Of a DNA stretch of 64,000 bases, positions 1 to 64,000 are shown piece after piece. Below the pieces are notes generated by a model, which searched no databases, was not told the origin of the DNA, and saw only the letters and a program-made list of their open reading frames with translations. Source of the DNA: Povalibacter uvarum (GTDB taxonomy: Bacteria > Pseudomonadota > Gammaproteobacteria > Steroidobacterales > Steroidobacteraceae); the NCBI RefSeq assembly GCF_014202975.1, contig NZ_JACHHZ010000003.1:868001-932000 (forward strand). Reading direction: 5' to 3'. The position numbers and the translations under genes were made by a program. Each line of letters begins with the position of its first letter. Position 1 is the first letter of the stretch.

Positions 1-783
1 GATGGCGGCGATGTGAGGCTGGATGCGGTCCGCGCGAGTCGATTGTGGGCGCCATTGCTGGCGGACGACCTGCCGATCACGATCGTCGTCGGCGACTATT
101 ACCTGCTGGGCGAGACGGACGACTCCGGCCGCATCCAGCGATTGGTGCGCGAGTTCTTCGTCAACTCGGCCGACGATTTCGTCCACCAGGTCGAGGCGAG
201 TCCGCGGCTGATGGAGCGATATCGGAATCTGAACCTGACCTACCTGCCGACGTCCACCGCATTCGCGCTGCAGGACATCATTCCGGTACTGGATGCGAAG
301 AAGCGGGTGCGAGTGCTGCTGATGTCCGAGCTGAATGGCAGCATGCTGACGAACAGTCACCTCGTCTACATCGGCTTCTTCAGTGGCCTGGGGATCCTCG
401 GCGACCCCGCGCTCGCTGCGTCGCGCCTGTCGCTGGGCGGCACATTCGACGAGTTGATCGATCGCAAGAGCAATCGGACCTATGTCAGTACCGCCGGCGA
501 TCCCAGCGAAAGCCGCTACGTCGACTACGGTTTCGTATCGACGTTCCCCGGACCGGGCAAGAATCGCGTCGTCATCATCGCGGGCACCCGCGATACAGGT
601 GTGATGCACATGGCCGAGGCGGTCGCATCACCCGCTGCGTTGGCTGAAATCGACAAGCAGGCAGGCGATGCGACTGCGTTCGAATCGCTGTTCGAGGTAC
701 ACGGCGTTGCAAGAAGCGGCATGACGGCGAAAGCGCTCTACACGGCGCCGTTGGATACGCAGCGGATCTGGGAGATGAGATAG
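1..783 (+). CDS. Unidentified protein, C-terminal part (gene cut by window edge)
   Basis: The frame is open from the first base, so the true start lies to the left; 260 residues and the TAG stop are visible. The visible part looks soluble: I see no signal peptide or long hydrophobic segment. It contains regions such as VVGDYYLLGE near the start and NRVVIIAGTRDTG near the end, which look like alternating strands and helices of an alpha/beta sensor or effector domain. I do not recognise the family. A domain of this kind could sit behind an N-terminal DNA-binding or enzymatic domain outside the window, but that is inference. It converges on nrdB and is separated from it by a palindromic repeat. 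Confidence 0.6.
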   Translation, partial: DGGDVRLDAVRASRLWAPLLADDLPITIVVGDYYLLGETDDSGRIQRLVREFFVNSADDFVHQVEASPRLMERYRNLNLTYLPTSTAFALQDIIPVLDAKKRVRVLLMSELNGSMLTNSHLVYIGFFSGLGILGDPALAASRLSLGGTFDELIDRKSNRTYVSTAGDPSESRYVDYGFVSTFPGPGKNRVVIIAGTRDTGVMHMAEAVASPAALAEIDKQAGDATAFESLFEVHGVARSGMTAKALYTAPLDTQRIWEMR

Positions 784-794
784 CGAAGCGCGGT

Positions 795-861
795 CGTCAT
801 TCCCGCGTACGCGGGAATCCATCTTTCGTTCGGACGGATTCCCGCTTGCGCGGGAATGACG
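795..861. repeat. REP-like double palindrome (ATTCCCGCG type), copy 1
   Basis: Two short palindromes (ATTCCCGCG...CGCGGGAAT) face each other with GTCATT outside and GGATTC inside, in the intergenic gap between the converging first gene and nrdB. Related copies lie at 10857-10882, 39947-40014, 46253-46310 and 56118-56181. This type of repeat is widespread in proteobacteria and can act as a bidirectional hairpin at gene ends. Confidence 0.85.
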
Positions 862-871
862 ACCTGCCGTC

Positions 872-1885
872 TCAGAACGCCTGGTCGAACGCGACTTCGC
901 CCTGGACTGCCACCTGATACGCCGAGACGCGGCGCTCGAAGAAGTTCGTGAGCTCCTGCACGTCCTGCAGTTCCATGAAGGGCAGGGGATTGCGGGCGTG
1001 GTAGCGCGGCTGTAGCCCCAGCATGGCCAGGCGTTGGTCGGCTACGTACTCCAGGTACTGCCGCATCTCTGCGCGCGTCAATCCAATCACGCCACCCGAC
1101 AGGACGTCGTCCGCGAACACGGCTTCGCACTCCACGGCTTCATCGATCATCGCGTACACCTGCGAAGCCCATTCGTTGTCGAACAGCTGAGGCGATTCGC
1201 GGCGTACGGTGTTGATGACTTCGAACGCGAATGCCATGTGTGCGCTTTCGTCGCGAAAGACCCAGTTTGTGCCTGCAGCGAGGCCCGGTAGGAGTCCGCG
1301 TGAGCGCAGGAAGTAGACGTAGGCAAAGGCACCGAAAAAGAACAAGCCTTCGATGCAGCTCGCGAAGCACGTGAGGTTCAGCAGGAAGCGACGCTTGTCG
1401 GCATCGTTCGTTGTGCTTTCCAGGCTGAACACCGCGTCCGTCCATCGCTGGCAGAACTCCGCCTTGCGACGGATCGAGGGAATACTCTCGATCGCGGCGA
1501 ATGCCTGCGCCCTGCGATCAGGATCCGGAACGTAGTTGTCGAGCAGCGTGAGATAGAACTGGATGTGCAGCGCCTCCTCGAACAGCTGTCGCGACAGGTA
1601 CATCCGCGCCTCCGGTGCGTTGATGTGCCTGTAAAGGCTGATCACGAGATTGTTGGAGACGATCGAGTCGCCCGTCGCGAAGAATGCCACCAGGCGCTCG
1701 ATGAGATGACGATCCGCCGCGGTCATGCGCTGTCGCAAGTGACCGAGGTCGATCTGAAAATCGATCTCCTCGACCGTCCACGTATTCTTGATCGCTGCCC
1801 GATACATCTCATAGAACCGCGGATACCGCATCGGCCGCAGCGTGAGGTCGAAGCCGGGATTCAACAGTGAAAGCGAGGCGGGCAT
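872..1885 (-). CDS. nrdB: Class Ia ribonucleotide reductase, beta subunit (radical-generating)
   Basis: NrdB houses the diiron centre and tyrosyl radical that drives reduction of ribonucleoside diphosphates by NrdA in the cytoplasm. The 337-residue protein keeps the whole ligand set at E. coli-like spacing: Asp73, Glu104 and His107 (EEALH), Glu179, Glu213 and His216 (DESAH). The radical tyrosine is Tyr111, four residues after His107. This marks it as an oxygen-dependent, tyrosyl-radical enzyme rather than a radical-free or class II type. The start chosen is the ATG giving MPASLSLL; longer in-frame extension upstream runs back into nrdA in the wrong register and has no homology-like sequence. 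It follows nrdA by 74 bp and is probably co-transcribed with it from the riboswitch-controlled promoter. Confidence 0.95.
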   Translation of the reverse strand: MPASLSLLNPGFDLTLRPMRYPRFYEMYRAAIKNTWTVEEIDFQIDLGHLRQRMTAADRHLIERLVAFFATGDSIVSNNLVISLYRHINAPEARMYLSRQLFEEALHIQFYLTLLDNYVPDPDRRAQAFAAIESIPSIRRKAEFCQRWTDAVFSLESTTNDADKRRFLLNLTCFASCIEGLFFFGAFAYVYFLRSRGLLPGLAAGTNWVFRDESAHMAFAFEVINTVRRESPQLFDNEWASQVYAMIDEAVECEAVFADDVLSGGVIGLTRAEMRQYLEYVADQRLAMLGLQPRYHARNPLPFMELQDVQELTNFFERRVSAYQVAVQGEVAFDQAF

Positions 1886-1959
1886 GGGGATAATCTCTGT
1901 AGGTATGTCTGTTTCTTCGATCTGGCTAGCCGGCTGGCCCGGAAAGGAGACGGTCCGCT

Positions 1960-4368
1960 CTACTGGCACGCCTCGCACATCTCCGGGTTCTCCAGCGAAC
2001 ACACGACCGCATCCGTGTCGCTGGTCTTCGCTGCGTCCGCGCGTACTGTCGTCTTCGCGATGTGTGTGGCAGGCCGGGAGCGCAGGTAGTACGTGGTCTT
2101 CAGTCCGCGCTTCCATGCATACATGTACATGCTCGAGAGCTGGCCGATGTTGGGATTCGCCATGAACAGGTTCAGCGACTGGCTCTGGTCGATGAACGCG
2201 CCGCGATCCGCGGCGAGATCGATGAGCGAGCGCATGGGCAGCTCCCACGCAGTGCGATAGATCGCACGCAGTTCCTCGGGGAGTTCCCGCAGGTTCTGGA
2301 TCGAGCCGTCAGCGAGCTTGATCGCGTTGCGCATTTCCTCGGTCCACAGGCCGAGCTGGCGCAGCTCTTCAACCAGGTAGCGGTTCACCTGCAGGAAGTC
2401 GCCCGAAAGCGTTTCGCGCTTGAACAGGTTTGACACCTGCGGCTCGATGCACTCGTAGCAGCCGGCGATGGACGCGATCGTCGCGGTTGGCGCAATCGCG
2501 ATCAGCAGGCTGTTGCGCAGGCCGTGCGTGCGGATCTCGGCGCGCAGCTCGTCCCAGCGCGCGGTATCGGTTGGCGTAACTCCCCAGGCTTCGAACTGCA
2601 GTTCGCCCTGTGCGGCGCGGGTTTCGGGAAACGCATCGTGTGCGCCGGATTCGCGTGCCAGCTCCATCGATGTGCGCAACGCGTGAAAATATATGGTCTC
2701 GGAGATCTGCGTCGAGAGCTTGCGCGCAGCGTCGCTGTCGAAAGGCAGCCGTAGCAGGAAGAACACATCCTGCAACCCCATGAGGCCGAGTCCCACCGGG
2801 CGCCACCGCATGTTGGAGGCGCGTGTGCTGCCGATCGGGTAGAAGTTCAGATCGATGACGCGATCGAGCTGGCGGACAGCGACCTGGACGGTGTGCCCGA
2901 GTTTCTCGAAGTCGAAGCCCTCCGGGCCGATGTGACGCGCAAGATTGATGGAGCCGAGATTGCAGACGGCGGTTTCGTCGTTGCTGGTGACTTCGAGAAT
3001 CTCGGTGCAGAGGTTCGAGAGGTGCACCGTGTTGCCGGGCCTCGCTGTCTGGTTGCACGCCAGATTCGACTTGTCCTTGAAGGTCATCCAGCCGTTCCCT
3101 GTCTGGGCGAGTACGCGCATCATGCGTGCGTACAGATCACGAGCACGGAGCGTTTTCCTCGCGACGCCGCGTGCTTCGGCCTGAACATAGGCATCGTCGA
3201 ACGACTGGCCGAATAGGTCGGGCAGCTCAGGCACATCCTTGGGATCGAACAGCGACCATGGGTCGTCGGCTTCGACGCGACGCATGAACAGATCGGGAAT
3301 CCAGTTCGCGACATTGATGTGATGTGTGCGGCGGCCTTCATCGCCCGTGTTGTCGCGCAGTTCGAGGAATGCCTCGATGTCGGCGTGCCAGGGTTCGAGG
3401 TAGACGCAGGCCGCACCCTTGCGCTTGCCGCCCTGGTTCACTGCGGCGACAGAAGAGTCGAGCGTCTTCAGCCACGGAACGACGCCATTCGAGAGGCCGT
3501 TCGTCGCACGGATCAGCGAACCTTCAGAGCGCACGCGATGCCAGGCCACGCCGATGCCGCCGGAGAATTTTGACAGCAGGGCGATGTCCTTGTAGCGGTC
3601 ATAGATGGACTCGAGCGAATCCTGCGGCGAGTCGAGCAGGAAGCAGCTCGACAGCTGCTCGTGCCGCGTCCCGGCGTTGAACAGCGTGGGCGAGCTCGCG
3701 ATGTAGTCGAGGTTCGAGAACAGCTGGTAGAGATCGAGCGTTTCCTGGACCGTGGCGCTCAGCGAAGCGGCGATGCGCATCCAGAACTGCTGCGGCGTTT
3801 CGATGACGAGACGGCGGGTGGGATGCTTGAGCAGATAGCGATCGTAGAGCGTGCGCAGGCCGAAGTATTCCAGCCCGTAAGTGCGCGATGCGTCCATGGA
3901 GTCGTTGAGCTTGCGGGCATTGGCTTCGACGAAGCCGAGCACACGTTCATTGATGAGGCCTACGTCGAAGCCAAGCCGGATCGACTGGGAGAACGAGTAG
4001 ACGCCGAGTCCCTGGACTTCCTTGTCGATGAATCCGGACAGCAGGCGGGCGGCCAGCTTCGAGTATTCCGGTTCCTCGACCATGAACGATGCAGCGGTGC
4101 GAATCGACAGTTCGTCGAGCTCTCGCGTCGTCGCGCCGTCGTACAGGCCCGCGATCGTCTTCAACGCGACCCGCATCGGATCTACCGTGCCGAGGCTGTC
4201 GCAACAGCGTGTGACGGCGCGAACGATCTTGTTTACGTCGACGACTTCTCTTGCGCCGCTGCGCTTGGTGACGCGCATTTGCGTACGCGCCGCGGGAGGC
4301 GATGTGAGTTTGAACCCGGACTGGGCGGGATGATTCGCAGGCGTCGCTGCTTGTGTGGCTTGGTGCAT
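1960..4368 (-). CDS. nrdA: Class Ia ribonucleotide reductase, alpha subunit (catalytic)
   Basis: NrdA reduces NDPs to dNDPs. The 802 residues begin with an ATP-cone-like region (about 30-120, overall activity control) and continue with the large-subunit barrel. Visible catalytic features are Cys242 (SSCFLLD) and Cys469 (AVCNLGSINL), the redox pair; Cys454 in NLCTE, the thiyl radical site, with Asn452 and Glu456; the radical-transfer pair Tyr760-Tyr761; and the C-terminal CxxC (MCEAC) that passes electrons from thioredoxin or glutaredoxin. The start follows GGGAG by 7 nt. Its leader of about 450 nt carries a cobalamin riboswitch, so synthesis should fall when adenosylcobalamin is plentiful. 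This implies a B12-dependent class II reductase elsewhere in the genome (inference). Confidence 0.97.
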   Translation of the reverse strand: MHQATQAATPANHPAQSGFKLTSPPAARTQMRVTKRSGAREVVDVNKIVRAVTRCCDSLGTVDPMRVALKTIAGLYDGATTRELDELSIRTAASFMVEEPEYSKLAARLLSGFIDKEVQGLGVYSFSQSIRLGFDVGLINERVLGFVEANARKLNDSMDASRTYGLEYFGLRTLYDRYLLKHPTRRLVIETPQQFWMRIAASLSATVQETLDLYQLFSNLDYIASSPTLFNAGTRHEQLSSCFLLDSPQDSLESIYDRYKDIALLSKFSGGIGVAWHRVRSEGSLIRATNGLSNGVVPWLKTLDSSVAAVNQGGKRKGAACVYLEPWHADIEAFLELRDNTGDEGRRTHHINVANWIPDLFMRRVEADDPWSLFDPKDVPELPDLFGQSFDDAYVQAEARGVARKTLRARDLYARMMRVLAQTGNGWMTFKDKSNLACNQTARPGNTVHLSNLCTEILEVTSNDETAVCNLGSINLARHIGPEGFDFEKLGHTVQVAVRQLDRVIDLNFYPIGSTRASNMRWRPVGLGLMGLQDVFFLLRLPFDSDAARKLSTQISETIYFHALRTSMELARESGAHDAFPETRAAQGELQFEAWGVTPTDTARWDELRAEIRTHGLRNSLLIAIAPTATIASIAGCYECIEPQVSNLFKRETLSGDFLQVNRYLVEELRQLGLWTEEMRNAIKLADGSIQNLRELPEELRAIYRTAWELPMRSLIDLAADRGAFIDQSQSLNLFMANPNIGQLSSMYMYAWKRGLKTTYYLRSRPATHIAKTTVRADAAKTSDTDAVVCSLENPEMCEACQ

Positions 4369-4458
4369 GTCTGGCTCCCGGAAGCGCGATGCCCGGGAAA
4401 CGACAGACCAGACGCAATGGATCGATGCGGGCCTTGTGCAGACCGCAGATCATCCGTC

Positions 4459-4493
4459 GTGGCCTGCCGCTCCCGCGAGCGGAAACGGGCCAC
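4459..4493. other. Strong hairpin in the nrdA leader
   Basis: A nested inverted repeat (GTGGCC...GGCCAC enclosing CCGCTC...GAGCGG) lies between the riboswitch aptamer and the nrdA start codon. On the transcribed minus strand it is not followed by a U-run, so it is not a canonical intrinsic terminator. It could be part of the riboswitch expression platform or a Rho-related pause site. Confidence 0.6.
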
Positions 4494-4607
4494 GAAGGAA
4501 AGAGGGAAGGAGGAAGACACGTGCCGGCAAGTTGCCGCGCAAGGTCATTCCGCCAGCTCCGCCCACGAGAGCCCGACAGCCTTTCATCGCGAGTGCATGA
4601 CGCGCGA

Positions 4608-4824
4608 TGTCCGCGGCAGGTCTTCGGGCTTTCGGGCGGGATCTCTTGCGAGACCGGATCTACTCGACGTCACTTCCCACGGCCGATCGCCACAGTGTCA
4701 CGACGCTTTTCGTTCCCGATTACCGCTGCGGGGCAGCTCCGGAATTGCCTCTCGATGTGTGATTCTCGATGGGGCGCACCGGATTCCCTCTTAGGCCCAT
4801 CCCGTTGGGGTGGGCACCGCTGGC
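4608..4824 (-). ncRNA. Cobalamin (adenosylcobalamin) riboswitch upstream of nrdAB
   Basis: Read on the minus strand, the segment contains the conserved parts of a cobalamin aptamer in order: GGTGCC, then AGAGGGAATCCGGTG, then GGAGCTGCCCCGCAGCGGTA, then GACACTGTGG, then GTGGGAAGT, and the B12 box AGCCCGAAGACCTGCC at 4615-4630, closed by a GCGG/CCGC P1 pairing. The core matches the E. coli btuB leader closely. It sits between a promoter at 4831-4860 and nrdA, in sense orientation to nrdA and antisense to hupE. The B12 box ends about 245 nt before the nrdA start, so there is room for an expression platform. Repression of class I reductase by B12 is known in Streptomyces; here it is inferred from position. 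Confidence 0.95.
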
Positions 4825-4830
4825 GAACAC

Positions 4831-4860
4831 AAGATATTGTGGCTGGCCCGCCGGCGTCAA
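4831..4860 (-). promoter_or_regulatory. Candidate sigma-70 promoter of nrdAB
   Basis: On the minus strand TTGACG (-35) is followed after 18 nt by TATCTT (-10). Transcription would begin near 4824, at the 5' end of the cobalamin aptamer, which is the placement expected. Confidence 0.55.
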
Positions 4861-4969
4861 CCGTTTTGTTCGGGCATGCCGTCTACGTCGAATGACGGTT
4901 TGTGGAGGTCGGCGCGCTCGTTTATCGTCGGATCGAGTTCCTTCGTTCGCTTCAACAACAGGACAAGTC

Positions 4970-5569
4970 ATGAGTTCAGCGTGGGTGCGTCGTGCGGCTG
5001 GCTTCGGTGCAGGCATCAGCGTGTTGTTGCCGGCGCTGGCATTGGCGCATCCGGAAGGTCACGGTGCGCAGAACGCGATCGACGGATTCCTCCATCCGCT
5101 CACCGGTCTTGATCATCTGCTTGCGATGATTGCAGTCGGCCTCTGGGCTGTACACCTGGGGCGACGCGCTGTGCGGATACTGCCGATCGTGTTTCCGGTT
5201 GCGATGGTAGTTGGCGCTTTGTTTGCTCTGGGTGGCATTGCGCTACCTGCAATCGAGCCGGCCATCGCCGTATCGGTGATCGTTCTTGGTGTGCTAGTGG
5301 CGGCAGGCGTGAGGATGCCCGTTGTTGCCGGTGCAGCGCTCATCGGTGTGTTCGCTGTCTTTCACGGCTATGCACATGCAACTGAAGGCCCTTCAGCGAA
5401 CATGCTCGCGTATGCCATCGGATTCGTCGGGGCAACCGTCGCGCTGCACGCGGTCGGAATCGTTGCAGGCGCATGGATCGCGCGTAATGATCTCCAGCAC
5501 AGCCGCGTCGTGAATGGATTGGCCGGCACAGCAATCGCGCTTGCGGGCACTGCGATTCTGATCATCTGA
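4970..5569 (+). CDS. hupE: HupE/UreJ-family nickel/cobalt permease
   Basis: This is an inner-membrane protein of 199 residues predicted to import Ni2+ or Co2+. It has a leader ending ALALAHPEGHG, a signature of the family: the N-terminal HPxGH follows signal-peptide cleavage and is thought to bind metal. A second family motif, HPLTGLDHLLAM, lies at about 43-54. Five to six hydrophobic segments follow, with a third His cluster (FHGYAHA) near residue 130. The ATG chosen begins the signal peptide; a longer frame runs back into the riboswitch antisense region. It diverges from the B12-riboswitch-controlled nrdAB, and HupE proteins often accompany B12 genes as cobalt importers, so cobalt is the more likely substrate here (inference). 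Confidence 0.88.
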   Translation: MSSAWVRRAAGFGAGISVLLPALALAHPEGHGAQNAIDGFLHPLTGLDHLLAMIAVGLWAVHLGRRAVRILPIVFPVAMVVGALFALGGIALPAIEPAIAVSVIVLGVLVAAGVRMPVVAGAALIGVFAVFHGYAHATEGPSANMLAYAIGFVGATVALHAVGIVAGAWIARNDLQHSRVVNGLAGTAIALAGTAILII

Positions 5570-5593
5570 TCGCGACGCAAGCCGATCGACGGC

Positions 5594-5621
5594 TTGCAAA
5601 GACGCGTCCGCGGATTATTAT
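5594..5621 (+). promoter_or_regulatory. Candidate sigma-70 promoter of the 5730 gene
   Basis: TTGCAA, 16 nt spacer, then TATTAT, about 108 bp before the next start codon and just after the hupE stop. Motif match only. Confidence 0.4.
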
Positions 5622-5729
5622 CGGGCCGCTCGCTGCGAAATCGCGGCGAGCTGCCAGCCTTGCCGGTTCGCCATCGCGGACCTGGTCGCCAGCACGGAAT
5701 CCTCCCTGTGCATTTCACGGCGACCTCCA

Positions 5730-6212
5730 ATGAACACTTTCGATATCCATGCACTGTCTTCGGCGGAACGTTTCGTCATCTGGAGTCTGCGGCTGGGGCT
5801 CTCGCCGCAAATCTCCAGCGAGAAGGCGCGCAGCGCACTGATCAGCGGCTTTCGCGCTGCCTGCGTGAGCGATGCGTTGCCGCACTTCACTGAGATGACC
5901 GAGACGATCGCCACGTTGTGGTACGAGGAGCAGCATGTGCCCGATGTTCATTGCACGTGCTGTCCCTGCATAGGCAAGGATGAGTGGCGATTGGTTCAAG
6001 CCGTGGCGGCGCTGCAGTTTCGCGATGTGGCGCTGGCAGTCAGTTATCTCGCAGAGGTGCTGCCGCCTGCGGGTATTCGCAGCGTTCTGCATCGGGCGAT
6101 GCACGTTGCCGCGATCCTCGGTTCAGTCGGCTGGACATTGCGCTGCGTCGTGCACGAAGCAGCCAACTGCGCGGCATTTCATGCACCGGGCAGCGAGCCG
6201 TCGATTCACTAG
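5730..6212 (+). CDS. Conserved hypothetical protein with a CxCCxC motif
   Basis: This 160-residue protein is probably cytoplasmic; no signal peptide is visible. The N-terminal half is helical (RFVIWSLRLGLSP...). A short HCTCCPCIGKDE segment at about 78-89 holds four cysteines in six positions and looks like a metal or structural site. It is followed by a helical region with LPPAGIRSVLHRAMHVAAIL. Layouts of this kind (short acidic N-terminus, Cys cluster followed by DE, Ala-rich helices) recur in unnamed gammaproteobacterial proteins, but I cannot give a function. It has its own promoter-like motif upstream and converges on the dehydratase gene, whose stop is only 3 bp away. Confidence 0.75.
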   Translation: MNTFDIHALSSAERFVIWSLRLGLSPQISSEKARSALISGFRAACVSDALPHFTEMTETIATLWYEEQHVPDVHCTCCPCIGKDEWRLVQAVAALQFRDVALAVSYLAEVLPPAGIRSVLHRAMHVAAILGSVGWTLRCVVHEAANCAAFHAPGSEPSIH

Positions 6213-6215
6213 GAA

Positions 6216-7214
6216 TCAGCGAGGAGGGCGGCTCAGCGCATCGCGATAGAGCGCGGGATCGACATTGCCTCCGCTCAGTACGATGCCGACCGTCTGGCCG
6301 CGATAGTCGTTGTTGCCGTAGAGAAGCGAGGCGAGCGCGACGACACCGCCCGGCTCGACGACGAGCTTCAGCTCGCGCCATGCGAAGGCGATTGCATCGA
6401 GCGCGTCGTCGTCGCTGACACTCAAACCTCCGGCGAGCCGCTCGCGCAGAATGGGCCATGTGATCTCACCCGGCGTCGAAGGCATCAGGGCGTCGCAGAT
6501 TGTGCGTGCGCTGGGATCGACACGCTCTCGCTGGCCGGATTTCAATGACCGTGCAGTGTCGTCGAACCGCGCGGGTTCGACGGAATACACCTTAGTGCCC
6601 GGACTCACTGCTGACATTGCGAGCGCGCTGCCGGACGTGAGACCGCCGCCGCCGCACGGAACGAGCAGGGCATCGAGATCGCGATTGAGCAGTGATCGTG
6701 TTTGCGCTGCCATTTCCAATGCAGCTGTTCCCTGGCCCGCGATGACATCCGGATCATCGTACGGTGGGACGAGCGTCGCGCCACGTTCGCGCGCGAGTTC
6801 GCGTCCGATCTTTTCTCGGTCTTGTGTATGGCGATCGTAAAGCACGATCTCTGCGCCCAGTCGACGCGTGTGCTCGAGCTTGATGGCGGGAGCATCGGAC
6901 GGCATCACGATGGCCGCGTGCATGCCGAGTCGCTGCGCCGCTGCAGCTACGCCTTGAGCATGATTGCCCGAAGACCATGCGACTGCGCCACGCTGTCTTT
7001 CCTCCGGCGGGATCTGCGACAGGCGGTTGTAAGCGCCACGAAACTTGAACGCGCCGCCGATCTGCAGGCATTCCGCTTTGATGACGACGTTTGCACCGAT
7101 GCGCTCATTGAGGATCCGGTTCTGCAGCAAGGGTGTCGTGACCGCATGACCGGCGAGGCGTCTGGCCGCGGCGAAGACATCGGCGCTGGAAGGTTCGGCG
7201 GATTGGGTCGACAC
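6216..7214 (-). CDS. PLP-dependent threonine/serine dehydratase family enzyme
   Basis: The 332-residue protein has the fold type II PLP architecture. The Schiff-base lysine lies in GGAFKFRGAYN near residue 58, the SSGNHAQG substrate loop near 83, and the phosphate-binding glycine loop CGGGGLTSG near 187. No C-terminal ACT regulatory domain is present, so it resembles the short catabolic threonine dehydratases or serine racemases rather than biosynthetic IlvA. The likely reaction is deamination of threonine or serine to a 2-oxo acid. The GTG start at 7214 was preferred to an ATG 24 codons upstream because GAGG stands 8 nt before it, and because the upstream extension overlaps the divergent promoter region. 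Confidence 0.9.
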   Translation of the reverse strand: MSTQSAEPSSADVFAAARRLAGHAVTTPLLQNRILNERIGANVVIKAECLQIGGAFKFRGAYNRLSQIPPEERQRGAVAWSSGNHAQGVAAAAQRLGMHAAIVMPSDAPAIKLEHTRRLGAEIVLYDRHTQDREKIGRELARERGATLVPPYDDPDVIAGQGTAALEMAAQTRSLLNRDLDALLVPCGGGGLTSGSALAMSAVSPGTKVYSVEPARFDDTARSLKSGQRERVDPSARTICDALMPSTPGEITWPILRERLAGGLSVSDDDALDAIAFAWRELKLVVEPGGVVALASLLYGNNDYRGQTVGIVLSGGNVDPALYRDALSRPPR

Positions 7215-7288
7215 GTCTGAATCCTCGGGCCAGGGGAGGCCGGCAGCACTATACGTGCAGGGCCTTGCCAGCAGGTATCGCTCCAAAT

Positions 7289-7307
7289 GATAATGATTCG
7301 CATCTTT
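7289..7307 (+). promoter_or_regulatory. Fur box upstream of the heme receptor
   Basis: GATAATGATTCGCATCTTT matches the 19-bp Fur consensus at 13 positions, including the intact GATAATGAT half. It lies about 95 bp before the TonB-dependent receptor start, between it and the divergent dehydratase gene. Confidence 0.75.
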
Positions 7308-7400
7308 TCATCGTGGGCCAGCCCGCCGCCCTGCCGAAGCGATCGCTGACGGCAGATCGCCAGCCACCCTGCGCAATCTTGCGTGATTCAGGAGTGGACC

Positions 7401-9650
7401 GTGCGAACCCAGCTGCGATGTGTCATCGCGTATTCCCTGTTCTGTGCCTCTGTCGCCGCCGCGGCGAACAACGATCAGGCCGATTCCCCGGCCAGGATCG
7501 AGCAGGAGCTCAAGAAGATCTCGGTTACTGCAACGCGCGGTCCGCGCGAGCTCGATGGCATCGCGAGCACGGTGACCGTGAAGGATGCTGCCGAGATCGA
7601 AGCGGAGCTCGCCTCCGACATCAAGGACCTGGTGCGTTACGAGCCGGGCATTTCGGTTGGCAACGCACCCACCCGATTCGGGCTCGCCGGATTCAACATT
7701 CGCGGCATCGATGGCAACCGCGTGCTCATTCGCATCGATGACGTGCGGATGTCCGATGCGTTCGCGATCGGCAGCTTCTCGGATGCGCGCCGGAATCTCG
7801 TCGATCTCGATGCGGTGAAGTCCATGGAAATCATTCGCGGCGCTGCCTCCGCGCTGTACGGCTCCGATGCGATCGGCGGTGTCGTGAGCTTCGTGATGAA
7901 AGATCCCGTCGACTACATCGAGCCCGGTCGCAGCAGCTATTTTTCAGTGAAATCCGGCTACCAGAGCGATGACGACGGTGTCGTGCTTGGTGGCACATTG
8001 GCGCTGGGCAACGACACGCTGAGCGGGCTGGTCAACCTGACTCGTCGCACGGGCCATGAACGCGAGAATCACGGCGACGTCGAGAGCAACGACCGTACGC
8101 GCACAGCGCCGAATCCCCAGGACTACGATTCCGACAGTCTGCTCGCGAAGCTGAGCTGGACACCCAATGAAGACAACATCGTGCGACTCACGGTCGACGC
8201 GGATCGCAGCGATGTCGAGACCGACGTGCTTTCGGGCGTCGGTGTGTCGGGCACGGGCGCGACAGCCGTGAACACTTTGAGTCTGCTCGGCGACGATTCG
8301 CAGGAGCGCAATCGCATCAGTCTCGGTCACGAGTTCTTCGCGACTACCGCCGTATCCGATTCGGTCGAATGGCAGGTGTACTGGCAGGAAACGAACGTGG
8401 AGCAGCGCACTGCGGAGCGGCGACACAGCGTTCTGGCGGGGCCGGGGGCAACCGTCCAGCGCGATCGCGAGTTCGATTTCGAGCAGTCGCTGTGGGGTGC
8501 TGAGTTGCTGTTGCGGAAGGACCTGAGCATCGGCAGCAGCGAACATCGGTTTACGTACGGTCTGGATGCGGTGACCACCGATACGCAACAGATGCGCAAC
8601 GGCGTCCAGACCAACCTCGCGACCGGAGCGCGGACTTCCGCGATTCTTCCTGACGTATTCCCGGTGCGCGACTTTCCGACGACGCAAACCGATCAGCTCG
8701 CCGCCTACTTCCAGGACGAGATTGCTTTCGGTGACGGCTCGTGGATCGTAACGCCCGGTGTTCGCGTGGATTACTACAAGCTCGATCCGCGGCCGGACGA
8801 TGTCTTCACCGCGGACAATCCGGGCGTCGCGGTGACCGATCTCGAAGACACCAGCGTCTCGCCGAAGCTTGGCGTCGTGTGGTCATTCACCGATGTCTTG
8901 TCCGCGTATGCACAGTACGCACACGGCTTTCGTGCGCCGCCCTACAACGACGTGAACATTGGCTTCACGAACCTGGCGTTTGGGTACACGGCGATCGCCA
9001 ATCCGGATCTGAAGCCTGAGACCAGCGACGGCTACGAGATCGGTCTGCGCGGCGCGGACGGCAACAGCTTTTTCTCGGTCGCGGCGTTCTACAACGAATA
9101 CGAGGATCTCATCGAGTCGCTGGGCTTCGTCGGCATCGTGAACGGGTTGCAGGTGTTCCAGTCGCGCAACGTGGCCGAAGCGAGAATCCACGGTGCTGAG
9201 TTGCGAGCCGGTGTGGACCTCTCGGCGATGTCCGCGAGCCTGCAGGGCTGGACACTGAAATCGAGCGTTGCTTACGCGCGAGGTGACAATCGCGTCACTG
9301 ACGAACCGCTGAACTCGATCGATCCGCTCAAAGGGGTGCTCGGAATTGCCTATGATTCCCCGAGCCGGGTGTGGCGAGTCGAGTTGATCGGGACGGCCGT
9401 CGAGCGCAAGGAGCGCATCGATGACTCCGCCGGTCCGCAGTTCGCGCCGCCGGGCTACTTCACGCTGGATCTGCTCACGCATCTCAACTTCGGCGAGCGC
9501 GTGACTGTGAATGTCGGCATCTTCAATCTGACCGATGAGAAGTATTGGGAATGGGCCGACGTCCGCGGTCGCCCGGCGGCTGATCCCGTGATCGATCGCT
9601 ATACTCAGCCTGGCGTGAATGCGAGTGCGACGGCCACTGTGCGGTTTTGA
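7401..9650 (+). CDS. TonB-dependent heme/hemoglobin receptor
   Basis: This is an outer-membrane receptor of 749 residues that imports heme with energy from TonB. It has a signal peptide (cleavage after ASVAAA), then a plug domain starting near KKISVTATRGP, with NIRGIDGNRVLIRIDDVRM and IIRGAASALYGSDAIGGVV. The C-terminal beta-barrel ends in VRF, the usual terminal aromatic. Near residues 509-540 it has FRAPPYNDVN and NPDLKPETS, the FRAP and NPNL boxes typical of heme receptors, with histidine just before FRAP. The GTG at 7401 was chosen because AGGAG precedes it by about 6 nt; another GTG lies 18 bp upstream. A Fur box upstream predicts iron repression. Its partner downstream is a broken DUF6607-like gene, then hemP. 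Confidence 0.93.
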   Translation: MRTQLRCVIAYSLFCASVAAAANNDQADSPARIEQELKKISVTATRGPRELDGIASTVTVKDAAEIEAELASDIKDLVRYEPGISVGNAPTRFGLAGFNIRGIDGNRVLIRIDDVRMSDAFAIGSFSDARRNLVDLDAVKSMEIIRGAASALYGSDAIGGVVSFVMKDPVDYIEPGRSSYFSVKSGYQSDDDGVVLGGTLALGNDTLSGLVNLTRRTGHERENHGDVESNDRTRTAPNPQDYDSDSLLAKLSWTPNEDNIVRLTVDADRSDVETDVLSGVGVSGTGATAVNTLSLLGDDSQERNRISLGHEFFATTAVSDSVEWQVYWQETNVEQRTAERRHSVLAGPGATVQRDREFDFEQSLWGAELLLRKDLSIGSSEHRFTYGLDAVTTDTQQMRNGVQTNLATGARTSAILPDVFPVRDFPTTQTDQLAAYFQDEIAFGDGSWIVTPGVRVDYYKLDPRPDDVFTADNPGVAVTDLEDTSVSPKLGVVWSFTDVLSAYAQYAHGFRAPPYNDVNIGFTNLAFGYTAIANPDLKPETSDGYEIGLRGADGNSFFSVAAFYNEYEDLIESLGFVGIVNGLQVFQSRNVAEARIHGAELRAGVDLSAMSASLQGWTLKSSVAYARGDNRVTDEPLNSIDPLKGVLGIAYDSPSRVWRVELIGTAVERKERIDDSAGPQFAPPGYFTLDLLTHLNFGERVTVNVGIFNLTDEKYWEWADVRGRPAADPVIDRYTQPGVNASATATVRF

Positions 9651-9668
9651 GGAACTGAGGTTACTGCA

Positions 9669-10806
9669 ATGAATTCACTGCTTCGCATCGGCGCACTGCT
9701 TTGCGTCATTGCTTCTCCAAGCTTTGCGGCGGATGACTCTTACGGCGGCAAGACGACAGGAGCAGCACCGCGCTACACCTTCTCGTGGCCGCTCGATGGC
9801 GCGACGCTGCAACCGCGAGGTGGGACGACGAAGGGCGCGCCGATCACGCTGGATGCGGAGCCTTCGAAGGAATGGAAGGCGCTGCAAGCGGCGGATATTG
9901 CAGCGTTCGAGCGCGATCGTCGCGCGATTCTCTCGATGGCAGGCACGTATCGCGTGACCTTCGACTTCCTTGAAGTCGTGCCGTACGCGAAGCAGGAGAA
10001 ACCGAACGCGCCGTATCAATCGTGGGGTACCGAGAAGATCTATGTCGATGCGGATGACGGCAAGTTCGTCAGCCTCGTCCACATTCTGGAAATGCGCATC
10101 GTGCAGAAGGACGGCACGATCAGCGAGCCGATGGTGACGAAGCACTGGCGTCAGGACTGGCGTTACGAGCCGGAGTTCATCGTCGAGCACAAGGGCCGCG
10201 ACCGATGGGATCGACGCACCCTCACGGCGGAAGAAAAGCGCAACGCCTGGACGCAGACGGTCTAGCAGGTCGACGAGTCGCCGCGCTACGCAAGCGCAGG
10301 ACGCTGGCAGCATTCCGCGAGTTTCTCGACCTGGGTCAGCGGTGAAACGTGGCGGCCGCTGCCCCGGCGCGAATGGAGCGTTCGCGACGATTACCAGGTT
10401 CTCGTCGGTACGAACCGTCACACGATCGCGCCGACGGGTTGGGTGCAGGAAGAGAACAATCTCAAGACGGTGCTCACGAGCGAACGCTCGATCGATGCAG
10501 CAAAGCCGTACGTCGCTCGCGAATATGGTGTCGCTCGATACGAGCGCATCCGAGACGCGGACTTTGCGGCCGCCGATCGTTACTTCGAGCGAACGAAACT
10601 CTTGGGACCAGGTTCGCGACAGCTGGTCGCAGGTATTCGCATCGCAGGGGAGTGCGACGCTGAAAGGACCGGTCGACAAGCTCGGTCTCTTCAAGCCGCT
10701 GTTCGCGCGTGCGGATGAAATCGAGGCGCAGGGAAAGTCAGAGCCTGAAGCCAACGAGAAGATCATTCGCGAGGCGCTGGGCGAGATGGGCGTGAAAGTG
10801 AAGTAG
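9669..10806 (+). pseudogene. Interrupted DUF6607-like periplasmic protein
   Basis: The first frame (9669-10265) has a signal peptide (ASPSFA) and encodes 198 residues. It ends at a TAG at 10263-10265 in the middle of a stretch (TQTV-stop-QVDESPRYAS) that continues naturally in the same frame after the stop. The family usually has an aromatic residue at this point, so TAC or TAT to TAG is the likely change. Sense continues to about 10600 (GWVQEENNLKTVLTSERS, then RDADFAAADRYFE). The sensible C-terminus (WDQVRDSWSQVFAS to EALGEMGVKVK, stop 10804-10806) then appears one base further on, so there is also a frameshift near 10590-10605. Without these lesions the protein would be about 378 residues. 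Such proteins commonly sit beside heme receptors; the role is unknown. Sequencing error is possible. Confidence 0.8.
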
Positions 10807-10856
10807 GGCGCGGCACGGATCGCTGGCCGACGGTGCCACACATATATAAGTAGGAC

Positions 10857-10882
10857 GGACTCCCGCGTTCGCGGGAGTGACG
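10857..10882. repeat. REP-like palindrome, single copy
   Basis: One unit of the same repeat as at 795-861, in the variant ACTCCCGCG...CGCGGGAGT, in the gap between the broken heme-locus gene and hemP. Confidence 0.8.
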
Positions 10883-10888
10883 GGGCAT

Positions 10889-10920
10889 AGCTCACCTGTC
10901 TGGCTCGCAGCTCACCGCTT
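10889..10920. repeat. Heptamer-array arm, GAGCnnn family (single arm)
   Basis: Starting after a TCTG boundary, GGCTCGC and AGCTCACC repeat the 7-bp GAGCnnn unit in inverse orientation. Only one short arm is recognisable. See 44846-44977 for a complete element of this family. Confidence 0.5.
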
Positions 10921-10940
10921 CCCAGCTTTCCCCTTGCATT

Positions 10941-10959
10941 GTTATTGAGAAGCATTATC
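10941..10959 (+). promoter_or_regulatory. Fur box upstream of hemP
   Basis: GTTATTGAGAAGCATTATC matches the 19-bp Fur consensus at 15 positions with a perfect CATTATC half. It ends 10 bp before the hemP start codon, so bound Fur would cover the initiation region. Confidence 0.8.
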
Positions 10960-10969
10960 ATTTGCATCC

Positions 10970-11170
10970 ATGGACATACTCACAGCCAGACCCCCTATCC
11001 GCAATGCGGATATTTCATCGCCGGCTCCTGAGCTTGCTCGCGGGCCGGCGGTGCCTTGTATTCAGTCCAACACGCTGTTCGGGAGATCGCGTGAGATCCT
11101 CATCGAGCACGGCGGTTGTTACTACCGCCTGCGGCTCACGCACAGCAACAAGCTCATCCTGACCAAGTAG
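10970..11170 (+). CDS. hemP: Hemin uptake protein HemP
   Basis: This 66-residue protein ends in the HemP signature: LFGRSREILIEHGGCYYRLRLTHSNKLILTK spans about residues 36-66, of which the final RLRLTxxxKLILTK is diagnostic. HemP is a small cytoplasmic protein of heme-uptake loci, reported in some bacteria to help activate the heme receptor gene under iron limitation. The first 30 residues are poorly conserved. The ATG is preceded by the Fur box at 10-bp distance and has no Shine-Dalgarno sequence, so the mRNA may be leaderless or start very close to the ATG. It belongs functionally with the receptor at 7401. Confidence 0.9.
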   Translation: MDILTARPPIRNADISSPAPELARGPAVPCIQSNTLFGRSREILIEHGGCYYRLRLTHSNKLILTK

Positions 11171-11241
11171 GTTTTCTTTCGTAGAGCCCGCCACCGCGCT
11201 GCCCGTTTCGGCGCCGCAGCCGCGAAGCCAGCTACCCATCC

Positions 11242-11262
11242 GCATCGCATCCGCGATGCGAT
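11242..11262. other. Hairpin between hemP and the next gene
   Basis: ATCGCATC and GATGCGAT form a perfect 8-bp stem around CGC. There is no T-run after it on either strand. It may cap the hemP transcript. Confidence 0.4.
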
Positions 11263-11280
11263 CGCTCGAGGTAGCGGCCC

Positions 11281-11562
11281 ATGTCTGTTCTCACTCTGAT
11301 CGTCGTTTTCATCGCCAGCGCACTTGCGATCGCGATGGCCTATTCCAGTTTGCCTACGCAACGCTGGTGGCGTCGTCCTCTGGTTCGATTCCCCGCATGC
11401 ACGACGGCAGTCCTCGCCTCGATTGTCGCGCTTCGAGGCTGGCTGGAAGTGCTGGGATTGCTTCAGGGCGGGCTTGCCTGGATGTCCACGCTCGCCGTCC
11501 CGCTTGTGGTGTTGTTCTTCGCCGATGCGCGCCACGCCGGCACGCAAGGCAGCCATCCCTAG
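11281..11562 (+). CDS. Small membrane protein, unknown function
   Basis: The 93 residues form three hydrophobic segments (about 1-20, 41-62 and 64-82) separated by a basic loop (QRWWRRPLVR), giving an inner-membrane protein with positive residues on one side. A GAGGT sequence about 10 bp upstream serves as ribosome binding site. Layout and length recall the DUF3325-type small proteins found in iron and heme uptake loci, but the sequence match I can see is weak, so this is a suggestion only. It lies 110 bp after hemP. Confidence 0.6.
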   Translation: MSVLTLIVVFIASALAIAMAYSSLPTQRWWRRPLVRFPACTTAVLASIVALRGWLEVLGLLQGGLAWMSTLAVPLVVLFFADARHAGTQGSHP

Positions 11563-11574
11563 AGAGGAGAGCCG

Positions 11575-11877
11575 ATGCCCGCAGCGATTTCTCCGCGTTG
11601 CCTGACGCGAGTCATGATCGATGACGACTGCTCGGTCGAAGTAGCGCAACTGCAGCTCGTCATGCAGCGCATCCAATGCACGCTTCACGACATCCCGCCC
11701 AGTCAGCGCGAATACATTGCAAATGCTCTGTTGAATCTCGCGGTGTCACGAATGCTTCGCGAGACCGGCCACTCGCAGACCGCGAGTATCCTGCAGCGAT
11801 TGGGGGACGTCGTCGGTACCGGCGGCGAGCAACCACCGCCGGAACGAGCCGTCGATCTGACGCGAATGAACGGCTGA
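11575..11877 (+). CDS. Small conserved hypothetical protein
   Basis: This is a 100-residue soluble protein. The middle is strongly helical (VEVAQLQLVMQRIQCTLHDI and SQREYIANALLNLAVSRMLR), which suggests a small helical bundle or dimerising domain. A good GAGGAGA ribosome binding site lies 5 bp before the ATG, and it starts 13 bp after the small membrane protein, so the two are probably one transcription unit. Its stop abuts the flgN stop coming from the other strand. No family recognised. Confidence 0.65.
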   Translation: MPAAISPRCLTRVMIDDDCSVEVAQLQLVMQRIQCTLHDIPPSQREYIANALLNLAVSRMLRETGHSQTASILQRLGDVVGTGGEQPPPERAVDLTRMNG

Positions 11878-12363
11878 TCAGACTCGCGCAAGGACGCGAT
11901 CGCTGCGTCCCGGTGACTCGTAAGCGCCGTTGCTGCCGTAGACCTTCACCTGGTTCGCGCGGCCGGTGATCACACCGAGCATTCCTTCGACGCGCTTCAG
12001 TCGCGCAGTGACGAGGGCTCCGTTGCGGTCATTGAGGCTGCGGCACTTCGTTGCCCGCTGGGAGCAGGCTATGCGGGACGCAGCAAGTTGCCGCGACGGA
12101 TCGCACCACTGCAGCAGCTTTTCGAGGCCGGTAACGTCGGGGGAGACGTTCATCATGCGGCACAGCGAGCGCCGCTCGTCTTCGATGGCAATCAGGGCGG
12201 AAATGCAGCTCTGGCGTGCTTCGCCGGCCTTCTCGAGCTCTTCGACGTCATTCGCCGTCAGGAACTCATGTTCTTTTTCCAACAGGTCTTCGAGCCGTGT
12301 GAGAGTGGCGGCTTCTTCGACCAGCAAGCGTTCCAGGTGCTCGCGACAGATACGCGGATCCAC
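11878..12363 (-). CDS. flgN: Flagellar chaperone FlgN
   Basis: FlgN is the cytoplasmic export chaperone for hook-filament junction proteins FlgK and FlgL. The 161 residues are mostly helical, with an acidic LEDLLEKEHEFLTANDVEELEKAG region and the family's C-terminal half (LNDRNGALVTARLKRVEGML, then VYGSNGAY). The GTG at 12363 was chosen because GAGGAG stands 9 nt upstream. A TTG 29 codons earlier would add a basic, low-complexity stretch and has no ribosome binding site. It follows flgM on the same strand and shares its sigma-28 promoter. Confidence 0.88.
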   Translation of the reverse strand: MDPRICREHLERLLVEEAATLTRLEDLLEKEHEFLTANDVEELEKAGEARQSCISALIAIEDERRSLCRMMNVSPDVTGLEKLLQWCDPSRQLAASRIACSQRATKCRSLNDRNGALVTARLKRVEGMLGVITGRANQVKVYGSNGAYESPGRSDRVLARV

Positions 12364-12457
12364 GAATCGAGTCTCCTCGAGTTGACGTTGACTATCGACG
12401 GCGCGGCGTGAGCGTGGAGTGGGCTCGCGGCGTCGACGGTCATCCGTCAACGGCGAA

Positions 12458-12769
12458 TCACTTCGCGCTCAGCTCCTGCTCCGTCCGCAGCAGCTTCTCG
12501 GCAATCCGTTCCGGATTGACCTGATAGCGTCCTTCTTCCAGCGCCAGGCGGATTTCCGCCACGCGCCCTTCGTTCACGACCGGCAGGCTCTGCACAGCCT
12601 GTTCGAGCGAGGCCAGCTGGCGGGCCTGGCCGGTGATCTTCACCGGGCTGCCCGAACCCACCTGTACCGACTCGGCCGGGGCCGACGACGCATCGCCAGT
12701 GCGGGACACCGACTTCTCGGTGCCGGTCTGCACGGGGCGATTCTGGTAGTCACTGATCTTGATGCTCAC
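12458..12769 (-). CDS. flgM: Anti-sigma-28 factor FlgM
   Basis: FlgM binds FliA (sigma-28) until the hook is finished and FlgM is exported through the flagellum. The 103 residues start MSIKISDYQNR, pass through an unstructured region, and end with the FliA-binding helices (ARQLASLEQAV, then NEGRVAEIRLALEEGRYQVNPERIAEKLL). The GTG at 12769 has AGGAG 8 nt upstream and is preferred over a GTG six codons earlier. A sigma-28 promoter at 12800-12826 lies directly upstream, which would give the usual feedback in which FliA makes its own inhibitor. Confidence 0.92.
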   Translation of the reverse strand: MSIKISDYQNRPVQTGTEKSVSRTGDASSAPAESVQVGSGSPVKITGQARQLASLEQAVQSLPVVNEGRVAEIRLALEEGRYQVNPERIAEKLLRTEQELSAK

Positions 12770-12799
12770 GTCCAACGCTCCTGTCACTCCACGAACCCT

Positions 12800-12826
12800 G
12801 TAGCGGCCGCAATTCTGAGAACTTTA
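12800..12826 (-). promoter_or_regulatory. Sigma-28 (FliA) promoter of flgM-flgN
   Basis: On the minus strand TAAA, 15 nt, GCCGCTAC: six of eight -10 positions match GCCGATAA with exact spacing. Predicted start near 12793, giving a leader of about 25 nt to flgM. Confidence 0.75.
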
Positions 12827-12947
12827 GCAAGTTCTTCGGATGCGGCCTGATAGGGGCCTTAGGGCAAACTCGCAGCGGCGAGCCGACCGGGCAGAGAATA
12901 GGTTAAACGTAGGTGCGGCGGACACGATTCGCATCGCAGATTCACCA

Positions 12948-12967
12948 AGCCCAATCAGGGGCTTGTT
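12948..12967. other. Hairpin downstream of flgA
   Basis: CAAGCCC and GGGCTTG pair around a 6-nt loop in the gap between the flgA stop and the flgM promoter. No clear U-run follows on the flgA strand. It may still limit read-through into flgM. The rest of the gap (12827-13062) shows nothing else I recognise. Confidence 0.4.
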
Positions 12968-13062
12968 CGTGAAGCAGTGCTCACAGACTCGCGCGTCGCG
13001 GGTTTTCCCTCTTAAGGGTTTGTCCTCCTGTCAGCGAATTGACAGTGCAGTTTCATGACATC

Positions 13063-13776
13063 TCAAAGATCGACCCGGACTGTGGATGCGTTTTCCACTA
13101 CACCTTCGACAATCTTGCGGGACGTCACATTCTGTACGCGAATGCGTTCACGTTCGGTGCCGTCGGACAGCGCCTGACCTTGTGCGCGTATTTCGAACGG
13201 ACCGCCCGAAGCGAGCAGGGTGACCTGCTGTCCACGACGCACGAGCACGTCGGGCACGAGCACGTCCGCAGTCAAAGGTGAGCCCGCCGGCAATGCACGC
13301 TTGAGCCGGCGACCCTGAAGGTTGCCCGTGTCGCTGATGAATCCGGATTCGGTGCCGGGCAGGCGACGCGTCTGCAGCTCGACGTCGGCCGTATCAACCG
13401 GGGAGCGACGGGGCAGGGCACGGCGAAGGACCAGGATCGGTGCTTCGATCTCGGTCGTGACAGGGACGTAGATCGTCCAGGGCGCCGGCGCGGCACAACG
13501 AACACCCACGGTGATCCTGGCGCTTGGCGACGAATTGTTCGGCAGCGAAGCTTCGAGAGGCGCCGAGCACTCGGCAAGCCGCAGCCGCGGATCCAGCCGC
13601 GCTGCCGTGACGAAATACTTTGCCTTGCTCGCAGGCAGCTGAGCACTCACCTGCTTCTCGGCGGCAGCCTGGATCGATTCGAGCGACTGCGTGTTCGCAA
13701 GGGCCGTGCCGCACGAGCTGGCGGCAAGCACTACGAGCAGTGAGCGCAGATAGAGAGTCACAACGGCATTCCTCAT
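13063..13776 (-). CDS. flgA: Flagellar P-ring assembly chaperone FlgA
   Basis: FlgA is a periplasmic chaperone for FlgI P-ring assembly. The 237 residues comprise a signal peptide (LLVVLAASSCGTALA), a helical and beta N-terminal part, and the C-terminal SAF domain (VDTADVELQTRRLPG, then VRRGQQVTLLASGGPFEIRAQGQALSDG). The start is one of two neighbouring ATGs (13782 or 13776); AGAGA stands 5 nt before the second. It is transcribed away from flgB, as in Pseudomonas. About 290 bp with a TAAG-type palindrome and an AAGCCC/GGGCTT hairpin (12948-12967) separate its stop from flgM. Confidence 0.9.
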   Translation of the reverse strand: MRNAVVTLYLRSLLVVLAASSCGTALANTQSLESIQAAAEKQVSAQLPASKAKYFVTAARLDPRLRLAECSAPLEASLPNNSSPSARITVGVRCAAPAPWTIYVPVTTEIEAPILVLRRALPRRSPVDTADVELQTRRLPGTESGFISDTGNLQGRRLKRALPAGSPLTADVLVPDVLVRRGQQVTLLASGGPFEIRAQGQALSDGTERERIRVQNVTSRKIVEGVVENASTVRVDL

Positions 13777-14107
13777 CGCCATCTCTTTGACGGCGAGTGA
13801 GATAAAGCAAAGGAAATGCCAGAAGCTCGCGATCCGGGTGCGCGGAACGGTCAAGCGGGCAGGGAAGCCGGTGCATCTGTGACGCAGGTCCGATCCTCGA
13901 CACCAGTGCCGCTCGCGGCAATAGAGAAAGCGCGTGCCGGCTGATGCATCGCGTTCGATCTCGCTTCATCCGAAGGTAAGTCGGCGCAAGAGGAATTGCC
14001 GCCCGGCAATTCATTGCCGCAGCGAACGTGATCCCGGTCGCAGCTTCTTCATGCGCTGCTTCTCATTTCAGCGTAGTGCTTGCTGCAAAAGGCCTTTTTT
14101 CCAGGCT

Positions 14108-14123
14108 TGGCATGTCACTTGCT
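14108..14123 (+). promoter_or_regulatory. Sigma-54 promoter of the flgB operon
   Basis: TGGCATGTCACTTGCT has GG and GC exactly 10 nt apart and matches TGGCACG-N4-TTGC at all but one conserved position. Predicted start near 14134, 26 bp before flgB. The FleQ protein encoded at 30472 is the expected activator. The rest of the 13777-14107 gap shows an AAAAGGCCTTTT palindrome and no gene. Confidence 0.88.
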
Positions 14124-14159
14124 ATATCCCCGGCAAGACAGTTTTCTGACGGAGCAGCG

Positions 14160-14567
14160 ATGCCGGTCAATCTAGACAACTACCTCGGTGTGCACGCGCA
14201 GGCGCTCAAGTTGCGTTCGCAACGCACCGAAGTTCTGGCCGCGAACCTCGCGAATGCCGACACGCCGAACTATCAGGCGCGCGATCTCGACTTCAAGAGT
14301 GCGCTTGCTGCCGCAACGGGCAACAAGGGCAATGGTGTGCATCTCGAAACGACGAGCGCACGTCATATAGGTGCTGCTGGAGTTAACGGCACGGGCGGCG
14401 CTGAACTGAAGTACCGCACGCCGCTGGCGCCGGCACTGGACGGCAACACTGTGGACACGCAGCTGGAGCAGGCAGCGTTCGCCGAGAACTCGGTGCGCTA
14501 CCAGGCGACGCTCACGTTCCTCAGTTCGAAGTTCCGTGGCCTGATGACTGCGATCACCGGTCAATAA
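14160..14567 (+). CDS. flgB: Flagellar basal-body rod protein FlgB
   Basis: FlgB forms the proximal rod in the periplasm. The 135 residues start MPVNLDNYLGVH and carry the rod/hook N-terminal motif (RTEVLAANLANADTPNYQARDLDF). The C-terminal helix ending FLSSKFRGLMTAITGQ pairs with it in the assembled rod. GGAGCAGCG precedes the ATG. It is the first gene of a long operon read from a sigma-54 promoter 26 bp upstream of the coding region. Length is typical. Confidence 0.95.
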   Translation: MPVNLDNYLGVHAQALKLRSQRTEVLAANLANADTPNYQARDLDFKSALAAATGNKGNGVHLETTSARHIGAAGVNGTGGAELKYRTPLAPALDGNTVDTQLEQAAFAENSVRYQATLTFLSSKFRGLMTAITGQ

Positions 14568-14580
14568 GGAGCGCTGAACC

Positions 14581-14994
14581 ATGAGCTCTTTCAAGATTTT
14601 CGATGTTGCCGGCAGCGGCATGAGCGCACAGTCGGTGCGCCTCAACACCACTGCGAGCAATCTCGCCAACGCCGACACTGTCAGCGGCGATCCGAACCAG
14701 GTCTACAAAGCGAAGCACCCGCTGTTCGAAGCGATCCGTGCCGGCATGGGCGCGAATGCAGCCACCAACGGCGTGAGCGTTCGCGGCATCGTCGAAGACC
14801 AGGCTGCGCCGACGGCGCGCTACGAGCCGGGCAATCCGCTCGCAGATGCGAACGGTTACGTCTACGGGCCCAACGTCAACACTGTCGAAGAGATGGTCGA
14901 CATGATCTCCGCGTCGCGTTCGTACCAGAACAACGTCGAAGTCATGAACACGGCCAAGGACATGATGCTGGCCACGCTGAAGCTCGGCCAGTAA
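14581..14994 (+). CDS. flgC: Flagellar basal-body rod protein FlgC
   Basis: FlgC is a proximal rod subunit. The 137 residues show the conserved N-terminal [11 protein letters not shown] helix and the C-terminal AYxxN-type helix ([21 protein letters not shown]). AAGGAG is 9 nt before the ATG and the gene starts 13 bp after flgB, so the two are translated from one message. Typical length for the family. Confidence 0.96.
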
Positions 14995-15023
14995 CGCATC
15001 GCTGAACAGATTCCGGAGTCCCC

Positions 15024-15701
15024 ATGTCAACGACCGATCCCATTGCCGCCCTCGCTTCCCAGACGCAGGCCGCGCTTGCTGCCGCACAGAAGCAGAAGTC
15101 GGCGAGCAGCCTCGGCATCGAGGATTTCCTCACGCTGATGACGACGCAGCTGAAGAACCAGGACCCGATGAAGCCGCTCGAGGGCACGGAGTTCGTGGCC
15201 CAGCTCGCGCAGTTCGGTGCCGTGTCGGGCATCCAGAACATGCAGACGTCCATCGAAAGCCTTTCGAATTCGCTGCGGTCCACACAGGTGCTGAACGGCA
15301 CGACACTCGTCGGTCACGACGTGCTCGCGGCCGCCGACAGCTTCACGTTCACTCAGGGCGTGAACGTCAGCGGCGAGATCGACGTACCGAACGGCTCGTC
15401 GTCGCTGCAGATCCGCATCACCGACTCGACCGGGGCGCTGGTGCGGGAGATCAACGTCGTTCCGAAGGATGGCGTGAATGCATTCACCTGGGACGGCACG
15501 TACGCCAATGGCGCAGCCGCCGGTTCGGGCGAGTACGACATCGAAGCCATCGCAACGGTCGGCGGTGAACGCGGATCGCTCGAGGTGCTCATGGCCGGAC
15601 GCGTTTCCAGCGTCACGATCGACAGCACGGGCACAGGCCTGACGCTCAATACCGGCGCGCTCGGCCCGCTTTCAATGAACAACATCCGTCGCGTGATGTA
15701 A
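15024..15701 (+). CDS. flgD: Flagellar hook-capping/scaffolding protein FlgD
   Basis: FlgD caps the growing hook and is needed for FlgE polymerisation. The 225 residues include the conserved N-terminal LGIEDFLTLMTTQLKNQDPMKPLEGTEF-type export and binding region (about 31-58). A beta-rich core with the FlgD Ig-like/tudor part follows (GVNAFTWDGTYANGAAAGSGEY). It sits between flgC and flgE with short spacers and a GGAG-type ribosome binding site. Confidence 0.95.
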   Translation: MSTTDPIAALASQTQAALAAAQKQKSASSLGIEDFLTLMTTQLKNQDPMKPLEGTEFVAQLAQFGAVSGIQNMQTSIESLSNSLRSTQVLNGTTLVGHDVLAAADSFTFTQGVNVSGEIDVPNGSSSLQIRITDSTGALVREINVVPKDGVNAFTWDGTYANGAAAGSGEYDIEAIATVGGERGSLEVLMAGRVSSVTIDSTGTGLTLNTGALGPLSMNNIRRVM

Positions 15702-15739
15702 CGCGGCGCAGCCAGAAGAACCTTCAGGAGAACACATCC

Positions 15740-16969
15740 ATGTCATTCGGTATCGCGCTCAGCGGTCTCAATGCGGCTCAGACGGACCTAAACGTCACGG
15801 CGAACAACATCGCCAACAGCGCCACCAACGGCTTCAAGCAGTCACGCTCGGAGTTCGCGGAGCTCTTCGCCGTGTCGCCGCAGGGCGTTTCGCGGAACCA
15901 GTTCGGCAACGGCGTGAAAGTCGCGGCAGTTTCGCAGCAGTTCACGCAGGGCAACATCAACACCACGAACAACAGCCTCGACCTCGCGATGAGCGGGCAG
16001 GGCTTCTTTGTGCTGAGCGATGCCGGTGCCACGGCGTATACCCGCGCCGGTGCGTTCCAGGTCGACAACGCAGGTTACGTGGTGAACAGCCAGAGCCAGC
16101 GCCTGCAGGTCTACCCGCCGTCGACGAACGGCACGTTCAACACCAGCACGACGGGTGATCTGCGTCTCGTGACGAGCGAAAGCCCGCCGCAGGCAACTTC
16201 GAACGTAGAGACCGTATTCAACCTGCCGGCGAACTCGACCCCGCCGACCACGACGCCGTTCGACCCCGCCGATCCGAACAGCTACAACGAAGCTCGCTCG
16301 GTCACGATCTATGACTCGCTCGGCGCTGCCCACACGGCCAGCCTGTACTGGACCAAGACGGCGAACCAGAACGAGTGGTCGATGAACGTTTACGTCGACG
16401 GCAACGCGGTCGGCGGTGCACAGACGCTGCAGTACTCGAACACGGGCGTGCTGACTTCACCGGTCAACGGCCAGATCGCGCTTCCGGCCTACGATGCGGC
16501 CGCAGGTCTCGCCACCGGCGCGGCGCCGATCCAGCTCACGTTCGACGTGGGTCGCTCGACGCAGTACGGCGATTCGTTCGGCATGACTTCCTCGACGCAG
16601 GACGGCTTCACCACGGGCCGTCTGATCGGCATCGACATCGACTCGACCGGCGTCGTGCAGGCCCGCTTCACGAACGGCCGCTCGACTTCGCTCGGTCAGG
16701 TCGTCGTTGCGAATTTCTCGAACCCGCAAGGCATGCAGCAGCTCGGTAACACGAACTGGTCGGAGACGAACGCATCCGGTCAGCCGCTGTACGGTCAGGC
16801 CGGCGGCTCGGGCTACGGCCTGATCCAGTCGGGCGCCCTCGAAGCCTCGAACGTCGACATCACTGCTCAGCTCGTCAACATGATCACGGCACAGCGCAAC
16901 TTCCAGGCGAACGCGCAGATGATCCAGACGGCGGACCAGGTGACGCAGACGATCATCAACATTCGATAG
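15740..16969 (+). CDS. flgE: Flagellar hook protein FlgE
   Basis: FlgE polymerises into the universal joint outside the outer membrane. The 409 residues have the N-terminal MSFGIALSGLNAAQTDLNV and NNIANSATNGFKQSR signature, the LDLAMSGQGFFVLSD motif near 90, and the C-terminal GALEASNVDITAQLVNMI and RNFQANAQMI helices. CAGGAG lies 9 nt before the ATG. It is shorter than enterobacterial-like long hooks but normal for gammaproteobacteria. A heptamer repeat element begins directly after the stop. Confidence 0.96.
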   Translation: MSFGIALSGLNAAQTDLNVTANNIANSATNGFKQSRSEFAELFAVSPQGVSRNQFGNGVKVAAVSQQFTQGNINTTNNSLDLAMSGQGFFVLSDAGATAYTRAGAFQVDNAGYVVNSQSQRLQVYPPSTNGTFNTSTTGDLRLVTSESPPQATSNVETVFNLPANSTPPTTTPFDPADPNSYNEARSVTIYDSLGAAHTASLYWTKTANQNEWSMNVYVDGNAVGGAQTLQYSNTGVLTSPVNGQIALPAYDAAAGLATGAAPIQLTFDVGRSTQYGDSFGMTSSTQDGFTTGRLIGIDIDSTGVVQARFTNGRSTSLGQVVVANFSNPQGMQQLGNTNWSETNASGQPLYGQAGGSGYGLIQSGALEASNVDITAQLVNMITAQRNFQANAQMIQTADQVTQTIINIR

Positions 16970-16971
16970 CC

Positions 16972-17096
16972 GAAGCGGTTAGCGGTTAGCGGTTAGTGAA
17001 TAGTCAGAATCAGGAGGTATGGGAGTGATTGCAGGAATGGGTGTGGAGCAGGCGAGTCGATCCGGCTCTGACTATCCGCCATCCGCTATCCGCTAG
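16972..17096. repeat. Heptamer inverted-repeat element, mixed GCGGTTA/GCGGATA arms (flgE-flgF)
   Basis: The left arm starts GAAG and continues with three GCGGTTA units, then TAGTCAGAAT. The right arm starts CTCTGAC and continues TATCCGC, CATCCGC, TATCCGC, then TAG: the inverse of a GCGGATA array. The arms are therefore of two different but related unit families and still pair imperfectly. About 45 nt of non-repetitive loop lies between. The right arm ends 14 bp before flgF. Confidence 0.85.
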
Positions 17097-17110
17097 TCAC
17101 CTCTTCCTTT

Positions 17111-17848
17111 ATGGATCGTTTCCTCTACATCGCAATGTCCGGCGCCAAGGAAACCTTGCGCGCGCAGACGTCGAACAACCACAACCTCGCGAATGCGAGC
17201 ACGACGGGTTTTCGGGCGAATCTCGATGCATTCCAGAGCCGCGCCGTTGCGGGCTCGGGTTATGCATCGCGTGTGTACGCGACCGATGCAACAGTGGGTT
17301 GGGATCAGACTCAAGGTGCGCTGCAGGCGACTGGTCGCGATCTCGACGTCGGCATTCAGGGCGAGGGATGGCTCGCGGTGCAGGGCAGCGATGGCCGCGA
17401 AGCCTACACCCGCGCCGGCGACCTGCGTATCGATGCGAACGGCATGCTCATGACAGGTGCAGGTCACTACGTCATGGGTGATGCGGGTCCGGTCGCTGTG
17501 CCGCCGAACTCGTCGGTGATGATCGGTGCGGACGGTACGGTTTCGATCGTGCCGATCGGCTCCGGTCCCGAGACGACGTCGATGGTCGGCCGCATCAAGC
17601 TCGTGAATCCGCCGGCGGAAACGATGGTGCGCAGCGAGGACGGCCTGTTCCGTACCAACGACGGCGCCGATGCCCCGGCTGATGCAAACGTTCGCGTCGC
17701 ATCAGGCGTGCTCGAGTCGAGCAACGTCAACGTCGCGAACGCGATGGTCAAGATGATCGAGCTGTCGCGTCAGTTCGATCTGCAAGTGAAGGCGATGAGA
17801 ACGGCCGAGGAGAACGCGACGAGCTCGGCCCAGCTGTTGCGAGGCTGA
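17111..17848 (+). CDS. flgF: Flagellar basal-body rod protein FlgF
   Basis: FlgF is a proximal rod subunit. The 245 residues start MDRFLYIAMSGAKETL with the NNHNLANASTTGFRANLDAF helix, a DLDVGIQGEGWLAV core motif, and the C-terminal [28 protein letters not shown] helix shared with FlgE and FlgG. There is no Shine-Dalgarno sequence: the preceding bases (CACCTCTTCCTTT) are pyrimidine-rich because the repeat element ends just before them. Translation may rely on coupling or on an unstructured start site. Confidence 0.95.
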   Translation: MDRFLYIAMSGAKETLRAQTSNNHNLANASTTGFRANLDAFQSRAVAGSGYASRVYATDATVGWDQTQGALQATGRDLDVGIQGEGWLAVQGSDGREAYTRAGDLRIDANGMLMTGAGHYVMGDAGPVAVPPNSSVMIGADGTVSIVPIGSGPETTSMVGRIKLVNPPAETMVRSEDGLFRTNDGADAPADANVRVASGVLESSNVNVANAMVKMIELSRQFDLQVKAMRTAEENATSSAQLLRG

Positions 17849-17870
17849 TCATGTCGCTCACCCTTCCATT

Positions 17871-17906
17871 TCTGGCTCATAGCTCGCAGCTCACCGCTCG
17901 CAGCTC
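17871..17906. repeat. Heptamer-array arm, GAGCnnn family (flgF-flgG)
   Basis: After a TCTG boundary come inverse units reading, on the other strand, GAGCTGC, GAGCGGT, GAGCTGC, GAGCTAT, then GAGCCAGA. Only this arm is present; no partner was found in the 76-bp gap. Confidence 0.75.
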
Positions 17907-17924
17907 TTCCTACGGAGTCTCACC

Positions 17925-18710
17925 ATGAATCCCGCCCTTTGGGCCGCCAAGACCGGACTCGATGCGCAGCAGACGCGCATGGCTGTCACGTCGAACAACC
18001 TGGCCAACGTGGGCACGACCGGCTTCAAGAAGGGCCGCGCCGTGTTCGAAGACCTGCTGTACCAGAACGTGCGCCAGGTCGGTGCCGCGACTTCGCAGGA
18101 CACCACCGCGCCGACAGGTCTGTCGCTCGGCACCGGCGTTCGCGTCGTTGCAACGGAGAAGACCTTCACGCAGGGCAATCTCTCGCAGACGGGCAACTCG
18201 CTCGATGTGGCGATCAGCGGTCGCGGCTTCTTCCAGGTGCTCATGCCGGACGGCACGATGGGTTACACGCGCGATGGCAGCTTCAAAGTCAGCGCGCAGG
18301 GTGAGCTCGTCACCGCGAGCGGCTACGCAGTGCAGCCGGGTATCACGCTTCCCGATGGCGCGCAAAGCGTCACGATCGGCAAAGACGGCGTGATCTCTGT
18401 GCAGGTCGCAGGGCAGCCCGCACCGACGCAGGTTGGTTCGCTGCAGCTGTTCGATTTCATCAACCCCGCCGGCCTTCAGCCGCGTGGCGAAAACATGTAC
18501 GTCGAGACGGCAGCCAGCGGCACCGCTCAGTCGGGCACGCCCGGCCTGAACGGCCTCGGCCTGGTGGAGCAGGGCATGCTCGAATCGTCGAACGTGAACG
18601 TCGTCGAAGAGCTCGTGGCGATGATCGAAACGCAGCGCGCCTACGAGATGAATTCGAAGGCGATCTCGACGACGGATCAGATGCTGGAATACATCACCAA
18701 CCAGCTTTGA
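17925..18710 (+). CDS. flgG: Flagellar basal-body rod protein FlgG (distal rod)
   Basis: FlgG forms the distal rod crossing the periplasm and outer-membrane rings. The 261 residues (typical length) carry [61 protein letters not shown] and the C-terminal [23 protein letters not shown] motif, a very close match to the family. ACGGAG 7 nt before the ATG is a normal ribosome binding site. Confidence 0.97.
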
Positions 18711-18711
18711 A

Positions 18712-18737
18712 GAAGCGGTTAGCGGTTAGCGGTTAGT
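18712..18737. repeat. Heptamer-array arm, GCGGTTA family (flgG-flgH)
   Basis: GAAG then three GCGGTTA units and GTGG, beginning 1 bp after the flgG stop. No inverse partner in the 53-bp gap. Confidence 0.8.
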
Positions 18738-18763
18738 GGCGGATCAAGAGTCGGAATACAGAC

Positions 18764-19486
18764 ATGAGTGTTAAGCAGAAGATCGGGTCGAGGACGGCGA
18801 GGCGCGGCCTGCCGCTATCGACCATCCGGCATCTGATTCTCGTGGCCGGTGCGTGCGCACTGAGCGCCTGCGTCAGTGCGCCGCCGGAGCCTGACTACAA
18901 AGCCACGTGGCCGGAGCCGCCGCCTTCCGCTACAGCGGGCAATGGCGCCATCTTCCAGGCAGGACACGATGTCGCACTGTTCGAGAACTCCGTGGCGCGT
19001 CGTGTGGGCGACACTCTGACGATTCGTCTGAACGAAAGCACGAACGCGTCGAAGAGCTCCAGCACTTCGACGAAGAAGTCGAGCTCCGCAACGTTGCCGG
19101 GGCCGACGGTCGCCGGTCGTCCGGTCACCGTGAACGGCGTTCCGGTGCTCGAGATGGGCATGGATAACGAGACTGAATTTGACGGTCAGGGCGACAGCCG
19201 GCAGAGCAATCGCCTGCAGGGCGATCTTTCCGTGACGGTTGCGCAGCGTCTGCCGAACGGCAACTTGCTGGTTCGCGGTCAGAAGTGGATCGCCATCAAC
19301 CAGGGCCAGGAGTACGTGCGGATCCAGGGTATCGTCCGGCCGATCGACATCGATCCGGACAACTCGATCTCTTCGCTGAAGGTTGCGGATGCGCAGATCT
19401 CCTACGGCGCGAAGGGCGCGCTCGCGGATGCGAACAAGCCGGGGTTGCTGGCCCGGTTCTTCAACGCGCCGTGGATGCCGTTTTGA
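18764..19486 (+). CDS. flgH: Flagellar L-ring protein FlgH (lipoprotein)
   Basis: FlgH builds the L-ring in the outer membrane. The 240 residues have a long basic leader and a lipobox LSAC with lipidated Cys36. After it come the ring domain with GAIFQAGHDVALFENSVARRVGDTLTIRL and the conserved GNLLVRGQKWIAINQGQEYVRIQGIVRP region, ending in NKPGLLARFFNAPWMPF. The ATG has no clear Shine-Dalgarno; an ATG inside the leader is not better placed. A single repeat arm lies upstream and another downstream. Confidence 0.95.
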   Translation: MSVKQKIGSRTARRGLPLSTIRHLILVAGACALSACVSAPPEPDYKATWPEPPPSATAGNGAIFQAGHDVALFENSVARRVGDTLTIRLNESTNASKSSSTSTKKSSSATLPGPTVAGRPVTVNGVPVLEMGMDNETEFDGQGDSRQSNRLQGDLSVTVAQRLPNGNLLVRGQKWIAINQGQEYVRIQGIVRPIDIDPDNSISSLKVADAQISYGAKGALADANKPGLLARFFNAPWMPF

Positions 19487-19490
19487 GACA

Positions 19491-19515
19491 GAAGCGGTTG
19501 GCGGTTGGCGGTTAG
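19491..19515. repeat. Heptamer-array arm, GCGGTTG/GCGGTTA family (flgH-flgI)
   Basis: GAAG followed by GCGGTTG, GCGGTTG, GCGGTTA, starting 4 bp after the flgH stop. No partner in the gap. Confidence 0.8.
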
Positions 19516-19527
19516 GACGAACGAAGG

Positions 19528-20634
19528 ATGACGAGGATCATGAAATACATAGCTCTTGTGCTGCTTGCATTGGCGGCTGTGCCGGCATCGGCCGAGCGCG
19601 TGAAGGATCTGGCTTCTGTCTCCGGTGTTCGCGGCAACCAGCTCGTCGGCTACGGCCTCGTCGTTGGCCTCGATGGTACTGGTGACCAGACGAGCCAGGC
19701 GCCGTTCACGATCCAGAGCATCCGCAACATGCTCGCGAAATTCGGCGTGACGATTCCCGCGAACGTGAATCCGCAGCTCAAGAACGTCGCTGCTGTCACC
19801 GTGTATGCCGATCTGCCCGCATTTGCCAAGCCCGGCCAAACGATCGACGTCACCGTGAACTCGATCGGCAACGCAACGAGCCTGCGCGGCGGCAGTCTTC
19901 TGATGACGCCTCTGCGCGGTATCGATGGCGAGGTGTACGGCATCGCGCAGGGCAGCCTGGTGGTGAGCGGCTTCGGTGCTGCAGGCAAGGATGGTTCGCG
20001 CATCGCCGTCAACACGCCAAGTTCCGGCCGCGTTCCGAACGGTGCAAGCGTCGAGCGTGCTGTTCCGACCAATTTTGCGACTGAGCCGTTCATCGTGCTC
20101 AATCTGAATACGCCGGACTTCACGACGGCATCGCGCCTGACGGATGGCATCAACAACATCTTCGGCGCGGATACCGCGCGTGCGATGGATGCAGTTTCGG
20201 TGCGTGTGCAGGCGCCGATCGATGCCAGCCAGCGCATTGCATATCTCTCAGCACTCGAAGCGATCGAGATCGAGCCGGGCGATGCGCCCGCCCGCGTGAT
20301 AGTGAACTCGCGCACTGGAACGGTCGTCATCGGATCGGCTGTGCGCGTCAAGCCGGCAGCTGTGGCTCACGGATCGCTCTCCGTCACGATCACCGAACGC
20401 AACGATGTGAGTCAGCCGAACGCACTGTCGAACGGCGAAACGGTCGTCACGCCGCGCTCGGACATCAAGGTCGATCAGCCGGAAGCACGCATGTTTGTGT
20501 TCAACGCCGGCGTGAATCTCGACGAGATCGTGCGCGCGGTGAACCAGGTCGGCGCCGCTCCCGGCGATCTCGTGGCGATCCTCGAAGCCTTGAAAGAGGC
20601 CGGGGCGCTGCGCGCTGAGCTGATCGTGATCTGA
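19528..20634 (+). CDS. flgI: Flagellar P-ring protein FlgI
   Basis: FlgI assembles the P-ring in the peptidoglycan layer. The 368 residues have a signal peptide ([15 protein letters not shown]) and mature start [33 protein letters not shown], the strongest signature of the family. The C-terminal part has [17 protein letters not shown] and ends [15 protein letters not shown]. Two starts are possible, ATG 19528 and ATG 19540; the first has TAGGA about 10 nt upstream. Confidence 0.96.
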
Positions 20635-20639
20635 TCACC

Positions 20640-21554
20640 ATGACTTCCGCACCTACCAACGTCTCCTTCTTCGCCGACCCGAAAGCGCTCTCATCGCTGA
20701 AGAGCGATGCACGCGCGCAGGATCCGGGAGCACTCAAGGAAGTCGCGAAGCAGTTCGAGAGTCTGTTCACGCAGATGCTCCTAAAGAGCATGCGCGAAGC
20801 GAACCGCAGCCTGAGCAACGGCGACACGCTGTTCGGGAGCGACCAGGCGGACTTCTATCAGGACATGTTCGATCAGCAGATCGCGGTCCACTTGTCGAAA
20901 GGCGAGGGACTGGGACTGGCGGATATGTTGGTGAGGCAGCTTGCCGGTGGAGCGGCGAGCGGCGAGCAGCGAGCGGTGAGCCAGAAGACGGAAAGCGCAG
21001 GCTCGAACGGCGCTACAGAAGCTGCAGGCCCGTCTCCGGTCGCCACTTCCAAGGCAGATTTCATTCGCCGCATGTTGCCGCACGCTCAAGAGGCAGCGCG
21101 CGAACTCGGCGTCGACCCGCAGGCCTTGCTCGCGCAGGCCGCGCTGGAAACCGGTTGGGGCAAGTCAGTCCCGTGCAACGCAGCAGGCGATTGCAGCTAC
21201 AACCTGTTCGGCATCAAGGCGGGCAGCAGCTGGTCGGGCGCGACAGTGAATGTACCCACTCTCGAGTTCGAGGACGGCGTCGCGGTGCGCAAGGTCGATC
21301 GCTTCCGTGCCTACGAGTCGCCCGCCGACAGCTTCAAGGACTATGCCCGTCTGATCCGCAACAACCCGCGGTACGAAGCGGCACTGAACGCTGGCACGGA
21401 CGTCGCTGGATTCGCTTCGGCCTTGCAGCAGGGAGGCTATGCGACCGATCCGAACTACGCGAACAAGATCACTGCCGTCGCTCGCGAGGTTCAGTCGATG
21501 ACAGGACTCAAGTTCGATCGCACACGGCCGATCTCCACTGGCGGAGAAGCGTGA
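20640..21554 (+). CDS. flgJ: Bifunctional FlgJ: rod cap and peptidoglycan hydrolase
   Basis: The N-terminal domain (about 1-100, KEVAKQFESLFTQMLLKSMREANRS and DQADFYQDMFDQQIAVHLSKG) is the rod-cap domain. The C-terminal domain (about 140-290) is a glucosaminidase/muramidase with LLAQAALETGWGKS, in which the glutamate is catalytic, and YNLFGIKAGSSW. Together they drill and scaffold the rod through peptidoglycan. Two-domain FlgJ is typical of beta/gammaproteobacteria. The linker at about residues 104-116 (AASGEQRAVSQK) is encoded by an arm of the GAGCnnn repeat family at 20950-20987, so a repeat has been accommodated in frame. Confidence 0.95.
   Translation: MTSAPTNVSFFADPKALSSLKSDARAQDPGALKEVAKQFESLFTQMLLKSMREANRSLSNGDTLFGSDQADFYQDMFDQQIAVHLSKGEGLGLADMLVRQLAGGAASGEQRAVSQKTESAGSNGATEAAGPSPVATSKADFIRRMLPHAQEAARELGVDPQALLAQAALETGWGKSVPCNAAGDCSYNLFGIKAGSSWSGATVNVPTLEFEDGVAVRKVDRFRAYESPADSFKDYARLIRNNPRYEAALNAGTDVAGFASALQQGGYATDPNYANKITAVAREVQSMTGLKFDRTRPISTGGEA
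20950..20987. repeat. Heptamer-array arm inside the flgJ linker, GAGCnnn family
   Basis: Units GAGCGGC, GAGCGGC, GAGCAGC, GAGCGGT, then GAGCCAGAAG, the same inner boundary as the intergenic copies at 44846 and 48714. It lies entirely within flgJ between the two domains and keeps the reading frame. Confidence 0.8.
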
Positions 21555-21564
21555 TGAAGGAGCA

Positions 21565-21693
21565 GAAGCGGTTAGCGGTTAGCGGTTGGCGGTTAGCAAG
21601 AAGGCTATTCGTCAGCGCGTCGCAGTTCCGCCCGCGCGAAGCGCGGTCTCTTCCGTTCTGGCCAACCGCTAACCGCCAACCGCTAACCGCTTC
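21565..21693. repeat. Heptamer inverted-repeat element, GCGGTTA family (flgJ-flgK)
   Basis: The left arm is GAAG plus GCGGTTA, GCGGTTA, GCGGTTG, GCGGTTA. The right arm is the inverse array ending CTTC, with a TTCTGG inner boundary. The arms pair almost perfectly over about 30 bp. The loop of about 65 nt contains a CGCGCGAAGCGCG palindrome. The element begins 11 bp after the flgJ stop and ends 11 bp before flgK. Confidence 0.9.
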
Positions 21694-21704
21694 GGGCAAT
21701 CAAA

Positions 21705-23603
21705 ATGGCTGATCTTCTTTCTACAAGCGTGTCGGGCCTGATGGCGTTCCAGCGTGCGCTGGACACCACTAGCCACAACATCACGAACGCCAACACCATC
21801 GGCTACAGCCGGCAGGTGGCGGAGTTCATGACGCGCAACCCGCAGCAGGCGGGTAACGGCTGGATCGGCAACGGCGTCGACGTCTCCACGATCAAGCGTC
21901 AGTACGACGACTTTCTGGCGGGACAGAGCCGCACTGCGTCGAGCTCCTACAACCAGTTCAATACGTATGCGACCCAGGCTGGCCGTGTCAGCAACCTGCT
22001 GGGCAACACGTCGACCGGTCTGACGGCGTCGCTGCAGAAGTTCATCAATGCTTTCCAGGCGGTGGCGGACACGCCCACCTCGACTCCGGCCCGGCAGACA
22101 CTGCTGAGCGAAGCGAACACGCTGATGCAGCGCCTGCAGAGCTATGACGAGAGCCTTCGCGGTTTCGATTCGCAGGTGAATGCGCAGATCGCGACAGAAG
22201 CGGACTCCATCACCTCGATCGCGCGCAGCCTGGCCAAGCTCAACCAGGACATCGTCGGCGCCTACGGCCGCAGCGGCCAGCCGCCCAACGATCTGCTGGA
22301 CCAGCGCGATCGCCTGATCGACGAGCTGTCGACTCACGTCAACGTGAACGTGGTCGCGCAGAACGACGGCGCACTCAACGTATTCATCGGCAACGGCCAG
22401 CCGCTGGTCGTCGGTCAGACCGCCGGTCAGGTCGTTGCGACGCAGGATGCCTTCGATCCCACGCGCAGCACGCTGTCGTTCAGGACGGCCACTTCGACGA
22501 TCGACATCACCAAGAGCCTGAGCGGCGGCACGCTCGGCGGCATGCTCGAGTTCCGCTCGCAGATGCTCGATCCCGCGCGCAATTCGCTGGGGCGACTTGC
22601 GGCAGGCCTCACGGAGATCGTGAACGAGCAGCACAACGCCGGCATGGACCTGAACGGTCAGCTGGGCGGTGATTTCTTCGAAGTCGGCGGCGCCCGCGTC
22701 ATGTCGGCGTCGACCAATGGCGGTACCGGATCGGTTTCAGCGACGCGTATCGACGGTGCCGCCGGATCGCTGACGACCTCCGACTACCTCATGGTCAACA
22801 CTGCCGGCGGATGGCAGTTGCGCAGAGCCGATACGGGCGCGACCGTGCCGATGACGGGCACGGGCACAGCCGGCGATCCGTTCGTCGCGGACGGCATGGA
22901 AATCGTAGTGACGCCGGGCGCGGCAGTCGGCGATCGCTTCATGATCAAACCGACGTCCGAAGCCGTCGCTGGCCTGGGCGTACTCATCACGAATCCGTCG
23001 GAAGTCGCGGCGGCGGCGCCGATCGTCTCTTCGGCAGGTGCGAACAACACCGGCAGCGCGACGATCACTGCGGGCGAAGTCATCAATGCGACCAACGCGC
23101 AGTTGCGCTCGCCCGTCACGATTACATTCACCAGCGCCACGCAGTACACGGTGAGCGGCGATCCGACCGTCTACACGTACACGCCGGGCGGCAACATCGA
23201 CGTGAACGGCTGGCGCGTACAGATCAACGGGACGCCGGCCGTCGGCGATACGTTCTCAATGCAGGACAACGTCGGCGGCGCCGGCGACAACCGCAATGCG
23301 CTGAAGCTCGCGTCCATCCTGAATCAACCGACGCTCAACAACGGCACGACGTCATTGAGCGCGGCAGTCGGCGAGTTCGTTGGCGACATCGGCGTGAAGA
23401 CGAATCAGGCGCAGGTCAGCGCCTCGGCACAGAAGGTGGTGTACGACGAGAGCGTCGATTCGCTGCAGTCGGTGGCGGGCGTGAACCTGGACGAGGAGGC
23501 CGCGAATCTCGTGCGCTACCAGCAGGCCTACATGGCCGCGGCGCAGATGATTCGTGTCGCCGACACGATCTTCCAGTCCGTCCTCCAGGCGACCAGGGGC
23601 TAA
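21705..23603 (+). CDS. flgK: Flagellar hook-filament junction protein FlgK (HAP1)
   Basis: FlgK is the first junction protein between hook and filament and is exported with FlgN. The 632 residues start MADLLSTSVSGLMAFQRALDTTSHNITNANTIGYSRQ and end with the paired C-terminal helix (EEAANLVRYQQAYMAAAQMIRVADTIFQSVL). The large middle domain includes a beta-rich insertion with TITFTSATQYTVSGDPTVYTY, similar to a segment in FlgL. The start codon has no Shine-Dalgarno sequence because the right arm of a repeat element occupies that position. Confidence 0.95.
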   Translation: MADLLSTSVSGLMAFQRALDTTSHNITNANTIGYSRQVAEFMTRNPQQAGNGWIGNGVDVSTIKRQYDDFLAGQSRTASSSYNQFNTYATQAGRVSNLLGNTSTGLTASLQKFINAFQAVADTPTSTPARQTLLSEANTLMQRLQSYDESLRGFDSQVNAQIATEADSITSIARSLAKLNQDIVGAYGRSGQPPNDLLDQRDRLIDELSTHVNVNVVAQNDGALNVFIGNGQPLVVGQTAGQVVATQDAFDPTRSTLSFRTATSTIDITKSLSGGTLGGMLEFRSQMLDPARNSLGRLAAGLTEIVNEQHNAGMDLNGQLGGDFFEVGGARVMSASTNGGTGSVSATRIDGAAGSLTTSDYLMVNTAGGWQLRRADTGATVPMTGTGTAGDPFVADGMEIVVTPGAAVGDRFMIKPTSEAVAGLGVLITNPSEVAAAAPIVSSAGANNTGSATITAGEVINATNAQLRSPVTITFTSATQYTVSGDPTVYTYTPGGNIDVNGWRVQINGTPAVGDTFSMQDNVGGAGDNRNALKLASILNQPTLNNGTTSLSAAVGEFVGDIGVKTNQAQVSASAQKVVYDESVDSLQSVAGVNLDEEAANLVRYQQAYMAAAQMIRVADTIFQSVLQATRG

Positions 23604-23617
23604 CGGGGTGAATTGAT

Positions 23618-24829
23618 ATGCGTCTCTCCACACAGTCCTACTACCAGCGTTCGATCGCCGCCATGCTGGATCAGCAGTCGGCGCTGTCGAAGATCCAGAA
23701 CCAGGTTGCCAGCGGCAAGAAGGTGACGTCGCCCGCGGACGATCCCATCGCGGCCGTGCACATCATGGAGCTCGAGCGGAGCAAACAGGAGTACGGCCAG
23801 TACGACAAGAACAGCGCATTGGCGCGCAATCGCCTGTCGCTGGAAGAGAGCGCCCTGGCGGATGCGGGAACCGTGCTCACGCGAGTACGCGAGCTGATTC
23901 TGCAGGCATCAAATACAGGCACGCTGACCGACGAGGATCGCGAATCGATCGCCGTCGAATTGCAGAGCCGACTGGAGCAGATGCAGGACATCGCCAATCG
24001 CAAGGACGGCAATGGCGAGTACATGTTCAGCGGATTCTCCACGCTCACTCAGCCTTTCGCGGGCGCGACCAGCGGCAACGTCGTGTACGCCGGCGATCAG
24101 GGCTCGCGCCTGTTGCAGGTCGGACCGACGCAGCGCATCGCGGACAGCCATTCCGGATTCGATGTGTTCATGAACATCACGGAAGGCAACGGCACCTTTT
24201 ATACGCAGGCGACGGCGACCAACACCGGTAACGGATCGATCAGCGTCGGCTCGGTTGCGAACCCGGCCGCATGGGTGCGTGACAACTACACGCTGACGTT
24301 CACGAGCGCAACGACGTGGGAAGTGACGGATACGGCCACTCCGACGCCGAACGTCGTCAGCAGCGGTACATATACATCCGGCGACGCCATCGCGTTCAAC
24401 GGTGCGCAGGTCGTCATCAAGGGAAACCCGGCGGCCGGGGATTCCTTCTCGATCAACCAGGCTCAGAGCGAAAGCGTGTTCGACTCGATCGATCGCGTGG
24501 TGCAGGCGCTGCGTACGCCCTCGGAAACGCCGGCTGCCACCGCTCAGTTGACTTCGACGCTCGAGCGTTCCCTGCAGCAGGTCGACCAGGCGTCCGATCA
24601 CATGCTGGGCGTACGCGGGCAGGTGGGTGCACGACTGTCGTCCCTCGATGTTGCGGACGCGTCGCGCGAAGACATCAACGTGGATATCGCGACCTCGCTC
24701 TCGGATCTCCAGGACCTGGACTACGCCGAAGCCATTGCGCGCATGCAGCAGCAGATGGTGGGCCTGCAGGCGGCGCAGCTGTCGTATTCGCAGATATCGC
24801 AGCTTTCGCTGTTCAACTATCTGAAATGA
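23618..24829 (+). CDS. flgL: Flagellar hook-filament junction protein FlgL (HAP3)
   Basis: FlgL is the second junction protein below the flagellin filament. The 403 residues start MRLSTQSYYQRSIAAMLDQQSALSKIQNQVASGKKV, with a SPADDPIAAVHIMELER motif. They close with a coiled C-terminus (DLDYAEAIARMQQQMVGLQAAQLSYSQISQLSLFNYL) like flagellin. The central insertion (NYTLTFTSATTWEVTDTATPTPN) resembles the one in FlgK and probably forms an outer domain. The stop codon overlaps the first base of a repeat arm. Confidence 0.95.
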   Translation: MRLSTQSYYQRSIAAMLDQQSALSKIQNQVASGKKVTSPADDPIAAVHIMELERSKQEYGQYDKNSALARNRLSLEESALADAGTVLTRVRELILQASNTGTLTDEDRESIAVELQSRLEQMQDIANRKDGNGEYMFSGFSTLTQPFAGATSGNVVYAGDQGSRLLQVGPTQRIADSHSGFDVFMNITEGNGTFYTQATATNTGNGSISVGSVANPAAWVRDNYTLTFTSATTWEVTDTATPTPNVVSSGTYTSGDAIAFNGAQVVIKGNPAAGDSFSINQAQSESVFDSIDRVVQALRTPSETPAATAQLTSTLERSLQQVDQASDHMLGVRGQVGARLSSLDVADASREDINVDIATSLSDLQDLDYAEAIARMQQQMVGLQAAQLSYSQISQLSLFNYLK

Positions 24830-24952
24830 AGCGGTTAGCGGTTGGCGGTTAGTCGAAAACCCTAAGAGGCAGATCGTCTGGCGCGGTCAGTGGCCAGCGT
24901 CTGCCGTGCCTCCCTCTGAACTAACCGCCAACCGCCAACCGCTAACCGCTTC
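24828..24952. repeat. Heptamer inverted-repeat element, GCGGTTA family (flgL-fliC)
   Basis: The left arm starts inside the flgL stop codon: GAAG, GCGGTTA, GCGGTTG, GCGGTTA. The right arm is CTCTGA followed by inverse units TAACCGC, CAACCGC, CAACCGC, TAACCGC, then TTC. About 65 nt of loop lies between. It sits upstream of the flagellin promoter. Confidence 0.88.
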
Positions 24953-24998
24953 TGTCCGTGACCCAGTCCACAGTTCACAACGAACCCCCTTGTCCCTC

Positions 24999-25025
24999 TC
25001 AAGTTCGCCCGGAACGCACCGATAC
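24999..25025 (+). promoter_or_regulatory. Sigma-28 (FliA) promoter of the flagellin gene
   Basis: TCAA, 15 nt, ACCGATAC, about 102 bp before the fliC ATG. The same TCAA start and a nearly identical spacer occur in the fliS promoter at 28607. Confidence 0.82.
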
Positions 25026-25126
25026 AGCCCTTGAACCAGCAATCCGGCGCACATCACGCCGCCAGTGCTGACATTAGAGCCTCGGACGGGCGTCCGGGGC
25101 ACAGGTAGAAACCAGGAGTTAGTTTC

Positions 25127-26566
25127 ATGGCACTTGTCATCAACACGAACGTGATGTCGCTGAATGCTCAACGCAACCTCACGACATCGGGCAACCAGCT
25201 CGCGACGTCCCTGCAGCGTCTGTCTTCCGGTCTGCGCATCAACAGCGCGAAGGATGACGCCGCCGGTCTCGCGATTTCCGAGCGTATGACCACGCAGATC
25301 ACGGGCCTCAACATGGCTGCCCGTAATGCGAACGACGGCATTTCGCTGGCGCAGACCACTGAAGGCGCGCTGCAGGAAGTGACCAGCAACCTTCAGCGTA
25401 TCCGCGAACTGGCCGTGCAGTCGGCCAACGCGACGAACAGCGACAGCGACCGCGCTGCCCTGAACGCCGAAGTGTCGCAGCGTATTGCTGAAATCGACCG
25501 TATCGCCAGCCAGACGTCGTTCAACGGCCGCAAGGTCCTCGACGGCTCGTTCGGCAGCGCGACCTTCCAGGTCGGCGCGAACGTCGGTGAGACGATCGGC
25601 ATCTCCCTCAACACCAGCATGAAGACTTCGGCCGTCGGTGCCGTTGCTCAGGCTGAGTCGATCTCGACGAGCGGCGCTTTCGAAGCCGTGTACATCGAAG
25701 ACGGCGACCTGACGATCGACTACGGCGCGGGTTCGGCTGTGAACGTTGCCGCTGGCACGTACACCAGCGCGACGCAGCTCGCCCAGGCGATCAACGCGGC
25801 AGCGACCACCAGCAACGCCGGCGTTGCAGTGAACGTTGCTTCGATCAACGGCAGCGGCGAAATCGTCCTCACGGGCGGCGCAACGGCTGCTGACACGGTC
25901 ACCGCGGCTGGCACGGCTTCCACGCTCCTCGGTCTCGCGAACGCCGCAGGCAGCGGCGCCACGGGCACCAGCACGGCGGTGGCGAACTCGTTCAACGGCA
26001 TGACGCTCGCTGCAACCGAATTCACGGTTCAGGTTGGCGACGGCACGGCTGTCGACCTCGCCGGCACGTACGCAACGACTCAGGACTTCGTCGACAAGCT
26101 GAACAGCGTGTCGGGCGTGACTGCGTCGCTCACGGAAGATGGCACGATCAGCATCTCCTCGACCGACAACCTGACGTTCTCGGGTGCGGTTGCTACGGGC
26201 AACACGGCTCGCCAGTTCGACTTCAACACGACCACGTACGTCCCGGCCGGTAACCTGGAAAGCGTGAACGTGTCGAGCGCGGACGAAGCGAACGACGCCA
26301 TCCTGCGTGTCGACGCCGCTCTGACTTCGGTCAGCGCGCTGCGCAGCGACCTGGGTGCTATCCAGAACCGCTTCCAGTCGACCATCAACAACCTGCAGAC
26401 GGTGTCGGAGAACCTCTCGGCTTCCCGCAGCCGTATTCAGGACACGGACTTCGCGGCTGAAACGGCTGCTCTGACCCGCGCTCAGATCCTGCAGCAGGCA
26501 GGTACGGCGATGGTCGCGCAGGCGAACTCGGCTCCGCAGAACGTGCTGAGCCTGCTCCGTGGTTAA
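25127..26566 (+). CDS. fliC: Flagellin FliC (filament subunit)
   Basis: The 479 residues have the conserved D0/D1 N-terminus ([43 protein letters not shown]) and C-terminus ([45 protein letters not shown]). The Ala/Thr/Gly-rich middle (about 180-390) is the variable surface-exposed part. AGGAG lies 8 nt before the ATG. Expression should be late, from the sigma-28 promoter upstream; a strong terminator follows at 26619, so much of the transcript should be monocistronic, as expected for an abundant protein. Confidence 0.97.
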
Positions 26567-26618
26567 TCCACGGTGATGTGAGACGACGATGACCCAACGC
26601 CCTAGGGCGAACAGGTCC

Positions 26619-26674
26619 GCAGCAGGCGGTGAGGGGCGCAAGCCTCTCACTGCCTGCTGCTTTTTCGTTGTTTT
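26619..26674 (+). terminator. Intrinsic terminator after fliC
   Basis: GCAGCAGGC pairs with GCCTGCTGC and the stem continues through GTGAG/CTCAC, followed by TTTTTCGTTGTTTT. It lies 53 bp after the flagellin stop. Confidence 0.92.
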
Positions 26675-26698
26675 ACCTCGTCGAGGAGGGCTGTTGTC

Positions 26699-27070
26699 AT
26701 GAGAACCGATGCACCGACACCTGTAGCGACTTCACCTGCGAGGAACGGCGCGAGCCCCGCACAGTCGGCCGCTGGCGCGAAAGTTGCTGAGGAATCCCAG
26801 GTTGCCGCTGCCGCCGAAAAAATGACGCAGCAGCCGGCACAGGATGTGAACACAGCGGTGCGGGCAGCAGCGCAACAGATCGATTCGTATTTGAAGAGCG
26901 TCGGCCGGCAGGTTGAATTCCGGGTCGACGATGACACGGGAACGACGGTAGTCACCGTACGCGAAACCGCGACGGGCGAAGTGATCCGGCAGATCCCCAA
27001 CGAGGAAGTGCTGCAGCTCGCGCGGCGCTTCGAAGCCAGTTCGGGCGCGTTGCTCGACCTGGTCGTCTGA
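26699..27070 (+). CDS. flaG: FlaG family protein
   Basis: The 123 residues have a Pro/Ala-rich variable N-terminus (about 1-45). The FlaG domain follows, with IDSYLKSVGRQVEFRVDDDTGTTVVTVRE and GEVIRQIPNEEVLQLARRFE. FlaG influences filament length in Pseudomonas and Campylobacter. A GAGGAGGG ribosome binding site precedes the ATG. It lies between flagellin and fliD, the standard position. It may be read past the fliC terminator or from an unseen promoter in the 24 bp between the terminator and the start. Confidence 0.93.
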   Translation: MRTDAPTPVATSPARNGASPAQSAAGAKVAEESQVAAAAEKMTQQPAQDVNTAVRAAAQQIDSYLKSVGRQVEFRVDDDTGTTVVTVRETATGEVIRQIPNEEVLQLARRFEASSGALLDLVV

Positions 27071-27083
27071 CGAGGAGTAGACA

Positions 27084-28478
27084 ATGGCAACGGTAGGTGC
27101 AGTCGGCGGTTCGCAGATCGATGTGCAGGGACTCGTGTCCCAGCTCGTGGCGGCTGAACGAGCCCGACCCGAAGCCCAGATCGAACGCGACACGGGTCGC
27201 GTCACCACCCAGATTTCAGCGCTCGGCCAGCTCATGGGCTCGCTGGCGACCTTTCGCTCTTCACTGTCGTCGCTGCAGACGGTCGGTACGTTCAGTACGC
27301 GGGCCGTGAAGAGCACCAACGAAGACGTGATCACAGCAAGCGTCGGCGGCGGCGCCGTGCCAGGCAGCTACGACATCGATGTGGAATCGGTGGCGCAGGC
27401 TCACCAGATTTCCTCGAATCCCTTCGCCGGCGGCGGCACTACCGTCGTCGGGACCGGCTCGCTGACGCTCTCCATGGGCGGCAAGAGCTTCACGGTCGCG
27501 ATCGAGGACGGCAAAGCGACGCTTGCGGACATCCGCAACAAGATCAACTCGGCGAACGACAATGTCGGCGTCCGTGCAACCCTGGTCCAGGGCACGACGG
27601 GCACGCGTCTGGTGCTGTCGTCGTCGACGACCGGCGCAGCGAACACGATCGAAGTGACGCAGTCCGGCGGCAATGGCGGTCTGGCCCAGCTGACCTACGG
27701 CACCGGGAACACCGCGAACTACACGCAGGTCAAGGAAGCCCAGGACGCGGTGATCTACATCGCGGGCGAGAAGATGACCAGCGCGAGCAACACGATCGAC
27801 AGCGCGATCGACGGCCTGACGCTGACGGTCAAGAGGCCGACGACGGAGGAGAGCGGTCCGGCGACGTTGAACGTCACGTACGACAGCTCCGCCGTCACGA
27901 CGCGCGTCAAGAGCTTCGTCACGGCCTATAACGCGCTCGTTTCGCAGATTGCGAAGCTGCGCAGCTATGATCCCGCGACCGAGACGGCCGGTCCGATGCT
28001 CGGCGACTCGCTGCTCACCAGCATCGAAAGCGAGCTGCGCCGGACCGTCAGCGGCGTGGTGCCCGGCCAGGCGAAGGGATTCGAAACCCTGGCGGCCATC
28101 GGCATCACGACTCAGCTCGACGGCTCGCTCGGCATCGACGACGCCAAGCTGCAGAAGGCGCTGGGCAGCAACTTCGAATCCGTCGGCAAGCTGTTCGGCT
28201 CCGAGGACGGCATTGCCCGCAAGCTCTTTGCCCAGATCGATGGGCGACTGAAGACGGGCGGTGCACTCGATACGCGCAACAAGACACTCACCGACCAGCA
28301 GCGCGCCATCGAGAAGCGCAAAGACGATCTCGACGTGCGCATGGCCGCGGTCGCTCAGAACTACTTGCAGCAGTTCACGCGCCTCGACACGCTGCTGTCG
28401 CAGCTCCAGGTCACCTCGAGCTACCTGACGCAGCAGATCGAGTCGCTGGGGAATCTGAACAAGGCATCTTCGAGATAG
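27084..28478 (+). CDS. fliD: Flagellar filament cap protein FliD (HAP2)
   Basis: FliD caps the filament and helps flagellin fold at the tip. The 464 residues start with IDVQGLVSQLVAAERA and coiled N-terminal helices. The FliD N domain follows (AVKSTNEDVITASVGGGAVPGSYDIDVESVAQAHQ). The C-terminal domain ends with RLDTLLSQLQVTSSYLTQQIESLGNLNK, a coiled coil. The start is 13 bp after flaG with a GAGGAG site. An element with an intrinsic terminator in its loop follows the stop directly. Confidence 0.95.
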   Translation: MATVGAVGGSQIDVQGLVSQLVAAERARPEAQIERDTGRVTTQISALGQLMGSLATFRSSLSSLQTVGTFSTRAVKSTNEDVITASVGGGAVPGSYDIDVESVAQAHQISSNPFAGGGTTVVGTGSLTLSMGGKSFTVAIEDGKATLADIRNKINSANDNVGVRATLVQGTTGTRLVLSSSTTGAANTIEVTQSGGNGGLAQLTYGTGNTANYTQVKEAQDAVIYIAGEKMTSASNTIDSAIDGLTLTVKRPTTEESGPATLNVTYDSSAVTTRVKSFVTAYNALVSQIAKLRSYDPATETAGPMLGDSLLTSIESELRRTVSGVVPGQAKGFETLAAIGITTQLDGSLGIDDAKLQKALGSNFESVGKLFGSEDGIARKLFAQIDGRLKTGGALDTRNKTLTDQQRAIEKRKDDLDVRMAAVAQNYLQQFTRLDTLLSQLQVTSSYLTQQIESLGNLNKASSR

Positions 28479-28595
28479 CCAGATAGCCAGCTAGCCGGCT
28501 AGCCAGCTAGCTATTGGCCAGAGAACCCGTTGGGAGGGGACGCTCCCTTCTCGCTTTTTTCTGGCTAGCAGGCTAGCGGGCTAGCTGGCTAGCAA
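28477..28595. repeat. Octamer inverted-repeat element, GCTAGCCA family (fliD-fliS)
   Basis: The left arm begins in the fliD stop codon: four 8-bp AGCCAGAT/AGCCAGCT/AGCCGGCT-type units, then TTGGCCAGAG. The right arm is TTCTGGCTAG, CAGGCTAG, CGGGCTAG, CTGGCTAG. The period is 8, unlike the 7-bp families, but the CAGA/TCTG inner boundaries are the same. The loop contains an intrinsic terminator. Confidence 0.88.
28521..28560 (+). terminator. Intrinsic terminator in the loop of the fliD-fliS element
   Basis: GAGAA and GGGAG pair with CTCCC and TTCTC, with a bulge on the 5' side, followed by GCTTTTTT. It ends the fliC-flaG-fliD unit before the fliS promoter. Confidence 0.75.
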
Positions 28596-28606
28596 GCTTT
28601 CTTAGC

Positions 28607-28633
28607 TCAAGGTTCGGCCCGGAAGGCCGATGA
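28607..28633 (+). promoter_or_regulatory. Sigma-28 (FliA) promoter of the fliS operon
   Basis: TCAA, exactly 15 nt, GCCGATGA: seven of eight -10 positions match. It lies between the terminator and fliS, 35 bp before the start codon. Its spacer closely resembles that of the fliC promoter. Confidence 0.8.
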
Positions 28634-28667
28634 CTCTCGTAGAAGGATTCTGCGGAGCACTCATCAA

Positions 28668-29084
28668 ATGAACGCGTATGCGCGCACATCGAACCTGGCT
28701 GCCTACCAGAGCGCTGCTGCTCATGGGGGCGTGGCTGCGTCCGATCCGCATCGCCTGATCGTCATGCTCATGGACGGCGCACTGGAGCGTATTGCGACGG
28801 CGCGTGGCTGCATGCAGCGCGGCGAGACGGCCGAGAAGGCACGGCTCCTCAATCGCTCCGTTCAGATCGTCGCTGAATTGCGCGGCAGCCTGGATCTGTC
28901 CGCGGGCGGCCAGATCGCCGCCAACCTCAGCGAGCTCTACGACTACATGAGCCGTCGCCTGCTCTCGGCGCTCGCCAACAACCAGGTCGAGCTGCTGGAC
29001 GAAGTGAGCAAGCTCCTGAACGACATTCGCAGCGCGTGGGTCGCGATCCCCGCGCAGGCGCAGAAGCGTCCGGGGACCCCATGA
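28668..29084 (+). CDS. fliS: Flagellin export chaperone FliS
   Basis: FliS binds newly made flagellin and keeps it unfolded for export. The 138 residues contain the family core: NAYARTSNLAAYQSA, DPHRLIVMLMDGALERIATARG, LNRSVQIVAELRGSLD, and LYDYMSRRLLSALANNQVELLDEVSKLLNDIRSAW. All helices of the four-helix bundle are visible. It overlaps the next gene by 4 bp (ATGA). Confidence 0.95.
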   Translation: MNAYARTSNLAAYQSAAAHGGVAASDPHRLIVMLMDGALERIATARGCMQRGETAEKARLLNRSVQIVAELRGSLDLSAGGQIAANLSELYDYMSRRLLSALANNQVELLDEVSKLLNDIRSAWVAIPAQAQKRPGTP

Positions 29085-29434
29085 CCTCAGCAATCGCAGA
29101 CAGCGTGCTCGCGGTGACTCACAAGCTCGTGCATCAGGCGATGCATGGGCAGTGGACGGAAGTCCCGAAGACCGTCGAGGAGCGCCGTGTGCTGCTCGAC
29201 CGGCTCAGCGCCAGCGCGTCGCCGTCGGACCAGCAATGGCTAGGTGCTTTGCGCCAGGCGATGGCTGAATCCGATGCCGCCGTGGCCAAGATCGCCGCAG
29301 CGGATGCGCCCGAAGTCGGGCTGGTGTCCGGGCCGAAGGAAGGCGTCCATCCCGCCGATCCGGCGTCCGTCGCCAACAGCGCGTCCGCCAACAGCGTGGA
29401 CACGACGCTCGATATGATCCTGAAGAGCAGGTAA
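29081..29434 (+). CDS. FliT-like flagellar protein
   Basis: This 117-residue protein is mostly helical in its first half (SVLAVTHKLVHQAMHGQWTEVPKTVEERRVLLDRL), the hallmark pattern of FliT/FliS-neighbour chaperones, with a variable, disordered C-terminus. FliT helps export the cap FliD and in enterics also binds FlhDC. Assignment rests mainly on position after fliS with ATGA overlap, size and helical pattern; sequence similarity is weak. It is followed 16 bp later by the PilZ-like gene. Confidence 0.7.
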   Translation: MTSAIADSVLAVTHKLVHQAMHGQWTEVPKTVEERRVLLDRLSASASPSDQQWLGALRQAMAESDAAVAKIAAADAPEVGLVSGPKEGVHPADPASVANSASANSVDTTLDMILKSR

Positions 29435-29450
29435 CTCCAGGGGAAGGGTC

Positions 29451-30017
29451 ATGTACGAGGGACTGGATACCATCGTTCTCTACGAAGAGCTGGCCTACGA
29501 AGACGTAGTGCCGGTCGCGTGGCGTTCGCTGCCGGAACCCTTCAATCCGGCTGTCGTCGGCAGCTATGCCGATCGCAACCTGCGTGCTTTGCAGGCCCTG
29601 GCCGCGCTCGAAGAGCACGGACAGGTCGAGAAGCCGGACGATTCGCCTCATGCCGCGGACATTGCGCGGCTGGACCTGAAGGTCAACCTGCTGCTCGACA
29701 TGGTCGGGCAGCTCCTGGTCGCCAGCCATCCGCGGCCGCGTACCACGTCGATCCGCTTCAACGCCCTGGGCGCCGTGTGGGAAGGGAACCCGCCGATACC
29801 CGTGCTCGGCAACCAGGGGGTCCTCGAGGTCTATCTGCGCGATTGCATCGCCGAACCGCTGCGCCTCGTCGGACGCATCGCGTCGATTTCGCCGGAAGGT
29901 CGCATCAAGGCGCGCTTCATTCCTCCCGGCGAGCACATCGCCGACCTGCTCGAGAAGCTCGCCTTCCGCAAACATCGCCGCCAGGTCGCGGGCGCGAAGC
30001 AACCGAAGAAATTGTGA
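29451..30017 (+). CDS. Atypical PilZ-domain protein (tPilZ-like)
   Basis: The 188 residues start MYEGLDTIVLYEELAYEDVVPVAW. A long helix holds DIARLDLKVNLLLDMVGQLL (about 69-88), then a small beta-barrel domain (TSIRFNALGAVWEGNPPIPVLGNQGVLEVYLR ... ISPEGRIKARFIPPGEHIADLLEKLAFRKHRR). A helix inserted before a PilZ-like barrel matches the tetrameric XC_6012-type PilZ family. I do not see the RxxxR plus DxSxxG motif needed for c-di-GMP binding, so it is probably a structural or non-binding PilZ. Position in a flagellar operon suggests a motility role. Confidence 0.78.
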   Translation: MYEGLDTIVLYEELAYEDVVPVAWRSLPEPFNPAVVGSYADRNLRALQALAALEEHGQVEKPDDSPHAADIARLDLKVNLLLDMVGQLLVASHPRPRTTSIRFNALGAVWEGNPPIPVLGNQGVLEVYLRDCIAEPLRLVGRIASISPEGRIKARFIPPGEHIADLLEKLAFRKHRRQVAGAKQPKKL

Positions 30018-30471
30018 TGCGCTCGTGAGGGTCGACGTCGCTGTCGGCCAAGTGTCATACACGCTCACGCTGCTTTTCGGATGCTCGTCGCGTCGTCGCT
30101 GCGTCACCGAATCATTTCGCGATCGCGAAATTTTGCGCACACACAGTTGCAGCAGAAACTTTTCGCATCATCGATGCGTGACGCGTCGCACGCGATGTAC
30201 GCACAACCTCTCACGCACATCTAATCCGTTCCCTGATGCATGCGCCAAATAATTGGCAGCAGTTCACGTGCGCAATTTGTTCAGGGATACCCTGATAGTC
30301 CGAACTCGCGGCACGATCACAATCACTCGCAAGTCGCATAACAACGACGAGTTTCTGACGCGAAGGAATCGCTCGCATGAGCACGCAGCACTCGCTGCGG
30401 TGATTACCTCAAGCGACTGCGAAAGCGTCAGGGAATTGCTGAGTGAGGCTCGGACGAGCCGGGGAAGCGGA
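30018..30471 (+). other. Long leader/intergenic region upstream of fleQ
   Basis: This 454-bp stretch has no credible gene and is more AT-rich than its flanks. It holds a perfect 18-bp palindrome at 30114-30131, a CGCAT...ATGCG hairpin at about 30166-30180, and an open frame fused to fleQ that starts near 30253. Its translation lacks similarity to the FleQ N-terminus, so I excluded it. Promoters and operators of the flagellar master regulator are expected here. Confidence 0.6.
30114..30131. promoter_or_regulatory. 18-bp perfect palindrome upstream of fleQ
   Basis: ATTTCGCGATCGCGAAAT is identical to its reverse complement, which suits a dimeric DNA-binding protein. It lies 341 bp before the fleQ ATG. 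The regulator is unknown. Confidence 0.5.
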
Positions 30472-32007
30472 ATGAATTTGAACGATACGGCAAGAATGAG
30501 AGTGACCGGCCTGCAGCGCGCTGTCGTCTATGACTGCGACGTCGAGCGGGCCGAGCAGGTCGCCGCCGTTCTGAAGTTTCTCGATCTCGAACCCCTGCTG
30601 ATCGACCACGCCGCGCTGATGCGCGCGATGATCCAGTCGCCGAACACGCCGCCGGCGCTGCTCGTCGGCGATGTGGGGGACTCTCCGGACTGGCGCGAAC
30701 TCGGCGCCGCACTCCGCGAACAACTCGGCGACGTGCCGGTCGTTGCCTACGGCTCGGCCGCCGCAGCCGACCAGCTCATTCAGGCCGTCGGCGCCGCCCG
30801 CGTCATCCGCCTGCCGTTCCCCTTCAAATATCAGAGCCTCGCCAAGGTGCTGCACGTGCCGGCGCAGGCTGCTCTCGAAGAAGCCGGCCAGGTCGTCATG
30901 CCGACCGGCCACTCGGAAGCGATCAAGGAAGTCAGCCGCCTGATCCGTCAGGTGGCGGCCCACGATTCGAGCGTCCTGATCCTCGGCGAGTCCGGCACCG
31001 GCAAGGAACTGGCGGCACGCGCCATTCACGACGCCAGCCCGCGTCGCCAGCGGCCGTTCGTCGCGATCAACTGCGGCGCGATTCCTTCCGAACTGCTCGA
31101 GAGCGAACTGTTCGGTCACGAGAAGGGTTCGTTCACCGGTGCGGTCACCGCCCGCAAGGGTCGGTTCGAGATCGCCGAAGGCGGCACGCTGTTCCTCGAT
31201 GAGATCGGCGACATGAGCCTGCCGATGCAGGTGAAGCTGCTCCGCGTCCTTCAGGAGCGGGTGTTCGAGCGGGTTGGCAATCACGCGCCGATCCGTTGCA
31301 ACGTACGCATCATCGCGGCCACGCACCGCAATCTCGAAGAGTCGATCGCTCGCGGCATGTTCCGCGAGGACCTCTTCTATCGCCTGAACGTATTCCCCAT
31401 CGAAATGCCGGCCCTGCGCGAGCGCGTGCAGGACATCCCGCTGCTGATCCGCGATTTCGCGGCTCGCAATGTGACCGAAGGGCGCAGCCGCATAGAGCTG
31501 ACCACCCGCACCCTCGAAGCGCTCAATCGGCACCCCTGGCCAGGCAACGTGCGCGAGCTCGGCAACCTGATCGAGCGGCTCTCGATCCTCTGCCCGAACC
31601 GCAAGGTCGATCTCACTGATCTGCCGCTCAAGTACCGCCCGGCCGGCGTCGTCGAGGATCTGATGAGCAGGGTCGACGAGGATGCGCTGCAAGCCGCTTC
31701 GCTGCCGCCGCTGCCCGAAGAGCTCGAAGAGAACGAGCTGGCCGAATTCGCGATGGACGATCGCGAAGCGTTCTCGATGCTGACCGAACCCGTCTCCCAT
31801 GAAACCCTGGCGGAACTGCCGGCTGAAGGCCTCGACCTGCGCGATCACCTCTTCGAGATCGAGCGCACGCTGATCCGTCAGGCCCTTACGCGCGCCGGCG
31901 GCACCGTTGCGCATGCAGCGCGGCTGCTCAAGCTGCGTCGCACGACGCTCGTGGAAAAGCTCCGCAAATTCGAAATGCTGAACGAAGCGGCAGCGACAGA
32001 AGTTTGA
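30472..32007 (+). CDS. fleQ: Flagellar master regulator FleQ (sigma-54 activator)
   Basis: This enhancer-binding protein of 511 residues has three parts: an N-terminal FleQ receiver-like domain (about 16-130, without an obvious phosphorylation triad), an AAA+ domain with Walker A GESGTGKE at 172-179 and Walker [12 protein letters not shown] near 233-243, and a C-terminal Fis-type HTH ([25 protein letters not shown]). The sigma-54 contact loop reads GSFTGA instead of GAFTGA, a tolerated variant. It should activate the sigma-54 promoters found before flgB, fliL, flhA and the FleR-like gene, with FlhG (50172) as antagonist. The ATG was chosen from domain homology with GGGGAAG upstream. Confidence 0.94.
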
Positions 32008-32116
32008 CGGCGGCACGGCCAAAGGTTGCCGCAGGGGACACGGATCACACGGCAGGAGGCTGCCACCTGTGACCGGGTCCACAGGATCGAGTGCCAGGTG
32101 AGGTCGGGAGGGGCAC

Positions 32117-32132
32117 TGGAACAGAACTTGCT
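32117..32132 (+). promoter_or_regulatory. Sigma-54 promoter of the FleR-like gene
   Basis: TGGAACAGAACTTGCT keeps GG and GC 10 nt apart and the TTGC box. The predicted start near 32143 is only 4 bp before the first ATG at 32147, which argues for a downstream start codon. Confidence 0.75.
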
Positions 32133-32170
32133 CCTTCAGTGCCGCAATGAACGCCAACGCATACAGAGAG

Positions 32171-32258
32171 GACATGGGTAACGGGGCCTGGGGCTCGGGT
32201 CAGAGCGACTCAGCTTCCGTTCCTGCCCATGTCCCGAGCCCCGACCCCCGCGTCCCCC
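32171..32258. repeat. Heptamer inverted-repeat element, GGGnnnn family (5' end of the FleR-like gene)
   Basis: The left arm reads GGGTAAC, GGGGCCT, GGGGCTC, GGGTCAGAG. The right arm on the other strand reads GGGGGTC, GGGGCTC, GGGACAT, GGGCAGGAACGG. The period is 7 and the CAGA inner boundary is shared with the other families. It lies between the sigma-54 promoter and the AAA+ domain coding region. Confidence 0.75.
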
Positions 32259-33268
32259 CTGTGGATTTCGTCGCGGTCGCCCCCGAATCCCTGAGGCTCG
32301 CTACGCTTGCTCGCCGGGTCGCGGCCAGCGACTGCACCGTGCTGATCGCCGGCGAATCAGGCACCGGCAAGGAAGTCCTCGCCCGGTTCATTCATCGCAG
32401 CTCGCCGCGTGCAAGTCATCCGTTCATCGCGGTCAATTGTGCGGCGATCCCCGAGAACATGCTCGAAGCGATGCTGTTCGGCCATGAGCGCGGTGCCTTC
32501 ACCGGCGCGCACGCAAGCCACGTCGGCAAGTTCGAGCAGGCGCAGAACGGCACGCTGCTTCTCGATGAAGTCACCGAGATGCCGCTGGGGCTGCAGGCAA
32601 AGCTGCTGCGCGTCCTGCAGGAACGTGAAGTGGAGCGGATCGGTGGTCGAGCGGCAGTCGCGCTCAATGTCCGCGTGCTGGCAACCACGAATCGCAACCT
32701 TCGCGCCGAAGTGACCGCCGGTCGTTTCCGCGAAGACCTTTACTACCGCCTGAATGTATTCCCTCTCTCGACGTCGCCGCTGCGCGATCGTCGTGACGAC
32801 GTGCTGCCGCTCGCCATGCGGTTGCTGACCTCGCGCTGCCGCGCGGGCGAGCGCATCCCGGCGCTGAGCGCAGACGCTGCTCACCTGCTGCTCACGTACG
32901 GTTGGCCGGGCAACGTGCGCGAGCTCGACAACGTGATGCAGCGGGCCCTGATTCTCTGCAATGGCGCAGTGATCGAAGCCGAGCACGTGCATCTGGAAGG
33001 CGCCGCAGGTTTGTGGGATCCGCCTCCGGCGCAGCGAGTCGAGGCGGTGATGCCCGAGAGTGTTCCGATGTCGGCGGCTGCGATCGCGGCACGCGCGGCG
33101 TCCAGCGCGCTCTCTCAGTCGCTGTCGGTCGCCGAGCGCGATCTGATTCTTGATGCGCTGCGCCTGGACAACGGTAATCGCCAGGCCGTCGCGAAGCGTC
33201 TCGGTATCAGCGCCCGCACGCTGCGCTACAAGCTCGCGAAGCTGCGCGAGTCAGGAGTCGAAGTATGA
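32174..33268 (+). CDS. FleR-like sigma-54 activator lacking a receiver domain
   Basis: The protein (364 residues from this start) goes straight into an AAA+ domain: GESGTGKE near 60-67, [12 protein letters not shown] ending near 112, [14 protein letters not shown], and [15 protein letters not shown]. It ends with a Fis-type HTH ([24 protein letters not shown]). FleR/FlrC, the class III activator, normally carries an N-terminal receiver phosphorylated by FleS. Here there is none, and no fleS is nearby, so activity may be set by expression alone. Start uncertain: ATG 32147 is nearly on the predicted transcription start, ATG 32174 follows GAGAGG, and GTG 32261 directly follows the repeat element and would give 335 residues starting at the AAA+ domain. 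Confidence 0.88.
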
Positions 33269-33277
33269 GCAAGGAGA

Positions 33278-33310
33278 GAAGCGGTTAGCGGTTGGCGGTT
33301 GGCGGTTAGC
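33278..33310. repeat. Heptamer-array arm, GCGGTTA/GCGGTTG family (upstream of fliE)
   Basis: GAAG, GCGGTTA, GCGGTTG, GCGGTTG, GCGGTTA, then GCAAGAGAG, 10 bp after the FleR-like stop. No inverse arm before fliE. Confidence 0.8.
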
Positions 33311-33330
33311 AAGAGAGATAGAGCGCAATC

Positions 33331-33681
33331 ATGTCGTCTTTACAGATCGATGCAGTGCTTTCGCAGATCCGCGCCATGCAATCGCAGGTCCGCGGAGTCG
33401 GTGAACAGATGCCGCAAGGCCCGCAGGCCCTTGCCGGCGTACAGGACAAGGCAAACGCGCCTTCATTCTCGAACGTGCTGAAGCAGGGCCTCGATTCGGT
33501 GAACCAGGCCCAGCAGAAGGCGACGTCGCTGTCGACGCAGTTCGAACAGGGCGTGCCGGGCATCGAACTGCCCCAGGTGATGCTCGAGATGCAGAAGGCG
33601 AGCGTCTCGTTCCGGGCACTCACGGAAGTGCGGAACAAGATGGTCAGTGCGTATCAGGAAATCATGAACATGCCTATCTGA
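33331..33681 (+). CDS. fliE: Flagellar hook-basal body complex protein FliE
   Basis: FliE joins the MS-ring to the proximal rod. The 116 residues include a short variable start and FSNVLKQGLDSVNQAQQKATSLSTQFEQGVPGIELPQVMLEMQKASVSFRALTEVRNKMVSAYQEIMNMPI spread over about 48-116, which is the family's helical body. The final helix is the most conserved part. It is the first gene of the fliEFGHIJK set. A weak AGAGAG purine tract is the only possible ribosome binding site. Confidence 0.95.
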   Translation: MSSLQIDAVLSQIRAMQSQVRGVGEQMPQGPQALAGVQDKANAPSFSNVLKQGLDSVNQAQQKATSLSTQFEQGVPGIELPQVMLEMQKASVSFRALTEVRNKMVSAYQEIMNMPI

Positions 33682-33683
33682 AG

Positions 33684-33831
33684 GAAGCGGATAGCGGATA
33701 GCGGATAGTGAATGGTCGGAATCAGAGCCAGAAAAATGCAGTATCAGTTTCACGGTGATGTGGTCAGCAGTGGCGAGCAGGAGGCGCGGTCCGTCCGGCC
33801 TATCCGCCATCCGCTATCCGCCATCCACTTC
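33684..33831. repeat. Heptamer inverted-repeat element, GCGGATA family (fliE-fliF)
   Basis: The left arm is GAAG plus three GCGGATA units and GTGAATGGTCGGAATC. The right arm is TATCCGC, CATCCGC, TATCCGC, CATCCAC, TTC. The loop is about 85 nt. It starts 2 bp after the fliE stop. Unlike several others, a GGAGG ribosome binding site for fliF remains between arm and gene. Confidence 0.88.
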
Positions 33832-33851
33832 GTGTCGGCCGGAGGCCGCTC

Positions 33852-35504
33852 ATGAGCGCCGAAGCTCTCGCCCTCCCACGGCAGCCGTCGATCGTGCCGC
33901 CGCAGCTGAAGCCGCTGTTGATCCTGATCGGGATCGCGGCCGCGGTGGCGGCGGGTGTAGGTGTCGTTCTGTGGTCGAAGGAACCTACGTACAGCATGCT
34001 GTACGGCAATCTCAGTCAGTCGGACTCGGCGCAGATCGTTCAGGCGCTGCAGGCCAGCGGCATTCCTTACAAGCTCGACAACAATGGCGCGATCACCGTG
34101 CCGGCGGATAGCGTGCACGACGCGCGGTTGAAGATGGCGGGGCAGGGGCTGCCGGAAGGCGATGGCGGTTTCGCTGTCATTTCCAAGGATCCCGGCTTCG
34201 GTGTCAGCCAGTTCATGGAAGGGGCGCGCTATCAGCACGCACTGGAAACGGAGCTGGCCCGTACGATTTCGAATCTCCAGACGGTGGAGGCAGCCCGCGT
34301 CCACCTCGCGCTGCCGCGTCAGTCGGCCTTCGTGCGTGACCGCCGTCCGCCGAGCGCTTCGGTGCTGCTGCAACTCAAGCCCGGTCGTCGTCTCGAACAG
34401 GAGCAGGTTACCGCGATCGTCAATCTCGTTGCGTCGAGCATTCCCGAGCTCGAGGCCGAACAGGTCACGGTCATTGATCAGCAGGGCCGCCTGCTGTCCT
34501 CGCCCGAGAACGCGCAGGACGAGTTCGCGGCCCGCAGCAAGCAGATGGAAATCGCGCGCGACATGGAAGAGCGCTACACCCATCGCATCGAAGAACTGCT
34601 GGCGCCGCTCGTCGGCGCGGGCCGCGTTCGTGCGCAGGTTGTCGCCGACGTCGAGCTCGGTACGACGGAAGAAGCGCGCGAACAGTATCGTCCTGAAAGC
34701 CAGATCGTTCGCAGCGAGCAGCTCGCGGAAGAGACGAGCCGCAATGGCTCTGGTCCGCAGGGCGTGCCGGGTGCGCTGACGAATCAGCCTCCGACGCCGG
34801 GCACGGCATTGCCTCCGGGCGTTGCCGCCACGACGCCGGCCGCTGGTGCGACGCCGACCGTGGGTCCGAACGGCCAGCCGATCGCTTCTCCGCCGGACAA
34901 CACTTCGAAGCAGTCGACCCGCAACTACGAAATCGATCGCACGGTTGCCTACACGCGCCAGCCCGCGGGCCGTCTCAAGCGGATCACGGTCGCGGTGCTC
35001 ATCGACAACGTCAAGACCGCCGATGCCGAAGGCAAGGTGGTGGAGACCGCGCTCACGCCGGAACAGATCGAAAACGTCACGCGCCTGGTGAAGGACGCCG
35101 TGGGCTTCGATCAGGCACGAGGCGACAGCGTGAACGTCGTGAATGCGTCGTTCCTGGGCGAAGCCGCACCGGAACAGATTCAGCCGGAAGAGATCCCGCT
35201 CTGGGAACGTCCGCTGGTGCGCGACATCGCGAAGCTGGTTGCTGCGCTGATCGTCCTGCTGGCGCTCGTCTTCGTCGTCCTGCGTCCTCTGGTGAAGGGA
35301 TTGCTGCCTGGACCCGGGGCACGTCCGGTCTACGCACCGCCGGCCCTGCCGGATGCAGCGTCCCCGATGGCTGAAGCAGTTGCTGCCGGCGCGCCGCCGG
35401 GAGTCGACTACGACGCGCAGATTGCCCAGGCCCGCACGCTGGTGTCACAGGACCCGGGTCGCGTCGCGCAGGTCGTGAAGACCTGGGTAGGCAACAATGA
35501 GTAA
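33852..35504 (+). CDS. fliF: Flagellar MS-ring protein FliF
   Basis: FliF forms the MS-ring in the inner membrane, the platform for rod, switch and export gate. The 550 residues have a first transmembrane helix (about 19-40), periplasmic ring-building motifs (PTYSMLYGNLSQSDSAQIVQAL, then RYQHALETELARTISNLQTVEAARVHLA), a second transmembrane helix near 458-480 (DIAKLVAALIVLLALVFVVLRPL), and a cytoplasmic tail ending AQVVKTWVGNNE, which binds FliG. GGAGG lies 7 nt before the ATG. Typical size. Confidence 0.96.
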   Translation: MSAEALALPRQPSIVPPQLKPLLILIGIAAAVAAGVGVVLWSKEPTYSMLYGNLSQSDSAQIVQALQASGIPYKLDNNGAITVPADSVHDARLKMAGQGLPEGDGGFAVISKDPGFGVSQFMEGARYQHALETELARTISNLQTVEAARVHLALPRQSAFVRDRRPPSASVLLQLKPGRRLEQEQVTAIVNLVASSIPELEAEQVTVIDQQGRLLSSPENAQDEFAARSKQMEIARDMEERYTHRIEELLAPLVGAGRVRAQVVADVELGTTEEAREQYRPESQIVRSEQLAEETSRNGSGPQGVPGALTNQPPTPGTALPPGVAATTPAAGATPTVGPNGQPIASPPDNTSKQSTRNYEIDRTVAYTRQPAGRLKRITVAVLIDNVKTADAEGKVVETALTPEQIENVTRLVKDAVGFDQARGDSVNVVNASFLGEAAPEQIQPEEIPLWERPLVRDIAKLVAALIVLLALVFVVLRPLVKGLLPGPGARPVYAPPALPDAASPMAEAVAAGAPPGVDYDAQIAQARTLVSQDPGRVAQVVKTWVGNNE

Positions 35505-35548
35505 GCGAGAAGTCCGGCCGTCGGCCGCCACCCATTTCGGGAACAGTC

Positions 35549-36565
35549 ATGAGTGACGCCAAGAAGGCGCCCCAGCGTAGCGGCACGGAGCGCGCAGCCA
35601 TTCTGCTTCTGTCGCTCGGCGAAGCCGAGGCCGCCGATGTGATGAAACACATGGGCGCGAAGGATGTGCAGCGCATCGGCGCGGCCATGACGCAGCTGCA
35701 GAATATTTCACGCGCCGAAGTTCAGGAGGTGCTGCAGGAATTCACGACGACCGTCGAGAGCCAGACATCGCTCGGAGTCGGCGTGGACGAGTATCTGCGC
35801 AAAGTCCTCATCGGCGCTCTGGGCGAAGACAAGGCCGCCGGTGTGATCGACCGCATCCTGTTCGGCCGCTCGAGCAAGGGTCTCGAAGCGCTCAAATGGA
35901 TGGACGCGCGTGCCGTGTCGGAGCTGATCCGCCAGGAGCACCCGCAGATCATCGCGATCGTGCTGGCCTATCTCGACGCAGACCAGTCGGCGGACGTGCT
36001 TGCACAGTTCCCGGACTGGCTGCGCGCGGATGTGATCATGCGTATCGCGACGCTGGACGGTATCCAGCCGAGCGCGCTGCATGAGCTCGACGACGTCATC
36101 GAGAAGCAGTTCGCCGGCAAGACGGGCGTGCTGAAGACATCCGTCATCGGCGGCGTGAAAACGGCCGCCAACATCATGAATTTCATGGACAGCAGCCAGG
36201 AAGGCGCGCTGCTCGAGCACATCAACAAGGTCGACGAGCCGCTCGGCACGAAGATCCAGGATCTCATGTTCGTGTTCGACGACCTGCTCGAGATCGACGA
36301 TCGCGGCATGCAGGAAGTGCTGCGCGCCGTGCCGGGCGAACGCCTGCTCATCGCGCTCAAGGGCGCGGAAGACGGTCTCAAGGAGAAGGTGTTCAAGAAC
36401 ATGTCGCAGCGTGCTGCCGAGATGTTGAAGGATGACCTCGAGTCGCGGGGTCCGGTGCGCCTGTCCGAAGTGGAAGGCGCGCAGAAGGAAATCCTCGCGA
36501 TGGTCCGCAAGATGGCCGAGGCCGGCACCGTGCAGTTCGGCGGCAAGGGCGAAGAGTTCGTCTAA
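35549..36565 (+). CDS. fliG: Flagellar motor switch protein FliG
   Basis: FliG is the rotor protein that contacts the stator. The 338 residues show the N-terminal FliF-binding domain (RAAILLLSLGEAEAADVMKHM), the middle domain with EHPQIIAIVLAYLD, and the C-terminal torque domain with the charged ridge (FVFDDLLEIDDRGMQEVLRAV, KGAEDGLKEKVFKNMSQRAAEML). The conserved order of charged residues on that ridge is intact. It lies 44 bp after fliF. Confidence 0.97.
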   Translation: MSDAKKAPQRSGTERAAILLLSLGEAEAADVMKHMGAKDVQRIGAAMTQLQNISRAEVQEVLQEFTTTVESQTSLGVGVDEYLRKVLIGALGEDKAAGVIDRILFGRSSKGLEALKWMDARAVSELIRQEHPQIIAIVLAYLDADQSADVLAQFPDWLRADVIMRIATLDGIQPSALHELDDVIEKQFAGKTGVLKTSVIGGVKTAANIMNFMDSSQEGALLEHINKVDEPLGTKIQDLMFVFDDLLEIDDRGMQEVLRAVPGERLLIALKGAEDGLKEKVFKNMSQRAAEMLKDDLESRGPVRLSEVEGAQKEILAMVRKMAEAGTVQFGGKGEEFV

Positions 36566-36586
36566 GGACAGCAGACGCCACGAATC

Positions 36587-37234
36587 ATGAACGCACGCGC
36601 ACAGACAATGACCAGCGACATCGCCCGATGGGACATGCCGACGGTCTCCGGATCGCCGATCCAGGGCCGTCGTCCTGGCCCGACGGTCAGCGAGCTCGAA
36701 GCGATCGAGAAGCGCGCGCACGACGAAGCCTTTGCAGCGGGTCGTGACGCGGGTCTGAAAGCGGCGAAGGCCGAGATGCAGCCGTTGATCGACAAGCTCC
36801 GCGCGCAGGTCGCCGGCATGACTGCGATCGCGGACAAGCTCGCTCACCCTCTGGAAGAGCTCGATGCCGAGGTGGCCGATCAACTGGCACGCCTGTCGAT
36901 GTCGATCGCGAAGCAGGTGATCCGTCGCGAACTGCGGCTCGATCCGTCGCAGATCATCGCGGTGATGCGTGAAACGGTTGCGCTATTGCCTGCATCGGTG
37001 AGGCAGGTGCGGATTCATCTGCATCCCGAGGACGCCGCAGTCGTTCGTGATCACCTCGCGGCGCCGGGGGGCGACCGTGCATGGAGCATTGCCGAAGATC
37101 CGATGCTGAGTCGCGGCGGCTGTCAGGTCGTTACAGAAACATCCCAGATCGATGCGCGCATCGAAACGCGCATCGCAGCCGTCGCCAGCGCGATGCTGGG
37201 CGAGGAACGCGCATCTGCCCGGGAATCGGAATGA
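36587..37234 (+). CDS. fliH: Flagellar export regulator FliH
   Basis: FliH binds the ATPase FliI and links it to the C-ring. The 215 residues have a variable N-terminus, a helical stretch with glycine-spaced pattern ([21 protein letters not shown]), and the C-terminal domain with [17 protein letters not shown] and [20 protein letters not shown], as in FliH and the V/F-ATPase peripheral stalk family. Its stop overlaps the fliI ATG by 4 bp, so the two are translationally coupled. A second ATG seven codons in is an alternative start. Confidence 0.93.
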
Positions 37235-38583
37235 GAGCAGAGTTTCCCACCAACCGCGCCCCGAACTGGCTCAAGCAGCTCGACCAATTGCAGCGCAAGG
37301 TCGAGCGCGTGCCGCCTCCGCCCGTCGAAGGTGTGCTCACGCGCATGATCGGATTGACGCTCGAAGCTTCGGGCTGCCAGGCAGCGGTCGGCGACCGTTG
37401 CGATGTGATGGCGAACGACGGAACGCGCATCGAGGCGGAAGTCGTGGGCTTCGCGGGCGATCGTTTGTACCTCATGCCTACGGGCGACATTCATGGGCTC
37501 AAGCCGAATGCTCGCGTGATTCCGCGAGTCGGAGCGGAGTCCGTTGCCGTCGGCCCCGAGCTTCTTGGCCGCATCATCGACGGCGCCGGCCAGCCCCTCG
37601 ACGGACTTGGTCCGATCGAGTGCGAAGGCCGCGTGCGTCTCACCGGCACTCAGATCAATCCGCTGGCGCGTCAGCCCATCAGCGAACCGCTGGATGTCGG
37701 CGTGCGCGCAATCAATTCGGTTCTCACTGTCGGTCGTGGACAGCGCGTGGGTCTGTTTGCAGGCAGCGGCGTCGGCAAGAGCGTGCTGCTCGGCATGATG
37801 GCGCGCTTCACCAGCGCCGACGTCATCGTCGTCGGCCTGATCGGCGAGCGTGGTCGCGAAGTGAAGGAATTCGTCGAGCGCATCCTCGGCCGCAAGGATC
37901 GTGATCGAGCCGTTGTCGTCGCGACGCCGGCCGACAATCCGCCGCTCATGCGTCTGCACGGCGCCTGGCGTGCGACCGCGATTGCCGAGTACTTCCGCGA
38001 CCAGGGCAAGAGCGTTCTTCTGATCATGGATTCGCTCACGCGAGTCGCACAGGCGCAGCGCGAGATCGGTCTCGCCATCGGTGAAGCGCCTGCCACGAAG
38101 GGCTATCCGCCGTCGGTGTTCGCCCGAATCCCGCAGATCGTCGAGCGGGCAGGAAACGGCGCGGAAGGCAGCGGTTCCATCACTGCGTTCTACACCGTGC
38201 TTACTGAAGGCGACGACCAGCAGGATCCGATTGCCGACTCTGCTCGCGCGATTCTCGATGGACACATCGTGCTGTCCCGTCGCATCGCGGAAGCGGGTCA
38301 GTACCCTGCGATCGACATCGAAGCATCGATCAGCCGCGCCATGCACGAAATCGTTCCCGCGCAGCACAGCGCGATGGCACGCCGTTTCCGTCAGTCGCTG
38401 TCGACGTTCCAGCAGAACCGGGACCTCATCGCGATCGGTGCGTACCAGAAGGGCTCGGACCCGCGCATCGACGCGGCGATCGCCCAGTGGCCGTCGATAC
38501 AGAAGTTCCTGCAGCAGGATATGACAGAGAAAGTGGCGTATGCCGACAGCGTCGCTGCCCTGACTCAGCTTGCCGGTGAATAG
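37231..38583 (+). CDS. fliI: Flagellum-specific ATPase FliI
   Basis: FliI powers unfolding and entry of export substrates. The 450 residues contain the P-loop AGSGVGKS at 177-184, the Walker B region [22 protein letters not shown], and the family motif [16 protein letters not shown], ordered as in F1-beta subunits. The start is the ATG overlapping the fliH stop; a longer frame upstream only reads fliH in another register. Typical length. Confidence 0.97.
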
Positions 38584-38588
38584 CCTCA

Positions 38589-39026
38589 ATGACCCGAGCC
38601 GATCGTCTCCAGCCCGTTCAGAACCTTGCCGAGGAGGCCGAGCGCCGCCTTGCGCAGCAGGTGGCCGCGCTCGAGCGCAATGCTCGTGAGGCGGAGACGA
38701 AGCTGCTCGATCTCGAGCGCTACGCCGAGGAGTACCAGAGGCAGTACGGGGAGCGTGCGGGGCGCGGCATCGGTGTTACCGAGTTGCGTGACTACCAGGC
38801 ATTTCTCGCTCGCCTCGGTGAGGCGATGCGGCAGCAGCGTGCGATCGTCACGAAGACGCGCAACGAATGCGATGCAGGACGTTTGCGTTGGCAGGAAGCG
38901 GCGAAGCGCGTGAAGGCACTCGACCACGTCGCCACGCAATGGCGCGACGAGGCCCGGCGCGCAATGGACCGCCGTGAGCAGATAGAGATCGATGAACGGG
39001 CGCAGAGGCCGAGAACGCAGAGATGA
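38589..39026 (+). CDS. fliJ: Flagellar export protein FliJ
   Basis: FliJ is a small coiled-coil protein that inserts into the FliI ring, like the gamma subunit of F1. The 145 residues are almost entirely helical with heptad-type patterns (LAEEAERRLAQQVAALERNAREAETKLLDLERYAEEYQRQY) and a YQAFLARLGEAMRQQ second helix. It starts 5 bp after fliI and overlaps fliK by 4 bp (ATGA). Confidence 0.92.
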   Translation: MTRADRLQPVQNLAEEAERRLAQQVAALERNAREAETKLLDLERYAEEYQRQYGERAGRGIGVTELRDYQAFLARLGEAMRQQRAIVTKTRNECDAGRLRWQEAAKRVKALDHVATQWRDEARRAMDRREQIEIDERAQRPRTQR

Positions 39027-39940
39027 TCAACATGAGTACACCAATGCTTCCCGCCACTACTCCCGCTTCGCCCACGGCTGCGCCTGTGGGCGAGACGACG
39101 ACGGGCGTTCCGGCCGATGACTTCATGCTGATGCTCGGTCAGTTGCTCGGCGCGCCGGTCGCGAAGGCGACCCAGGCGAAGCCGACGCTGACGCCCGCCA
39201 CCGATGTCGAAGGAGACGCCGCCCAGGCGTTGCAGGACGCCGCCGCTCTGGCGGGCGTTCCGTTGCCCGTTCCCGTGACGTTGCCAGCTCAGCAAAACGC
39301 GGCAACGCAGGCGATGGCGGCGGAAGTGCTGCCGTTGGCAGGAGGCGAGGGCGGTGCAGCTCGCTCGAGCGTAGCTTCCATGACCGCAGATGCTCTCGCA
39401 GCAACGCTGGCAGAGACGCCGGCGGAAGTCGACAACCAGGCACCCACGTCCCCGAATCCTCTACATGCCCAGCCGATGGACGCCGCACAGTTGCGGGCGG
39501 CCGCGACCGTTGTCGAGGCAGGTCCCACACGTACGCTGCACCATCATGTAGGCAGTTCTGCCTGGGCCGATGAGCTTGGCACCCGCATGCTGCTGATGAG
39601 CGAACGCGGCCAGCACTCCGCTTCGCTGCGCTTGTCGCCAGAACATCTCGGCCCACTCGAGGTACGCATCGCCGTCCGCGACGACCAGGCTTCCGTGTGG
39701 TTCGGCTCCGCCCAGGCCGATACCCGTGCGGCCCTTGAACAGGCACTCCCGCGCCTGCGTGAGTTGTTTGCCTCACAAGGCCTCTCGTTGTCGGATGCCG
39801 GCGTTTTCCACGAATCGCCGCGTGAGCAGGCGAAGCAGGGTGGGGCGAACGGAACGACGCTGCCAGGCGGCGGTACGGAGGCTGAGGTTTCGGCAAGCGC
39901 GATGGCGGTGAAGTTGGGGCTGGTGGATGCATACGCCTGA
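39023..39940 (+). CDS. fliK: Flagellar hook-length control protein FliK
   Basis: FliK measures hook length and switches the export gate to late substrates. The 305 residues have a long Ala/Pro/Thr-rich N-terminal region. The conserved C-terminal domain (about 180-270) has ASLRLSPEHLGPLEVRIAVRDDQASVWFGS and LEQALPRLRELFASQGLSLSDAGVF, which interacts with FlhB. It is the last gene before a long gap with repeats. A second FliK-like gene lies at 61181 on the other strand. Confidence 0.93.
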   Translation: MINMSTPMLPATTPASPTAAPVGETTTGVPADDFMLMLGQLLGAPVAKATQAKPTLTPATDVEGDAAQALQDAAALAGVPLPVPVTLPAQQNAATQAMAAEVLPLAGGEGGAARSSVASMTADALAATLAETPAEVDNQAPTSPNPLHAQPMDAAQLRAAATVVEAGPTRTLHHHVGSSAWADELGTRMLLMSERGQHSASLRLSPEHLGPLEVRIAVRDDQASVWFGSAQADTRAALEQALPRLRELFASQGLSLSDAGVFHESPREQAKQGGANGTTLPGGGTEAEVSASAMAVKLGLVDAYA

Positions 39941-39946
39941 TCACCT

Positions 39947-40014
39947 GTCATTCCCGCGCAGGCGGGAATCCATCTGCATCCCTCGGCATGGACTCCCGCT
40001 TGCGCGGGAGTGAC
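39947..40014. repeat. REP-like double palindrome (ATTCCCGCG type), copy 3
   Basis: Two inverted units, GTCATTCCCGCG... and ...CGCGGGAGTGAC, immediately after fliK. One unit carries the ACTCCC variant with matching change on the opposite side of its stem. Confidence 0.85.
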
Positions 40015-40037
40015 GGAGCTCGCTGCCGCGCGCTGAC

Positions 40038-40059
40038 GTTCGACTGAAGTCGAACCCAC
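40038..40059. repeat. Partial copy of the GTCCGGCT palindrome
   Basis: GTTCGACT-GA-AGTCGAAC followed by CCAC is the right-hand hairpin of the element at 46174-46246, with two base pairs of the stem changed on both sides so that pairing is kept. Confidence 0.6.
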
Positions 40060-40066
40060 ACAGGAC

Positions 40067-40116
40067 GGCCACCGGCCAGACTCTGGCCAGCAGCCAGCAG
40101 CCAGCAGCCGCCAGCC
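40067..40116. repeat. Heptamer inverted-repeat element, nCTGGCn family (fliK-fliL)
   Basis: A short left arm (GGCCACCGGCCAGA) abuts a right arm (CTCTGGCCAGCAGCC then CAGCAGC units). The two meet with almost no loop. A weak CCCG...CGGG hairpin followed by CTTTTC comes next at about 40120-40136 and may terminate the fliEFGHIJK message. The remaining gap to 40254 shows nothing further. Confidence 0.6.
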
Positions 40117-40254
40117 TCCCGCCGTCGGGCTTTTCTCCTGTGCTCCCCATCACATTTCCCCCGCCAACTTTCCGACGTGTGTGCTGCAGTTCACAGTCGC
40201 CGGAAACGCACAAAACCCTTGTTTTATAGGCATTTCGTGAGCTTCCGGCCCGCG

Positions 40255-40270
40255 TGGCACGACGCTTGCT
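40255..40270 (+). promoter_or_regulatory. Sigma-54 promoter of the fliL operon
   Basis: TGGCACGACGCTTGCT is a complete match to TGGCACG-N4-TTGCT. The predicted start near 40280 is about 30 bp before fliL. Confidence 0.93.
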
Positions 40271-40309
40271 AATTCAAGGCATTCGTTCGTGCTCTCGAGG
40301 ATTCAGACG

Positions 40310-40807
40310 ATGTCCGATGCTGCCGCCGCCCCCGCCCCGAAGTCGGGTCCCAGCATGCTGGTGGTCATCCTGGCTGCACTGGTTGCAGCAGGTGCCGCCG
40401 GTGCAGGCGTGTATTTCATGACCGCCAAGAAGGACAAGGGCGAAGAAGCGGCTCATGCCGAGGAGGCGAAGGCGACCACCAAGACGCCTGCCCTGTACGC
40501 GAAGCTCGATCCGCCGTTCGTCGCGAACTTCGAAGCCAAGGGCGCGATGCGCTTCCTCCAGGTTTCCGTCGAAGTCATGACCCGCGACCCGCTGATGCTG
40601 GACACGCTGAAGGCCCACGAGCCGATGATCCGCAACGACCTGCTGATGCTGTTCGGCAACCAGAAATACGAAGCGATCAACACTTCGGAAGGGAAAGAAC
40701 GCCTGCGGGCCGAGGCATTGGAGACCGTCCGCAAGATCGTCACTGCCGAAGGCGGCGACGGCGCGAAGGTCGAGCAGTTGTACTTCACGAGTTTCGTAAT
40801 GCAGTGA
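40310..40807 (+). CDS. fliL: Flagellar basal-body-associated protein FliL
   Basis: FliL is an inner-membrane protein around the stator that supports torque. The 165 residues have a short cytoplasmic start, one transmembrane helix (SMLVVILAALVAAGAAGAGVYFM, about 16-38), a charged linker, and a periplasmic stomatin-like domain (YAKLDPPFVANFEAKGAMRFLQVSVEVMTRDP, then EGKERLRAEALETVRKIV). The ATG has GAGG 9 nt upstream; a GTG seven codons earlier is less likely because the -12 box lies close by. Confidence 0.93.
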   Translation: MSDAAAAPAPKSGPSMLVVILAALVAAGAAGAGVYFMTAKKDKGEEAAHAEEAKATTKTPALYAKLDPPFVANFEAKGAMRFLQVSVEVMTRDPLMLDTLKAHEPMIRNDLLMLFGNQKYEAINTSEGKERLRAEALETVRKIVTAEGGDGAKVEQLYFTSFVMQ

Positions 40808-40868
40808 GGAACGGCCCGATCCGCCGAACCCCGTCGCCCCGCAACCCGTAACCGCCACTCAAGAAACC

Positions 40869-41876
40869 ATGTCCGGCCAAGACGTACTCAGTCAAGACGA
40901 AATCGATGCGCTATTGCACGGCGTCGACAGCGGCGCCGTAAAAACCGAAGACACGGCGGAGCCCGGTCAGGCGCGTCAGTACGACTTCACCAACCAGGTG
41001 CGGATCGTGCGCGGCCGCATGCCGACGCTCGAGATGATCAACGAGCGGTTCGCACGCCTGTTCCGCACGAGCCTGTTCAACATGCTCCGCCGCGCCCCTG
41101 AAGTGGCGGTGGCGCCGATCAAGATGCAGAAGTTCAGCGAATACGTTCATTCGCTCCACGTTCCGACGAGCCTGAACCTGGTTCGCGTGCTGCCGCTGCG
41201 GGGCACGGGTCTCATCGTGCTCGATCCGAAGTTCGTGTTCACAGTCGTGGACAACTTCTTCGGCGGCAGCGGCCGGTTCGCGAAGATCGAAGGTCGCGAG
41301 TTCACTGCCACCGAGACGCGCGTGATCCACATGCTGCTGAAGCACGTGTTCGCGGGCTTCAAGGAAGCCTGGTCGCACGTGGCGCGCCTCGAGATCGAAT
41401 ACCTGAACTCCGAAATCAATCCGCACTTCGCCAACATCGTGAGCCCGACGGAAATCGTCGTGGTGACGAGCTTCCACGTCGAGCTCGACGGCGGCGGCGG
41501 CGACGTCCACATCACGATGCCTTACTCGATGCTCGAGCCCATGCGCGAGCTGCTCGATGCCGGCGTTGCCAGCGACCGCGTCGAACACGACGAGCGCTGG
41601 GTCACGGCGCTCAAGGAAGAGATCGAAGATGCGGAAGTGGAACTGAAGACGCTGCTCGGCCGCGGCCGGCTGACGATGCAGCAGCTGTCGGAGCTCGCTC
41701 CGGGCGATGTGATCCCGTTCGATTTCAACGGCCGCGCCACGGTGCTCGCAGAAGAGGTCCCCATCTTCCGCGGCACGTTCGGCGTCTCGCACGGGCAGCA
41801 GGCCGTGCAGATCGAGGAGCGGGTCAGCCGCTTCAAGCCGAAGATTCTCGAAACGCTGCTGGCGCAGAAATCCTGA
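40869..41876 (+). CDS. fliM: Flagellar motor switch protein FliM
   Basis: FliM binds phospho-CheY and reverses the motor. The 335 residues start with the CheY-binding segment DVLSQDEIDALLHGV. The CheC-like middle domain follows (GRMPTLEMINERFARLFRTSLFNMLRR, with the LIVLDPKFVFTVVDNFFGGSGRF motif), then a C-terminal FliN-type domain (GRGRLTMQQLSELAPGDVIPFD). Typical length. A degenerate repeat-like ACCCGTAACCGCC string sits in the 61-bp gap before it. Confidence 0.97.
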   Translation: MSGQDVLSQDEIDALLHGVDSGAVKTEDTAEPGQARQYDFTNQVRIVRGRMPTLEMINERFARLFRTSLFNMLRRAPEVAVAPIKMQKFSEYVHSLHVPTSLNLVRVLPLRGTGLIVLDPKFVFTVVDNFFGGSGRFAKIEGREFTATETRVIHMLLKHVFAGFKEAWSHVARLEIEYLNSEINPHFANIVSPTEIVVVTSFHVELDGGGGDVHITMPYSMLEPMRELLDAGVASDRVEHDERWVTALKEEIEDAEVELKTLLGRGRLTMQQLSELAPGDVIPFDFNGRATVLAEEVPIFRGTFGVSHGQQAVQIEERVSRFKPKILETLLAQKS

Positions 41877-41906
41877 ACCCCCTGACTCTATTTTCTGGAA
41901 ACGAAC

Positions 41907-42245
41907 ATGAACGCAAAAACCGATGCAGCAGCCCGCGCCGAGTTCGGCGACCTGCAGGACAAAGGCATCAGCGACGGCGCACGCGACGTCAATATGGAAG
42001 TCATCCTCGACGTGCCGGTCACGTTGTCGATGGAAGTCGGCCGCACCCGCATCCCGATCCGCAACCTGTTGCAGCTCAACCAGGGCTCCGTTGTCGAACT
42101 CGACCGCGCTGCCGGCGAACCGCTCGACGTGTTCGTCAACGGCACGCTGGTCGCGCACGGCGAAGTGGTCGTCGTGAACGAGAAGTTCGGCATCCGGCTC
42201 ACCGACGTGATTTCGCCGGCTGAGCGCATCAAGAAGCTGAAGTAA
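41907..42245 (+). CDS. fliN: Flagellar motor switch protein FliN
   Basis: FliN forms the base of the C-ring and helps export. The 112 residues end with the SpoA domain: VNMEVILDVPVTLSMEVGRTRIPIRNLLQLNQGSVVELDRAAGEPLDVFVNGTLVAHGEVVVVNEKFGIRLTDV lies at about 29-103, a full-length match to the family. The first 25 residues are variable. It is 30 bp after fliM. Confidence 0.97.
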   Translation: MNAKTDAAARAEFGDLQDKGISDGARDVNMEVILDVPVTLSMEVGRTRIPIRNLLQLNQGSVVELDRAAGEPLDVFVNGTLVAHGEVVVVNEKFGIRLTDVISPAERIKKLK

Positions 42246-42253
42246 GCGCTCGG

Positions 42254-42289
42254 GTGACGAAGGTGACGAAAGTGACGTTGGTGACGAAG
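42254..42289. repeat. 9-bp tandem repeat at the fliO start
   Basis: GTGACGAAG, GTGACGAAA, GTGACGTTG, GTGACGAAG: four units in a row. Each begins with a possible GTG start codon and encodes VTK/VTL. Confidence 0.85.
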
Positions 42290-42766
42290 GGCGCAGCGCG
42301 AGTCGGGAGGTCGGTGCTGGCCTTCATGACTGTCGTGGCTTCTGCGACCGTCATCGCTTCCGCGGCGCTGGCCGCGGATCAACCCTTCGCCGCTCCTCAG
42401 GCCGTCGAACGCGCGGCTCCCGTCGGTGCCGGCAGCCTGCTCCAGGTGACGTTCTCATTGCTGCTCGTGCTCGGCGCGGTCTTCGCTGCCGCGTGGCTCG
42501 TGCGGCGTCTGCGGGGTCTCGGTGGACCGGGAACCGAAGCGATCCGAGTCGTTGCTGCTACCGCGCTGGGCGCGAAAGAGCGCGCGGTGCTGGTCCAGGT
42601 CGGCAAGCAACAGCTGCTGCTGGGCGTAACGCCCGGCCAGGTGAGTCTTCTGCACACGCTGAATGAATCGATCGATGTGAATGCACCGCGCGGCAACGAT
42701 GCCGGCGACGCTGCCCTCAAGCCTGAGTTCAAGGCGATCCTGAAGCGGAGCCTCGGGCTGAAATGA
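42254..42766 (+). CDS. fliO: Flagellar export gate accessory protein FliO
   Basis: FliO helps assemble FliP into the export gate. The protein has a signal-peptide-like start ([16 protein letters not shown]), one transmembrane helix ([25 protein letters not shown], about 59-83), and the cytoplasmic FliO domain ([38 protein letters not shown]). The start is ambiguous: any of four GTG codons in a 9-bp tandem repeat could serve, and ATG 42326 would begin exactly at the signal peptide. The longest form (170 residues) is given. Its stop overlaps the fliP ATG. Confidence 0.85.
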
Positions 42767-43524
42767 GCGCTTCACGCACCATCCTGCGCTGGGTCGCCGG
42801 CGCGCTCGCGTTGGCCTTGCCGCTCGTTTCGATAGCTGCCGCGCCAGGCGGTCTCGAAGCCGTCACGGTCACGACGAATCCCAATGGCGGCCAGACGTAC
42901 TCGCTGACGCTGCAGATCCTGATCCTGATGACGGCAGCCACGATGCTGCCGGCGATCGTCCTCATGATGACGTCGTTCACGCGCATCGTCATCGTGCTCG
43001 GCATCCTGCGCCAGGCACTGGGTGCCGGTCAGTCGCCGCCGAACCAGGTGATCATAGGCCTCTCGCTGTTCCTGTCGCTGTTCATCATGGGTCCCGTGAT
43101 CGATCGCATCAACACGGAAGCCGTGCAGCCCTACATGGCCGGCACGATCGACGCGACCGTTGCGATCGACCGGGCAAGCGTGCCGCTGAAGCGCTTCATG
43201 CTGGATCAGACCCGCGAGAGCGACATCGCCACCTTCGTCCGCATCTCGGGCGGGCAGGGCTTCGAGAAGCCGGAGGACGTGCCGATGCGCATCCTCATCC
43301 CGGCATTCGCAACGAGCGAGCTCAAGACCGCCTTCCAGATCGGCTTCCTGATCTTCATCCCGTTCGTGATCATCGACCTGGTCGTCGCCAGCGTCCTGAT
43401 GTCGATGGGCATGATGATGCTGTCACCCGTCCTCATCTCCCTGCCATTCAAGCTGATGCTGTTCGTCCTCGTCGACGGTTGGTCGCTCGTGATGGGGACG
43501 TTGGCGGCGAGTTTCTATACATAG
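42763..43524 (+). CDS. fliP: Flagellar export gate protein FliP
   Basis: FliP forms the core pore of the export gate with FliQ and FliR. The 253 residues have a cleavable leader and four transmembrane helices, with the family motifs [35 protein letters not shown] and [21 protein letters not shown], and the C-terminal [35 protein letters not shown]. These are almost invariant among gammaproteobacteria. It overlaps fliO by 4 bp and its stop runs into a repeat arm. Confidence 0.97.
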
Positions 43525-43651
43525 AAGTAGATAGCGGATAGCGGATAGTGACTGGTCAGAACGGAGAGCGGAATTGACGCGACCTGAACGCACGATACGG
43601 CAGCGAGCTCTGCATCCGGCTATCCGCCATCCGCTATCCGCCATCGCCTTC
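43524..43651. repeat. Heptamer inverted-repeat element, GCGGATA family (fliP-fliQ)
   Basis: The left arm begins in the last base of the fliP stop: GAAGTAGATA, GCGGATA, GCGGATA, GTGACTGGTCAGAACG. The right arm is CCGGC, TATCCGC, CATCCGC, TATCCGC, CATCGCCTTC, ending 5 bp before fliQ. The loop is about 55 nt. Confidence 0.9.
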
Positions 43652-43656
43652 CTCAT

Positions 43657-43926
43657 ATGACTCCCGAAACCATCATGACCATCGCCCAGCGGGCGCTCGA
43701 GATCACCATGCTGCTCGCGGCGCCGCTGTTGCTGGCCGCGCTGATCATCGGCTTGCTCGTGGGTGTGTTCCAGGCCGCGACGCAGATCAACGAAATGACG
43801 TTGTCGTTCATTCCGAAGCTCATCGGCATGGCGGCGACGCTGGTCATTGCCGGACCGTGGATGCTGAAGGTGATCGTCGGCTACACCCGCGAACTGTTCG
43901 AGTCGATTCCGGGATTGATCGGATGA
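43657..43926 (+). CDS. fliQ: Flagellar export gate protein FliQ
   Basis: FliQ is a small gate component of 89 residues with two transmembrane hairpin helices (ALEITMLLAAPLLLAALIIGLLVGVFQAATQINEMTLSFIPK and MAATLVIAGPWMLKVIVGYTRELF). The QAATQINEMTLSF motif is the family signature. There is no Shine-Dalgarno sequence: the bases before the ATG (CGCCTTCCTCAT) belong to, or adjoin, the right arm of a repeat element. Confidence 0.96.
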   Translation: MTPETIMTIAQRALEITMLLAAPLLLAALIIGLLVGVFQAATQINEMTLSFIPKLIGMAATLVIAGPWMLKVIVGYTRELFESIPGLIG

Positions 43927-43932
43927 ACGGAG

Positions 43933-44065
43933 GAAGTAGATAGCGGATGGCGGATAGGGACCGAATCCAGCAGGCGAGCGATCCGGCTGCCACGATCTCG
44001 ATACACGCCACCTGACGCCAATCCGACTCTGACTATCCGCCATCCGCTATCCGCCCATCTACTTC
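43933..44065. repeat. Heptamer inverted-repeat element, GCGGATA family (fliQ-fliR)
   Basis: The left arm is GAAGTAGATA, GCGGATG, GCGGATA. The right arm is CTCTGAC, TATCCGC, CATCCGC, TATCCGC, CCATCTACTTC. The outer GAAGTAGAT/ATCTACTTC ends pair perfectly. The element occupies almost the whole gap, ending 1 bp before the fliR ATG. Confidence 0.92.
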
Positions 44066-44066
44066 G

Positions 44067-44837
44067 ATGCTCAATCTCTCCTCCGGCCAACTCGAAGCCT
44101 GGTTCGTCCAGTACTTCTTTCCGTTCGTGCGGATCGGAGCGTGCTTCCTGGCTGCGCCGGTGTTTGCGGCGCGGTTCGTGCCCGCTCGCGTGCGGCTGTT
44201 TCTGGCGGGGGCGGTTGCCATCATCGTCGCGCCGCTGATCCCGGTGCCCTCTGTTACGCCGTTCTCGATCGACGGTGTCATCATCACGATCCAGCAGATC
44301 ATCATCGGGCTGTCGATCGCGTTCGTGCTGCAGCTCATCTTCGACGCGCTCGCGATGGGCGGGCAGCTGTTGTCGAACACGATGGGCCTGGGATTTGCGT
44401 TCAACGTCGATCCGTTGCGCGGCGTCGGCACGCCGGTGCTCGGCCAGCTCTACATGATTCTCGTCACGCTGACGTTCCTCGCGCTCAACGGACACCTGCT
44501 GCTGATCGAGTTGCTCGCGCAGGGATTCACGACGATGCCCGTCGGTACGAACGGACTCAGCCCGGAACAGCTCTGGACAGTGGTTTCGTGGGGCTCTCAG
44601 CTCTTCAGCGGCGCCGTCATGGTCGCGCTGCCCGGCATGACGGCGTTGCTCGTCGTCAACCTCGCCTTCGGCGTCATGAGCCGCGCCGCACCGTCGCTGA
44701 ACCTTTTCGCCGTCGGCTTCCCGATCTCGCTGATCTTCGGCCTGATCATCATCTACGTCGGCATGCCGGCGGTGCAGAGCACGTTCATCGGATCGCTGGA
44801 TCTGGCGTTTGAGCTGATCCGGGGGTTGATGAGATGA
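44067..44837 (+). CDS. fliR: Flagellar export gate protein FliR
   Basis: FliR is a gate core subunit with about six hydrophobic helices. The 256 residues include FFPFVRIGACFLAAPVF, VPARVRLFLAGAVAIIVAPLIP and the DALAMGGQLLSNTMGLGFAFNVDP motif, and end near MPAVQSTFIGSLDLAFELI. The ATG stands 1 bp after a perfect inverted-repeat arm (ATCTACTTCG), so no ribosome binding site exists. If the element folds in mRNA, the start codon would lie at the foot of the stem. Confidence 0.96.
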   Translation: MLNLSSGQLEAWFVQYFFPFVRIGACFLAAPVFAARFVPARVRLFLAGAVAIIVAPLIPVPSVTPFSIDGVIITIQQIIIGLSIAFVLQLIFDALAMGGQLLSNTMGLGFAFNVDPLRGVGTPVLGQLYMILVTLTFLALNGHLLLIELLAQGFTTMPVGTNGLSPEQLWTVVSWGSQLFSGAVMVALPGMTALLVVNLAFGVMSRAAPSLNLFAVGFPISLIFGLIIIYVGMPAVQSTFIGSLDLAFELIRGLMR

Positions 44838-44845
44838 GCAAGAGG

Positions 44846-44977
44846 GCAGTGAGCGGCGAGCGACGAGCTGTGAGCCAGAAGCCAGGAGGCTGCGAGCTCG
44901 AACGGATGGCCGGCATGCTTCTTTTTCGCCTCCGCTTCCGTCTCTGGCTCGCGGCTCACAGCTCGCCGCTCATTGCT
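44846..44977. repeat. Heptamer inverted-repeat element, GAGCnnn family (fliR-flhB)
   Basis: The left arm is GCAGT, GAGCGGC, GAGCGAC, GAGCTGT, GAGCCAGAAG. The right arm, read inversely, is GAAGCAAT, GAGCGGC, GAGCTGT, GAGCCGC, GAGCCAGAGA. Both inner boundaries are GAGCCAGA. The loop is about 55 nt. Confidence 0.9.
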
Positions 44978-44995
44978 TCCCAGGATTGATCCGCC

Positions 44996-46114
44996 ATGGC
45001 TGAAGAAAACGAAGACGGCCAAGAAAAAACAGAGAGTGCAACTCCCAAGCGCCTGGAGGAGGCGCGCCGCAAAGGGCAAATTCCTCGTTCTCGCGATCTG
45101 AGCGCTGCCGCGGTGCTGATGACCGGCGGCGTGGCGCTGTCCGCCATGGGCGGGCAGATCGGCGGAGATCTCTATGCGCTGATGCGGCAGGGCCTGACGC
45201 TCACGAGAGAGCAGGCGATGGACCCGGAGCAGATCGTTCCGATGCTCGCGAGTGCAGGACTGGATGGGCTGATGGCCTGCGTGCCCGTGCTCGGCTTGTT
45301 GTTGCTTGCGGCAATCCTTGCACCGCTGGCACTGGGCGGCTGGAGCTTCAGCACCGAGTCGATCATGCCGCAGTTCAACCGCCTGAACCCGCTGTCCGGC
45401 ATCAAGCGCATATTCGCAATGCGCAGCATCGTCGAGCTCATGAAGGCGCTCGCGAAGTTCGGCGTGGTCGCCGTCATCGCTGCGATGGTTCTCTGGAAGG
45501 ACGCGTCGGCGCTGCTGGCCCTGGGCCGTGAACCGACCGCGCAAGCCATCATGCATGCCGTCAGTCTCGCGGGCAGCGCGCTGATCCTGATTTCCGCGGG
45601 AATGCTGGTCATTGCCGGCGTCGACGTGCCGTACCAGCTCTGGCAGTACGCGAAGCAGCTGAAAATGACACGCGAGGAAGTCCGCCAGGAAATGAAGGAA
45701 AGCGAAGGCTCGCCGGAAGTGAAGGGCCGCATCCGCCAGATCCAGCAGCAGATGGCCCGCCAGCGCATGATGCAGGACGTGCCGAACGCCGACGTGATCG
45801 TCACGAACCCGACCCATTTCGCCGTGGCGCTGAAATACGACGAAAAGCGCATGCGTGCCCCGATCGTCGTCGCCAAGGGCGTCGACCTCGTCGCCGCCCG
45901 TATCCGCGAAATCGCCACCGAACACTCGGTCCCGATCTTCGAAGCCCCGCCGCTCGCCCGCGTTCTGTACAAGAACGTCGACATTGGCGGCGAAGTCCCG
46001 TCGACGGTGTACGTCGCGGTGGCGCAGGTGTTGAGTTACATCTTCCAGCTGCGGACGGCGAAGCGCGCTGGGACCCGCCCGCCACCGCCACCTGTGGTGG
46101 ATGTGGAGGAGTAG
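44996..46114 (+). CDS. flhB: Flagellar export switch protein FlhB
   Basis: FlhB switches export specificity after autocleavage. The 372 residues have four transmembrane helices and a cytoplasmic domain with the cleavage motif NPTH (in ADVIVTNPTHFAVALKYDE, about 264-282). The conserved tail is GEVPSTVYVAVAQVLSYIFQLR. The N-terminal EDGQEKTESATPKRLEEARRKGQIPRSRDL is also typical. It pairs with FliK for hook-length control. A second, truncated FlhB-like gene lies at 60903-61184. Confidence 0.97.
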   Translation: MAEENEDGQEKTESATPKRLEEARRKGQIPRSRDLSAAAVLMTGGVALSAMGGQIGGDLYALMRQGLTLTREQAMDPEQIVPMLASAGLDGLMACVPVLGLLLLAAILAPLALGGWSFSTESIMPQFNRLNPLSGIKRIFAMRSIVELMKALAKFGVVAVIAAMVLWKDASALLALGREPTAQAIMHAVSLAGSALILISAGMLVIAGVDVPYQLWQYAKQLKMTREEVRQEMKESEGSPEVKGRIRQIQQQMARQRMMQDVPNADVIVTNPTHFAVALKYDEKRMRAPIVVAKGVDLVAARIREIATEHSVPIFEAPPLARVLYKNVDIGGEVPSTVYVAVAQVLSYIFQLRTAKRAGTRPPPPPVVDVEE

Positions 46115-46173
46115 GGGAACTGGCTAGCGGCTAGCCAGAATACCGAGTCGGAACCTCCGGTCCGGCTCTGCTT

Positions 46174-46246
46174 GTGGGTCCGGCTTTAGCCGGACGTCAG
46201 CGAAGCATCGCCTGCGGCGATTACGTCCGGCTGAAGCCGGACCCAC
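46174..46246. repeat. Three-hairpin palindrome (GTGGGTCCGGCT type)
   Basis: GTGGGT and ACCCAC close the element. Inside are CCGGCT/AGCCGG hairpins on both sides and an ATCGCC/GGCGAT hairpin in the middle. A second copy is at 62507-62602 and a fragment at 40038-40059. Confidence 0.85.
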
Positions 46247-46252
46247 AACACC

Positions 46253-46310
46253 TCATCCCCGCGAAAGCGGGGATCCATCCGGAATGGATTCCCGCGTCCG
46301 CGGGAATGAC
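46253..46310. repeat. REP-like double palindrome (ATTCCCGCG type), copy 4
   Basis: The first unit is ATCCCCGCG...CGGGGAT and the second ATTCCCGCG...CGCGGGAAT. Each stem carries its own matching base changes. Confidence 0.85.
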
Positions 46311-46427
46311 AGAGACGGGGGGGCTTGCCCCTTGTGACGGCGTTTTCTGGCCCGCTGGCCAGCGAGCCAGTCCGCCAGTGGCCTCCTTCTCAAACTGTGA
46401 AGGATTCCCGCCCCGTCAAAACCTCCG

Positions 46428-46443
46428 TGGCTTGGCGTTTGCA
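46428..46443 (+). promoter_or_regulatory. Sigma-54 promoter of the flhA-flhF-flhG-fliA unit
   Basis: TGGCTTGGCGTTTGCA has GG and GC 10 nt apart and an intact TTGCA. Predicted start near 46455, about 157 bp before flhA. Confidence 0.8.
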
Positions 46444-46511
46444 GATATCCCCTCGAGCGTCAGAGCAATGGCGCGACGGGAAATCGACACAGTGAAGACG
46501 GCAACGACAAA

Positions 46512-46592
46512 GCGACTGGCAACTGGCTCCTGGCGACTGGCCAGAGAGACGACTGCGTCACATTTCGTTCCGGCCAGCCGCCAGTAGCCAGT
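46512..46592. repeat. Heptamer inverted-repeat element, nCTGGCn family (upstream of flhA)
   Basis: The left arm is GACTGGC, AACTGGC, TCCTGGC, GACTGGC, CAGAGAG. The right arm is CCGGCCAG, CCGCCAG, TAGCCAG, TCGCCAT. The loop is about 28 nt. It would lie in the flhA leader, ending 19 bp before the start codon. Confidence 0.82.
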
Positions 46593-46611
46593 CGCCATCA
46601 GCCTCATCCCC

Positions 46612-48696
46612 ATGTCCGCCACCGCCCCCGCACTGAACTTCGGCTCTCTGATCCGCTCCGGCATCGGCGTGCCGGTCGGCGTGCTTGCCGTTCTCGCGAT
46701 GGTGGTGCTGCCGTTGCCGCCGATCGCGCTGGACGTGCTCTTCACGTTCAACATCGCGCTGTCGCTCGTGATCGTGATGGCGGTCTTCTACGTCGCACGT
46801 CCGCTCGAGTTCGGCGTGTTTCCGACCGTGCTGCTGCTCGCGACGTTGCTGCGACTCGCGCTCAACGTTGCATCGACTCGCGTCGTTCTCCTGCACGGCC
46901 ACACCGGTTCGCATGCGGCGGGCAAGGTCATCGAATCGTTCGGCGAGTTCGTCATCGGCGGCAACTACGCGGTCGGCGTGATCGTGTTCGCCATCCTGAC
47001 CATCATCAACTTCGTCGTCGTGACGAAGGGCGCCGGTCGTATCTCCGAAGTCAGCGCGCGATTCACCCTCGATGCGATGCCCGGCAAGCAGATGGCGATC
47101 GACGCCGACCTCAACGCCGGTCTCATCAACCAGGAAGAAGCCCGGACTCGTCGTGGCGAGGTTCGCGCCGAAGCCGACTTCTACGGCTCGATGGACGGTG
47201 CCAGCAAGTTCGTCCGCGGCGACGCGACGGCGGGCATCCTGGTCCTGGTCATCAATATCCTCGGCGGCGTCGCCATCGGCATGATGGCGCATGACATGGG
47301 ATTCAAGGACGCAGCGCGCGTCTACACGCTACTGACGATTGGCGACGGCCTCGTTGCACAGATTCCTGCGTTGCTGCTCTCGACCGCTGTGGCCATCATC
47401 GTAACCCGCATGTCCGGCGCGCAGGACATGGGCGGCGAACTGCAACGACAGTTGCTCGGTCATCCGCGCGCACTTGCGGTTGCTGCAGGGCTCATGGGCG
47501 TGATGGGCCTGATTCCCGGCATGCCGAACGTGCCGTTCCTGTTGATGGCCGCACTCTGCGGACTTGGCGCGTGGACGCTTCACAAGCGCTCGCAGGCTGC
47601 TGCCACGAAGCCGGTCGAGGTTGCGCCGGCGCCGGCGGCACCTGTTGCAGAAGCGCGCGAACTCACCTGGGACGATGTCCAGCCAGTCGACATCATCGGT
47701 CTCGAAGTCGGCTATCGGCTCGTGCCGCTCGTCGACAAGTCGCAGGGCGGCGATCTGCTCGCTCGTATCAAAGGGGTGCGCCGCAAGCTGACGCAGGATC
47801 TCGGGTTCCTCGTTCAGGCCGTGCACATCCGCGACAACCTCGACCTGTCGCCCAACGCTTATCGGATCAATCTCGCCGGCGTGCCGGTGGGCGAGGGCGT
47901 GATCTATCCGGAGCGCGAGCTCGCGATCAACCCGGGTAAGGTGTTTGGCCAGCTGAACGGCATCGCGACGCGGGATCCGGCCTTCGGCATGGAGGCCGTG
48001 TGGATCGAGCCGGGTCTGCGCGATCAGGCACAGACGCTCGGTTACACAGTCGTCGACGCGAGCACCGTGATCGCGACGCACCTGAGCCATGTGATCCAGA
48101 CACACGCTCACGAACTGCTCGGCCACGAAGAAGTCCAGCAGCTGCTCAACACGCTGGCGAAGGGCACGCCGAAGCTCGTCGAGGACCTCACGCCGCGCCT
48201 CATGCCGCTCGGCACGATCGTCCGCGTCCTGCAGGGCCTGCTCGGCGAGCGCGTGCCGATCCGCAACATGCGCACGATTGTCGAAACGCTCGCGGAGCAC
48301 GCGAACCGCACGCAGGATCCGATGCAGCTCCAGGCGCTCGTCCGCGTCGCGCTCGGCCGCCAGATCGTTCAGGACATCGCAGGGATGTCCACCGAGCTGC
48401 CGGTCATCACGCTGGAACCCGATCTCGAACAACTTCTGAGCAATTCGCTCGGCGGCGCAAACGCCGCGACGCCTGGCCTCGAGCCCGGCCTCGCCGAACG
48501 CATGCAGCGCCGTCTCGCCGAAGCCGCGCAGCGCCAGGAAATGACAGGCGAGCCGGCCGTGCTGCTCGTGCCGCCGCAATTGCGCCAGACCCTCGCTCGC
48601 TTCATCCGCTCGATCGTGCCGAACATGCACGTCCTTGCGTGGAACGAGATTCCGGACAACCGGAAGGTGAGGTTGGTGACGGCGGTGGGGCGCTGA
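46612..48696 (+). CDS. flhA: Flagellar export gate protein FlhA
   Basis: FlhA is the large export gate subunit and proton channel. The 694 residues have eight transmembrane helices in the first 330. The signature FHIPEP-type loop reads GRISEVSARFTLDAMPGKQMAIDADLNAG with GEVRAEADFYGSMDGASKFVRGDATAG. A linker and the cytoplasmic ring domain (VHIRDNLDLSPNAYRINLAGVPVGEG, then LTPRLMPLGTIVRVLQGLLGERVPIRNMRTIVE) follow. No Shine-Dalgarno sequence is visible (CAGCCTCATCCCC before the ATG). Confidence 0.97.
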   Translation: MSATAPALNFGSLIRSGIGVPVGVLAVLAMVVLPLPPIALDVLFTFNIALSLVIVMAVFYVARPLEFGVFPTVLLLATLLRLALNVASTRVVLLHGHTGSHAAGKVIESFGEFVIGGNYAVGVIVFAILTIINFVVVTKGAGRISEVSARFTLDAMPGKQMAIDADLNAGLINQEEARTRRGEVRAEADFYGSMDGASKFVRGDATAGILVLVINILGGVAIGMMAHDMGFKDAARVYTLLTIGDGLVAQIPALLLSTAVAIIVTRMSGAQDMGGELQRQLLGHPRALAVAAGLMGVMGLIPGMPNVPFLLMAALCGLGAWTLHKRSQAAATKPVEVAPAPAAPVAEARELTWDDVQPVDIIGLEVGYRLVPLVDKSQGGDLLARIKGVRRKLTQDLGFLVQAVHIRDNLDLSPNAYRINLAGVPVGEGVIYPERELAINPGKVFGQLNGIATRDPAFGMEAVWIEPGLRDQAQTLGYTVVDASTVIATHLSHVIQTHAHELLGHEEVQQLLNTLAKGTPKLVEDLTPRLMPLGTIVRVLQGLLGERVPIRNMRTIVETLAEHANRTQDPMQLQALVRVALGRQIVQDIAGMSTELPVITLEPDLEQLLSNSLGGANAATPGLEPGLAERMQRRLAEAAQRQEMTGEPAVLLVPPQLRQTLARFIRSIVPNMHVLAWNEIPDNRKVRLVTAVGR

Positions 48697-48713
48697 TGCG
48701 CGGAGCGCATCAA

Positions 48714-48844
48714 GCGAGCTGTGAGCGATGAGCCAGAGAGATTCAGTGATGTGCAGGTTGGAAATGATGACGAACACAAGTGTCAATGAGGGACCGGCGG
48801 GCTTCTGGCTCGTCGCTCATCGCTCGTCGCTCGTCGCCCATCGC
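48714..48844. repeat. Heptamer inverted-repeat element, GAGCnnn family (flhA-flhF)
   Basis: The left arm is GCGAGCTGT, GAGCGAT, GAGCCAGAGAG. The right arm, read inversely, is GCGAT, GGGCGAC, GAGCGAC, GAGCGAT, GAGCGAC, GAGCCAGAAGCC. The arms are unequal in length (two against four units). The loop is about 65 nt. Confidence 0.88.
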
Positions 48845-48855
48845 GGAGCGAGCCT

Positions 48856-50172
48856 ATGAAGATGAAACACTACCGCGCCCCCGACATGCGCCAGGCATTG
48901 CGGTTGATCCGCGATGCGCAGGGGCCGGATGCGGTCATTCTGTCGAGCAAGCGCATCGACGGCGGCGTCGAGGTTGTCGCGGCTGTGGACTATGACGGTG
49001 ATGCGCCGACGGAAGGCGTCGATACCTACGGTCAGATGCCTGCGTACGATCAGCGCGAAGAGTCGTATCACTCGCGTGCGCAGCAGGTGGCTGCGGCACT
49101 TGCAGTGCGCACTCAGAGTGAGCGGCAGGTTGCGCCGGTTGCTGAGCGTGCCGCGCCCGCGAAGGTTGCGCCTCCGAAATCTGCTCCGGCCAAAGCACCG
49201 TCGCGCTTCTCCAGCCCGGCGTTCGATGATCTCGAGGCAGTCGAACCGGCGACGATGAGCGAAGAGCTGCGTACGTTGCGGCAGATGCTCGAGACGCAGT
49301 TTGCGACGCTTGCCTGGAATGACTTGTCGCGTCGCTCGCCGCTGCAGATCACGTTGCTCAAGCAGCTCACTGTGCTCGGCCTCGCTGCCGATCTTGCGAG
49401 CGAACTCGTCGCGCAGTTGCCTTCGAAGCTCGAACCGTCCGAAGCGCAGCGTCTGATGCTCGCGCAGCTCGCACGTCGCATAGCGGTGACGGAAGAGCGG
49501 TGGATCGATCACGGCGGCATCGTCGCGATGGTGGGCCCGACGGGCGTCGGCAAGACGACGTTGATCGCAAAGCTCGCTGCACGCTGGGTGATGCGCCATG
49601 GTCCGCGTGGACTCGCGCTGATCTCGGCGGATTCGGTGCGTATCGGCGCGCAGGAACAGATTCATACACTCGGCCGCCTGCTCGGCGCGCCGGCGTACGG
49701 CATCGAGGGTGTGCATGAGCTGCCCGAGTTGCTCGATCACCTTTCGGATCGTCGCCTGATCCTGATCGACACGGCGGGGCTCAGCCAGCGGGATGCCCGC
49801 CTGGCCTCCGAACTGGCCGCGCTCTCGAACGCGCATCCGAAAATCGAAACGACACTCGTGCTTTCGGCAGCGGCGCAAGCCGGTGCGATCGAGGAGGCCG
49901 TCGAGCGCTTCGCGGCAGCACAACCCGTGAGCTGCGTACTGACGAAGATCGACGAAGCGACGAGCCTCGGCGGCGCGATCTCGACGCTCATTCGCAGCCG
50001 CCTGCCGGTTGCGTATCTCAGCGACGGCCAGCGCGTACCGGAAGATCTCTCAGTCGCACGTGCTCACCAGGTCGTGGCCAGAGCGGTGCAGCTGTCGAAG
50101 AAGTCGGGCGCGACAGCGGACGAAGATTTGCTGCAGCGGCGCTTTGGCGCCGTGGCGCATGTGATGGCGTGA
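48856..50172 (+). CDS. flhF: Flagellar placement GTPase FlhF
   Basis: FlhF is an SRP-type GTPase that sets polar flagellar position. The 438 residues comprise a variable N-terminal B domain (KMKHYRAPDMRQALRLIRDAQGPDAVILSSKR), an N domain, and the G domain with P-loop MVGPTGVGKTTLIAKLA near 220-236, DSVRIGAQEQ near 256, and VLTKIDEATSLGGAIS near 357-372. GGAG stands 7 nt before the ATG. With FlhG next, polar flagellation is likely. Confidence 0.96.
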   Translation: MKMKHYRAPDMRQALRLIRDAQGPDAVILSSKRIDGGVEVVAAVDYDGDAPTEGVDTYGQMPAYDQREESYHSRAQQVAAALAVRTQSERQVAPVAERAAPAKVAPPKSAPAKAPSRFSSPAFDDLEAVEPATMSEELRTLRQMLETQFATLAWNDLSRRSPLQITLLKQLTVLGLAADLASELVAQLPSKLEPSEAQRLMLAQLARRIAVTEERWIDHGGIVAMVGPTGVGKTTLIAKLAARWVMRHGPRGLALISADSVRIGAQEQIHTLGRLLGAPAYGIEGVHELPELLDHLSDRRLILIDTAGLSQRDARLASELAALSNAHPKIETTLVLSAAAQAGAIEEAVERFAAAQPVSCVLTKIDEATSLGGAISTLIRSRLPVAYLSDGQRVPEDLSVARAHQVVARAVQLSKKSGATADEDLLQRRFGAVAHVMA

Positions 50173-51074
50173 TGGGTTTGGTTACTAACAAGGTTCAATC
50201 GATGGAATCAATGCAACAAGCCGGTCTGAGACGGGCGACGAACCCCGGACCCGTCCAGGTCATCGCCGTGACGGGCGGCAAGGGCGGCGTCGGCAAGACG
50301 AGCGTCGCCGTCAATCTCGCGACGGCGCTGGCGACGACGGGGCGGCGCGTGATGCTGCTCGACGGCGATCTCGGCCTCGCGAACGTCGACGTGTTCCTCG
50401 GCTTGTCGCCGCGGCACACGATGGCACACGTGCTGTCTGGTGAGCGGGCGCTCGAGGAAATCATTCTCGAGTCGCCGCACGGGGTGCAGGTGGTTCCGGG
50501 TGCCTCCGGCGTAGCCGACATGGCGAATCTGTCCGCTGCGGGACATCTGAATTTGATCCAGGCGTTCAGTACGCTGAACTCGCGTGTCGATACCCTGATC
50601 GTCGACACAGCGGCTGGTATCTCCCACAGCGTCGTGCAGTTCGCGCAGGCAGCGCAGCACGTGTTGCTGGTCGTGTGCGATGAACCTGCCTCGATGACCG
50701 ACGCCTATGCGCTGGTCAAAGTCCTGAGCCGCAACCACGATGTGACGCGGTTCCGGGTCGTCGCCAACATGGCGCGGGCGCCGGGCGAGGGCGAAGCCCT
50801 GTTCGAAAAGCTGCAGCGCGTCACATCCAAGTTCCTGGACGTGACGCTCGAGTATGTTGGGGAAATCCCTGAAGACCCGTACTTGCGGCGCGCAATCCGT
50901 GAACAGCGTCCCGTCGTTGGCGCATTTCCGTCAAGTCCGTCCACCCGCGCATTCAAGAAACTCGCGCTCAAGGCCGATAAGTGGCCTGTACCGGACGGCC
51001 CTCGGGGGAATCTCGAATTCTTCGTTGAGCGTCTGGTGCGACGGCCGCAAGCGCGGCTGGAGGTGGTCCGATGA
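50172..51074 (+). CDS. flhG: Flagellar number regulator FlhG (FleN)
   Basis: This is a MinD-like ATPase that limits flagellar number and antagonises FleQ. The 300 residues have a deviant Walker A GGKGGVGKTS near 35-44, a MLLDGDLGLANVDVFLGL motif, and TLIVDTAAGI as Walker B-like region. An N-terminal segment with QAGLRRATNP is similar to the DQAxGLR activation helix. The ATG overlaps the flhF stop (TGATG), and the stop overlaps the fliA start, giving tight coupling. Confidence 0.95.
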   Translation: MGLVTNKVQSMESMQQAGLRRATNPGPVQVIAVTGGKGGVGKTSVAVNLATALATTGRRVMLLDGDLGLANVDVFLGLSPRHTMAHVLSGERALEEIILESPHGVQVVPGASGVADMANLSAAGHLNLIQAFSTLNSRVDTLIVDTAAGISHSVVQFAQAAQHVLLVVCDEPASMTDAYALVKVLSRNHDVTRFRVVANMARAPGEGEALFEKLQRVTSKFLDVTLEYVGEIPEDPYLRRAIREQRPVVGAFPSSPSTRAFKKLALKADKWPVPDGPRGNLEFFVERLVRRPQARLEVVR

Positions 51075-51808
51075 GTGGCGTTGCGGCATACAAGGCTGGC
51101 AAGCCCAGTCGGGAAACCGATGCGATGGTCATGCGCCACGCGGAGCTGGTGAAGCGCATTGCGTATCACCTCGCGGGTCGCCTGCCGGCATCGGTGGAAG
51201 TTTCGGATCTGATCCAGGCCGGCATGCTCGGCCTGCTGGAAGCGGCGGCGAACTACACGGCCGATCGCGGTGCGAGCTTCGAAACGTATGCGGGCATCCG
51301 CATCCGGGGAGCGATGCTCGACGCGTTGCGCAAGCTCGATTGGGCACCGCGCTCCGTGCATCGCAAAGCGCGCGCGGCTGCGGCGGCGATGCGGGAGATC
51401 GAAGCGGAGTTCGGGCGCGAAGCGAGAGATGTCGAAGTCGCTGAACGCATGGGCGTGGAGCTCGATGAGTACCACCGCATCACGCAGGACGCGGCGAGTT
51501 GCCGGGTCGCCAGCCTCGATGAAACGAGCGGCGATGAGGATTCGCTGATCGGTCGCGTCGAAGACGAGGGCGCCGATCCGTTCCTCGACGCGACGGAAGA
51601 GGGTTTCCGCGCGGCGCTGGTGGGAGCGATCAAGGAACTGCCGGAGCGCGAACGGTTGGTGATGTCGTTGTACTACGACGACGAGCTGAACCTGAAGGAA
51701 ATCGGCGCGGTGCTGAAGGTTACGGAATCGCGCGTGTGCCAGCTGCACGGCCAGGCGCTGGTTCGATTGAAGGCGCGGCTCGCCCACTGGCGCGATCGCG
51801 CGGGTTGA
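51071..51808 (+). CDS. fliA: Flagellar sigma factor FliA (sigma-28)
   Basis: FliA transcribes late flagellar and chemotaxis genes and is held by FlgM (12458). The 245 residues contain region 2 ([75 protein letters not shown], about 18-94), region 3, and region 4 with the HTH ([30 protein letters not shown]). It would recognise the five sigma-28 sites found in this window. It overlaps flhG by 4 bp. Confidence 0.97.
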
Positions 51809-51881
51809 TGCTCGGGGAAGAAGCGGTTCTTCCTCTCATCGAAAGGCTTGGGAAAGACTTGGGATCATTGGAGATCGGGAC

Positions 51882-52268
51882 GTGAGCAAAGACATGAAGT
51901 TTCTGGTGGTCGACGACTTCTCGACCATGCGCCGAATCATCAAGAACCTCCTGATCGATCTCGGCTACCAGAACGTGACCGAGGCCGACGACGGCCAGAC
52001 CGCGCTGCCGATGCTGCAGGCGGGCAGCTTCGACTTCCTCATCACGGACTGGAACATGCCTGGCATGCCGGGCCTCGATCTGCTGAAAGCGGTTCGCGCT
52101 GACGCGAAGCTCGCCAAGATGCCGGTGCTCATGCTGACCGCGGAAGCGAAGCGCGAGCAGATCATCGAAGCAGCGCAGGCCGGCGTGAACGGCTACGTGA
52201 TCAAACCCTTCACGGCGGTCACGCTGAAGGAAAAGATCGACAAGATTCTCGAGGCGCGGGCGGCCTGA
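51882..52268 (+). CDS. cheY: Chemotaxis response regulator CheY
   Basis: CheY carries the phosphate signal from CheA to FliM. The 128 residues have all active-site positions: Asp11 and Asp12 (VVDDFS), phosphoacceptor Asp56 (ITDWNMPG), Thr86 (LTAEA) and Lys108 (IKPF), each one lower than in E. coli CheY. The GTG start is preceded by GGAGA. An ATG four codons further in is an alternative. It is followed by cheZ; the kinase gene cheA lies 11 kb downstream at 63215. Confidence 0.97.
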
Positions 52269-52274
52269 GGCCGC

Positions 52275-52350
52275 GGCAACTGGCAACTGGCGACTGGCCG
52301 CTGGCCAGAGTCCGGATTGGCCAGTAGCCAGCAGCCAGTAGCCAGCAGCC
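52275..52350. repeat. Heptamer inverted-repeat element, nCTGGCn family (cheY-cheZ)
   Basis: The left arm is CAACTGG, CAACTGG, CGACTGG, CCGCTGG, CCAGAG. The right arm is TTGGCCAG, TAGCCAG, CAGCCAG, TAGCCAG, CAGCC. The loop is under 10 nt, making this the most compact hairpin of the set. It starts 6 bp after the cheY stop and ends 13 bp before cheZ. Confidence 0.9.
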
Positions 52351-52363
52351 AAAGGTTTTCGCC

Positions 52364-53110
52364 ATGACGCCTCCCTCGTCCAATCTGCAGGAACAGTTCG
52401 GCCCCATCATCGCGGCGCTTGCGGGCGCGCTCGCGGCCGGCGATGAACAGCTTTTCTACCGGGAGCTGGATGCGCTGGTCGAAAGTCGCGAACGTAATCT
52501 GTTCGGCGAACTGCGCAAGCTCACCTCCGATCTGCAATCGGCGCTGGTGCGCTTCAGCATCGACTCACGCCTCGTCGATCTCGCGGAGAAGGAAGTGCCC
52601 GACGCGAGGGCGCGGCTCGATCACGTCCTCAAGATGACGGACGAGGCGGCCCATCGCACCATGGATCTCGTCGAACAGTCGGGACCGCTCGCCGATCGCA
52701 CCGCGAAGCAGGCGGCGGAGATCATCGAATCCTGGAAGCGGTTCCGGGCTCGCAGCATCGCTGTCGACGAATTCCGGGACATGGTCGTGAAGATGGATTC
52801 GTTCCTCGAGTCCGCCGGTGAAGACATGGGCAAGGTGCGCAGCAACCTCGCCGAAGTCCTCATGACCCAGGGCTACCAGGATCTCTCCGGTCAGATCATC
52901 CGCGGCGTCATGAAGCTCGTCGGCGAGCTCGAAACCGCACTCGTCGAACTCGTGCGCCTCTCTAAGGGCGGCGTTCGCAAGTCGGACGTCGAGGCAGAAA
53001 AGCCCAGCACTTCCCGCGGCTTCGGTCCCGTAGTCCCCGGTGTCGATCACGGTCCGGCCGTCAGCGGCCAGCAGGACGTCGATTCGCTGCTGGCGGGATT
53101 GGGAATGTAA
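52364..53110 (+). CDS. cheZ: Chemotaxis phosphatase CheZ
   Basis: CheZ removes phosphate from CheY. The 248 residues form the long helical hairpin. The active-site region is KMDSFLESAGEDMGKVRSNLAEVLMTQGYQDLSGQIIRGVMKLV (about 144-187), with the catalytic glutamine in TQGYQDLSGQ. The C-terminal CheY-binding peptide is QQDVDSLLAGLGM. A weak AAAGG lies 8 nt before the ATG, just after a repeat arm. Its presence supports a beta/gammaproteobacterial origin. Confidence 0.96.
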   Translation: MTPPSSNLQEQFGPIIAALAGALAAGDEQLFYRELDALVESRERNLFGELRKLTSDLQSALVRFSIDSRLVDLAEKEVPDARARLDHVLKMTDEAAHRTMDLVEQSGPLADRTAKQAAEIIESWKRFRARSIAVDEFRDMVVKMDSFLESAGEDMGKVRSNLAEVLMTQGYQDLSGQIIRGVMKLVGELETALVELVRLSKGGVRKSDVEAEKPSTSRGFGPVVPGVDHGPAVSGQQDVDSLLAGLGM

Positions 53111-53114
53111 GGAA

Positions 53115-53251
53115 GAAGTAGATAGCGGATAGCGGATGGTGACTAGTCAGAACAAGAAGGCGAGACGAGATCACAGCGGCAGGCCCGCTGTGCGGGACCC
53201 GTCTTGTCCTTTGTCTGAGCCATCCGCCATCCGCTATCCGCTATCCGCTTC
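53115..53251. repeat. Heptamer inverted-repeat element, GCGGATA family (cheZ-motC)
   Basis: The left arm is GAAGTAGATA, GCGGATA, GCGGATG, GTGACTAGTCAGAACAAG. The right arm is TGTCTGAGC, CATCCGC, CATCCGC, TATCCGC, TATCCGCTTC. The loop (about 60 nt) holds GGCAGGCCCGCTGTGCGGGACC, a smaller hairpin. It starts 4 bp after the cheZ stop. Confidence 0.92.
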
Positions 53252-53260
53252 GGATATCTA

Positions 53261-54001
53261 ATGGATATTCTCTCCATCATTGGTCTTTTGCTCGCGGTTG
53301 CGGCGCTGCTCGTCGGTGCTGTGCTGAAGGGCGCGGGCCTGGCGTCGCTGGTGTCGGCGGCGGCGTTCATGATCGTCATCGTCGGGACGATCGCGGCGAT
53401 CTTCATTCAGACGCCGCTGGCGGTCATGAAGGACGCGTTCCGGATCCTGCCGTGGGTTTTCAATCCGCCGGCGAACCGCCGTGCCGAGCTCGTCAAGAAG
53501 ATGGTCGACTGGAGCAACACTGCGCGAAAGCAGGGGCTGCTCGGTCTCGAGCCCGTCATCGACAGGGAAACCGATGCGTTCGTGCGCAAGGGACTCCAGC
53601 TCGTCGTCGACGGCAGCGAACCGGAAGTGATCCGCAACATTCTCGAAGTCGACATGCACGTTCGCGAACAGACGGACACGCGCGGCGCGAAAGTATTCGA
53701 AGGCATGGGCGTCTACGCGCCGACCCTCGGCATCATCGGAGCCGTGCTCGGCCTGATGGCGGTGCTGCAGAACCTCGCCGACCCGAGCAAGCTCGGCCAG
53801 GGCATCGCAGCTGCATTCACCGCGACGATCTACGGCATCGGTCTCGCGAACCTGTTCTTCCTCCCCGTCGCAAGCAAGCTCAAGGTTGCCATTGCCCGCC
53901 AGGCCGAAGCCCGCGAGATGGTGATCGAAGGGATGATTTCGATTGCACAGGGGGAGAATCCGCGATCGATCGAGTCGAAGTTGCAAGGCTACTTACACTA
54001 G
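53261..54001 (+). CDS. motC: Flagellar stator protein MotC (MotA/PomA family)
   Basis: MotC is the ion-channel stator subunit with four transmembrane helices. The 246 residues show helices at about 3-23, 29-50, 147-168 and 179-202, with the cytoplasmic torque loop between helices 2 and 3. Family motifs VFEGMGVYAPTLGIIGAVLGLMAVLQNL and IAAAFTATIYGIGLANLFFLP are intact. MotCD is the second stator pair of Pseudomonas. Only one stator pair is present in this window. The stop runs into the next repeat arm. Confidence 0.96.
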   Translation: MDILSIIGLLLAVAALLVGAVLKGAGLASLVSAAAFMIVIVGTIAAIFIQTPLAVMKDAFRILPWVFNPPANRRAELVKKMVDWSNTARKQGLLGLEPVIDRETDAFVRKGLQLVVDGSEPEVIRNILEVDMHVREQTDTRGAKVFEGMGVYAPTLGIIGAVLGLMAVLQNLADPSKLGQGIAAAFTATIYGIGLANLFFLPVASKLKVAIARQAEAREMVIEGMISIAQGENPRSIESKLQGYLH

Positions 54002-54094
54002 AAGGGGACAGCGGATAGCGGATAGCGGATGGTCAGAGCAGGACTGCACGCATTTTCTTCTTTCCTATCCGCCATCCGCTATCCGCCAGCCTTC
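54001..54094. repeat. Heptamer inverted-repeat element, GCGGATA family (motC-motD)
   Basis: The left arm begins in the last base of the motC stop: GAAGGGGACA, GCGGATA, GCGGATA, GCGGATG, GTCAGAGC. The right arm is CCTATCCGC, CATCCGC, TATCCGC, CAGCCTTC. The loop is about 28 nt. It ends 2 bp before the motD ATG. Confidence 0.9.
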
Positions 54095-54096
54095 CT

Positions 54097-55062
54097 ATGC
54101 CCCGCCGTCACAAACACGAAGAGCATGCCAACCACGAAGCGTGGGCGATCCCCTATGCGGATCTGCTGACGCTGCTGCTCGCGTTCTTCGTCGTGATGTA
54201 CGCGATCTCGTCGGTGAACGAAGGCAAGTATCGGGTGCTGTCCGATTCGTTGTTCGCGGCGTTCCGCGGGTCGCCGCGGACGTTGCAGCCGGTGCAGGTC
54301 GGTGAGAAAGCGGTCGGATCGGGTGCCGACATCCAGATGACGATCGTGCAGCAGGCGATGCTCGAAGGGCAGCCGCGGTCGATGCTCGAACCGAGTCCGA
54401 TCAGCGTGTCCGATTCGCAGCACAGTGCGCATCATGCGGCGAACACGACGTATGACTCGGAGACGCAGGCGAGTGAAGCAGCGGTGCAGCAGCTCGAATC
54501 CGTTGCGCGTGAAGTCGAGCAGGCCATGTCGACGCTGGTCGATCAGCAGTTGATCGCCGTGCGACGCCATGGACTGTGGGTCGAAGTCGAGATTCGCACC
54601 GACATCCTGTTTCCGAGCGGTGTTGCGACGATGGAGCCGGCGGCCATCGATGTCCTGCGTCAGCTCGCAGGGACACTCAAGCCGTTCCCGAATCCGATCC
54701 GCGTGGAAGGGCACACGGACAATCGTCCCATCAGCACGCGTGCGTTTCCGTCGAACTGGGAGCTTTCTTCCGCACGCGCGGCAAGCGTCGTGCATCTCTT
54801 CACCGAGAGCGGTATTGCGCCGGCGCGGCTCGCGGTGATCGGACTCGGCGAGTACCGTCCGGCACAGCCCAACACGACGGCGGAAGGCCGCAATGCCAAT
54901 CGTCGCGTCGTGCTGGTCATCCTGAGCGGCAACACGCCGCCCGAAGGCGACTACGCCGAAGATCGCGGCATGCCGGAAGTGCCTGCGGCTGCTCCCGCAG
55001 AAATTCCAGCAGCTGACCCCACCGTCTCTGCTGCCGTGGTGACGGCGCAGCCCGCAACGTAG
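54097..55062 (+). CDS. motD: Flagellar stator protein MotD (MotB family)
   Basis: MotD couples ion flow to torque and anchors the stator to peptidoglycan. The 321 residues have a single transmembrane helix at about 22-41 with the essential aspartate in YADLLTLLLAFFVVMYA. After a plug/linker comes an OmpA-like domain (ILFPSGVATMEPAAIDVLRQLAG, then RVEGHTDNRPISTRAFPSNWELSSARAASVVHLF and RNANRRVVLVI). The ATG has no Shine-Dalgarno sequence; a repeat arm ends 2 bp upstream. It continues with a variable, Pro/Ala-rich tail. Confidence 0.96.
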   Translation: MPRRHKHEEHANHEAWAIPYADLLTLLLAFFVVMYAISSVNEGKYRVLSDSLFAAFRGSPRTLQPVQVGEKAVGSGADIQMTIVQQAMLEGQPRSMLEPSPISVSDSQHSAHHAANTTYDSETQASEAAVQQLESVAREVEQAMSTLVDQQLIAVRRHGLWVEVEIRTDILFPSGVATMEPAAIDVLRQLAGTLKPFPNPIRVEGHTDNRPISTRAFPSNWELSSARAASVVHLFTESGIAPARLAVIGLGEYRPAQPNTTAEGRNANRRVVLVILSGNTPPEGDYAEDRGMPEVPAAAPAEIPAADPTVSAAVVTAQPAT

Positions 55063-55083
55063 ACCTCCATCGGGTTCTGCTCG

Positions 55084-55118
55084 GGGCTCGCAGCTCACAG
55101 CTCATCGCTCGCAGCTCC
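55084..55118. repeat. Heptamer-array arm, GAGCnnn family (downstream of motD)
   Basis: Read inversely: GAGCTGC, GAGCGAT, GAGCTGT, GAGCTGC, GAGC. Only this arm is present. Further on, TGCTGC-TTC-GCAGCA at about 55169-55184 forms a small hairpin before the LysM gene. Confidence 0.75.
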
Positions 55119-55263
55119 ACCGGCGTAGGCAATCCAGCCACAAACCCTGGCCTGCTCGAATCTCCCTGCTGCTTCGCAGCAAGACTTCCCATTTCCACGA
55201 TAGGCACGCTGCAGCGCGTCGCTATGATCCTTGCGCGTGTTCGCCGCAACGGAGGCAAGCATC

Positions 55264-55470
55264 GTGGCACCTGAAGAACCGGTCGCACCCGCGCCGAAAG
55301 AAAATCCCTACCAGCAGACGTATGTCGTCCAGAAGGGCGACACGCTGTCGAAGATCGCGGATGAGTACTACGGCGATGCCCGTCTGTACACGAAGATCTT
55401 CGAAGCCAATCGCGACGTCCTGAAGGATCCGGACAAGATCAAGCCGGGCCAGAAACTGCGCATCCCTTAA
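55264..55470 (+). CDS. Small LysM-domain protein
   Basis: The 68-residue protein is essentially one LysM domain: [49 protein letters not shown], about residues 20-68. It closely resembles the LysM part of YgaU (Kbp), including the DPDKIxPGQxLRIP ending. No signal peptide is visible, so it may act in the cytoplasm, as YgaU does, rather than bind peptidoglycan. The GTG was chosen because GGAGG stands 8 nt upstream; the frame is open further upstream without a good start. It is followed 11 bp later by a lipoprotein gene. Confidence 0.85.
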
Positions 55471-55481
55471 GGAGAATATCA

Positions 55482-56087
55482 ATGAGAACGGCTGTGAAAT
55501 GGCTGAGCGTACTGCTTGCTGCGAGCTTGCTCGCGGCGTGTGCAGGTCAGAAGGAGCCTGCAACGAAGGCAGTTGCAGACATCGAAGCGTCGCTGGCGGC
55601 GATGCGTGAAGACGCAACGAAGTACGCGGCGAACGAGCTGCAACAAGTGGAAGTGGCGCTGTTGTCGCTGAAGGATTCGCTCGCGAAGAAGGACTACAAA
55701 GCGGTGGTGGCCGCAGCGCCAGCAGTCTCGACGCAACTGGCGTCGCTGCAGCAAACCGTGACCGCGAAACGCGATGAAGCGCACGCTGCGATGGCGGCTG
55801 CGGGCGAGGAGTGGAGGGCGCTGAGCGCCGAAGTCCCCGATATGGTCGCGGCCATTCAAAGCCGCGTCGACATCCTGAGCCAGTCGAAGAAGCTGCCGAA
55901 AGGCATCACGACCGAAGCGTTCGAATCCGCCAAAACCGGGCTCGAGTCCATGAAAACAGCCTGGCAGAGTGCGACCGCCTCGTTCGGCTCGGGCGATCCG
56001 GTGAAAGCCGTGGAACAGGCAAAGTCCGCGAAAGATACGGGAACCGCGACGCTCGCGGCGTTGGGGATGGCGCCGAAGGCGGGCTAG
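55482..56087 (+). CDS. Putative lipoprotein with helical repeats
   Basis: The 201-residue protein has a lipoprotein leader with lipobox LAAC (Cys20). The mature part is Ala/Lys/Glu-rich and predicted helical throughout, with an internal alternation (VADIEASLAAMREDATKYAANELQQVEVALLSLKDSLAKKDYKAVVAAAPAVSTQLASLQQTV) that suggests TPR-like or long antiparallel helices, as in DUF4398-type lipoproteins. AAGGAG lies upstream. Its envelope location and pairing with the LysM gene suggest a cell-wall-related task, but the function is unknown. Confidence 0.75.
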   Translation: MRTAVKWLSVLLAASLLAACAGQKEPATKAVADIEASLAAMREDATKYAANELQQVEVALLSLKDSLAKKDYKAVVAAAPAVSTQLASLQQTVTAKRDEAHAAMAAAGEEWRALSAEVPDMVAAIQSRVDILSQSKKLPKGITTEAFESAKTGLESMKTAWQSATASFGSGDPVKAVEQAKSAKDTGTATLAALGMAPKAG

Positions 56088-56117
56088 ACGAGGGACTTCT
56101 GAACGTCAGTGCTCTGT

Positions 56118-56181
56118 GTCACTCCCGCGCAAGCGGGAGTCCATCGGGTGAGTCAGAATGGATTCCCTTCGCGGGAAAGAC
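56118..56181. repeat. REP-like double palindrome (ATTCCCGCG type), copy 5
   Basis: The left unit is GTCACTCCCGCG...CGGGAGT and the right unit ATTCCCTTCGCGGGAA, slightly degenerated. It marks the border between the flagellar run and the low-GC island. Confidence 0.75.
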
Positions 56182-56213
56182 AGGAAGCCCTCCGGATTAC
56201 TGGCGGGCTTCCT
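56182..56213 (-). terminator. Hairpin at the 3' end of the ferredoxin gene
   Basis: AGGAAGCCC and GGGCTTCCT form a perfect 9-bp stem with a 14-nt loop, 12 bp after the ferredoxin stop. No long U-run follows, so termination is probable rather than certain; it could serve both converging genes. Confidence 0.55.
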
Positions 56214-56225
56214 CCATGAAACTTG

Positions 56226-56516
56226 TCACGCGTGCCTAGCCAGGGTGATGGCGCTTTCGGGACAGGCCTTCACGCAAAGTCCACAAGCCTGGCAAGCATC
56301 CTCGTTGATGAGCAGGGCTTGCTGCCATCCGTGCACGAAGCCTTTCAGCTTGCCTTTGAGGCTCAGTGTCGTCCGCGCGTCCTTCGGCAATGTGCCAACG
56401 GAAAACACCGAGAACGGGCAGACCGCCTCACAGTCGGCTTTGCCTTCACAGGCGTTTCGGTCGATCACCGGTCGAAACGTACCGGCTTCGTGCTTGCAGT
56501 CTTCAGTACTGGTCAC
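56226..56516 (-). CDS. Ferredoxin with two Fe-S cluster motifs
   Basis: The 96-residue protein is a bacterial-type ferredoxin. The C-terminal motif is canonical, Cys75-x2-Cys78-x2-Cys81-x3-Cys85-Pro (CQACGLCVKACP). The N-terminal motif is Cys23-x5-Cys29-x3-Cys33-Pro (CEGKADCEAVCP), lacking one cysteine of the standard set, as in a group of small ferredoxins where that cluster is 3Fe or otherwise ligated. A Lys/Gly-rich loop (LSLKGKLKGFVHGW) separates them. It starts with GTG 3 bp after the GNAT stop, with GGAG upstream. The redox partner is not evident. Confidence 0.85.
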   Translation of the reverse strand: MTSTEDCKHEAGTFRPVIDRNACEGKADCEAVCPFSVFSVGTLPKDARTTLSLKGKLKGFVHGWQQALLINEDACQACGLCVKACPESAITLARHA

Positions 56517-56519
56517 TCT

Positions 56520-56996
56520 TCATTCTCCATGTCCTGCAATCACCTTCCGCATTCCAAATCTGCGGAATGTGATGCCGTGCAATTCCACCCGTTGCTCTTC
56601 CGTGACTTGGAAGCCTCTGCTTTCAAAGAAGGGACGGGCGACCGTGCTTGCCTCGGTAAACAGCTCGCGTATACCGGATGAGAGCAGCAGGGCCTCCGTC
56701 TCGCGGTAAAGAGCTGACGCGACCCCTTGTCTTGCGCTCTGGGGTGATGCGTACAGGAGGTCGATATGGCCATTCTGCTCGTATGAGATGAACCCGACCG
56801 GCTCGGAATTTTCTTCGGCCACCAGCGTTCTGACAGTTGTCAGTCGGGTTCCCCAGAAATCCAGGTCCGGCGGCTGCGGGGCCCAGGCTTTCAGCTGACG
56901 TTCGTCGTAGTCGCGCCCGGCAAGGCCGTGAACTGCGCGCGTGAACAGCAACGCGAGCGCTTCGGTATCCGTTTCACGGTACGGCCTGATTTTCAT
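56520..56996 (-). CDS. GNAT-family N-acetyltransferase
   Basis: This is a 158-residue acetyltransferase of the GNAT fold. It starts with the beta-1 and alpha-1 pattern MKIRPYRETDTEALALLFTRAVHGL. The central strand (VAEENSEPVGFISYEQNGHIDLLYASPQSARQGVASALYRETEALL) holds a modified acetyl-CoA loop QSARQGVAS, where RxxGxG/A is usual. It ends with PFFESRGFQVTEEQRVELHG, the typical GNAT C-terminal element. The substrate is unknown; small-molecule or ribosomal protein acetylation are both possible. Genes of this kind are frequent integron-cassette cargo. Confidence 0.9.
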   Translation of the reverse strand: MKIRPYRETDTEALALLFTRAVHGLAGRDYDERQLKAWAPQPPDLDFWGTRLTTVRTLVAEENSEPVGFISYEQNGHIDLLYASPQSARQGVASALYRETEALLLSSGIRELFTEASTVARPFFESRGFQVTEEQRVELHGITFRRFGMRKVIAGHGE

Positions 56997-57008
56997 GCGC
57001 CGGCGGCT

Positions 57009-57392
57009 TCACTTGCTGATGATGCAGAAGCCGTTTCCGAACGGATCGCTGCAGAACGCGACTGCCTTTGGCTTCGTGTACTCCTGTTCGATCGATGCGC
57101 CAGCCTCTTTCGCCCTTGAGATCGTGGCTGCGAAGTCTTCCACATGGAAGTCCAGATGCACCGGGGTCCAGTGTCGTGAGTAACCTCGCGTCTGCTCCGA
57201 AGGGGTCGGCTTCGAGCCGGCCGGCTTGGCGTGAATGCACACCATAACGTTGTTGCCATCCACGATCGCCATCTGGGGAAATGGGCGCGACTTTTCCTGC
57301 CAGCCGAAGACACGGCGATAGAAGTCCACGCCGGCGTCCAGGTCCGGGACATCGATACTGATGTTGACGGTCGCGGTTGTAGGGGTGTTCAT
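57009..57392 (-). CDS. VOC-family (glyoxalase/bleomycin-resistance-like) protein 1
   Basis: The 127 residues form one VOC domain pair: ISIDVPDLDAGVDFYRRVFGWQ in the first half and HLDFHVEDFAATISRAKEAGASIEQEY with FCSDPFGNGFCIISK in the second. AAAGGA is 7 nt before the ATG, whose first bases overlap the stop of the next gene upstream (ATGA). Metal ligands cannot be assigned with confidence, although HLDFHV is a likely site. Function could be detoxification or dioxygenase-like, unknown. Confidence 0.88.
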   Translation of the reverse strand: MNTPTTATVNISIDVPDLDAGVDFYRRVFGWQEKSRPFPQMAIVDGNNVMVCIHAKPAGSKPTPSEQTRGYSRHWTPVHLDFHVEDFAATISRAKEAGASIEQEYTKPKAVAFCSDPFGNGFCIISK

Positions 57393-57808
57393 TGCAAGTC
57401 CTTTGAGAGTTGACGTCGGCCGCGAAACTTTCGAACCGCAAGCCAAAGAAGGTGTATGGAGCAAAGGGTGGGTAGTGCGAGCGTGAGGACGGAGAACCAG
57501 TCGAGCGAAAGACCGGTGAACTGACCAGTCATGGTTGTCCAGATGGCAAGCAGACCAAGTGCCATACCCGACACTACAAAAGCCCAGGGCAAATGATCTC
57601 TTCGGTTCCGAAGATAGCGGAGCGTAAGCACGAGAGCGACCATGCCGAGGAAGCCACCGAGGGTGCACAGCACCTGAACGATGACGTAGCCGAAGCCACG
57701 AGCAGCTCCGGCCAATAGCATCGGAAACAACAACAGACCCCAGAACAAGAAGTACGCGGGCAGGGCAAAGCAGAGCACTGCTTCGATCACCAACCACGGC
57801 TTCTCCAT
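57389..57808 (-). CDS. Small integral membrane protein, unknown
   Basis: The 139-residue protein has four hydrophobic segments (about 5-25, 32-54, 67-88 and 98-120) with short basic loops, ending LAVRKFRGRRQLSKDLQ. No known transporter motif is visible. ATG 57808 was chosen; an ATG three codons earlier (57817) is equally possible. The stop overlaps the start of the VOC gene, so the two are translated together. Base composition is clearly less GC-rich than that of the flagellar genes, which suits an acquired gene. Confidence 0.7.
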   Translation of the reverse strand: MEKPWLVIEAVLCFALPAYFLFWGLLLFPMLLAGAARGFGYVIVQVLCTLGGFLGMVALVLTLRYLRNRRDHLPWAFVVSGMALGLLAIWTTMTGQFTGLSLDWFSVLTLALPTLCSIHLLWLAVRKFRGRRQLSKDLQ

Positions 57809-57851
57809 TTGTCTCATTCTCAAGCAAGTCTGGACCAAGCCGCGCGGACCG

Positions 57852-58286
57852 TCATGCGGCACCACTCGCGCGCTCGAAAAAGAACCAGCGATGCCCTTCG
57901 AGATCCTCCGCCCGGTATCTTCTCCCAGGCGGTCCGTTCTCGATCTCTGAAAGTATCGTTGCTCCCGACGCTTTGGCGCGCGCAAAGTGCATATCGAGAT
58001 CGTCAACGTAGACGAGCACTCCATCGATGATCCATGGAGCAGCTGACCACTTCTTCGCGCTATCGCAGCTCTCGCGGTGTCGTTTCGGAGACTGGTAGTC
58101 AGGTGTGGGCGAGGCGAGCATGACCAGGCCGCCGCCAGCCTCGAGCTCGCCGTGCATGAGCCGACCCGTGGGATCGCATATGCGCGATCGCTCCCGAAAG
58201 CCGAACGCCTTGACCAGCCATTCGAGCGCGGCAATGCCGTCTTCGTAGGAAATCATCGGAATGACTGTTTGCTCGTCCATTGGCAT
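57852..58286 (-). CDS. VOC-family protein 2 (bleomycin-resistance-like)
   Basis: The 144 residues fit the PhnB-like VOC type: MISYEDGIAALEWLVKAFGFRERSR, then GELEAGGGLVMLASPTPDYQSP, VLVYVDDLDMHFARAKASGATILSEIENGPPGRRYRAEDLEGHRWFFFE. The order of beta-alpha-beta-beta-beta modules is complete. It begins 30 bp after the R' end of an attC site (58316-58385), the position expected of a cassette-borne gene. Function is undetermined. Confidence 0.9.
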   Translation of the reverse strand: MPMDEQTVIPMISYEDGIAALEWLVKAFGFRERSRICDPTGRLMHGELEAGGGLVMLASPTPDYQSPKRHRESCDSAKKWSAAPWIIDGVLVYVDDLDMHFARAKASGATILSEIENGPPGRRYRAEDLEGHRWFFFERASGAA

Positions 58287-58315
58287 GAATAGCGTCCTTC
58301 GCTGGATGGCTCTTT

Positions 58316-58385
58316 GTCCAACGCCACCGCTGCCGCAAGCGCCGGCGCTTCGCCGGTTCGAGTCGGAACAAGCGGCCTGTTGGGC
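58316..58385 (-). repeat. Integron attC site 1
   Basis: On the minus strand GCCCAAC (R'') begins 6 bp after the stop of the 58392 gene and GTTGGAC (R') ends 30 bp before the next gene. Between them CCGCT...AGCGG and CCGGCG...CGCCGG pair, giving the expected hairpin. Its inner sequence is closely related to attC at 59897. Confidence 0.85.
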
Positions 58386-58391
58386 AGCGGC

Positions 58392-58742
58392 CTACTTATG
58401 AAAGAGCCCGATGACCTGCTCCTGCAAGGGAAAGCGCCGGCGTATCAGCTCCACTATTTCCTTGTCTCTTCGCTTCATGAACTGTGCGGTCTCGGCAGTC
58501 AGCTCACCACCTATGTACTGAAGGGACTGCCATCCCTCCTCTGTACGAGGCGCGTGATGCACTTTGCTCCAGAAGGCCTGATTGGCCTCGCCCTTCGCAC
58601 TGCCAAGTAGAGAAACGATCTCATCGAGCGTCGATTCATCGACGCATGAAAATGCAACTTCTCCGAACCACGCCGGCAAGTCATCCGCCGCAACGCCATT
58701 TAGTTCCAGAGTCCTGTACAAGCCGGCAAGTGGATCACTCAT
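58392..58742 (-). CDS. Cassette-borne hypothetical protein
   Basis: The 116-residue protein is soluble and mainly helical (DESTLDEIVSLLGSAKGEANQAFW, then TAETAQFMKRRDKEIVELIRRRF). No family recognised. It starts 9 bp after an R' site (GTTAGGC on its strand) and ends 6 bp before the R'' of attC 1, so it fills its cassette almost completely. The ATG giving MSDPLAGLYR was preferred over an upstream in-frame start that would lie inside the attC remnant. Confidence 0.75.
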   Translation of the reverse strand: MSDPLAGLYRTLELNGVAADDLPAWFGEVAFSCVDESTLDEIVSLLGSAKGEANQAFWSKVHHAPRTEEGWQSLQYIGGELTAETAQFMKRRDKEIVELIRRRFPLQEQVIGLFHK

Positions 58743-58751
58743 GGCCTCGAA

Positions 58752-58804
58752 GCCTAACGCCGCGCGCAAGCCGCGAACAAGAACGCTTTGCTATTGTGAG
58801 TCGG
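58752..58804 (-). repeat. Truncated attC site
   Basis: GTTAGGC (R' on the minus strand) and about 45 bp of hairpin sequence related to attC 1 and attC 59897 are present up to a GAGTCGG core. The R'' side is missing. Likely a recombination or deletion scar. Confidence 0.6.
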
Positions 58805-58985
58805 GCGCCCGTAGGGCGCGTACTTGACGCGCTTGCCAGCGCGCACTCGTACCCACCATGCCGGAGATTGCCGCCGGAACGCAGCTTGCGAATTGGCTGC
58901 TTGCGTAATGGAGCCACCGACAAAGATGTATGTCGCCCCGGACCTTCGCGCCAGTTGTGGCGTGCCGATGCGCTCCTTGCATGCG
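58805..58985. other. Geneless segment between attC sites
   Basis: No open frame in this 181-bp stretch has a ribosome binding site or recognisable product. It appears to be a cassette relic or a gene-free cassette between the attC at 58986 and the truncated attC at 58752. Confidence 0.5.
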
Positions 58986-59046
58986 GGTCAACGTCTGCCA
59001 TCACGCGCGTGCGTCTTCGCACGTCGCGTGGATGGCCTTGTTGGGC
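58986..59046 (-). repeat. Integron attC site 2
   Basis: On the minus strand GCCCAAC begins the site and GTTGACC ends it (one mismatch to GTTRRRY). GCCATC/GATGGC pairs inside, and a CGTGCG/CGCACG hairpin forms the tip. It lies 45 bp after the TfoX-like stop. Confidence 0.78.
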
Positions 59047-59091
59047 ACGTTGCTAGCGCGCAGACGATTGAACACCTGAGCTGCCGAGAAG

Positions 59092-59376
59092 TCAGCGCGG
59101 AGCAATGCCCATTTCGTCCAGGCGCAGGAGGATTGCCGTGCGGCGCGTGTTCTCGATCTCTTGCCAATGAACATCTTCAATCGCTCCGATCAATCCGTAG
59201 AGGAAGTTTAGGCTCGTGCCGGGAACTTTGAGTCTGAGCTCCGCATAGACATCAAATGGATCTCGTGCCCGGAGATCCTCGATGGTCGAAATTCCTATCG
59301 TGCGAAGCGCCGCCGAGCTCTTGGGGCCCAGTCCCTTCAGCGATGCTACTCCCGGTGTTTCGACGTTTGCCTTCAT
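59092..59376 (-). CDS. TfoX C-terminal-domain protein
   Basis: The 94 residues are a stand-alone TfoX C-terminal domain: LKGLGPKSSAALRTIGISTIEDLRARDPFDVYAELRLK, then LNFLYGLIGAIEDVHWQEI. It contains the helix-hairpin-helix-like LGPKSSAALRTIGI. In TfoX/Sxy this domain accompanies an N-terminal domain and helps competence gene activation; alone its role is unclear. Stand-alone forms are common in integron cassettes. It starts 12 bp after an R' site and is followed by attC 2. Confidence 0.88.
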   Translation of the reverse strand: MKANVETPGVASLKGLGPKSSAALRTIGISTIEDLRARDPFDVYAELRLKVPGTSLNFLYGLIGAIEDVHWQEIENTRRTAILLRLDEMGIAPR

Positions 59377-59388
59377 CTCGGTCTTGCA

Positions 59389-59451
59389 GCCCAACGCAGC
59401 GTTAAGGCGCGTGCGTCTTCGCTCGTAGCCGCTTGAACGCATTGTTAGGGC
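59389..59451 (-). repeat. Integron attC site 3 (aadA-type)
   Basis: On the minus strand it begins GCCCTAACAATGCGTTCAAG and ends CTTAACGCTGCGTTGGGC. It thus has the same TAACAAT...TTCAAGC and GCGTTRGGC layout as classical 59-base elements. The R'' core has one extra C. The upstream gene reads into it and stops inside. Confidence 0.9.
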
Positions 59452-59884
59452 TCCTTTCCTCAAGTTTCAGCTGTGCTTGCACGACGTGCTCAAGATCGAA
59501 CTGGTTGCAGTTCGATGCGATGAATTCTAGATAGGCATCAAGAAGCCGCCACTGCCGGTCGGTGTACGGTGTTGCAGGCTGCCACCTATGATCTGCACCA
59601 AGCGCAGAAAGTATGGCATCTGTGTAGTCCGACTCCGGTTCTTCTGTCGATTTGGTCAACCACGCCGACAGGTAGTACTGCTTGGCTTCGTCAGAAAGGA
59701 GTGGCATGTCCCAACGATGCTTCTCCAGGATCTTCTCCGGGATGTTCATGGATTCGTACGGCGCAAACGCTACGCGCAGTTCATCGCACTCCAGACATTC
59801 GTGCGGTGCGATCTCCGATTGCGATGGCTTACGCACCGCCTTGAAGGCGGCGCCAACCTCAATCAGTAACGCCTCTCGATCCAT
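59402..59884 (-). CDS. Cassette-borne hypothetical protein (DUF6714-like)
   Basis: The 160-residue protein has the pattern ECDELRVAFAPYESMNIPEKILEKHRWDMPLLSDEAKQYYLSAWL (about 32-76), which recalls the DUF6714-type small proteins. A second helical half follows with RQWRLLDAYLEFIAS. The last 14 residues (NNAFKRLRAKTHAP) are encoded by the attC site itself, a frequent situation in cassettes. It starts 13 bp after an R' site. Function unknown. Confidence 0.75.
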   Translation of the reverse strand: MDREALLIEVGAAFKAVRKPSQSEIAPHECLECDELRVAFAPYESMNIPEKILEKHRWDMPLLSDEAKQYYLSAWLTKSTEEPESDYTDAILSALGADHRWQPATPYTDRQWRLLDAYLEFIASNCNQFDLEHVVQAQLKLEERSPNNAFKRLRAKTHAP

Positions 59885-59896
59885 CCTGTTTTCCCA

Positions 59897-59968
59897 GCCC
59901 AACGCTGCGGCTGTGCCGCGAGCAACGGCGCCTCGCCGTTGCGAGTCGGAACCAGCCGCTTGTTGGGC
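59897..59968 (-). repeat. Integron attC site 4
   Basis: Perfect GCCCAAC and GTTGGGC ends frame a 72-bp palindrome in which GCGGCTG pairs with CAGCCGC and CAACGGCG with CGCCGTTG. It lies 4 bp after the stop of the truncated gene at 59973. Confidence 0.9.
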
Positions 59969-59972
59969 TCCG

Positions 59973-60237
59973 CTACATATTTGCTTTGCACAACCACTCT
60001 CTGAGAACCGACCGTGTCTTCTCGATGTCCCAAGCATTGAACGTCGCCCCCTCTGCCGCCATGAGGCTACGACCTTCAATTGTGAGAGCGACAAGCGGAC
60101 CGTCCAACCTTTCAAAGACCGAGGCTACCAGGCCCTTCTCCTCGAGACTCCGGAACAGTGTAGCTAGCTCACTACGAGACAACGGGAAATTGGTCTTCTC
60201 AAGCAGATGAGCCTCGGTTGGTGACTGCCATTGGCTG
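59973..60237 (-). pseudogene. Truncated cassette gene (5' end missing)
   Basis: The clear part reads SRSELATLFRSLEEKGLVASVFERLDGPLVALTIEGRSLMAAEG and ends WLCKANM. It is continuous upstream with SPTEAHLLEKTNFP and looks like a winged-helix type region. In frame, however, a TAG is met at about 60254, and no ATG or well-placed GTG precedes the coding part; a TTG at 60182 would leave 69 residues. It is followed by attC 4 as cassette genes are. The N-terminus was probably lost at the island's right border, next to the flagellar-type gene at 60346. Confidence 0.6.
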
Positions 60238-60345
60238 AGAAGCCTCCTATGGCATGTTTCCTGCTACTCCCCCTGCGAAGGTCCATGACCGTCAGTGTTT
60301 TGGCGCTGGGGGTCCTGATGTGACGCACGTCACAGGAGTCGTTCG

Positions 60346-60891
60346 ATGTTCGAGATCCTGCCGAATCCCTCGCTGGAAACGCTGATGATGGTCGGGCGCG
60401 CCGTGCTGCTCGTCGGTGCAATGTGGGTATTCGCCATGGCGTTTATTCGCTGGCGCCGCGCCGATGAACGCGCAACGGCGGCGTTGCACGCGAAGCTGGA
60501 TCGCGCATTCCTGGAACTTCGCAGCCTGCACGAAACCGTCAGCGTGATGAGCGCGCGCCTGGACGGCCTCAGCGAGCGTGCTGAAGTCGAATCCCGCCTG
60601 GCGCCTGCCGGATCAGCTGCGGCTGGACGCGGTTACGACGTCGCTGCACGGCTCGCACGCAACGGTGCGCCAATCGAAGAGTTGGTCAACAGCTGCGGTG
60701 TCACGCGGCACGAAGCGGAATTGCTGGTGCGTCTGCACGGCGCGAAGCCCCGCGAAGTCGCATCGCCGCAGCCAGCTTCGATTCAGACCCGTACGCATCA
60801 GCGTCCGCCGCAGGAAGCGGTGCGTGCGCCGGCAGTGGCGCAAGCCAATACCGGTCGCAAGCGTGGCTCGTTGCTCAGCGTGGTAGGTTGA
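60346..60891 (+). CDS. DUF2802-domain protein
   Basis: The 181 residues begin with a transmembrane helix (LMMVGRAVLLVGAMWVFAMAFI, about 12-33). A coiled-coil helix follows (ALHAKLDRAFLELRSLHETVSVMSARLDGLSERAE), then the DUF2802 part (YDVAARLARNGAPIEELVNSCGVTRHEAELLVRLHG), which looks like a Fis-type HTH. A disordered tail ends RKRGSLLSVVG. DUF2802 genes usually lie among motility and chemotaxis genes of gammaproteobacteria, which supports the view that the flagellar region resumes here. A GGAG lies upstream. Confidence 0.85.
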   Translation: MFEILPNPSLETLMMVGRAVLLVGAMWVFAMAFIRWRRADERATAALHAKLDRAFLELRSLHETVSVMSARLDGLSERAEVESRLAPAGSAAAGRGYDVAARLARNGAPIEELVNSCGVTRHEAELLVRLHGAKPREVASPQPASIQTRTHQRPPQEAVRAPAVAQANTGRKRGSLLSVVG

Positions 60892-60902
60892 CTCGGGAGC
60901 GA

Positions 60903-61184
60903 CTACTTGAGCGTGTGGTCGGTGCGCTTTCCGGACACTGCCCACGCGAAGGCGAGGACGTGAGCGACGGCGACGTACAGTTCTCTCGGTACTTCCGTCC
61001 CCAGATCCAGTCTCGAAAGCGAAGAGGCCAGGGCGGCGTCTTCTTCCAGTGGAATCTTGTGCTCGCGCGCAGTCTCGATGATGCGATCCGCGACGACACC
61101 GCCGCCTTTCGCAATGACGCGAGGCGCACCATTGCCGTTGTAGTGCAGCGCGACGGCCAGCGATGAAGAAGCGCGGTCGTTCAT
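60903..61184 (-). CDS. FlhB-like C-terminal domain protein (FhlB)
   Basis: The 93-residue protein matches only the cytoplasmic half of FlhB: LAVALHYNGNGAPRVIAKGGGVVADRIIETAREHKIPLEEDAALASSLSRLDLGTEVPRELYVAVAHVLAFAW. Compare the FlhB of this window, which has [36 protein letters not shown]. The NPTH cleavage site and membrane part are absent. Such FhlB/YlqH proteins can partly substitute for the FlhB C-terminal fragment in enterics. The start overlaps the stop of the FliK-like gene, so the two are coupled. Confidence 0.9.
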   Translation of the reverse strand: MNDRASSSLAVALHYNGNGAPRVIAKGGGVVADRIIETAREHKIPLEEDAALASSLSRLDLGTEVPRELYVAVAHVLAFAWAVSGKRTDHTLK

Positions 61185-62377
61185 GCGCGCAGGTCCAGCA
61201 ACCGCGACTTCAGCGCGCCACCGTCGCCGGCCGGCAATCCATGCAGGCAGACCACGCGATCGACCTCGAGCCCGGATTCGCGCAGCATCGATTCGAGTTC
61301 CGGGGCGCGTGTGATCAGGGCATCGACAATGTTTGCCGACTCGGCGCGCAGCTGCACGCCGATTCGCTGACCCTGCAGCATTACGCGAGCATGCAATCCG
61401 CCCGAGACACCGAGGTCCATGGCGGCTTCGATCGTCCACGATTCACCGCCGGGCATGTCGAACTTGCGCGAGCGATCCTGCTCGACACGCAATCGAAGCA
61501 CTGCCGCACGATCTCCGTGACGGACAGGCACCTCGACGACCATTGATTGCAGGGCCGTGTCCTGCGAATGCGTCGCGCCAGCCTGCAAGGCCGTCATGCG
61601 TGCGAGGGCGCCTTCCGTCTGACGAGCGAGCTCATTCAACTGCTGCGGCGGTGTGTCCGCGACGGCAAGCGTTGCGGGCGCCGATGGCAATGAGGTGAGC
61701 GGACCGTTCGCCAGCGGCACCGGCGAGTGAACTGCCGAGTCGGCCATCGCAGCGGCGGGACGTCCGCCAAAGTCTTTCACGACGCGGGCGAGATTCAGCA
61801 TCAGCGCTTTGAGATCCTGCGACGCGGCCGTTGCCGCAGCCCGCCTATCGCCGGTCGCAAGCGTGTTCTCGAGAAAGGCGCCGGAACGCGCCACCGCGTT
61901 CTGCAATCCCTTCGGATCAATCAGTGACTGGGCATCCGGCAGCGCCTGCCACAAGCGGGTTGCCGCTTGCGTTACGGGAGCGGGCAGCGCTTCGGCGCCT
62001 TTGCCGTTGGCGATCCACGAGAGATTCGAGGCGAGCGGAGCAGGGCTGCTCTGCCGGGGCAGATAGCGACGCAATGCATCCACAGCCACGTCGTCGCTCT
62101 GACCGGCCTTTTCGGAGGACAGCGTCTCGAGCGCCAGGACGGGACTGCTGCGAAGCACGCGAACGGTCAGCCGTTCGCCGTTGGCGGGCCCGGTCGTGTC
62201 ACCGGACGCGATACGCGCGGGATAGCGCAGGTCTCCGATCTGCAACCACAGATCACCCGTCTTGGCGTCGCGCAGGGCCGTGGCCTGCAGGATGGCGCCG
62301 ACACGCCAATCCGCAAGCAGGCTGGGGCTCTGGCCCGCATAGCCTGTGCTGCGAATGGTGGCGAGGTCGATGCGCAT
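61181..62377 (-). CDS. Second FliK-like hook-length control protein
   Basis: The 398 residues start MRIDLATIRSTGYAGQSPSLLADW, with a beta-rich region resembling GDLWLQIGDLRYPARI. The middle is Ala/Gln-rich. The C-terminal FliK-type domain has VVEVPVRHGDRAAVLRLRVEQD, GGESWTIEAAMDLGVSGGLHARVMLQGQRIGVQLRAESANIVDALITRAPELESMLRESGLEVDRV at about 290-375. With the FhlB gene next it repeats the FliK-FlhB pairing in small form, like ylqG-ylqH of Bacillus. A sigma-28 promoter lies 35 bp upstream. Confidence 0.88.
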   Translation of the reverse strand: MRIDLATIRSTGYAGQSPSLLADWRVGAILQATALRDAKTGDLWLQIGDLRYPARIASGDTTGPANGERLTVRVLRSSPVLALETLSSEKAGQSDDVAVDALRRYLPRQSSPAPLASNLSWIANGKGAEALPAPVTQAATRLWQALPDAQSLIDPKGLQNAVARSGAFLENTLATGDRRAAATAASQDLKALMLNLARVVKDFGGRPAAAMADSAVHSPVPLANGPLTSLPSAPATLAVADTPPQQLNELARQTEGALARMTALQAGATHSQDTALQSMVVEVPVRHGDRAAVLRLRVEQDRSRKFDMPGGESWTIEAAMDLGVSGGLHARVMLQGQRIGVQLRAESANIVDALITRAPELESMLRESGLEVDRVVCLHGLPAGDGGALKSRLLDLRA

Positions 62378-62411
62378 GGGGAACCGGGTGTCTCTGTGAC
62401 GTGTGTCTCCT

Positions 62412-62438
62412 TATTAACGGCGGTATGGGGGAAACCTT
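62412..62438 (-). promoter_or_regulatory. Sigma-28 (FliA) promoter of the FliK-like/FhlB pair
   Basis: On the minus strand TAAA, 15 nt, GCCGTTAA (seven of eight -10 positions). Predicted start near 62405, 28 nt before the FliK-like ATG. Confidence 0.8.
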
Positions 62439-62506
62439 TAGTAAAGAGTTCGCGGCGAGCGACGACATAACGGGAGGGAAGGAAAGCCGCGGACTCCCTT
62501 CCGGTT

Positions 62507-62602
62507 GGGGTCCGACTTTCCCCCAGGGGATTCCCGTTGGTCACAGTCGGACGTCATGCGAAGCATCCCCTCGGGATCACGTCCGGCTAAAGCCGGACCC
62601 AC
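62507..62602. repeat. Three-hairpin palindrome (GTGGGTCCGGCT type), copy 2
   Basis: The right half (ACGTCCGGCT...AGCCGGACCCAC) is nearly identical to 46222-46246 and the centre shares GCGAAGCATC. The left hairpin has GTCCGAC/GTCGGAC, a compensated change, and a longer loop. The rest of the divergent gap (62439-62506 and 62603-62684) shows no gene. Confidence 0.8.
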
Positions 62603-62684
62603 AGCAAGAGGCTCCCTTCGGGCCGGCACCCGAGGCCTCCTCTGCGACTCACCTCACAAATCCTCTGGTCAGAGTCCGCCTGAC

Positions 62685-62711
62685 TAAAGCCGCCCCCGGA
62701 AATGCCGATAC
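62685..62711 (+). promoter_or_regulatory. Sigma-28 (FliA) promoter of STAS-cheA
   Basis: TAAA, exactly 15 nt, GCCGATAC: seven of eight -10 positions and a perfect -35 core. Predicted start near 62719, 30 bp before the STAS gene. Confidence 0.88.
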
Positions 62712-62748
62712 GACAGGCAGTTTTAGTGAAATCAGGCCCGGCTTCCCG

Positions 62749-63195
62749 ATGAAAACCACGACGCGTTCCACCGCGAAAGGCCAGAAGCGCAAGCGCTCTG
62801 CAGCCGATGCATCCGCACCGGTCGACGCCGAGTCCGTGGTTGCCGTTGCCGCCGTGACCGCGGAGGAACCTGTGCAGGAAGCCGCGACGGTCAAAGCGGG
62901 CGGGGCTGCGTCGGTGACGCTCGCCGCCAACTGCTCCATCAAGGAAGTCGCCGCACTGCGTGAGTCGCTGTGCGCGGTCCTCGATTCGCAGGAACCTGTT
63001 TCCATCGATGCGAGTGCGGTCGAACGGATCGACACCGCGACGTTGCAACTGCTGTACGCCTTCGTCCGTGACCGCTTCGCCGCGGATCGGGAAGTGGTGT
63101 GGCAAGGCGTGACGGGCCAGCTCTCGGAAGCGGCGCGCCTGCTGGGCGTACGTGACCTGCTGAACCTGCCTGCCGTTTCCGAACTCGCTGCTTGA
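62749..63195 (+). CDS. STAS-domain protein of the chemotaxis locus
   Basis: The 148 residues comprise an Ala/Val-rich, low-complexity N-terminus (about 1-60) and a STAS domain: VTLAANCSIKEVAALRESLCAVLDSQEPVSIDASAVERIDTATLQLLYAFVRDRFAADREVVWQGVT. The phosphorylatable position of anti-anti-sigma factors is a threonine here (ERIDTATLQLL). It begins 30 bp after a sigma-28 start site and precedes cheA by 19 bp. STAS proteins are frequently found next to cheA/cheY genes in gammaproteobacteria, with unknown effect. The start lacks a clear ribosome binding site. Confidence 0.85.
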   Translation: MKTTTRSTAKGQKRKRSAADASAPVDAESVVAVAAVTAEEPVQEAATVKAGGAASVTLAANCSIKEVAALRESLCAVLDSQEPVSIDASAVERIDTATLQLLYAFVRDRFAADREVVWQGVTGQLSEAARLLGVRDLLNLPAVSELAA

Positions 63196-63214
63196 ATCGC
63201 CTGCTGAGGTAGTC

Positions 63215-64000
63215 ATGGCGCTCGATCTGGCCCAATTCCACGACGCGTTCTTCGATGAGAGCTTCGAAGCGCTCGACACCATGGAGGCTTCGCTGCTGAA
63301 GCTCACCGTCGGCGCGCCCGAGCCCGAGTTGATCGGCACGATCTTCCGCGTCGCCCACTCGATCAAGGGTGGTTCCGCCACGTTCGGGTTCTCCGAAGTC
63401 GCATCCTTCACGCACACCTGCGAAACGCTGCTCGATGAGCTGCGTGCCAATCGCATGAACGTGTCGCGCCCGATCACGGACCTGTTGCTGCGCTCGGTTG
63501 ACGTGATGCGCGACATGCTCCGCGCCGTCCAGCACAAATCGCCGATCGATGCCCAGCGCGTTGCCGATCTGCAGTTCGATCTCGAGCTCGCGATCCTGCA
63601 GAAGAACAATGCACCGGCCGCGCCCGAGCCTGCTCCTGTTGCGACACCTCCTGCTGCCGCTGCTGCGGCGTCCAAGTCTGCTTACAGCTGGCGAATCCAT
63701 TTCCGTCCTTACTCGCAGCTCCTGATCCACGGCAATGACCCGCTGCGCATGCTGCGCGAGCTCGGCGATCTCGGCGATCTGACTGTCAATGTCGATGCGA
63801 GCAACGTGCCTTCGTTGCAGCAGCTCGATCCGGAATCGTGCTTCCTGATCTGGGACCTGCGCCTGAACACCGATGTGACCCGCGAAGTCGTCGAACAGAT
63901 CTTCGATTGGGCCGAGGGCGATTGCGAACTGCGCATCTCTGAAGAATCCGCGGCACCAGCTGCCGCTGCAGCCTCCGCTCCGGCGGTTGCAGAGCCGGCT
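63215..64000 (+). CDS. cheA: Chemotaxis histidine kinase CheA (N-terminal part, runs off the window)
   Basis: CheA autophosphorylates and passes phosphate to CheY and CheB. The visible 262 residues start MALDLAQFHDAFFDESFEALDTMEASLL. The HPt domain carries the phosphorylated histidine at position 48 in VAHSIKGGSATFGF. A proline/alanine linker follows (about 130-150), then the start of a P2-like region (YSWRIHFRPYSQLLIHGNDPLRMLRELGDLGDLTV). Kinase and CheW-like domains lie beyond 64000. GAGGT stands just before the ATG. It is read from the sigma-28 promoter ahead of the STAS gene. Confidence 0.95.
   Translation, partial: MALDLAQFHDAFFDESFEALDTMEASLLKLTVGAPEPELIGTIFRVAHSIKGGSATFGFSEVASFTHTCETLLDELRANRMNVSRPITDLLLRSVDVMRDMLRAVQHKSPIDAQRVADLQFDLELAILQKNNAPAAPEPAPVATPPAAAAAASKSAYSWRIHFRPYSQLLIHGNDPLRMLRELGDLGDLTVNVDASNVPSLQQLDPESCFLIWDLRLNTDVTREVVEQIFDWAEGDCELRISEESAAPAAAAASAPAVAEPA

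Follow-up and report, generated by a model that had tools for sequence, protein, structure and literature searches.

Intergenic hairpins built from family-matched tandem heptad arms in Povalibacter uvarum suggest that folded shape rather than spelling is kept

The window analysed here, a 64-kb stretch of the P. uvarum genome, includes a flagellar gene region in which many intergenic gaps carry short tandem arrays (Table 1). Between 16.9 and 55.2 kb, heptad arrays (units of 7 bp, rarely 8 or 9 bp) occupy 20 intergenic gaps and one site within a gene; both arms are present in 13 of these gaps and a single arm in seven. An array score of at least 8 gave 19 intergenic gaps in this interval, and the arm in the twentieth (17871-17909), which lies under this threshold, was read directly in the sequence. 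The whole window contains 20 tandem runs of period 7 and two of period 8, against none at either period in each of five block shuffles, in agreement with the first-pass annotation, which had claimed at least twenty flagellar-region gaps with tandem 7-bp arms (8 bp in two cases). Folding of 12 of the 13 two-arm elements gave GC-rich stems as in intrinsic terminators, with MFE z values of -2.2 to -8.5 relative to mononucleotide shuffles. An Rfam scan at the gathering score found no match at the elements and only a cobalamin riboswitch elsewhere in the window (4599-4836).

Table 1. Tandem arrays and hairpin elements in the flagellar region of the window.
Position	Strand	Arms and unit	Location	Remarks
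16972..17106	+	Two-arm, GCGGTTA left, GCGGATA right	flgE-flgF gap	Sole mixed-family element
17871..17909	+	Right arm only, GAGCnnn family	flgF-flgG gap	Below array threshold
18713..18736	+	Left arm only, GCGGTTA	flgG-flgH gap	
19490..19513	+	Left arm only, GCGGTTG	flgH-flgI gap	
20950..20981	+	GAGCnnn array	Within flgJ reading frame	
21565..21693	+	Two-arm, GCGGTTA	flgJ-flgK gap	MFE z -7.0
24828..24952	+	Two-arm, GCGGTTA	3' of flgL	MFE z -7.0
28473..28602	+	Two-arm, 8-bp unit GCTAGCCA/GGCTAGCN	3' of fliD	MFE z -8.0
33276..33307	+	Left arm only, GCGGTTG		
33684..33831	+	Two-arm, GCGGATA		Nearest species: GAGC arms in orthologous gap
40081..40123	+	Right arm only, CTGGCnn family		
42253..42277	+	One arm, 9-bp array GGTGACGAA		
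43524..43651	+	Two-arm, GCGGATA		Nearest species: ACAGGCN arms
43933..44057	+	Two-arm, GCGGATA	5' of fliR	Nearest species: ACAGGCN arms
44846..44976	+	Two-arm, GAGCnnn	3' of fliR	MFE z -7.5; nearest species: ACAGGCN arms
46512..46595	+	Two-arm, CTGGCnn		Arms complementary, yet G/C count labels both alike; left out of folding
48715..48844	+	Two-arm, GAGCnnn		Nearest species: ACAGGCN arms, gap still alignable (z 6.0)
52275..52351	+	Two-arm, CTGGCnn		Nearest species: same family
53115..53251	+	Two-arm, GCGGATA		MFE z -8.5; missing from nearest species
54006..54086	+	Two-arm, GCGGATA		Nearest species: ACAGGCN arms
55079..55104	+	Right arm only, GAGCnnn family		

Of 24 array pairs in the genome, 23 have both arms from the same family, where random dealing gives 9.5, as had been claimed from the window; the single mismatch is the first element, at 16972-17106. 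GCGGTTA, GCGGATA, GAGCnnn, CTGGCnn and the 8-bp GCTAGCCA are all present as described at first, and GGGnnnn was unconfirmed, its candidate (32182-32250) lying in a called gene. Because the 8-bp unit is nearly palindromic, the arm direction of the element 3' of fliD is ambiguous. The proposed GAAG...CAGA frame is enriched around the arrays without being a fixed rule. CAGA follows the array within 16 nt in 11/33, 14/33, 18/28 and 5/10 cases in four families (2.8, 3.0, 3.0 and 0.7 when shuffled), and GAAG or GGAG precedes it in 30/33 and 31/33 cases in the two GCGG families (shuffled 15.3 and 15.1), with no clear enrichment of the latter before GAGC (14/28, shuffled 10.1) or CTGGC arrays (3/10, shuffled 3.3).

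Within 464 kb of the genome, 42 period-7 arrays were found, 37 of them intergenic, compared with 0-5 at other periods and 1, 0 and 1 in three shuffles. The window is rich in them (20 in 64 kb versus 22 in an evenly spaced 400-kb sample, and the array densities refer to this sample alone); the placement, polarity, pairing, loop, stem and folding counts draw in addition on a second sample of the genome, partly placed on known hits. A genome-wide search showed tandem arms to be common, with 345 perfect matches to GCGGNTRx3 against 18 to the reversed pattern. Tandem heptads are a feature shared with the STRR of cyanobacteria, which are tandem heptanucleotide repeats. Small samples of other genomes yielded few period-7 arrays with a score of at least 11 (0 in 40 kb of G001, 80 kb of G002, 80 kb of G003 and 60 kb of G005, 1 in 80 kb of G009, and 1 in 160 kb of G013 beyond its flagellar contig), so the arrays are unevenly spread in these genomes. 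Across the genomes compared, G000, G002, G010, G011 and G013 are rich in heptads, whereas G001, G006, G008 and G009 have few or no matches to the three patterns searched. An assembly artefact, the alternative that had been named at the outset, was rejected because several distinct assemblies contain arrays of this kind.

In an 864-kb placement set, which includes 400 kb sited in part on known hits, arrays occur in 58 of 354 codirectional, 10 of 64 convergent and 5 of 104 divergent gaps (p 0.002, codirectional versus divergent). The arrays keep a polarity: in codirectional gaps 68 of 77 arrays are G-rich in sense near the stop or G-rich in antisense near the start, and in convergent gaps 13 of 13 point out of the gene. 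Where a gap holds two arrays the arms face each other ('><' in 22 cases, '<>' in one), and single arms with no partner or a weak one keep the polarity (21/24). Hairpins of non-heptad sequence have a weaker G-first bias in codirectional gaps (87 versus 39) and none in convergent gaps (34 versus 30). Among the 36 codirectional gaps with a heptad stem (39 minus three with other hairpins), 31 have a left arm that starts no more than 12 nt from the stop, and in 20 the end of the right arm is no more than 15 nt from the called start; by eye, many right arms seem to reach right up to the start, with no Shine-Dalgarno sequence visible there. This geometry could reflect translational coupling, the folded stem placing the upstream stop codon beside the downstream start codon, an idea that we consider quite improbable given that the right arm ends 20-331 nt upstream of the called start in the other 16 gaps and that the elements are as common in convergent gaps, where a start codon is not near.

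The unit families are lineage-specific. The 345 GCGGNTR matches of P. uvarum compare with 3 in the nearest species, and ACRGGCN gives 0 and 155, respectively. The same gaps hold different unit families in the nearest species, which uses another family in seven of the eight orthologous gaps that have two-arm hairpins in both. Array positions are shared only modestly above chance (6 in both species, 16 in just one, 43 in neither; p 0.028). Outside the arms, the gaps shared with G013 align clearly only at 48697 (z 6.0) and more weakly at 17849 (z 3.2); synteny mapping of two G013 stretches onto the P. uvarum genome returned no matches, a result that may reflect the search's first look and carries no weight.

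Closer relatives, with flanks 85-97% identical, offer 14 sister gaps free of detected arrays that match six element sites of G002 (excluded from the count were divergent gaps, gaps below 28 nt, one gap of 554 nt and one G008 gap in which a right arm persists). A strong hairpin is present in 10 of the 14 and missing in four, compared with 23 of 69 other gaps (p 0.0097; 8/12 and p 0.032 without two gaps that share G002's hairpin), and the median MFE z is -2.6 versus -1.3 (p 0.04). Apart from those in these two gaps, the sister-gap hairpins are unrelated in sequence to those of G002. One G005 sister gap has a TGACTGN array at the same spot, framed GAAG...TCAGA. Five sites can be compared between G002 and G001, whose flanks are 93-97% identical, and at four of them G001 has a hairpin unrelated in sequence, strong at three and weak at one. 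As the unit word changes between species while the hairpin often stays at the same spot, these data suggest that folded shape rather than spelling is what is kept.

Near-identical arms with common heads and tails are dispersed over the genome, and GCGGTTC accounts for 19 of 135 units in G002 and 0 of 91 in P. uvarum, which we take as arms evolving in concert. The loops are unrelated: 42 loops of the genome gave one matching pair (E 7e-6, from elements 650 bp apart; the next match, of 19 nt, had E 0.001), and 16 loops of G002 gave none at E 0.05. Dispersed arms and lineage-specific abundance could indicate a mobile, REPIN-like family, in which a transposase moves a miniature element bounded by the inverted arms, the loops diverge fast, and selection clears promoters and genes. 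The site L199:1987, element-bearing in G002 and clean in G005, agrees with this, as does placement. According to the portions of Di Nocera et al. 2013 (PMC3733652) used here, REP, BIME and REPIN sequences are dispersed, often as inverted pairs, between codirectional and convergent ORFs and downstream of coding regions, are plausibly transcribed, and occur as several types in some genomes; the elements here are sited likewise. Unlike a REP, which is a palindrome of 20-40 bp tagged by GTAG or CGTC, an individual arm of these elements is a run of 7-mers without self-complement, as in (GCGGTTA)n, and has a GAAG/GGAG head or none. A RAYT link was rejected: of two Y1_Tnp matches in the genome (one below cut-off), neither has arms of the described families within 3.3 kb around it, and the only array there with a score of at least 10 is a 17-nt CGGAGCG run belonging to none of them. 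The unrelated loops also weaken whole-element transposition, and at one of six G002 sites (L202:15004) the loop consists in part of sequence resident in the gap (z 4.9 with G001, 2.7 with G005; the other five sites all z <2, best 1.9 at L201:7621). A mobile family is thus rather unlikely.

The first-pass annotation had also suggested a copying mechanism that rebuilds the arms together. Within a family, an arm matches its own partner no better than the arms of other elements in G000 (25.57 versus 25.42, p 0.43), G002 (28.44 versus 29.39) and G013 (24.78 versus 26.38). Because of this, and because the loops are unrelated, one arm does not seem to be copied from the other, and arm-to-arm copying was rejected as a frequent process. 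Repair at the DNA level, with template switching at the inverted repeat copying arm to arm and slippage altering unit number, is as a frequent process largely refuted by the same test and appears highly improbable, even though at least one element (21565-21693, read directly) mirrors its unit variants exactly and the A/G variants follow a slightly mirrored order overall (39/60 versus 30.7, p 0.02, in an alignment register that favours mirroring; p 0.11 within elements).

The reading that we prefer, with a probability of about one half, is that the elements fold as RNA hairpins between cistrons and at 3' ends, that selection acts on their shape, and that they are rebuilt from heptad pools particular to each lineage. 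The feature kept at a given gene boundary would be a stable stem, whatever its sequence. We infer an action in RNA and selection on the hairpins, which most likely stop or slow 3'-to-5' decay, mark transcript ends after the stop, or both, as REP and BIME elements are thought to do. Some lineages of the genus would build such stems from tandem 7-mers, with a few unit families in each such genome, and the arms of one family, but not the loops, would be kept alike genome-wide. A hairpin may then disappear, return or change to a different family and would still fold, because any left arm pairs with any right arm of the same family.

An RNA stem, as first proposed, is still the best reading, and pairing at the family level is kept while sequence changes. 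Several observations count against it. The excess of G-U over A-C between arms in sense RNA, which RNA selection would predict, was sought and is absent from the arm mismatches of codirectional gaps (59 G-U versus 56 A-C); the missing G-first bias of other hairpins in convergent gaps, the modest sharing of positions with the nearest species and the four sister gaps lacking a strong hairpin weigh in the same direction. The stem analysis covered 73 gaps with arrays of score at least 10 and gave 51 strong stems; these and the mismatch counts include three non-heptad best stems (window 39941, L052:1654 and L059:1178). Absence of a wobble bias, together with the polarity kept by single arms, would suit a role in DNA, with the arms as putative protein-binding or cruciform-forming sites whose sequence and symmetry would be important at the DNA level and not in RNA. 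That role is improbable where unit sequence depends on the species and sister sites are occupied by alternative hairpins of unrelated sequence. Tentatively, hairpins across the chromosome might draw on a private pool of heptad arms in each genome, written into both hairpin sides by a homogenising or dispersing process, so that a change of pool would change the family of hairpins at the same boundaries. Structural RNA arms would in that case evolve in concert while sequence, loop and partner are not conserved; if arms do exchange from a genome-wide pool, we found no description of this form of concerted evolution for bacterial hairpins in the literature searched.

The elements lie between many genes of a soil bacterium, and their two-arm heptad design, which the first-pass annotation did not recognise, is already known from Xanthomonas. 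The sections of Rehm et al. 2015 (PMC4692102) used here, which also cite the Calothrix heptanucleotides, report 70 (Xcc) and 75 (Xac) convergent inverted pairs of GGGAATC repeats, and since the design is published we regard the elements as a variant of it. In both cases intergenic tandem 7-bp units (GGGAATC/GGGANTN in Xanthomonas) run in sense after the stop and antisense before the start, are few between divergent genes, form convergent inverted pairs, and vary in sequence and length between related species. Those sections describe one G-quadruplex-capable family, whereas here a genome has several families without repeated GGG, arms match by family, species exchange families, and 8- and 9-bp versions occur. 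The TAACTGA repeats of Beggiatoaceae and cyanobacteria are also intergenic tandem heptads, patchy across taxa, but in the parts of PMC4679880 used here they are direct, with one inverted case only, and mostly upstream of start codons.

New here are the lineage-specific families, the family exchange and alternative hairpins at the same gaps, and arms that are not copied from their partner. Arms, loops and partners differ in their histories, and this makes it possible to tell apart a mobile element, a slippage repeat and an RNA stem, three ideas that are usually lumped together for repeats of this type. The elements also offer a natural test of whether shape or sequence is decisive in intergenic bacterial hairpins. 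A G-quadruplex reading was rejected, as the main units read directly (GCGGWTR, GAGCnnn and CTGGCnn) lack repeated GGG and are not of the GGGANTN type; the ACRGGC units of G013 and G010 include some ACGGGC.

The genome that carries the window (G000:C3:868001-932000) comprises 6.32 Mb. FlgI of the window is 85-92% identical to eight Steroidobacter / Peristeroidobacter records. Among ten ORFs scanned, FlgE, FlgF, FlgG, FlgH, FlgJ, FlgK, FlgL and FliR matched above the NCBIfam cut-off and flagellin and FliD below it; FlgI, FlaG and FliS are read from gene order. At periods 5-12, a tandem-repeat scan of the window returned 20 runs of period 7 and 2 of period 8, with none at either period in 5 shuffles. 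The window together with 20 stretches of 20 kb, spaced evenly along this genome, G000 (464 kb in all), held 42 period-7 arrays; other periods yielded 0-5, and the three shuffled versions had 1, 0 and 1. These arrays were intergenic in 37 cases, genic in 3 and at edges in 2. A GAGCnnn array at window 20950-20981 falls within the open reading frame of flgJ and would add linker residues to the protein. An expanded element at G000:C2:1090477-1090677 (L093 10473-10682) has a left arm of 94 nt of GCGGATA units and a right arm of 39 nt.

The first-pass annotation held that both arms of one element belong to the same unit family, and this is upheld by pairing counts, base agreement and folding. One family was common to both arms in 23/24 convergent array pairs of G000 (9.5, sd 2.3, when right arms were dealt at random), and aligned GCGG units had the same fifth base in both arms 54 times out of 60, compared with 30.1 (sd 6.6). 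Within a set of 121 arrays from 864 kb (score at least 10, periods 7-9), 69 had a reverse-complement partner (score at least 12, no more than 220 bp away), compared with 9.2% using another array's reverse complement. Folding of 12 of the 13 two-arm elements in the window gave z from -2.2 to -8.5 against mononucleotide shuffles.

Copying of an arm from its own partner predicts that partners are more alike than unrelated arms of the family. This was not so in G000 (own partner 25.57, other 25.42, n=23), in the congeneric G002 (28.44 and 29.39, n=18) or in the nearest species, G013 (24.78 and 26.38, n=9). No common loop origin was found: one pair among 42 G000 loops matched at E 7e-6, from elements 650 bp apart, the second-best match spanned 19 nt (E 0.001), and 16 G002 loops gave no match at E 0.05. 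Units of one family differ between genomes, with GCGGTTC making up 19/135 GCGGTTN units in 20 G002 loci and 0/91 in G000; the G002 loci were picked by a pattern excluding C, a bias that works against this enrichment. Position 5 of GCGG units was A 94 / T 91 in G000 and A 3 / T 135 in G002. Arms are alike genome-wide and genome-specific within a family, and loops are unrelated; therefore the arms evolve in concert within one genome and the loops do not. Candidates for the spreading of arms are single-arm dispersal, gene conversion between arms, and a mobile unit with fast-changing loops.

Perfect matches to unit patterns were counted over 14 genomes of the genus. GCGGNTRx3 occurred 345 times in G000 (18 for the reversed-pattern control), 241 in G011, 70 in G002, 21 each in G007 and G012, 10 in G005, 3 in G013, once in G004 and not in the remaining six. 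ACRGGCNx3 was found in G013 (155), G010 (116) and G011 (1), with 0 in eleven genomes, and GAGCNNNx4 in G000 (162, control 11), G007 (13), G013 (6), G003 (4) and G002 (1), with 0 in nine. Beyond the genus GCGGNTRx3 is nearly absent: of 147 genomes sampled from the order, G000 and four others had it, with 1-4 matches in each of the four. Of 369 genomes sampled from the class, 22 had the 9-bp cousin CACGGNGNNx3 (G000 113, one distant genome 29, others 1-12, some of them resembling repeats within coding sequence). Stretches L085, L088, L097, L099, L055 and L092 carry the corresponding two-arm family of 9-bp units, CACGGAGnn / CTCCGTGnn, which is likewise convergent. In small samples, arrays of any 7-bp family were scarce in other species, and in G013 they were far denser on the flagellar contig than elsewhere sampled.

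Two-arm hairpins are present in both G000 and G013 at window 16970, 33682, 43525, 43927, 44838, 48697, 52269 and 54002. By direct reading of these gaps, the unit family has changed at seven and is unchanged at one (CTGGC at 52269); at the remaining orthologous gaps with an element, it is in one species only. The sharing of positions is real but modest, because a stricter automatic count in codirectional gaps gave both 6, G000 only 11, G013 only 5 and neither 43 (p 0.028). Gap 48697 aligns between the species (z 6.0; 5' flank 4.7, loop 2.2), despite which the arms are GAGC in G000 and ACAGGC in G013. Double hairpins of GTCCGGCTTTAGCCGGAC type lie at window 46172-46248; GGCCGGCTGAAGCCGGCC-like ones with changed stem sequence occupy G013 gaps orthologous to 14.0, 39.9 and 46.1 kb. 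A further dispersed stem type, long hairpins CCGCAAAAAGGCGCAAA.../...TTTGCGCCTTTTTGCGG, is found in G013 gaps orthologous to window 37235 and 60892.

GCGGNTRx3 has no match in G001, a close relative of G002 (70 matches). All 20 fetched G002 loci had heptad arms in the examined gap, and 18 convergent array pairs were called. Six G002 sites on four stretches gave 15 readable sister gaps, with flanks 93-97% identical to G002 in G001 (at the five sites located there) and 85-97% in other relatives.

Gap contents in relatives at six G002 sites (stretch:position)
Site	G002	G001	G004	G005	G008
L200:18089	heptad hairpin	GGTCACGGGC...GCCCGTGACC			
L200:2026				GGAACGC...GCGTTCC	
L199:1987		GGAGGTCCGCGG...CCGCGGACCTCC	one unit	no element ahead of conserved flank	right arm alone
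L201:830		other hairpin	other hairpin	TGACTGN array framed GAAG...TCAGA	
L201:7621		no strong hairpin	GGTCGCGA...TCGCGACC	no strong hairpin	
L202:15004		other hairpin (weak)		other hairpin	

Counting strong hairpins near the stop, 10/14 array-free sister gaps had one versus 23/69 other gaps (p 0.0097), or 8/12 (p 0.032) without the two gaps sharing a hairpin with G002. At L202:15004 the G002 loop aligns to the gaps of G001 (z 4.9) and, less well, G005 (z 2.7), so the arms there surround resident sequence; none of the other five loops gave such an alignment. Some of these elements are older than G002, as the remnants in G004 and G008 show, so G002 may have retained elements lost by its relatives, and with the genomes compared gain and loss look alike.

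Divergent gaps are array-poor (5/104 vs 58/354 codirectional, p 0.002). Of the arrays in codirectional gaps, 34 have a G-rich sense strand near the stop, 34 a G-rich antisense strand near the start, and 9 break this rule; in convergent gaps 13/13 are directed out of the gene. Where a gap holds two arrays they face each other in 22 cases and away in 1, and 21 of 24 single arms with an absent or weak partner keep the rule. Non-heptad hairpins of four genomes have a weaker G-first bias in codirectional gaps (87 vs 39), and 34 vs 30 in convergent gaps. Equal polarity and convergent pairing are reported for Xanthomonas GGGAATC repeats (PMC4692102). In three G002 elements (L184, L187, L195) the TAG called as the stop of the upstream gene sits inside GCGGTTAG and thus appears to come from the repeat.

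A hairpin of unrelated sequence is often present at the same boundary in relatives, where transcript 3' ends or intercistronic regions are expected. REP hairpins have a role in blocking exonucleases. The stem would probably act in RNA by shielding or specifying 3' ends, a role proposed for REPs (PMC3733652). The G-first order might, at a guess, let the C-rich arm be captured once transcribed. Arm mismatches on the sense strand were 59 G-U and 56 A-C; the missing G-U excess counts against RNA action and is compatible with recent rebuilding or with a cause at the DNA level.

As a kind, the heptad hairpins of G000 belong beside the Xanthomonas heptad repeats, with which they have period, placement, polarity and convergent pairing in common; the G-quadruplex unit of those repeats is not seen in G000. 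The hairpins of G000 may work like REP/BIME hairpins but fall outside the REP definition: the unit is not palindromic and has no GTAG/CGTC tag, and the Y1-transposase hits have no adjoining arms. New are the several interchangeable families within one genome, arms that are family-matched yet without partner similarity, the family switch at species level and turnover of hairpins at sister sites; a search of open-access literature found no report of these four features. The window also contains a cobalamin riboswitch (4599-4836, minus strand, 91 bits) and, at 39947-40014, a dispersed ATTCCC/GGGAAT hairpin (GTCATTCCCGCGCAGGCGGGAATCCAT...) adjoining heptad arms, also found in L052 and L059, which resembles Neisseria dRS3 elements.
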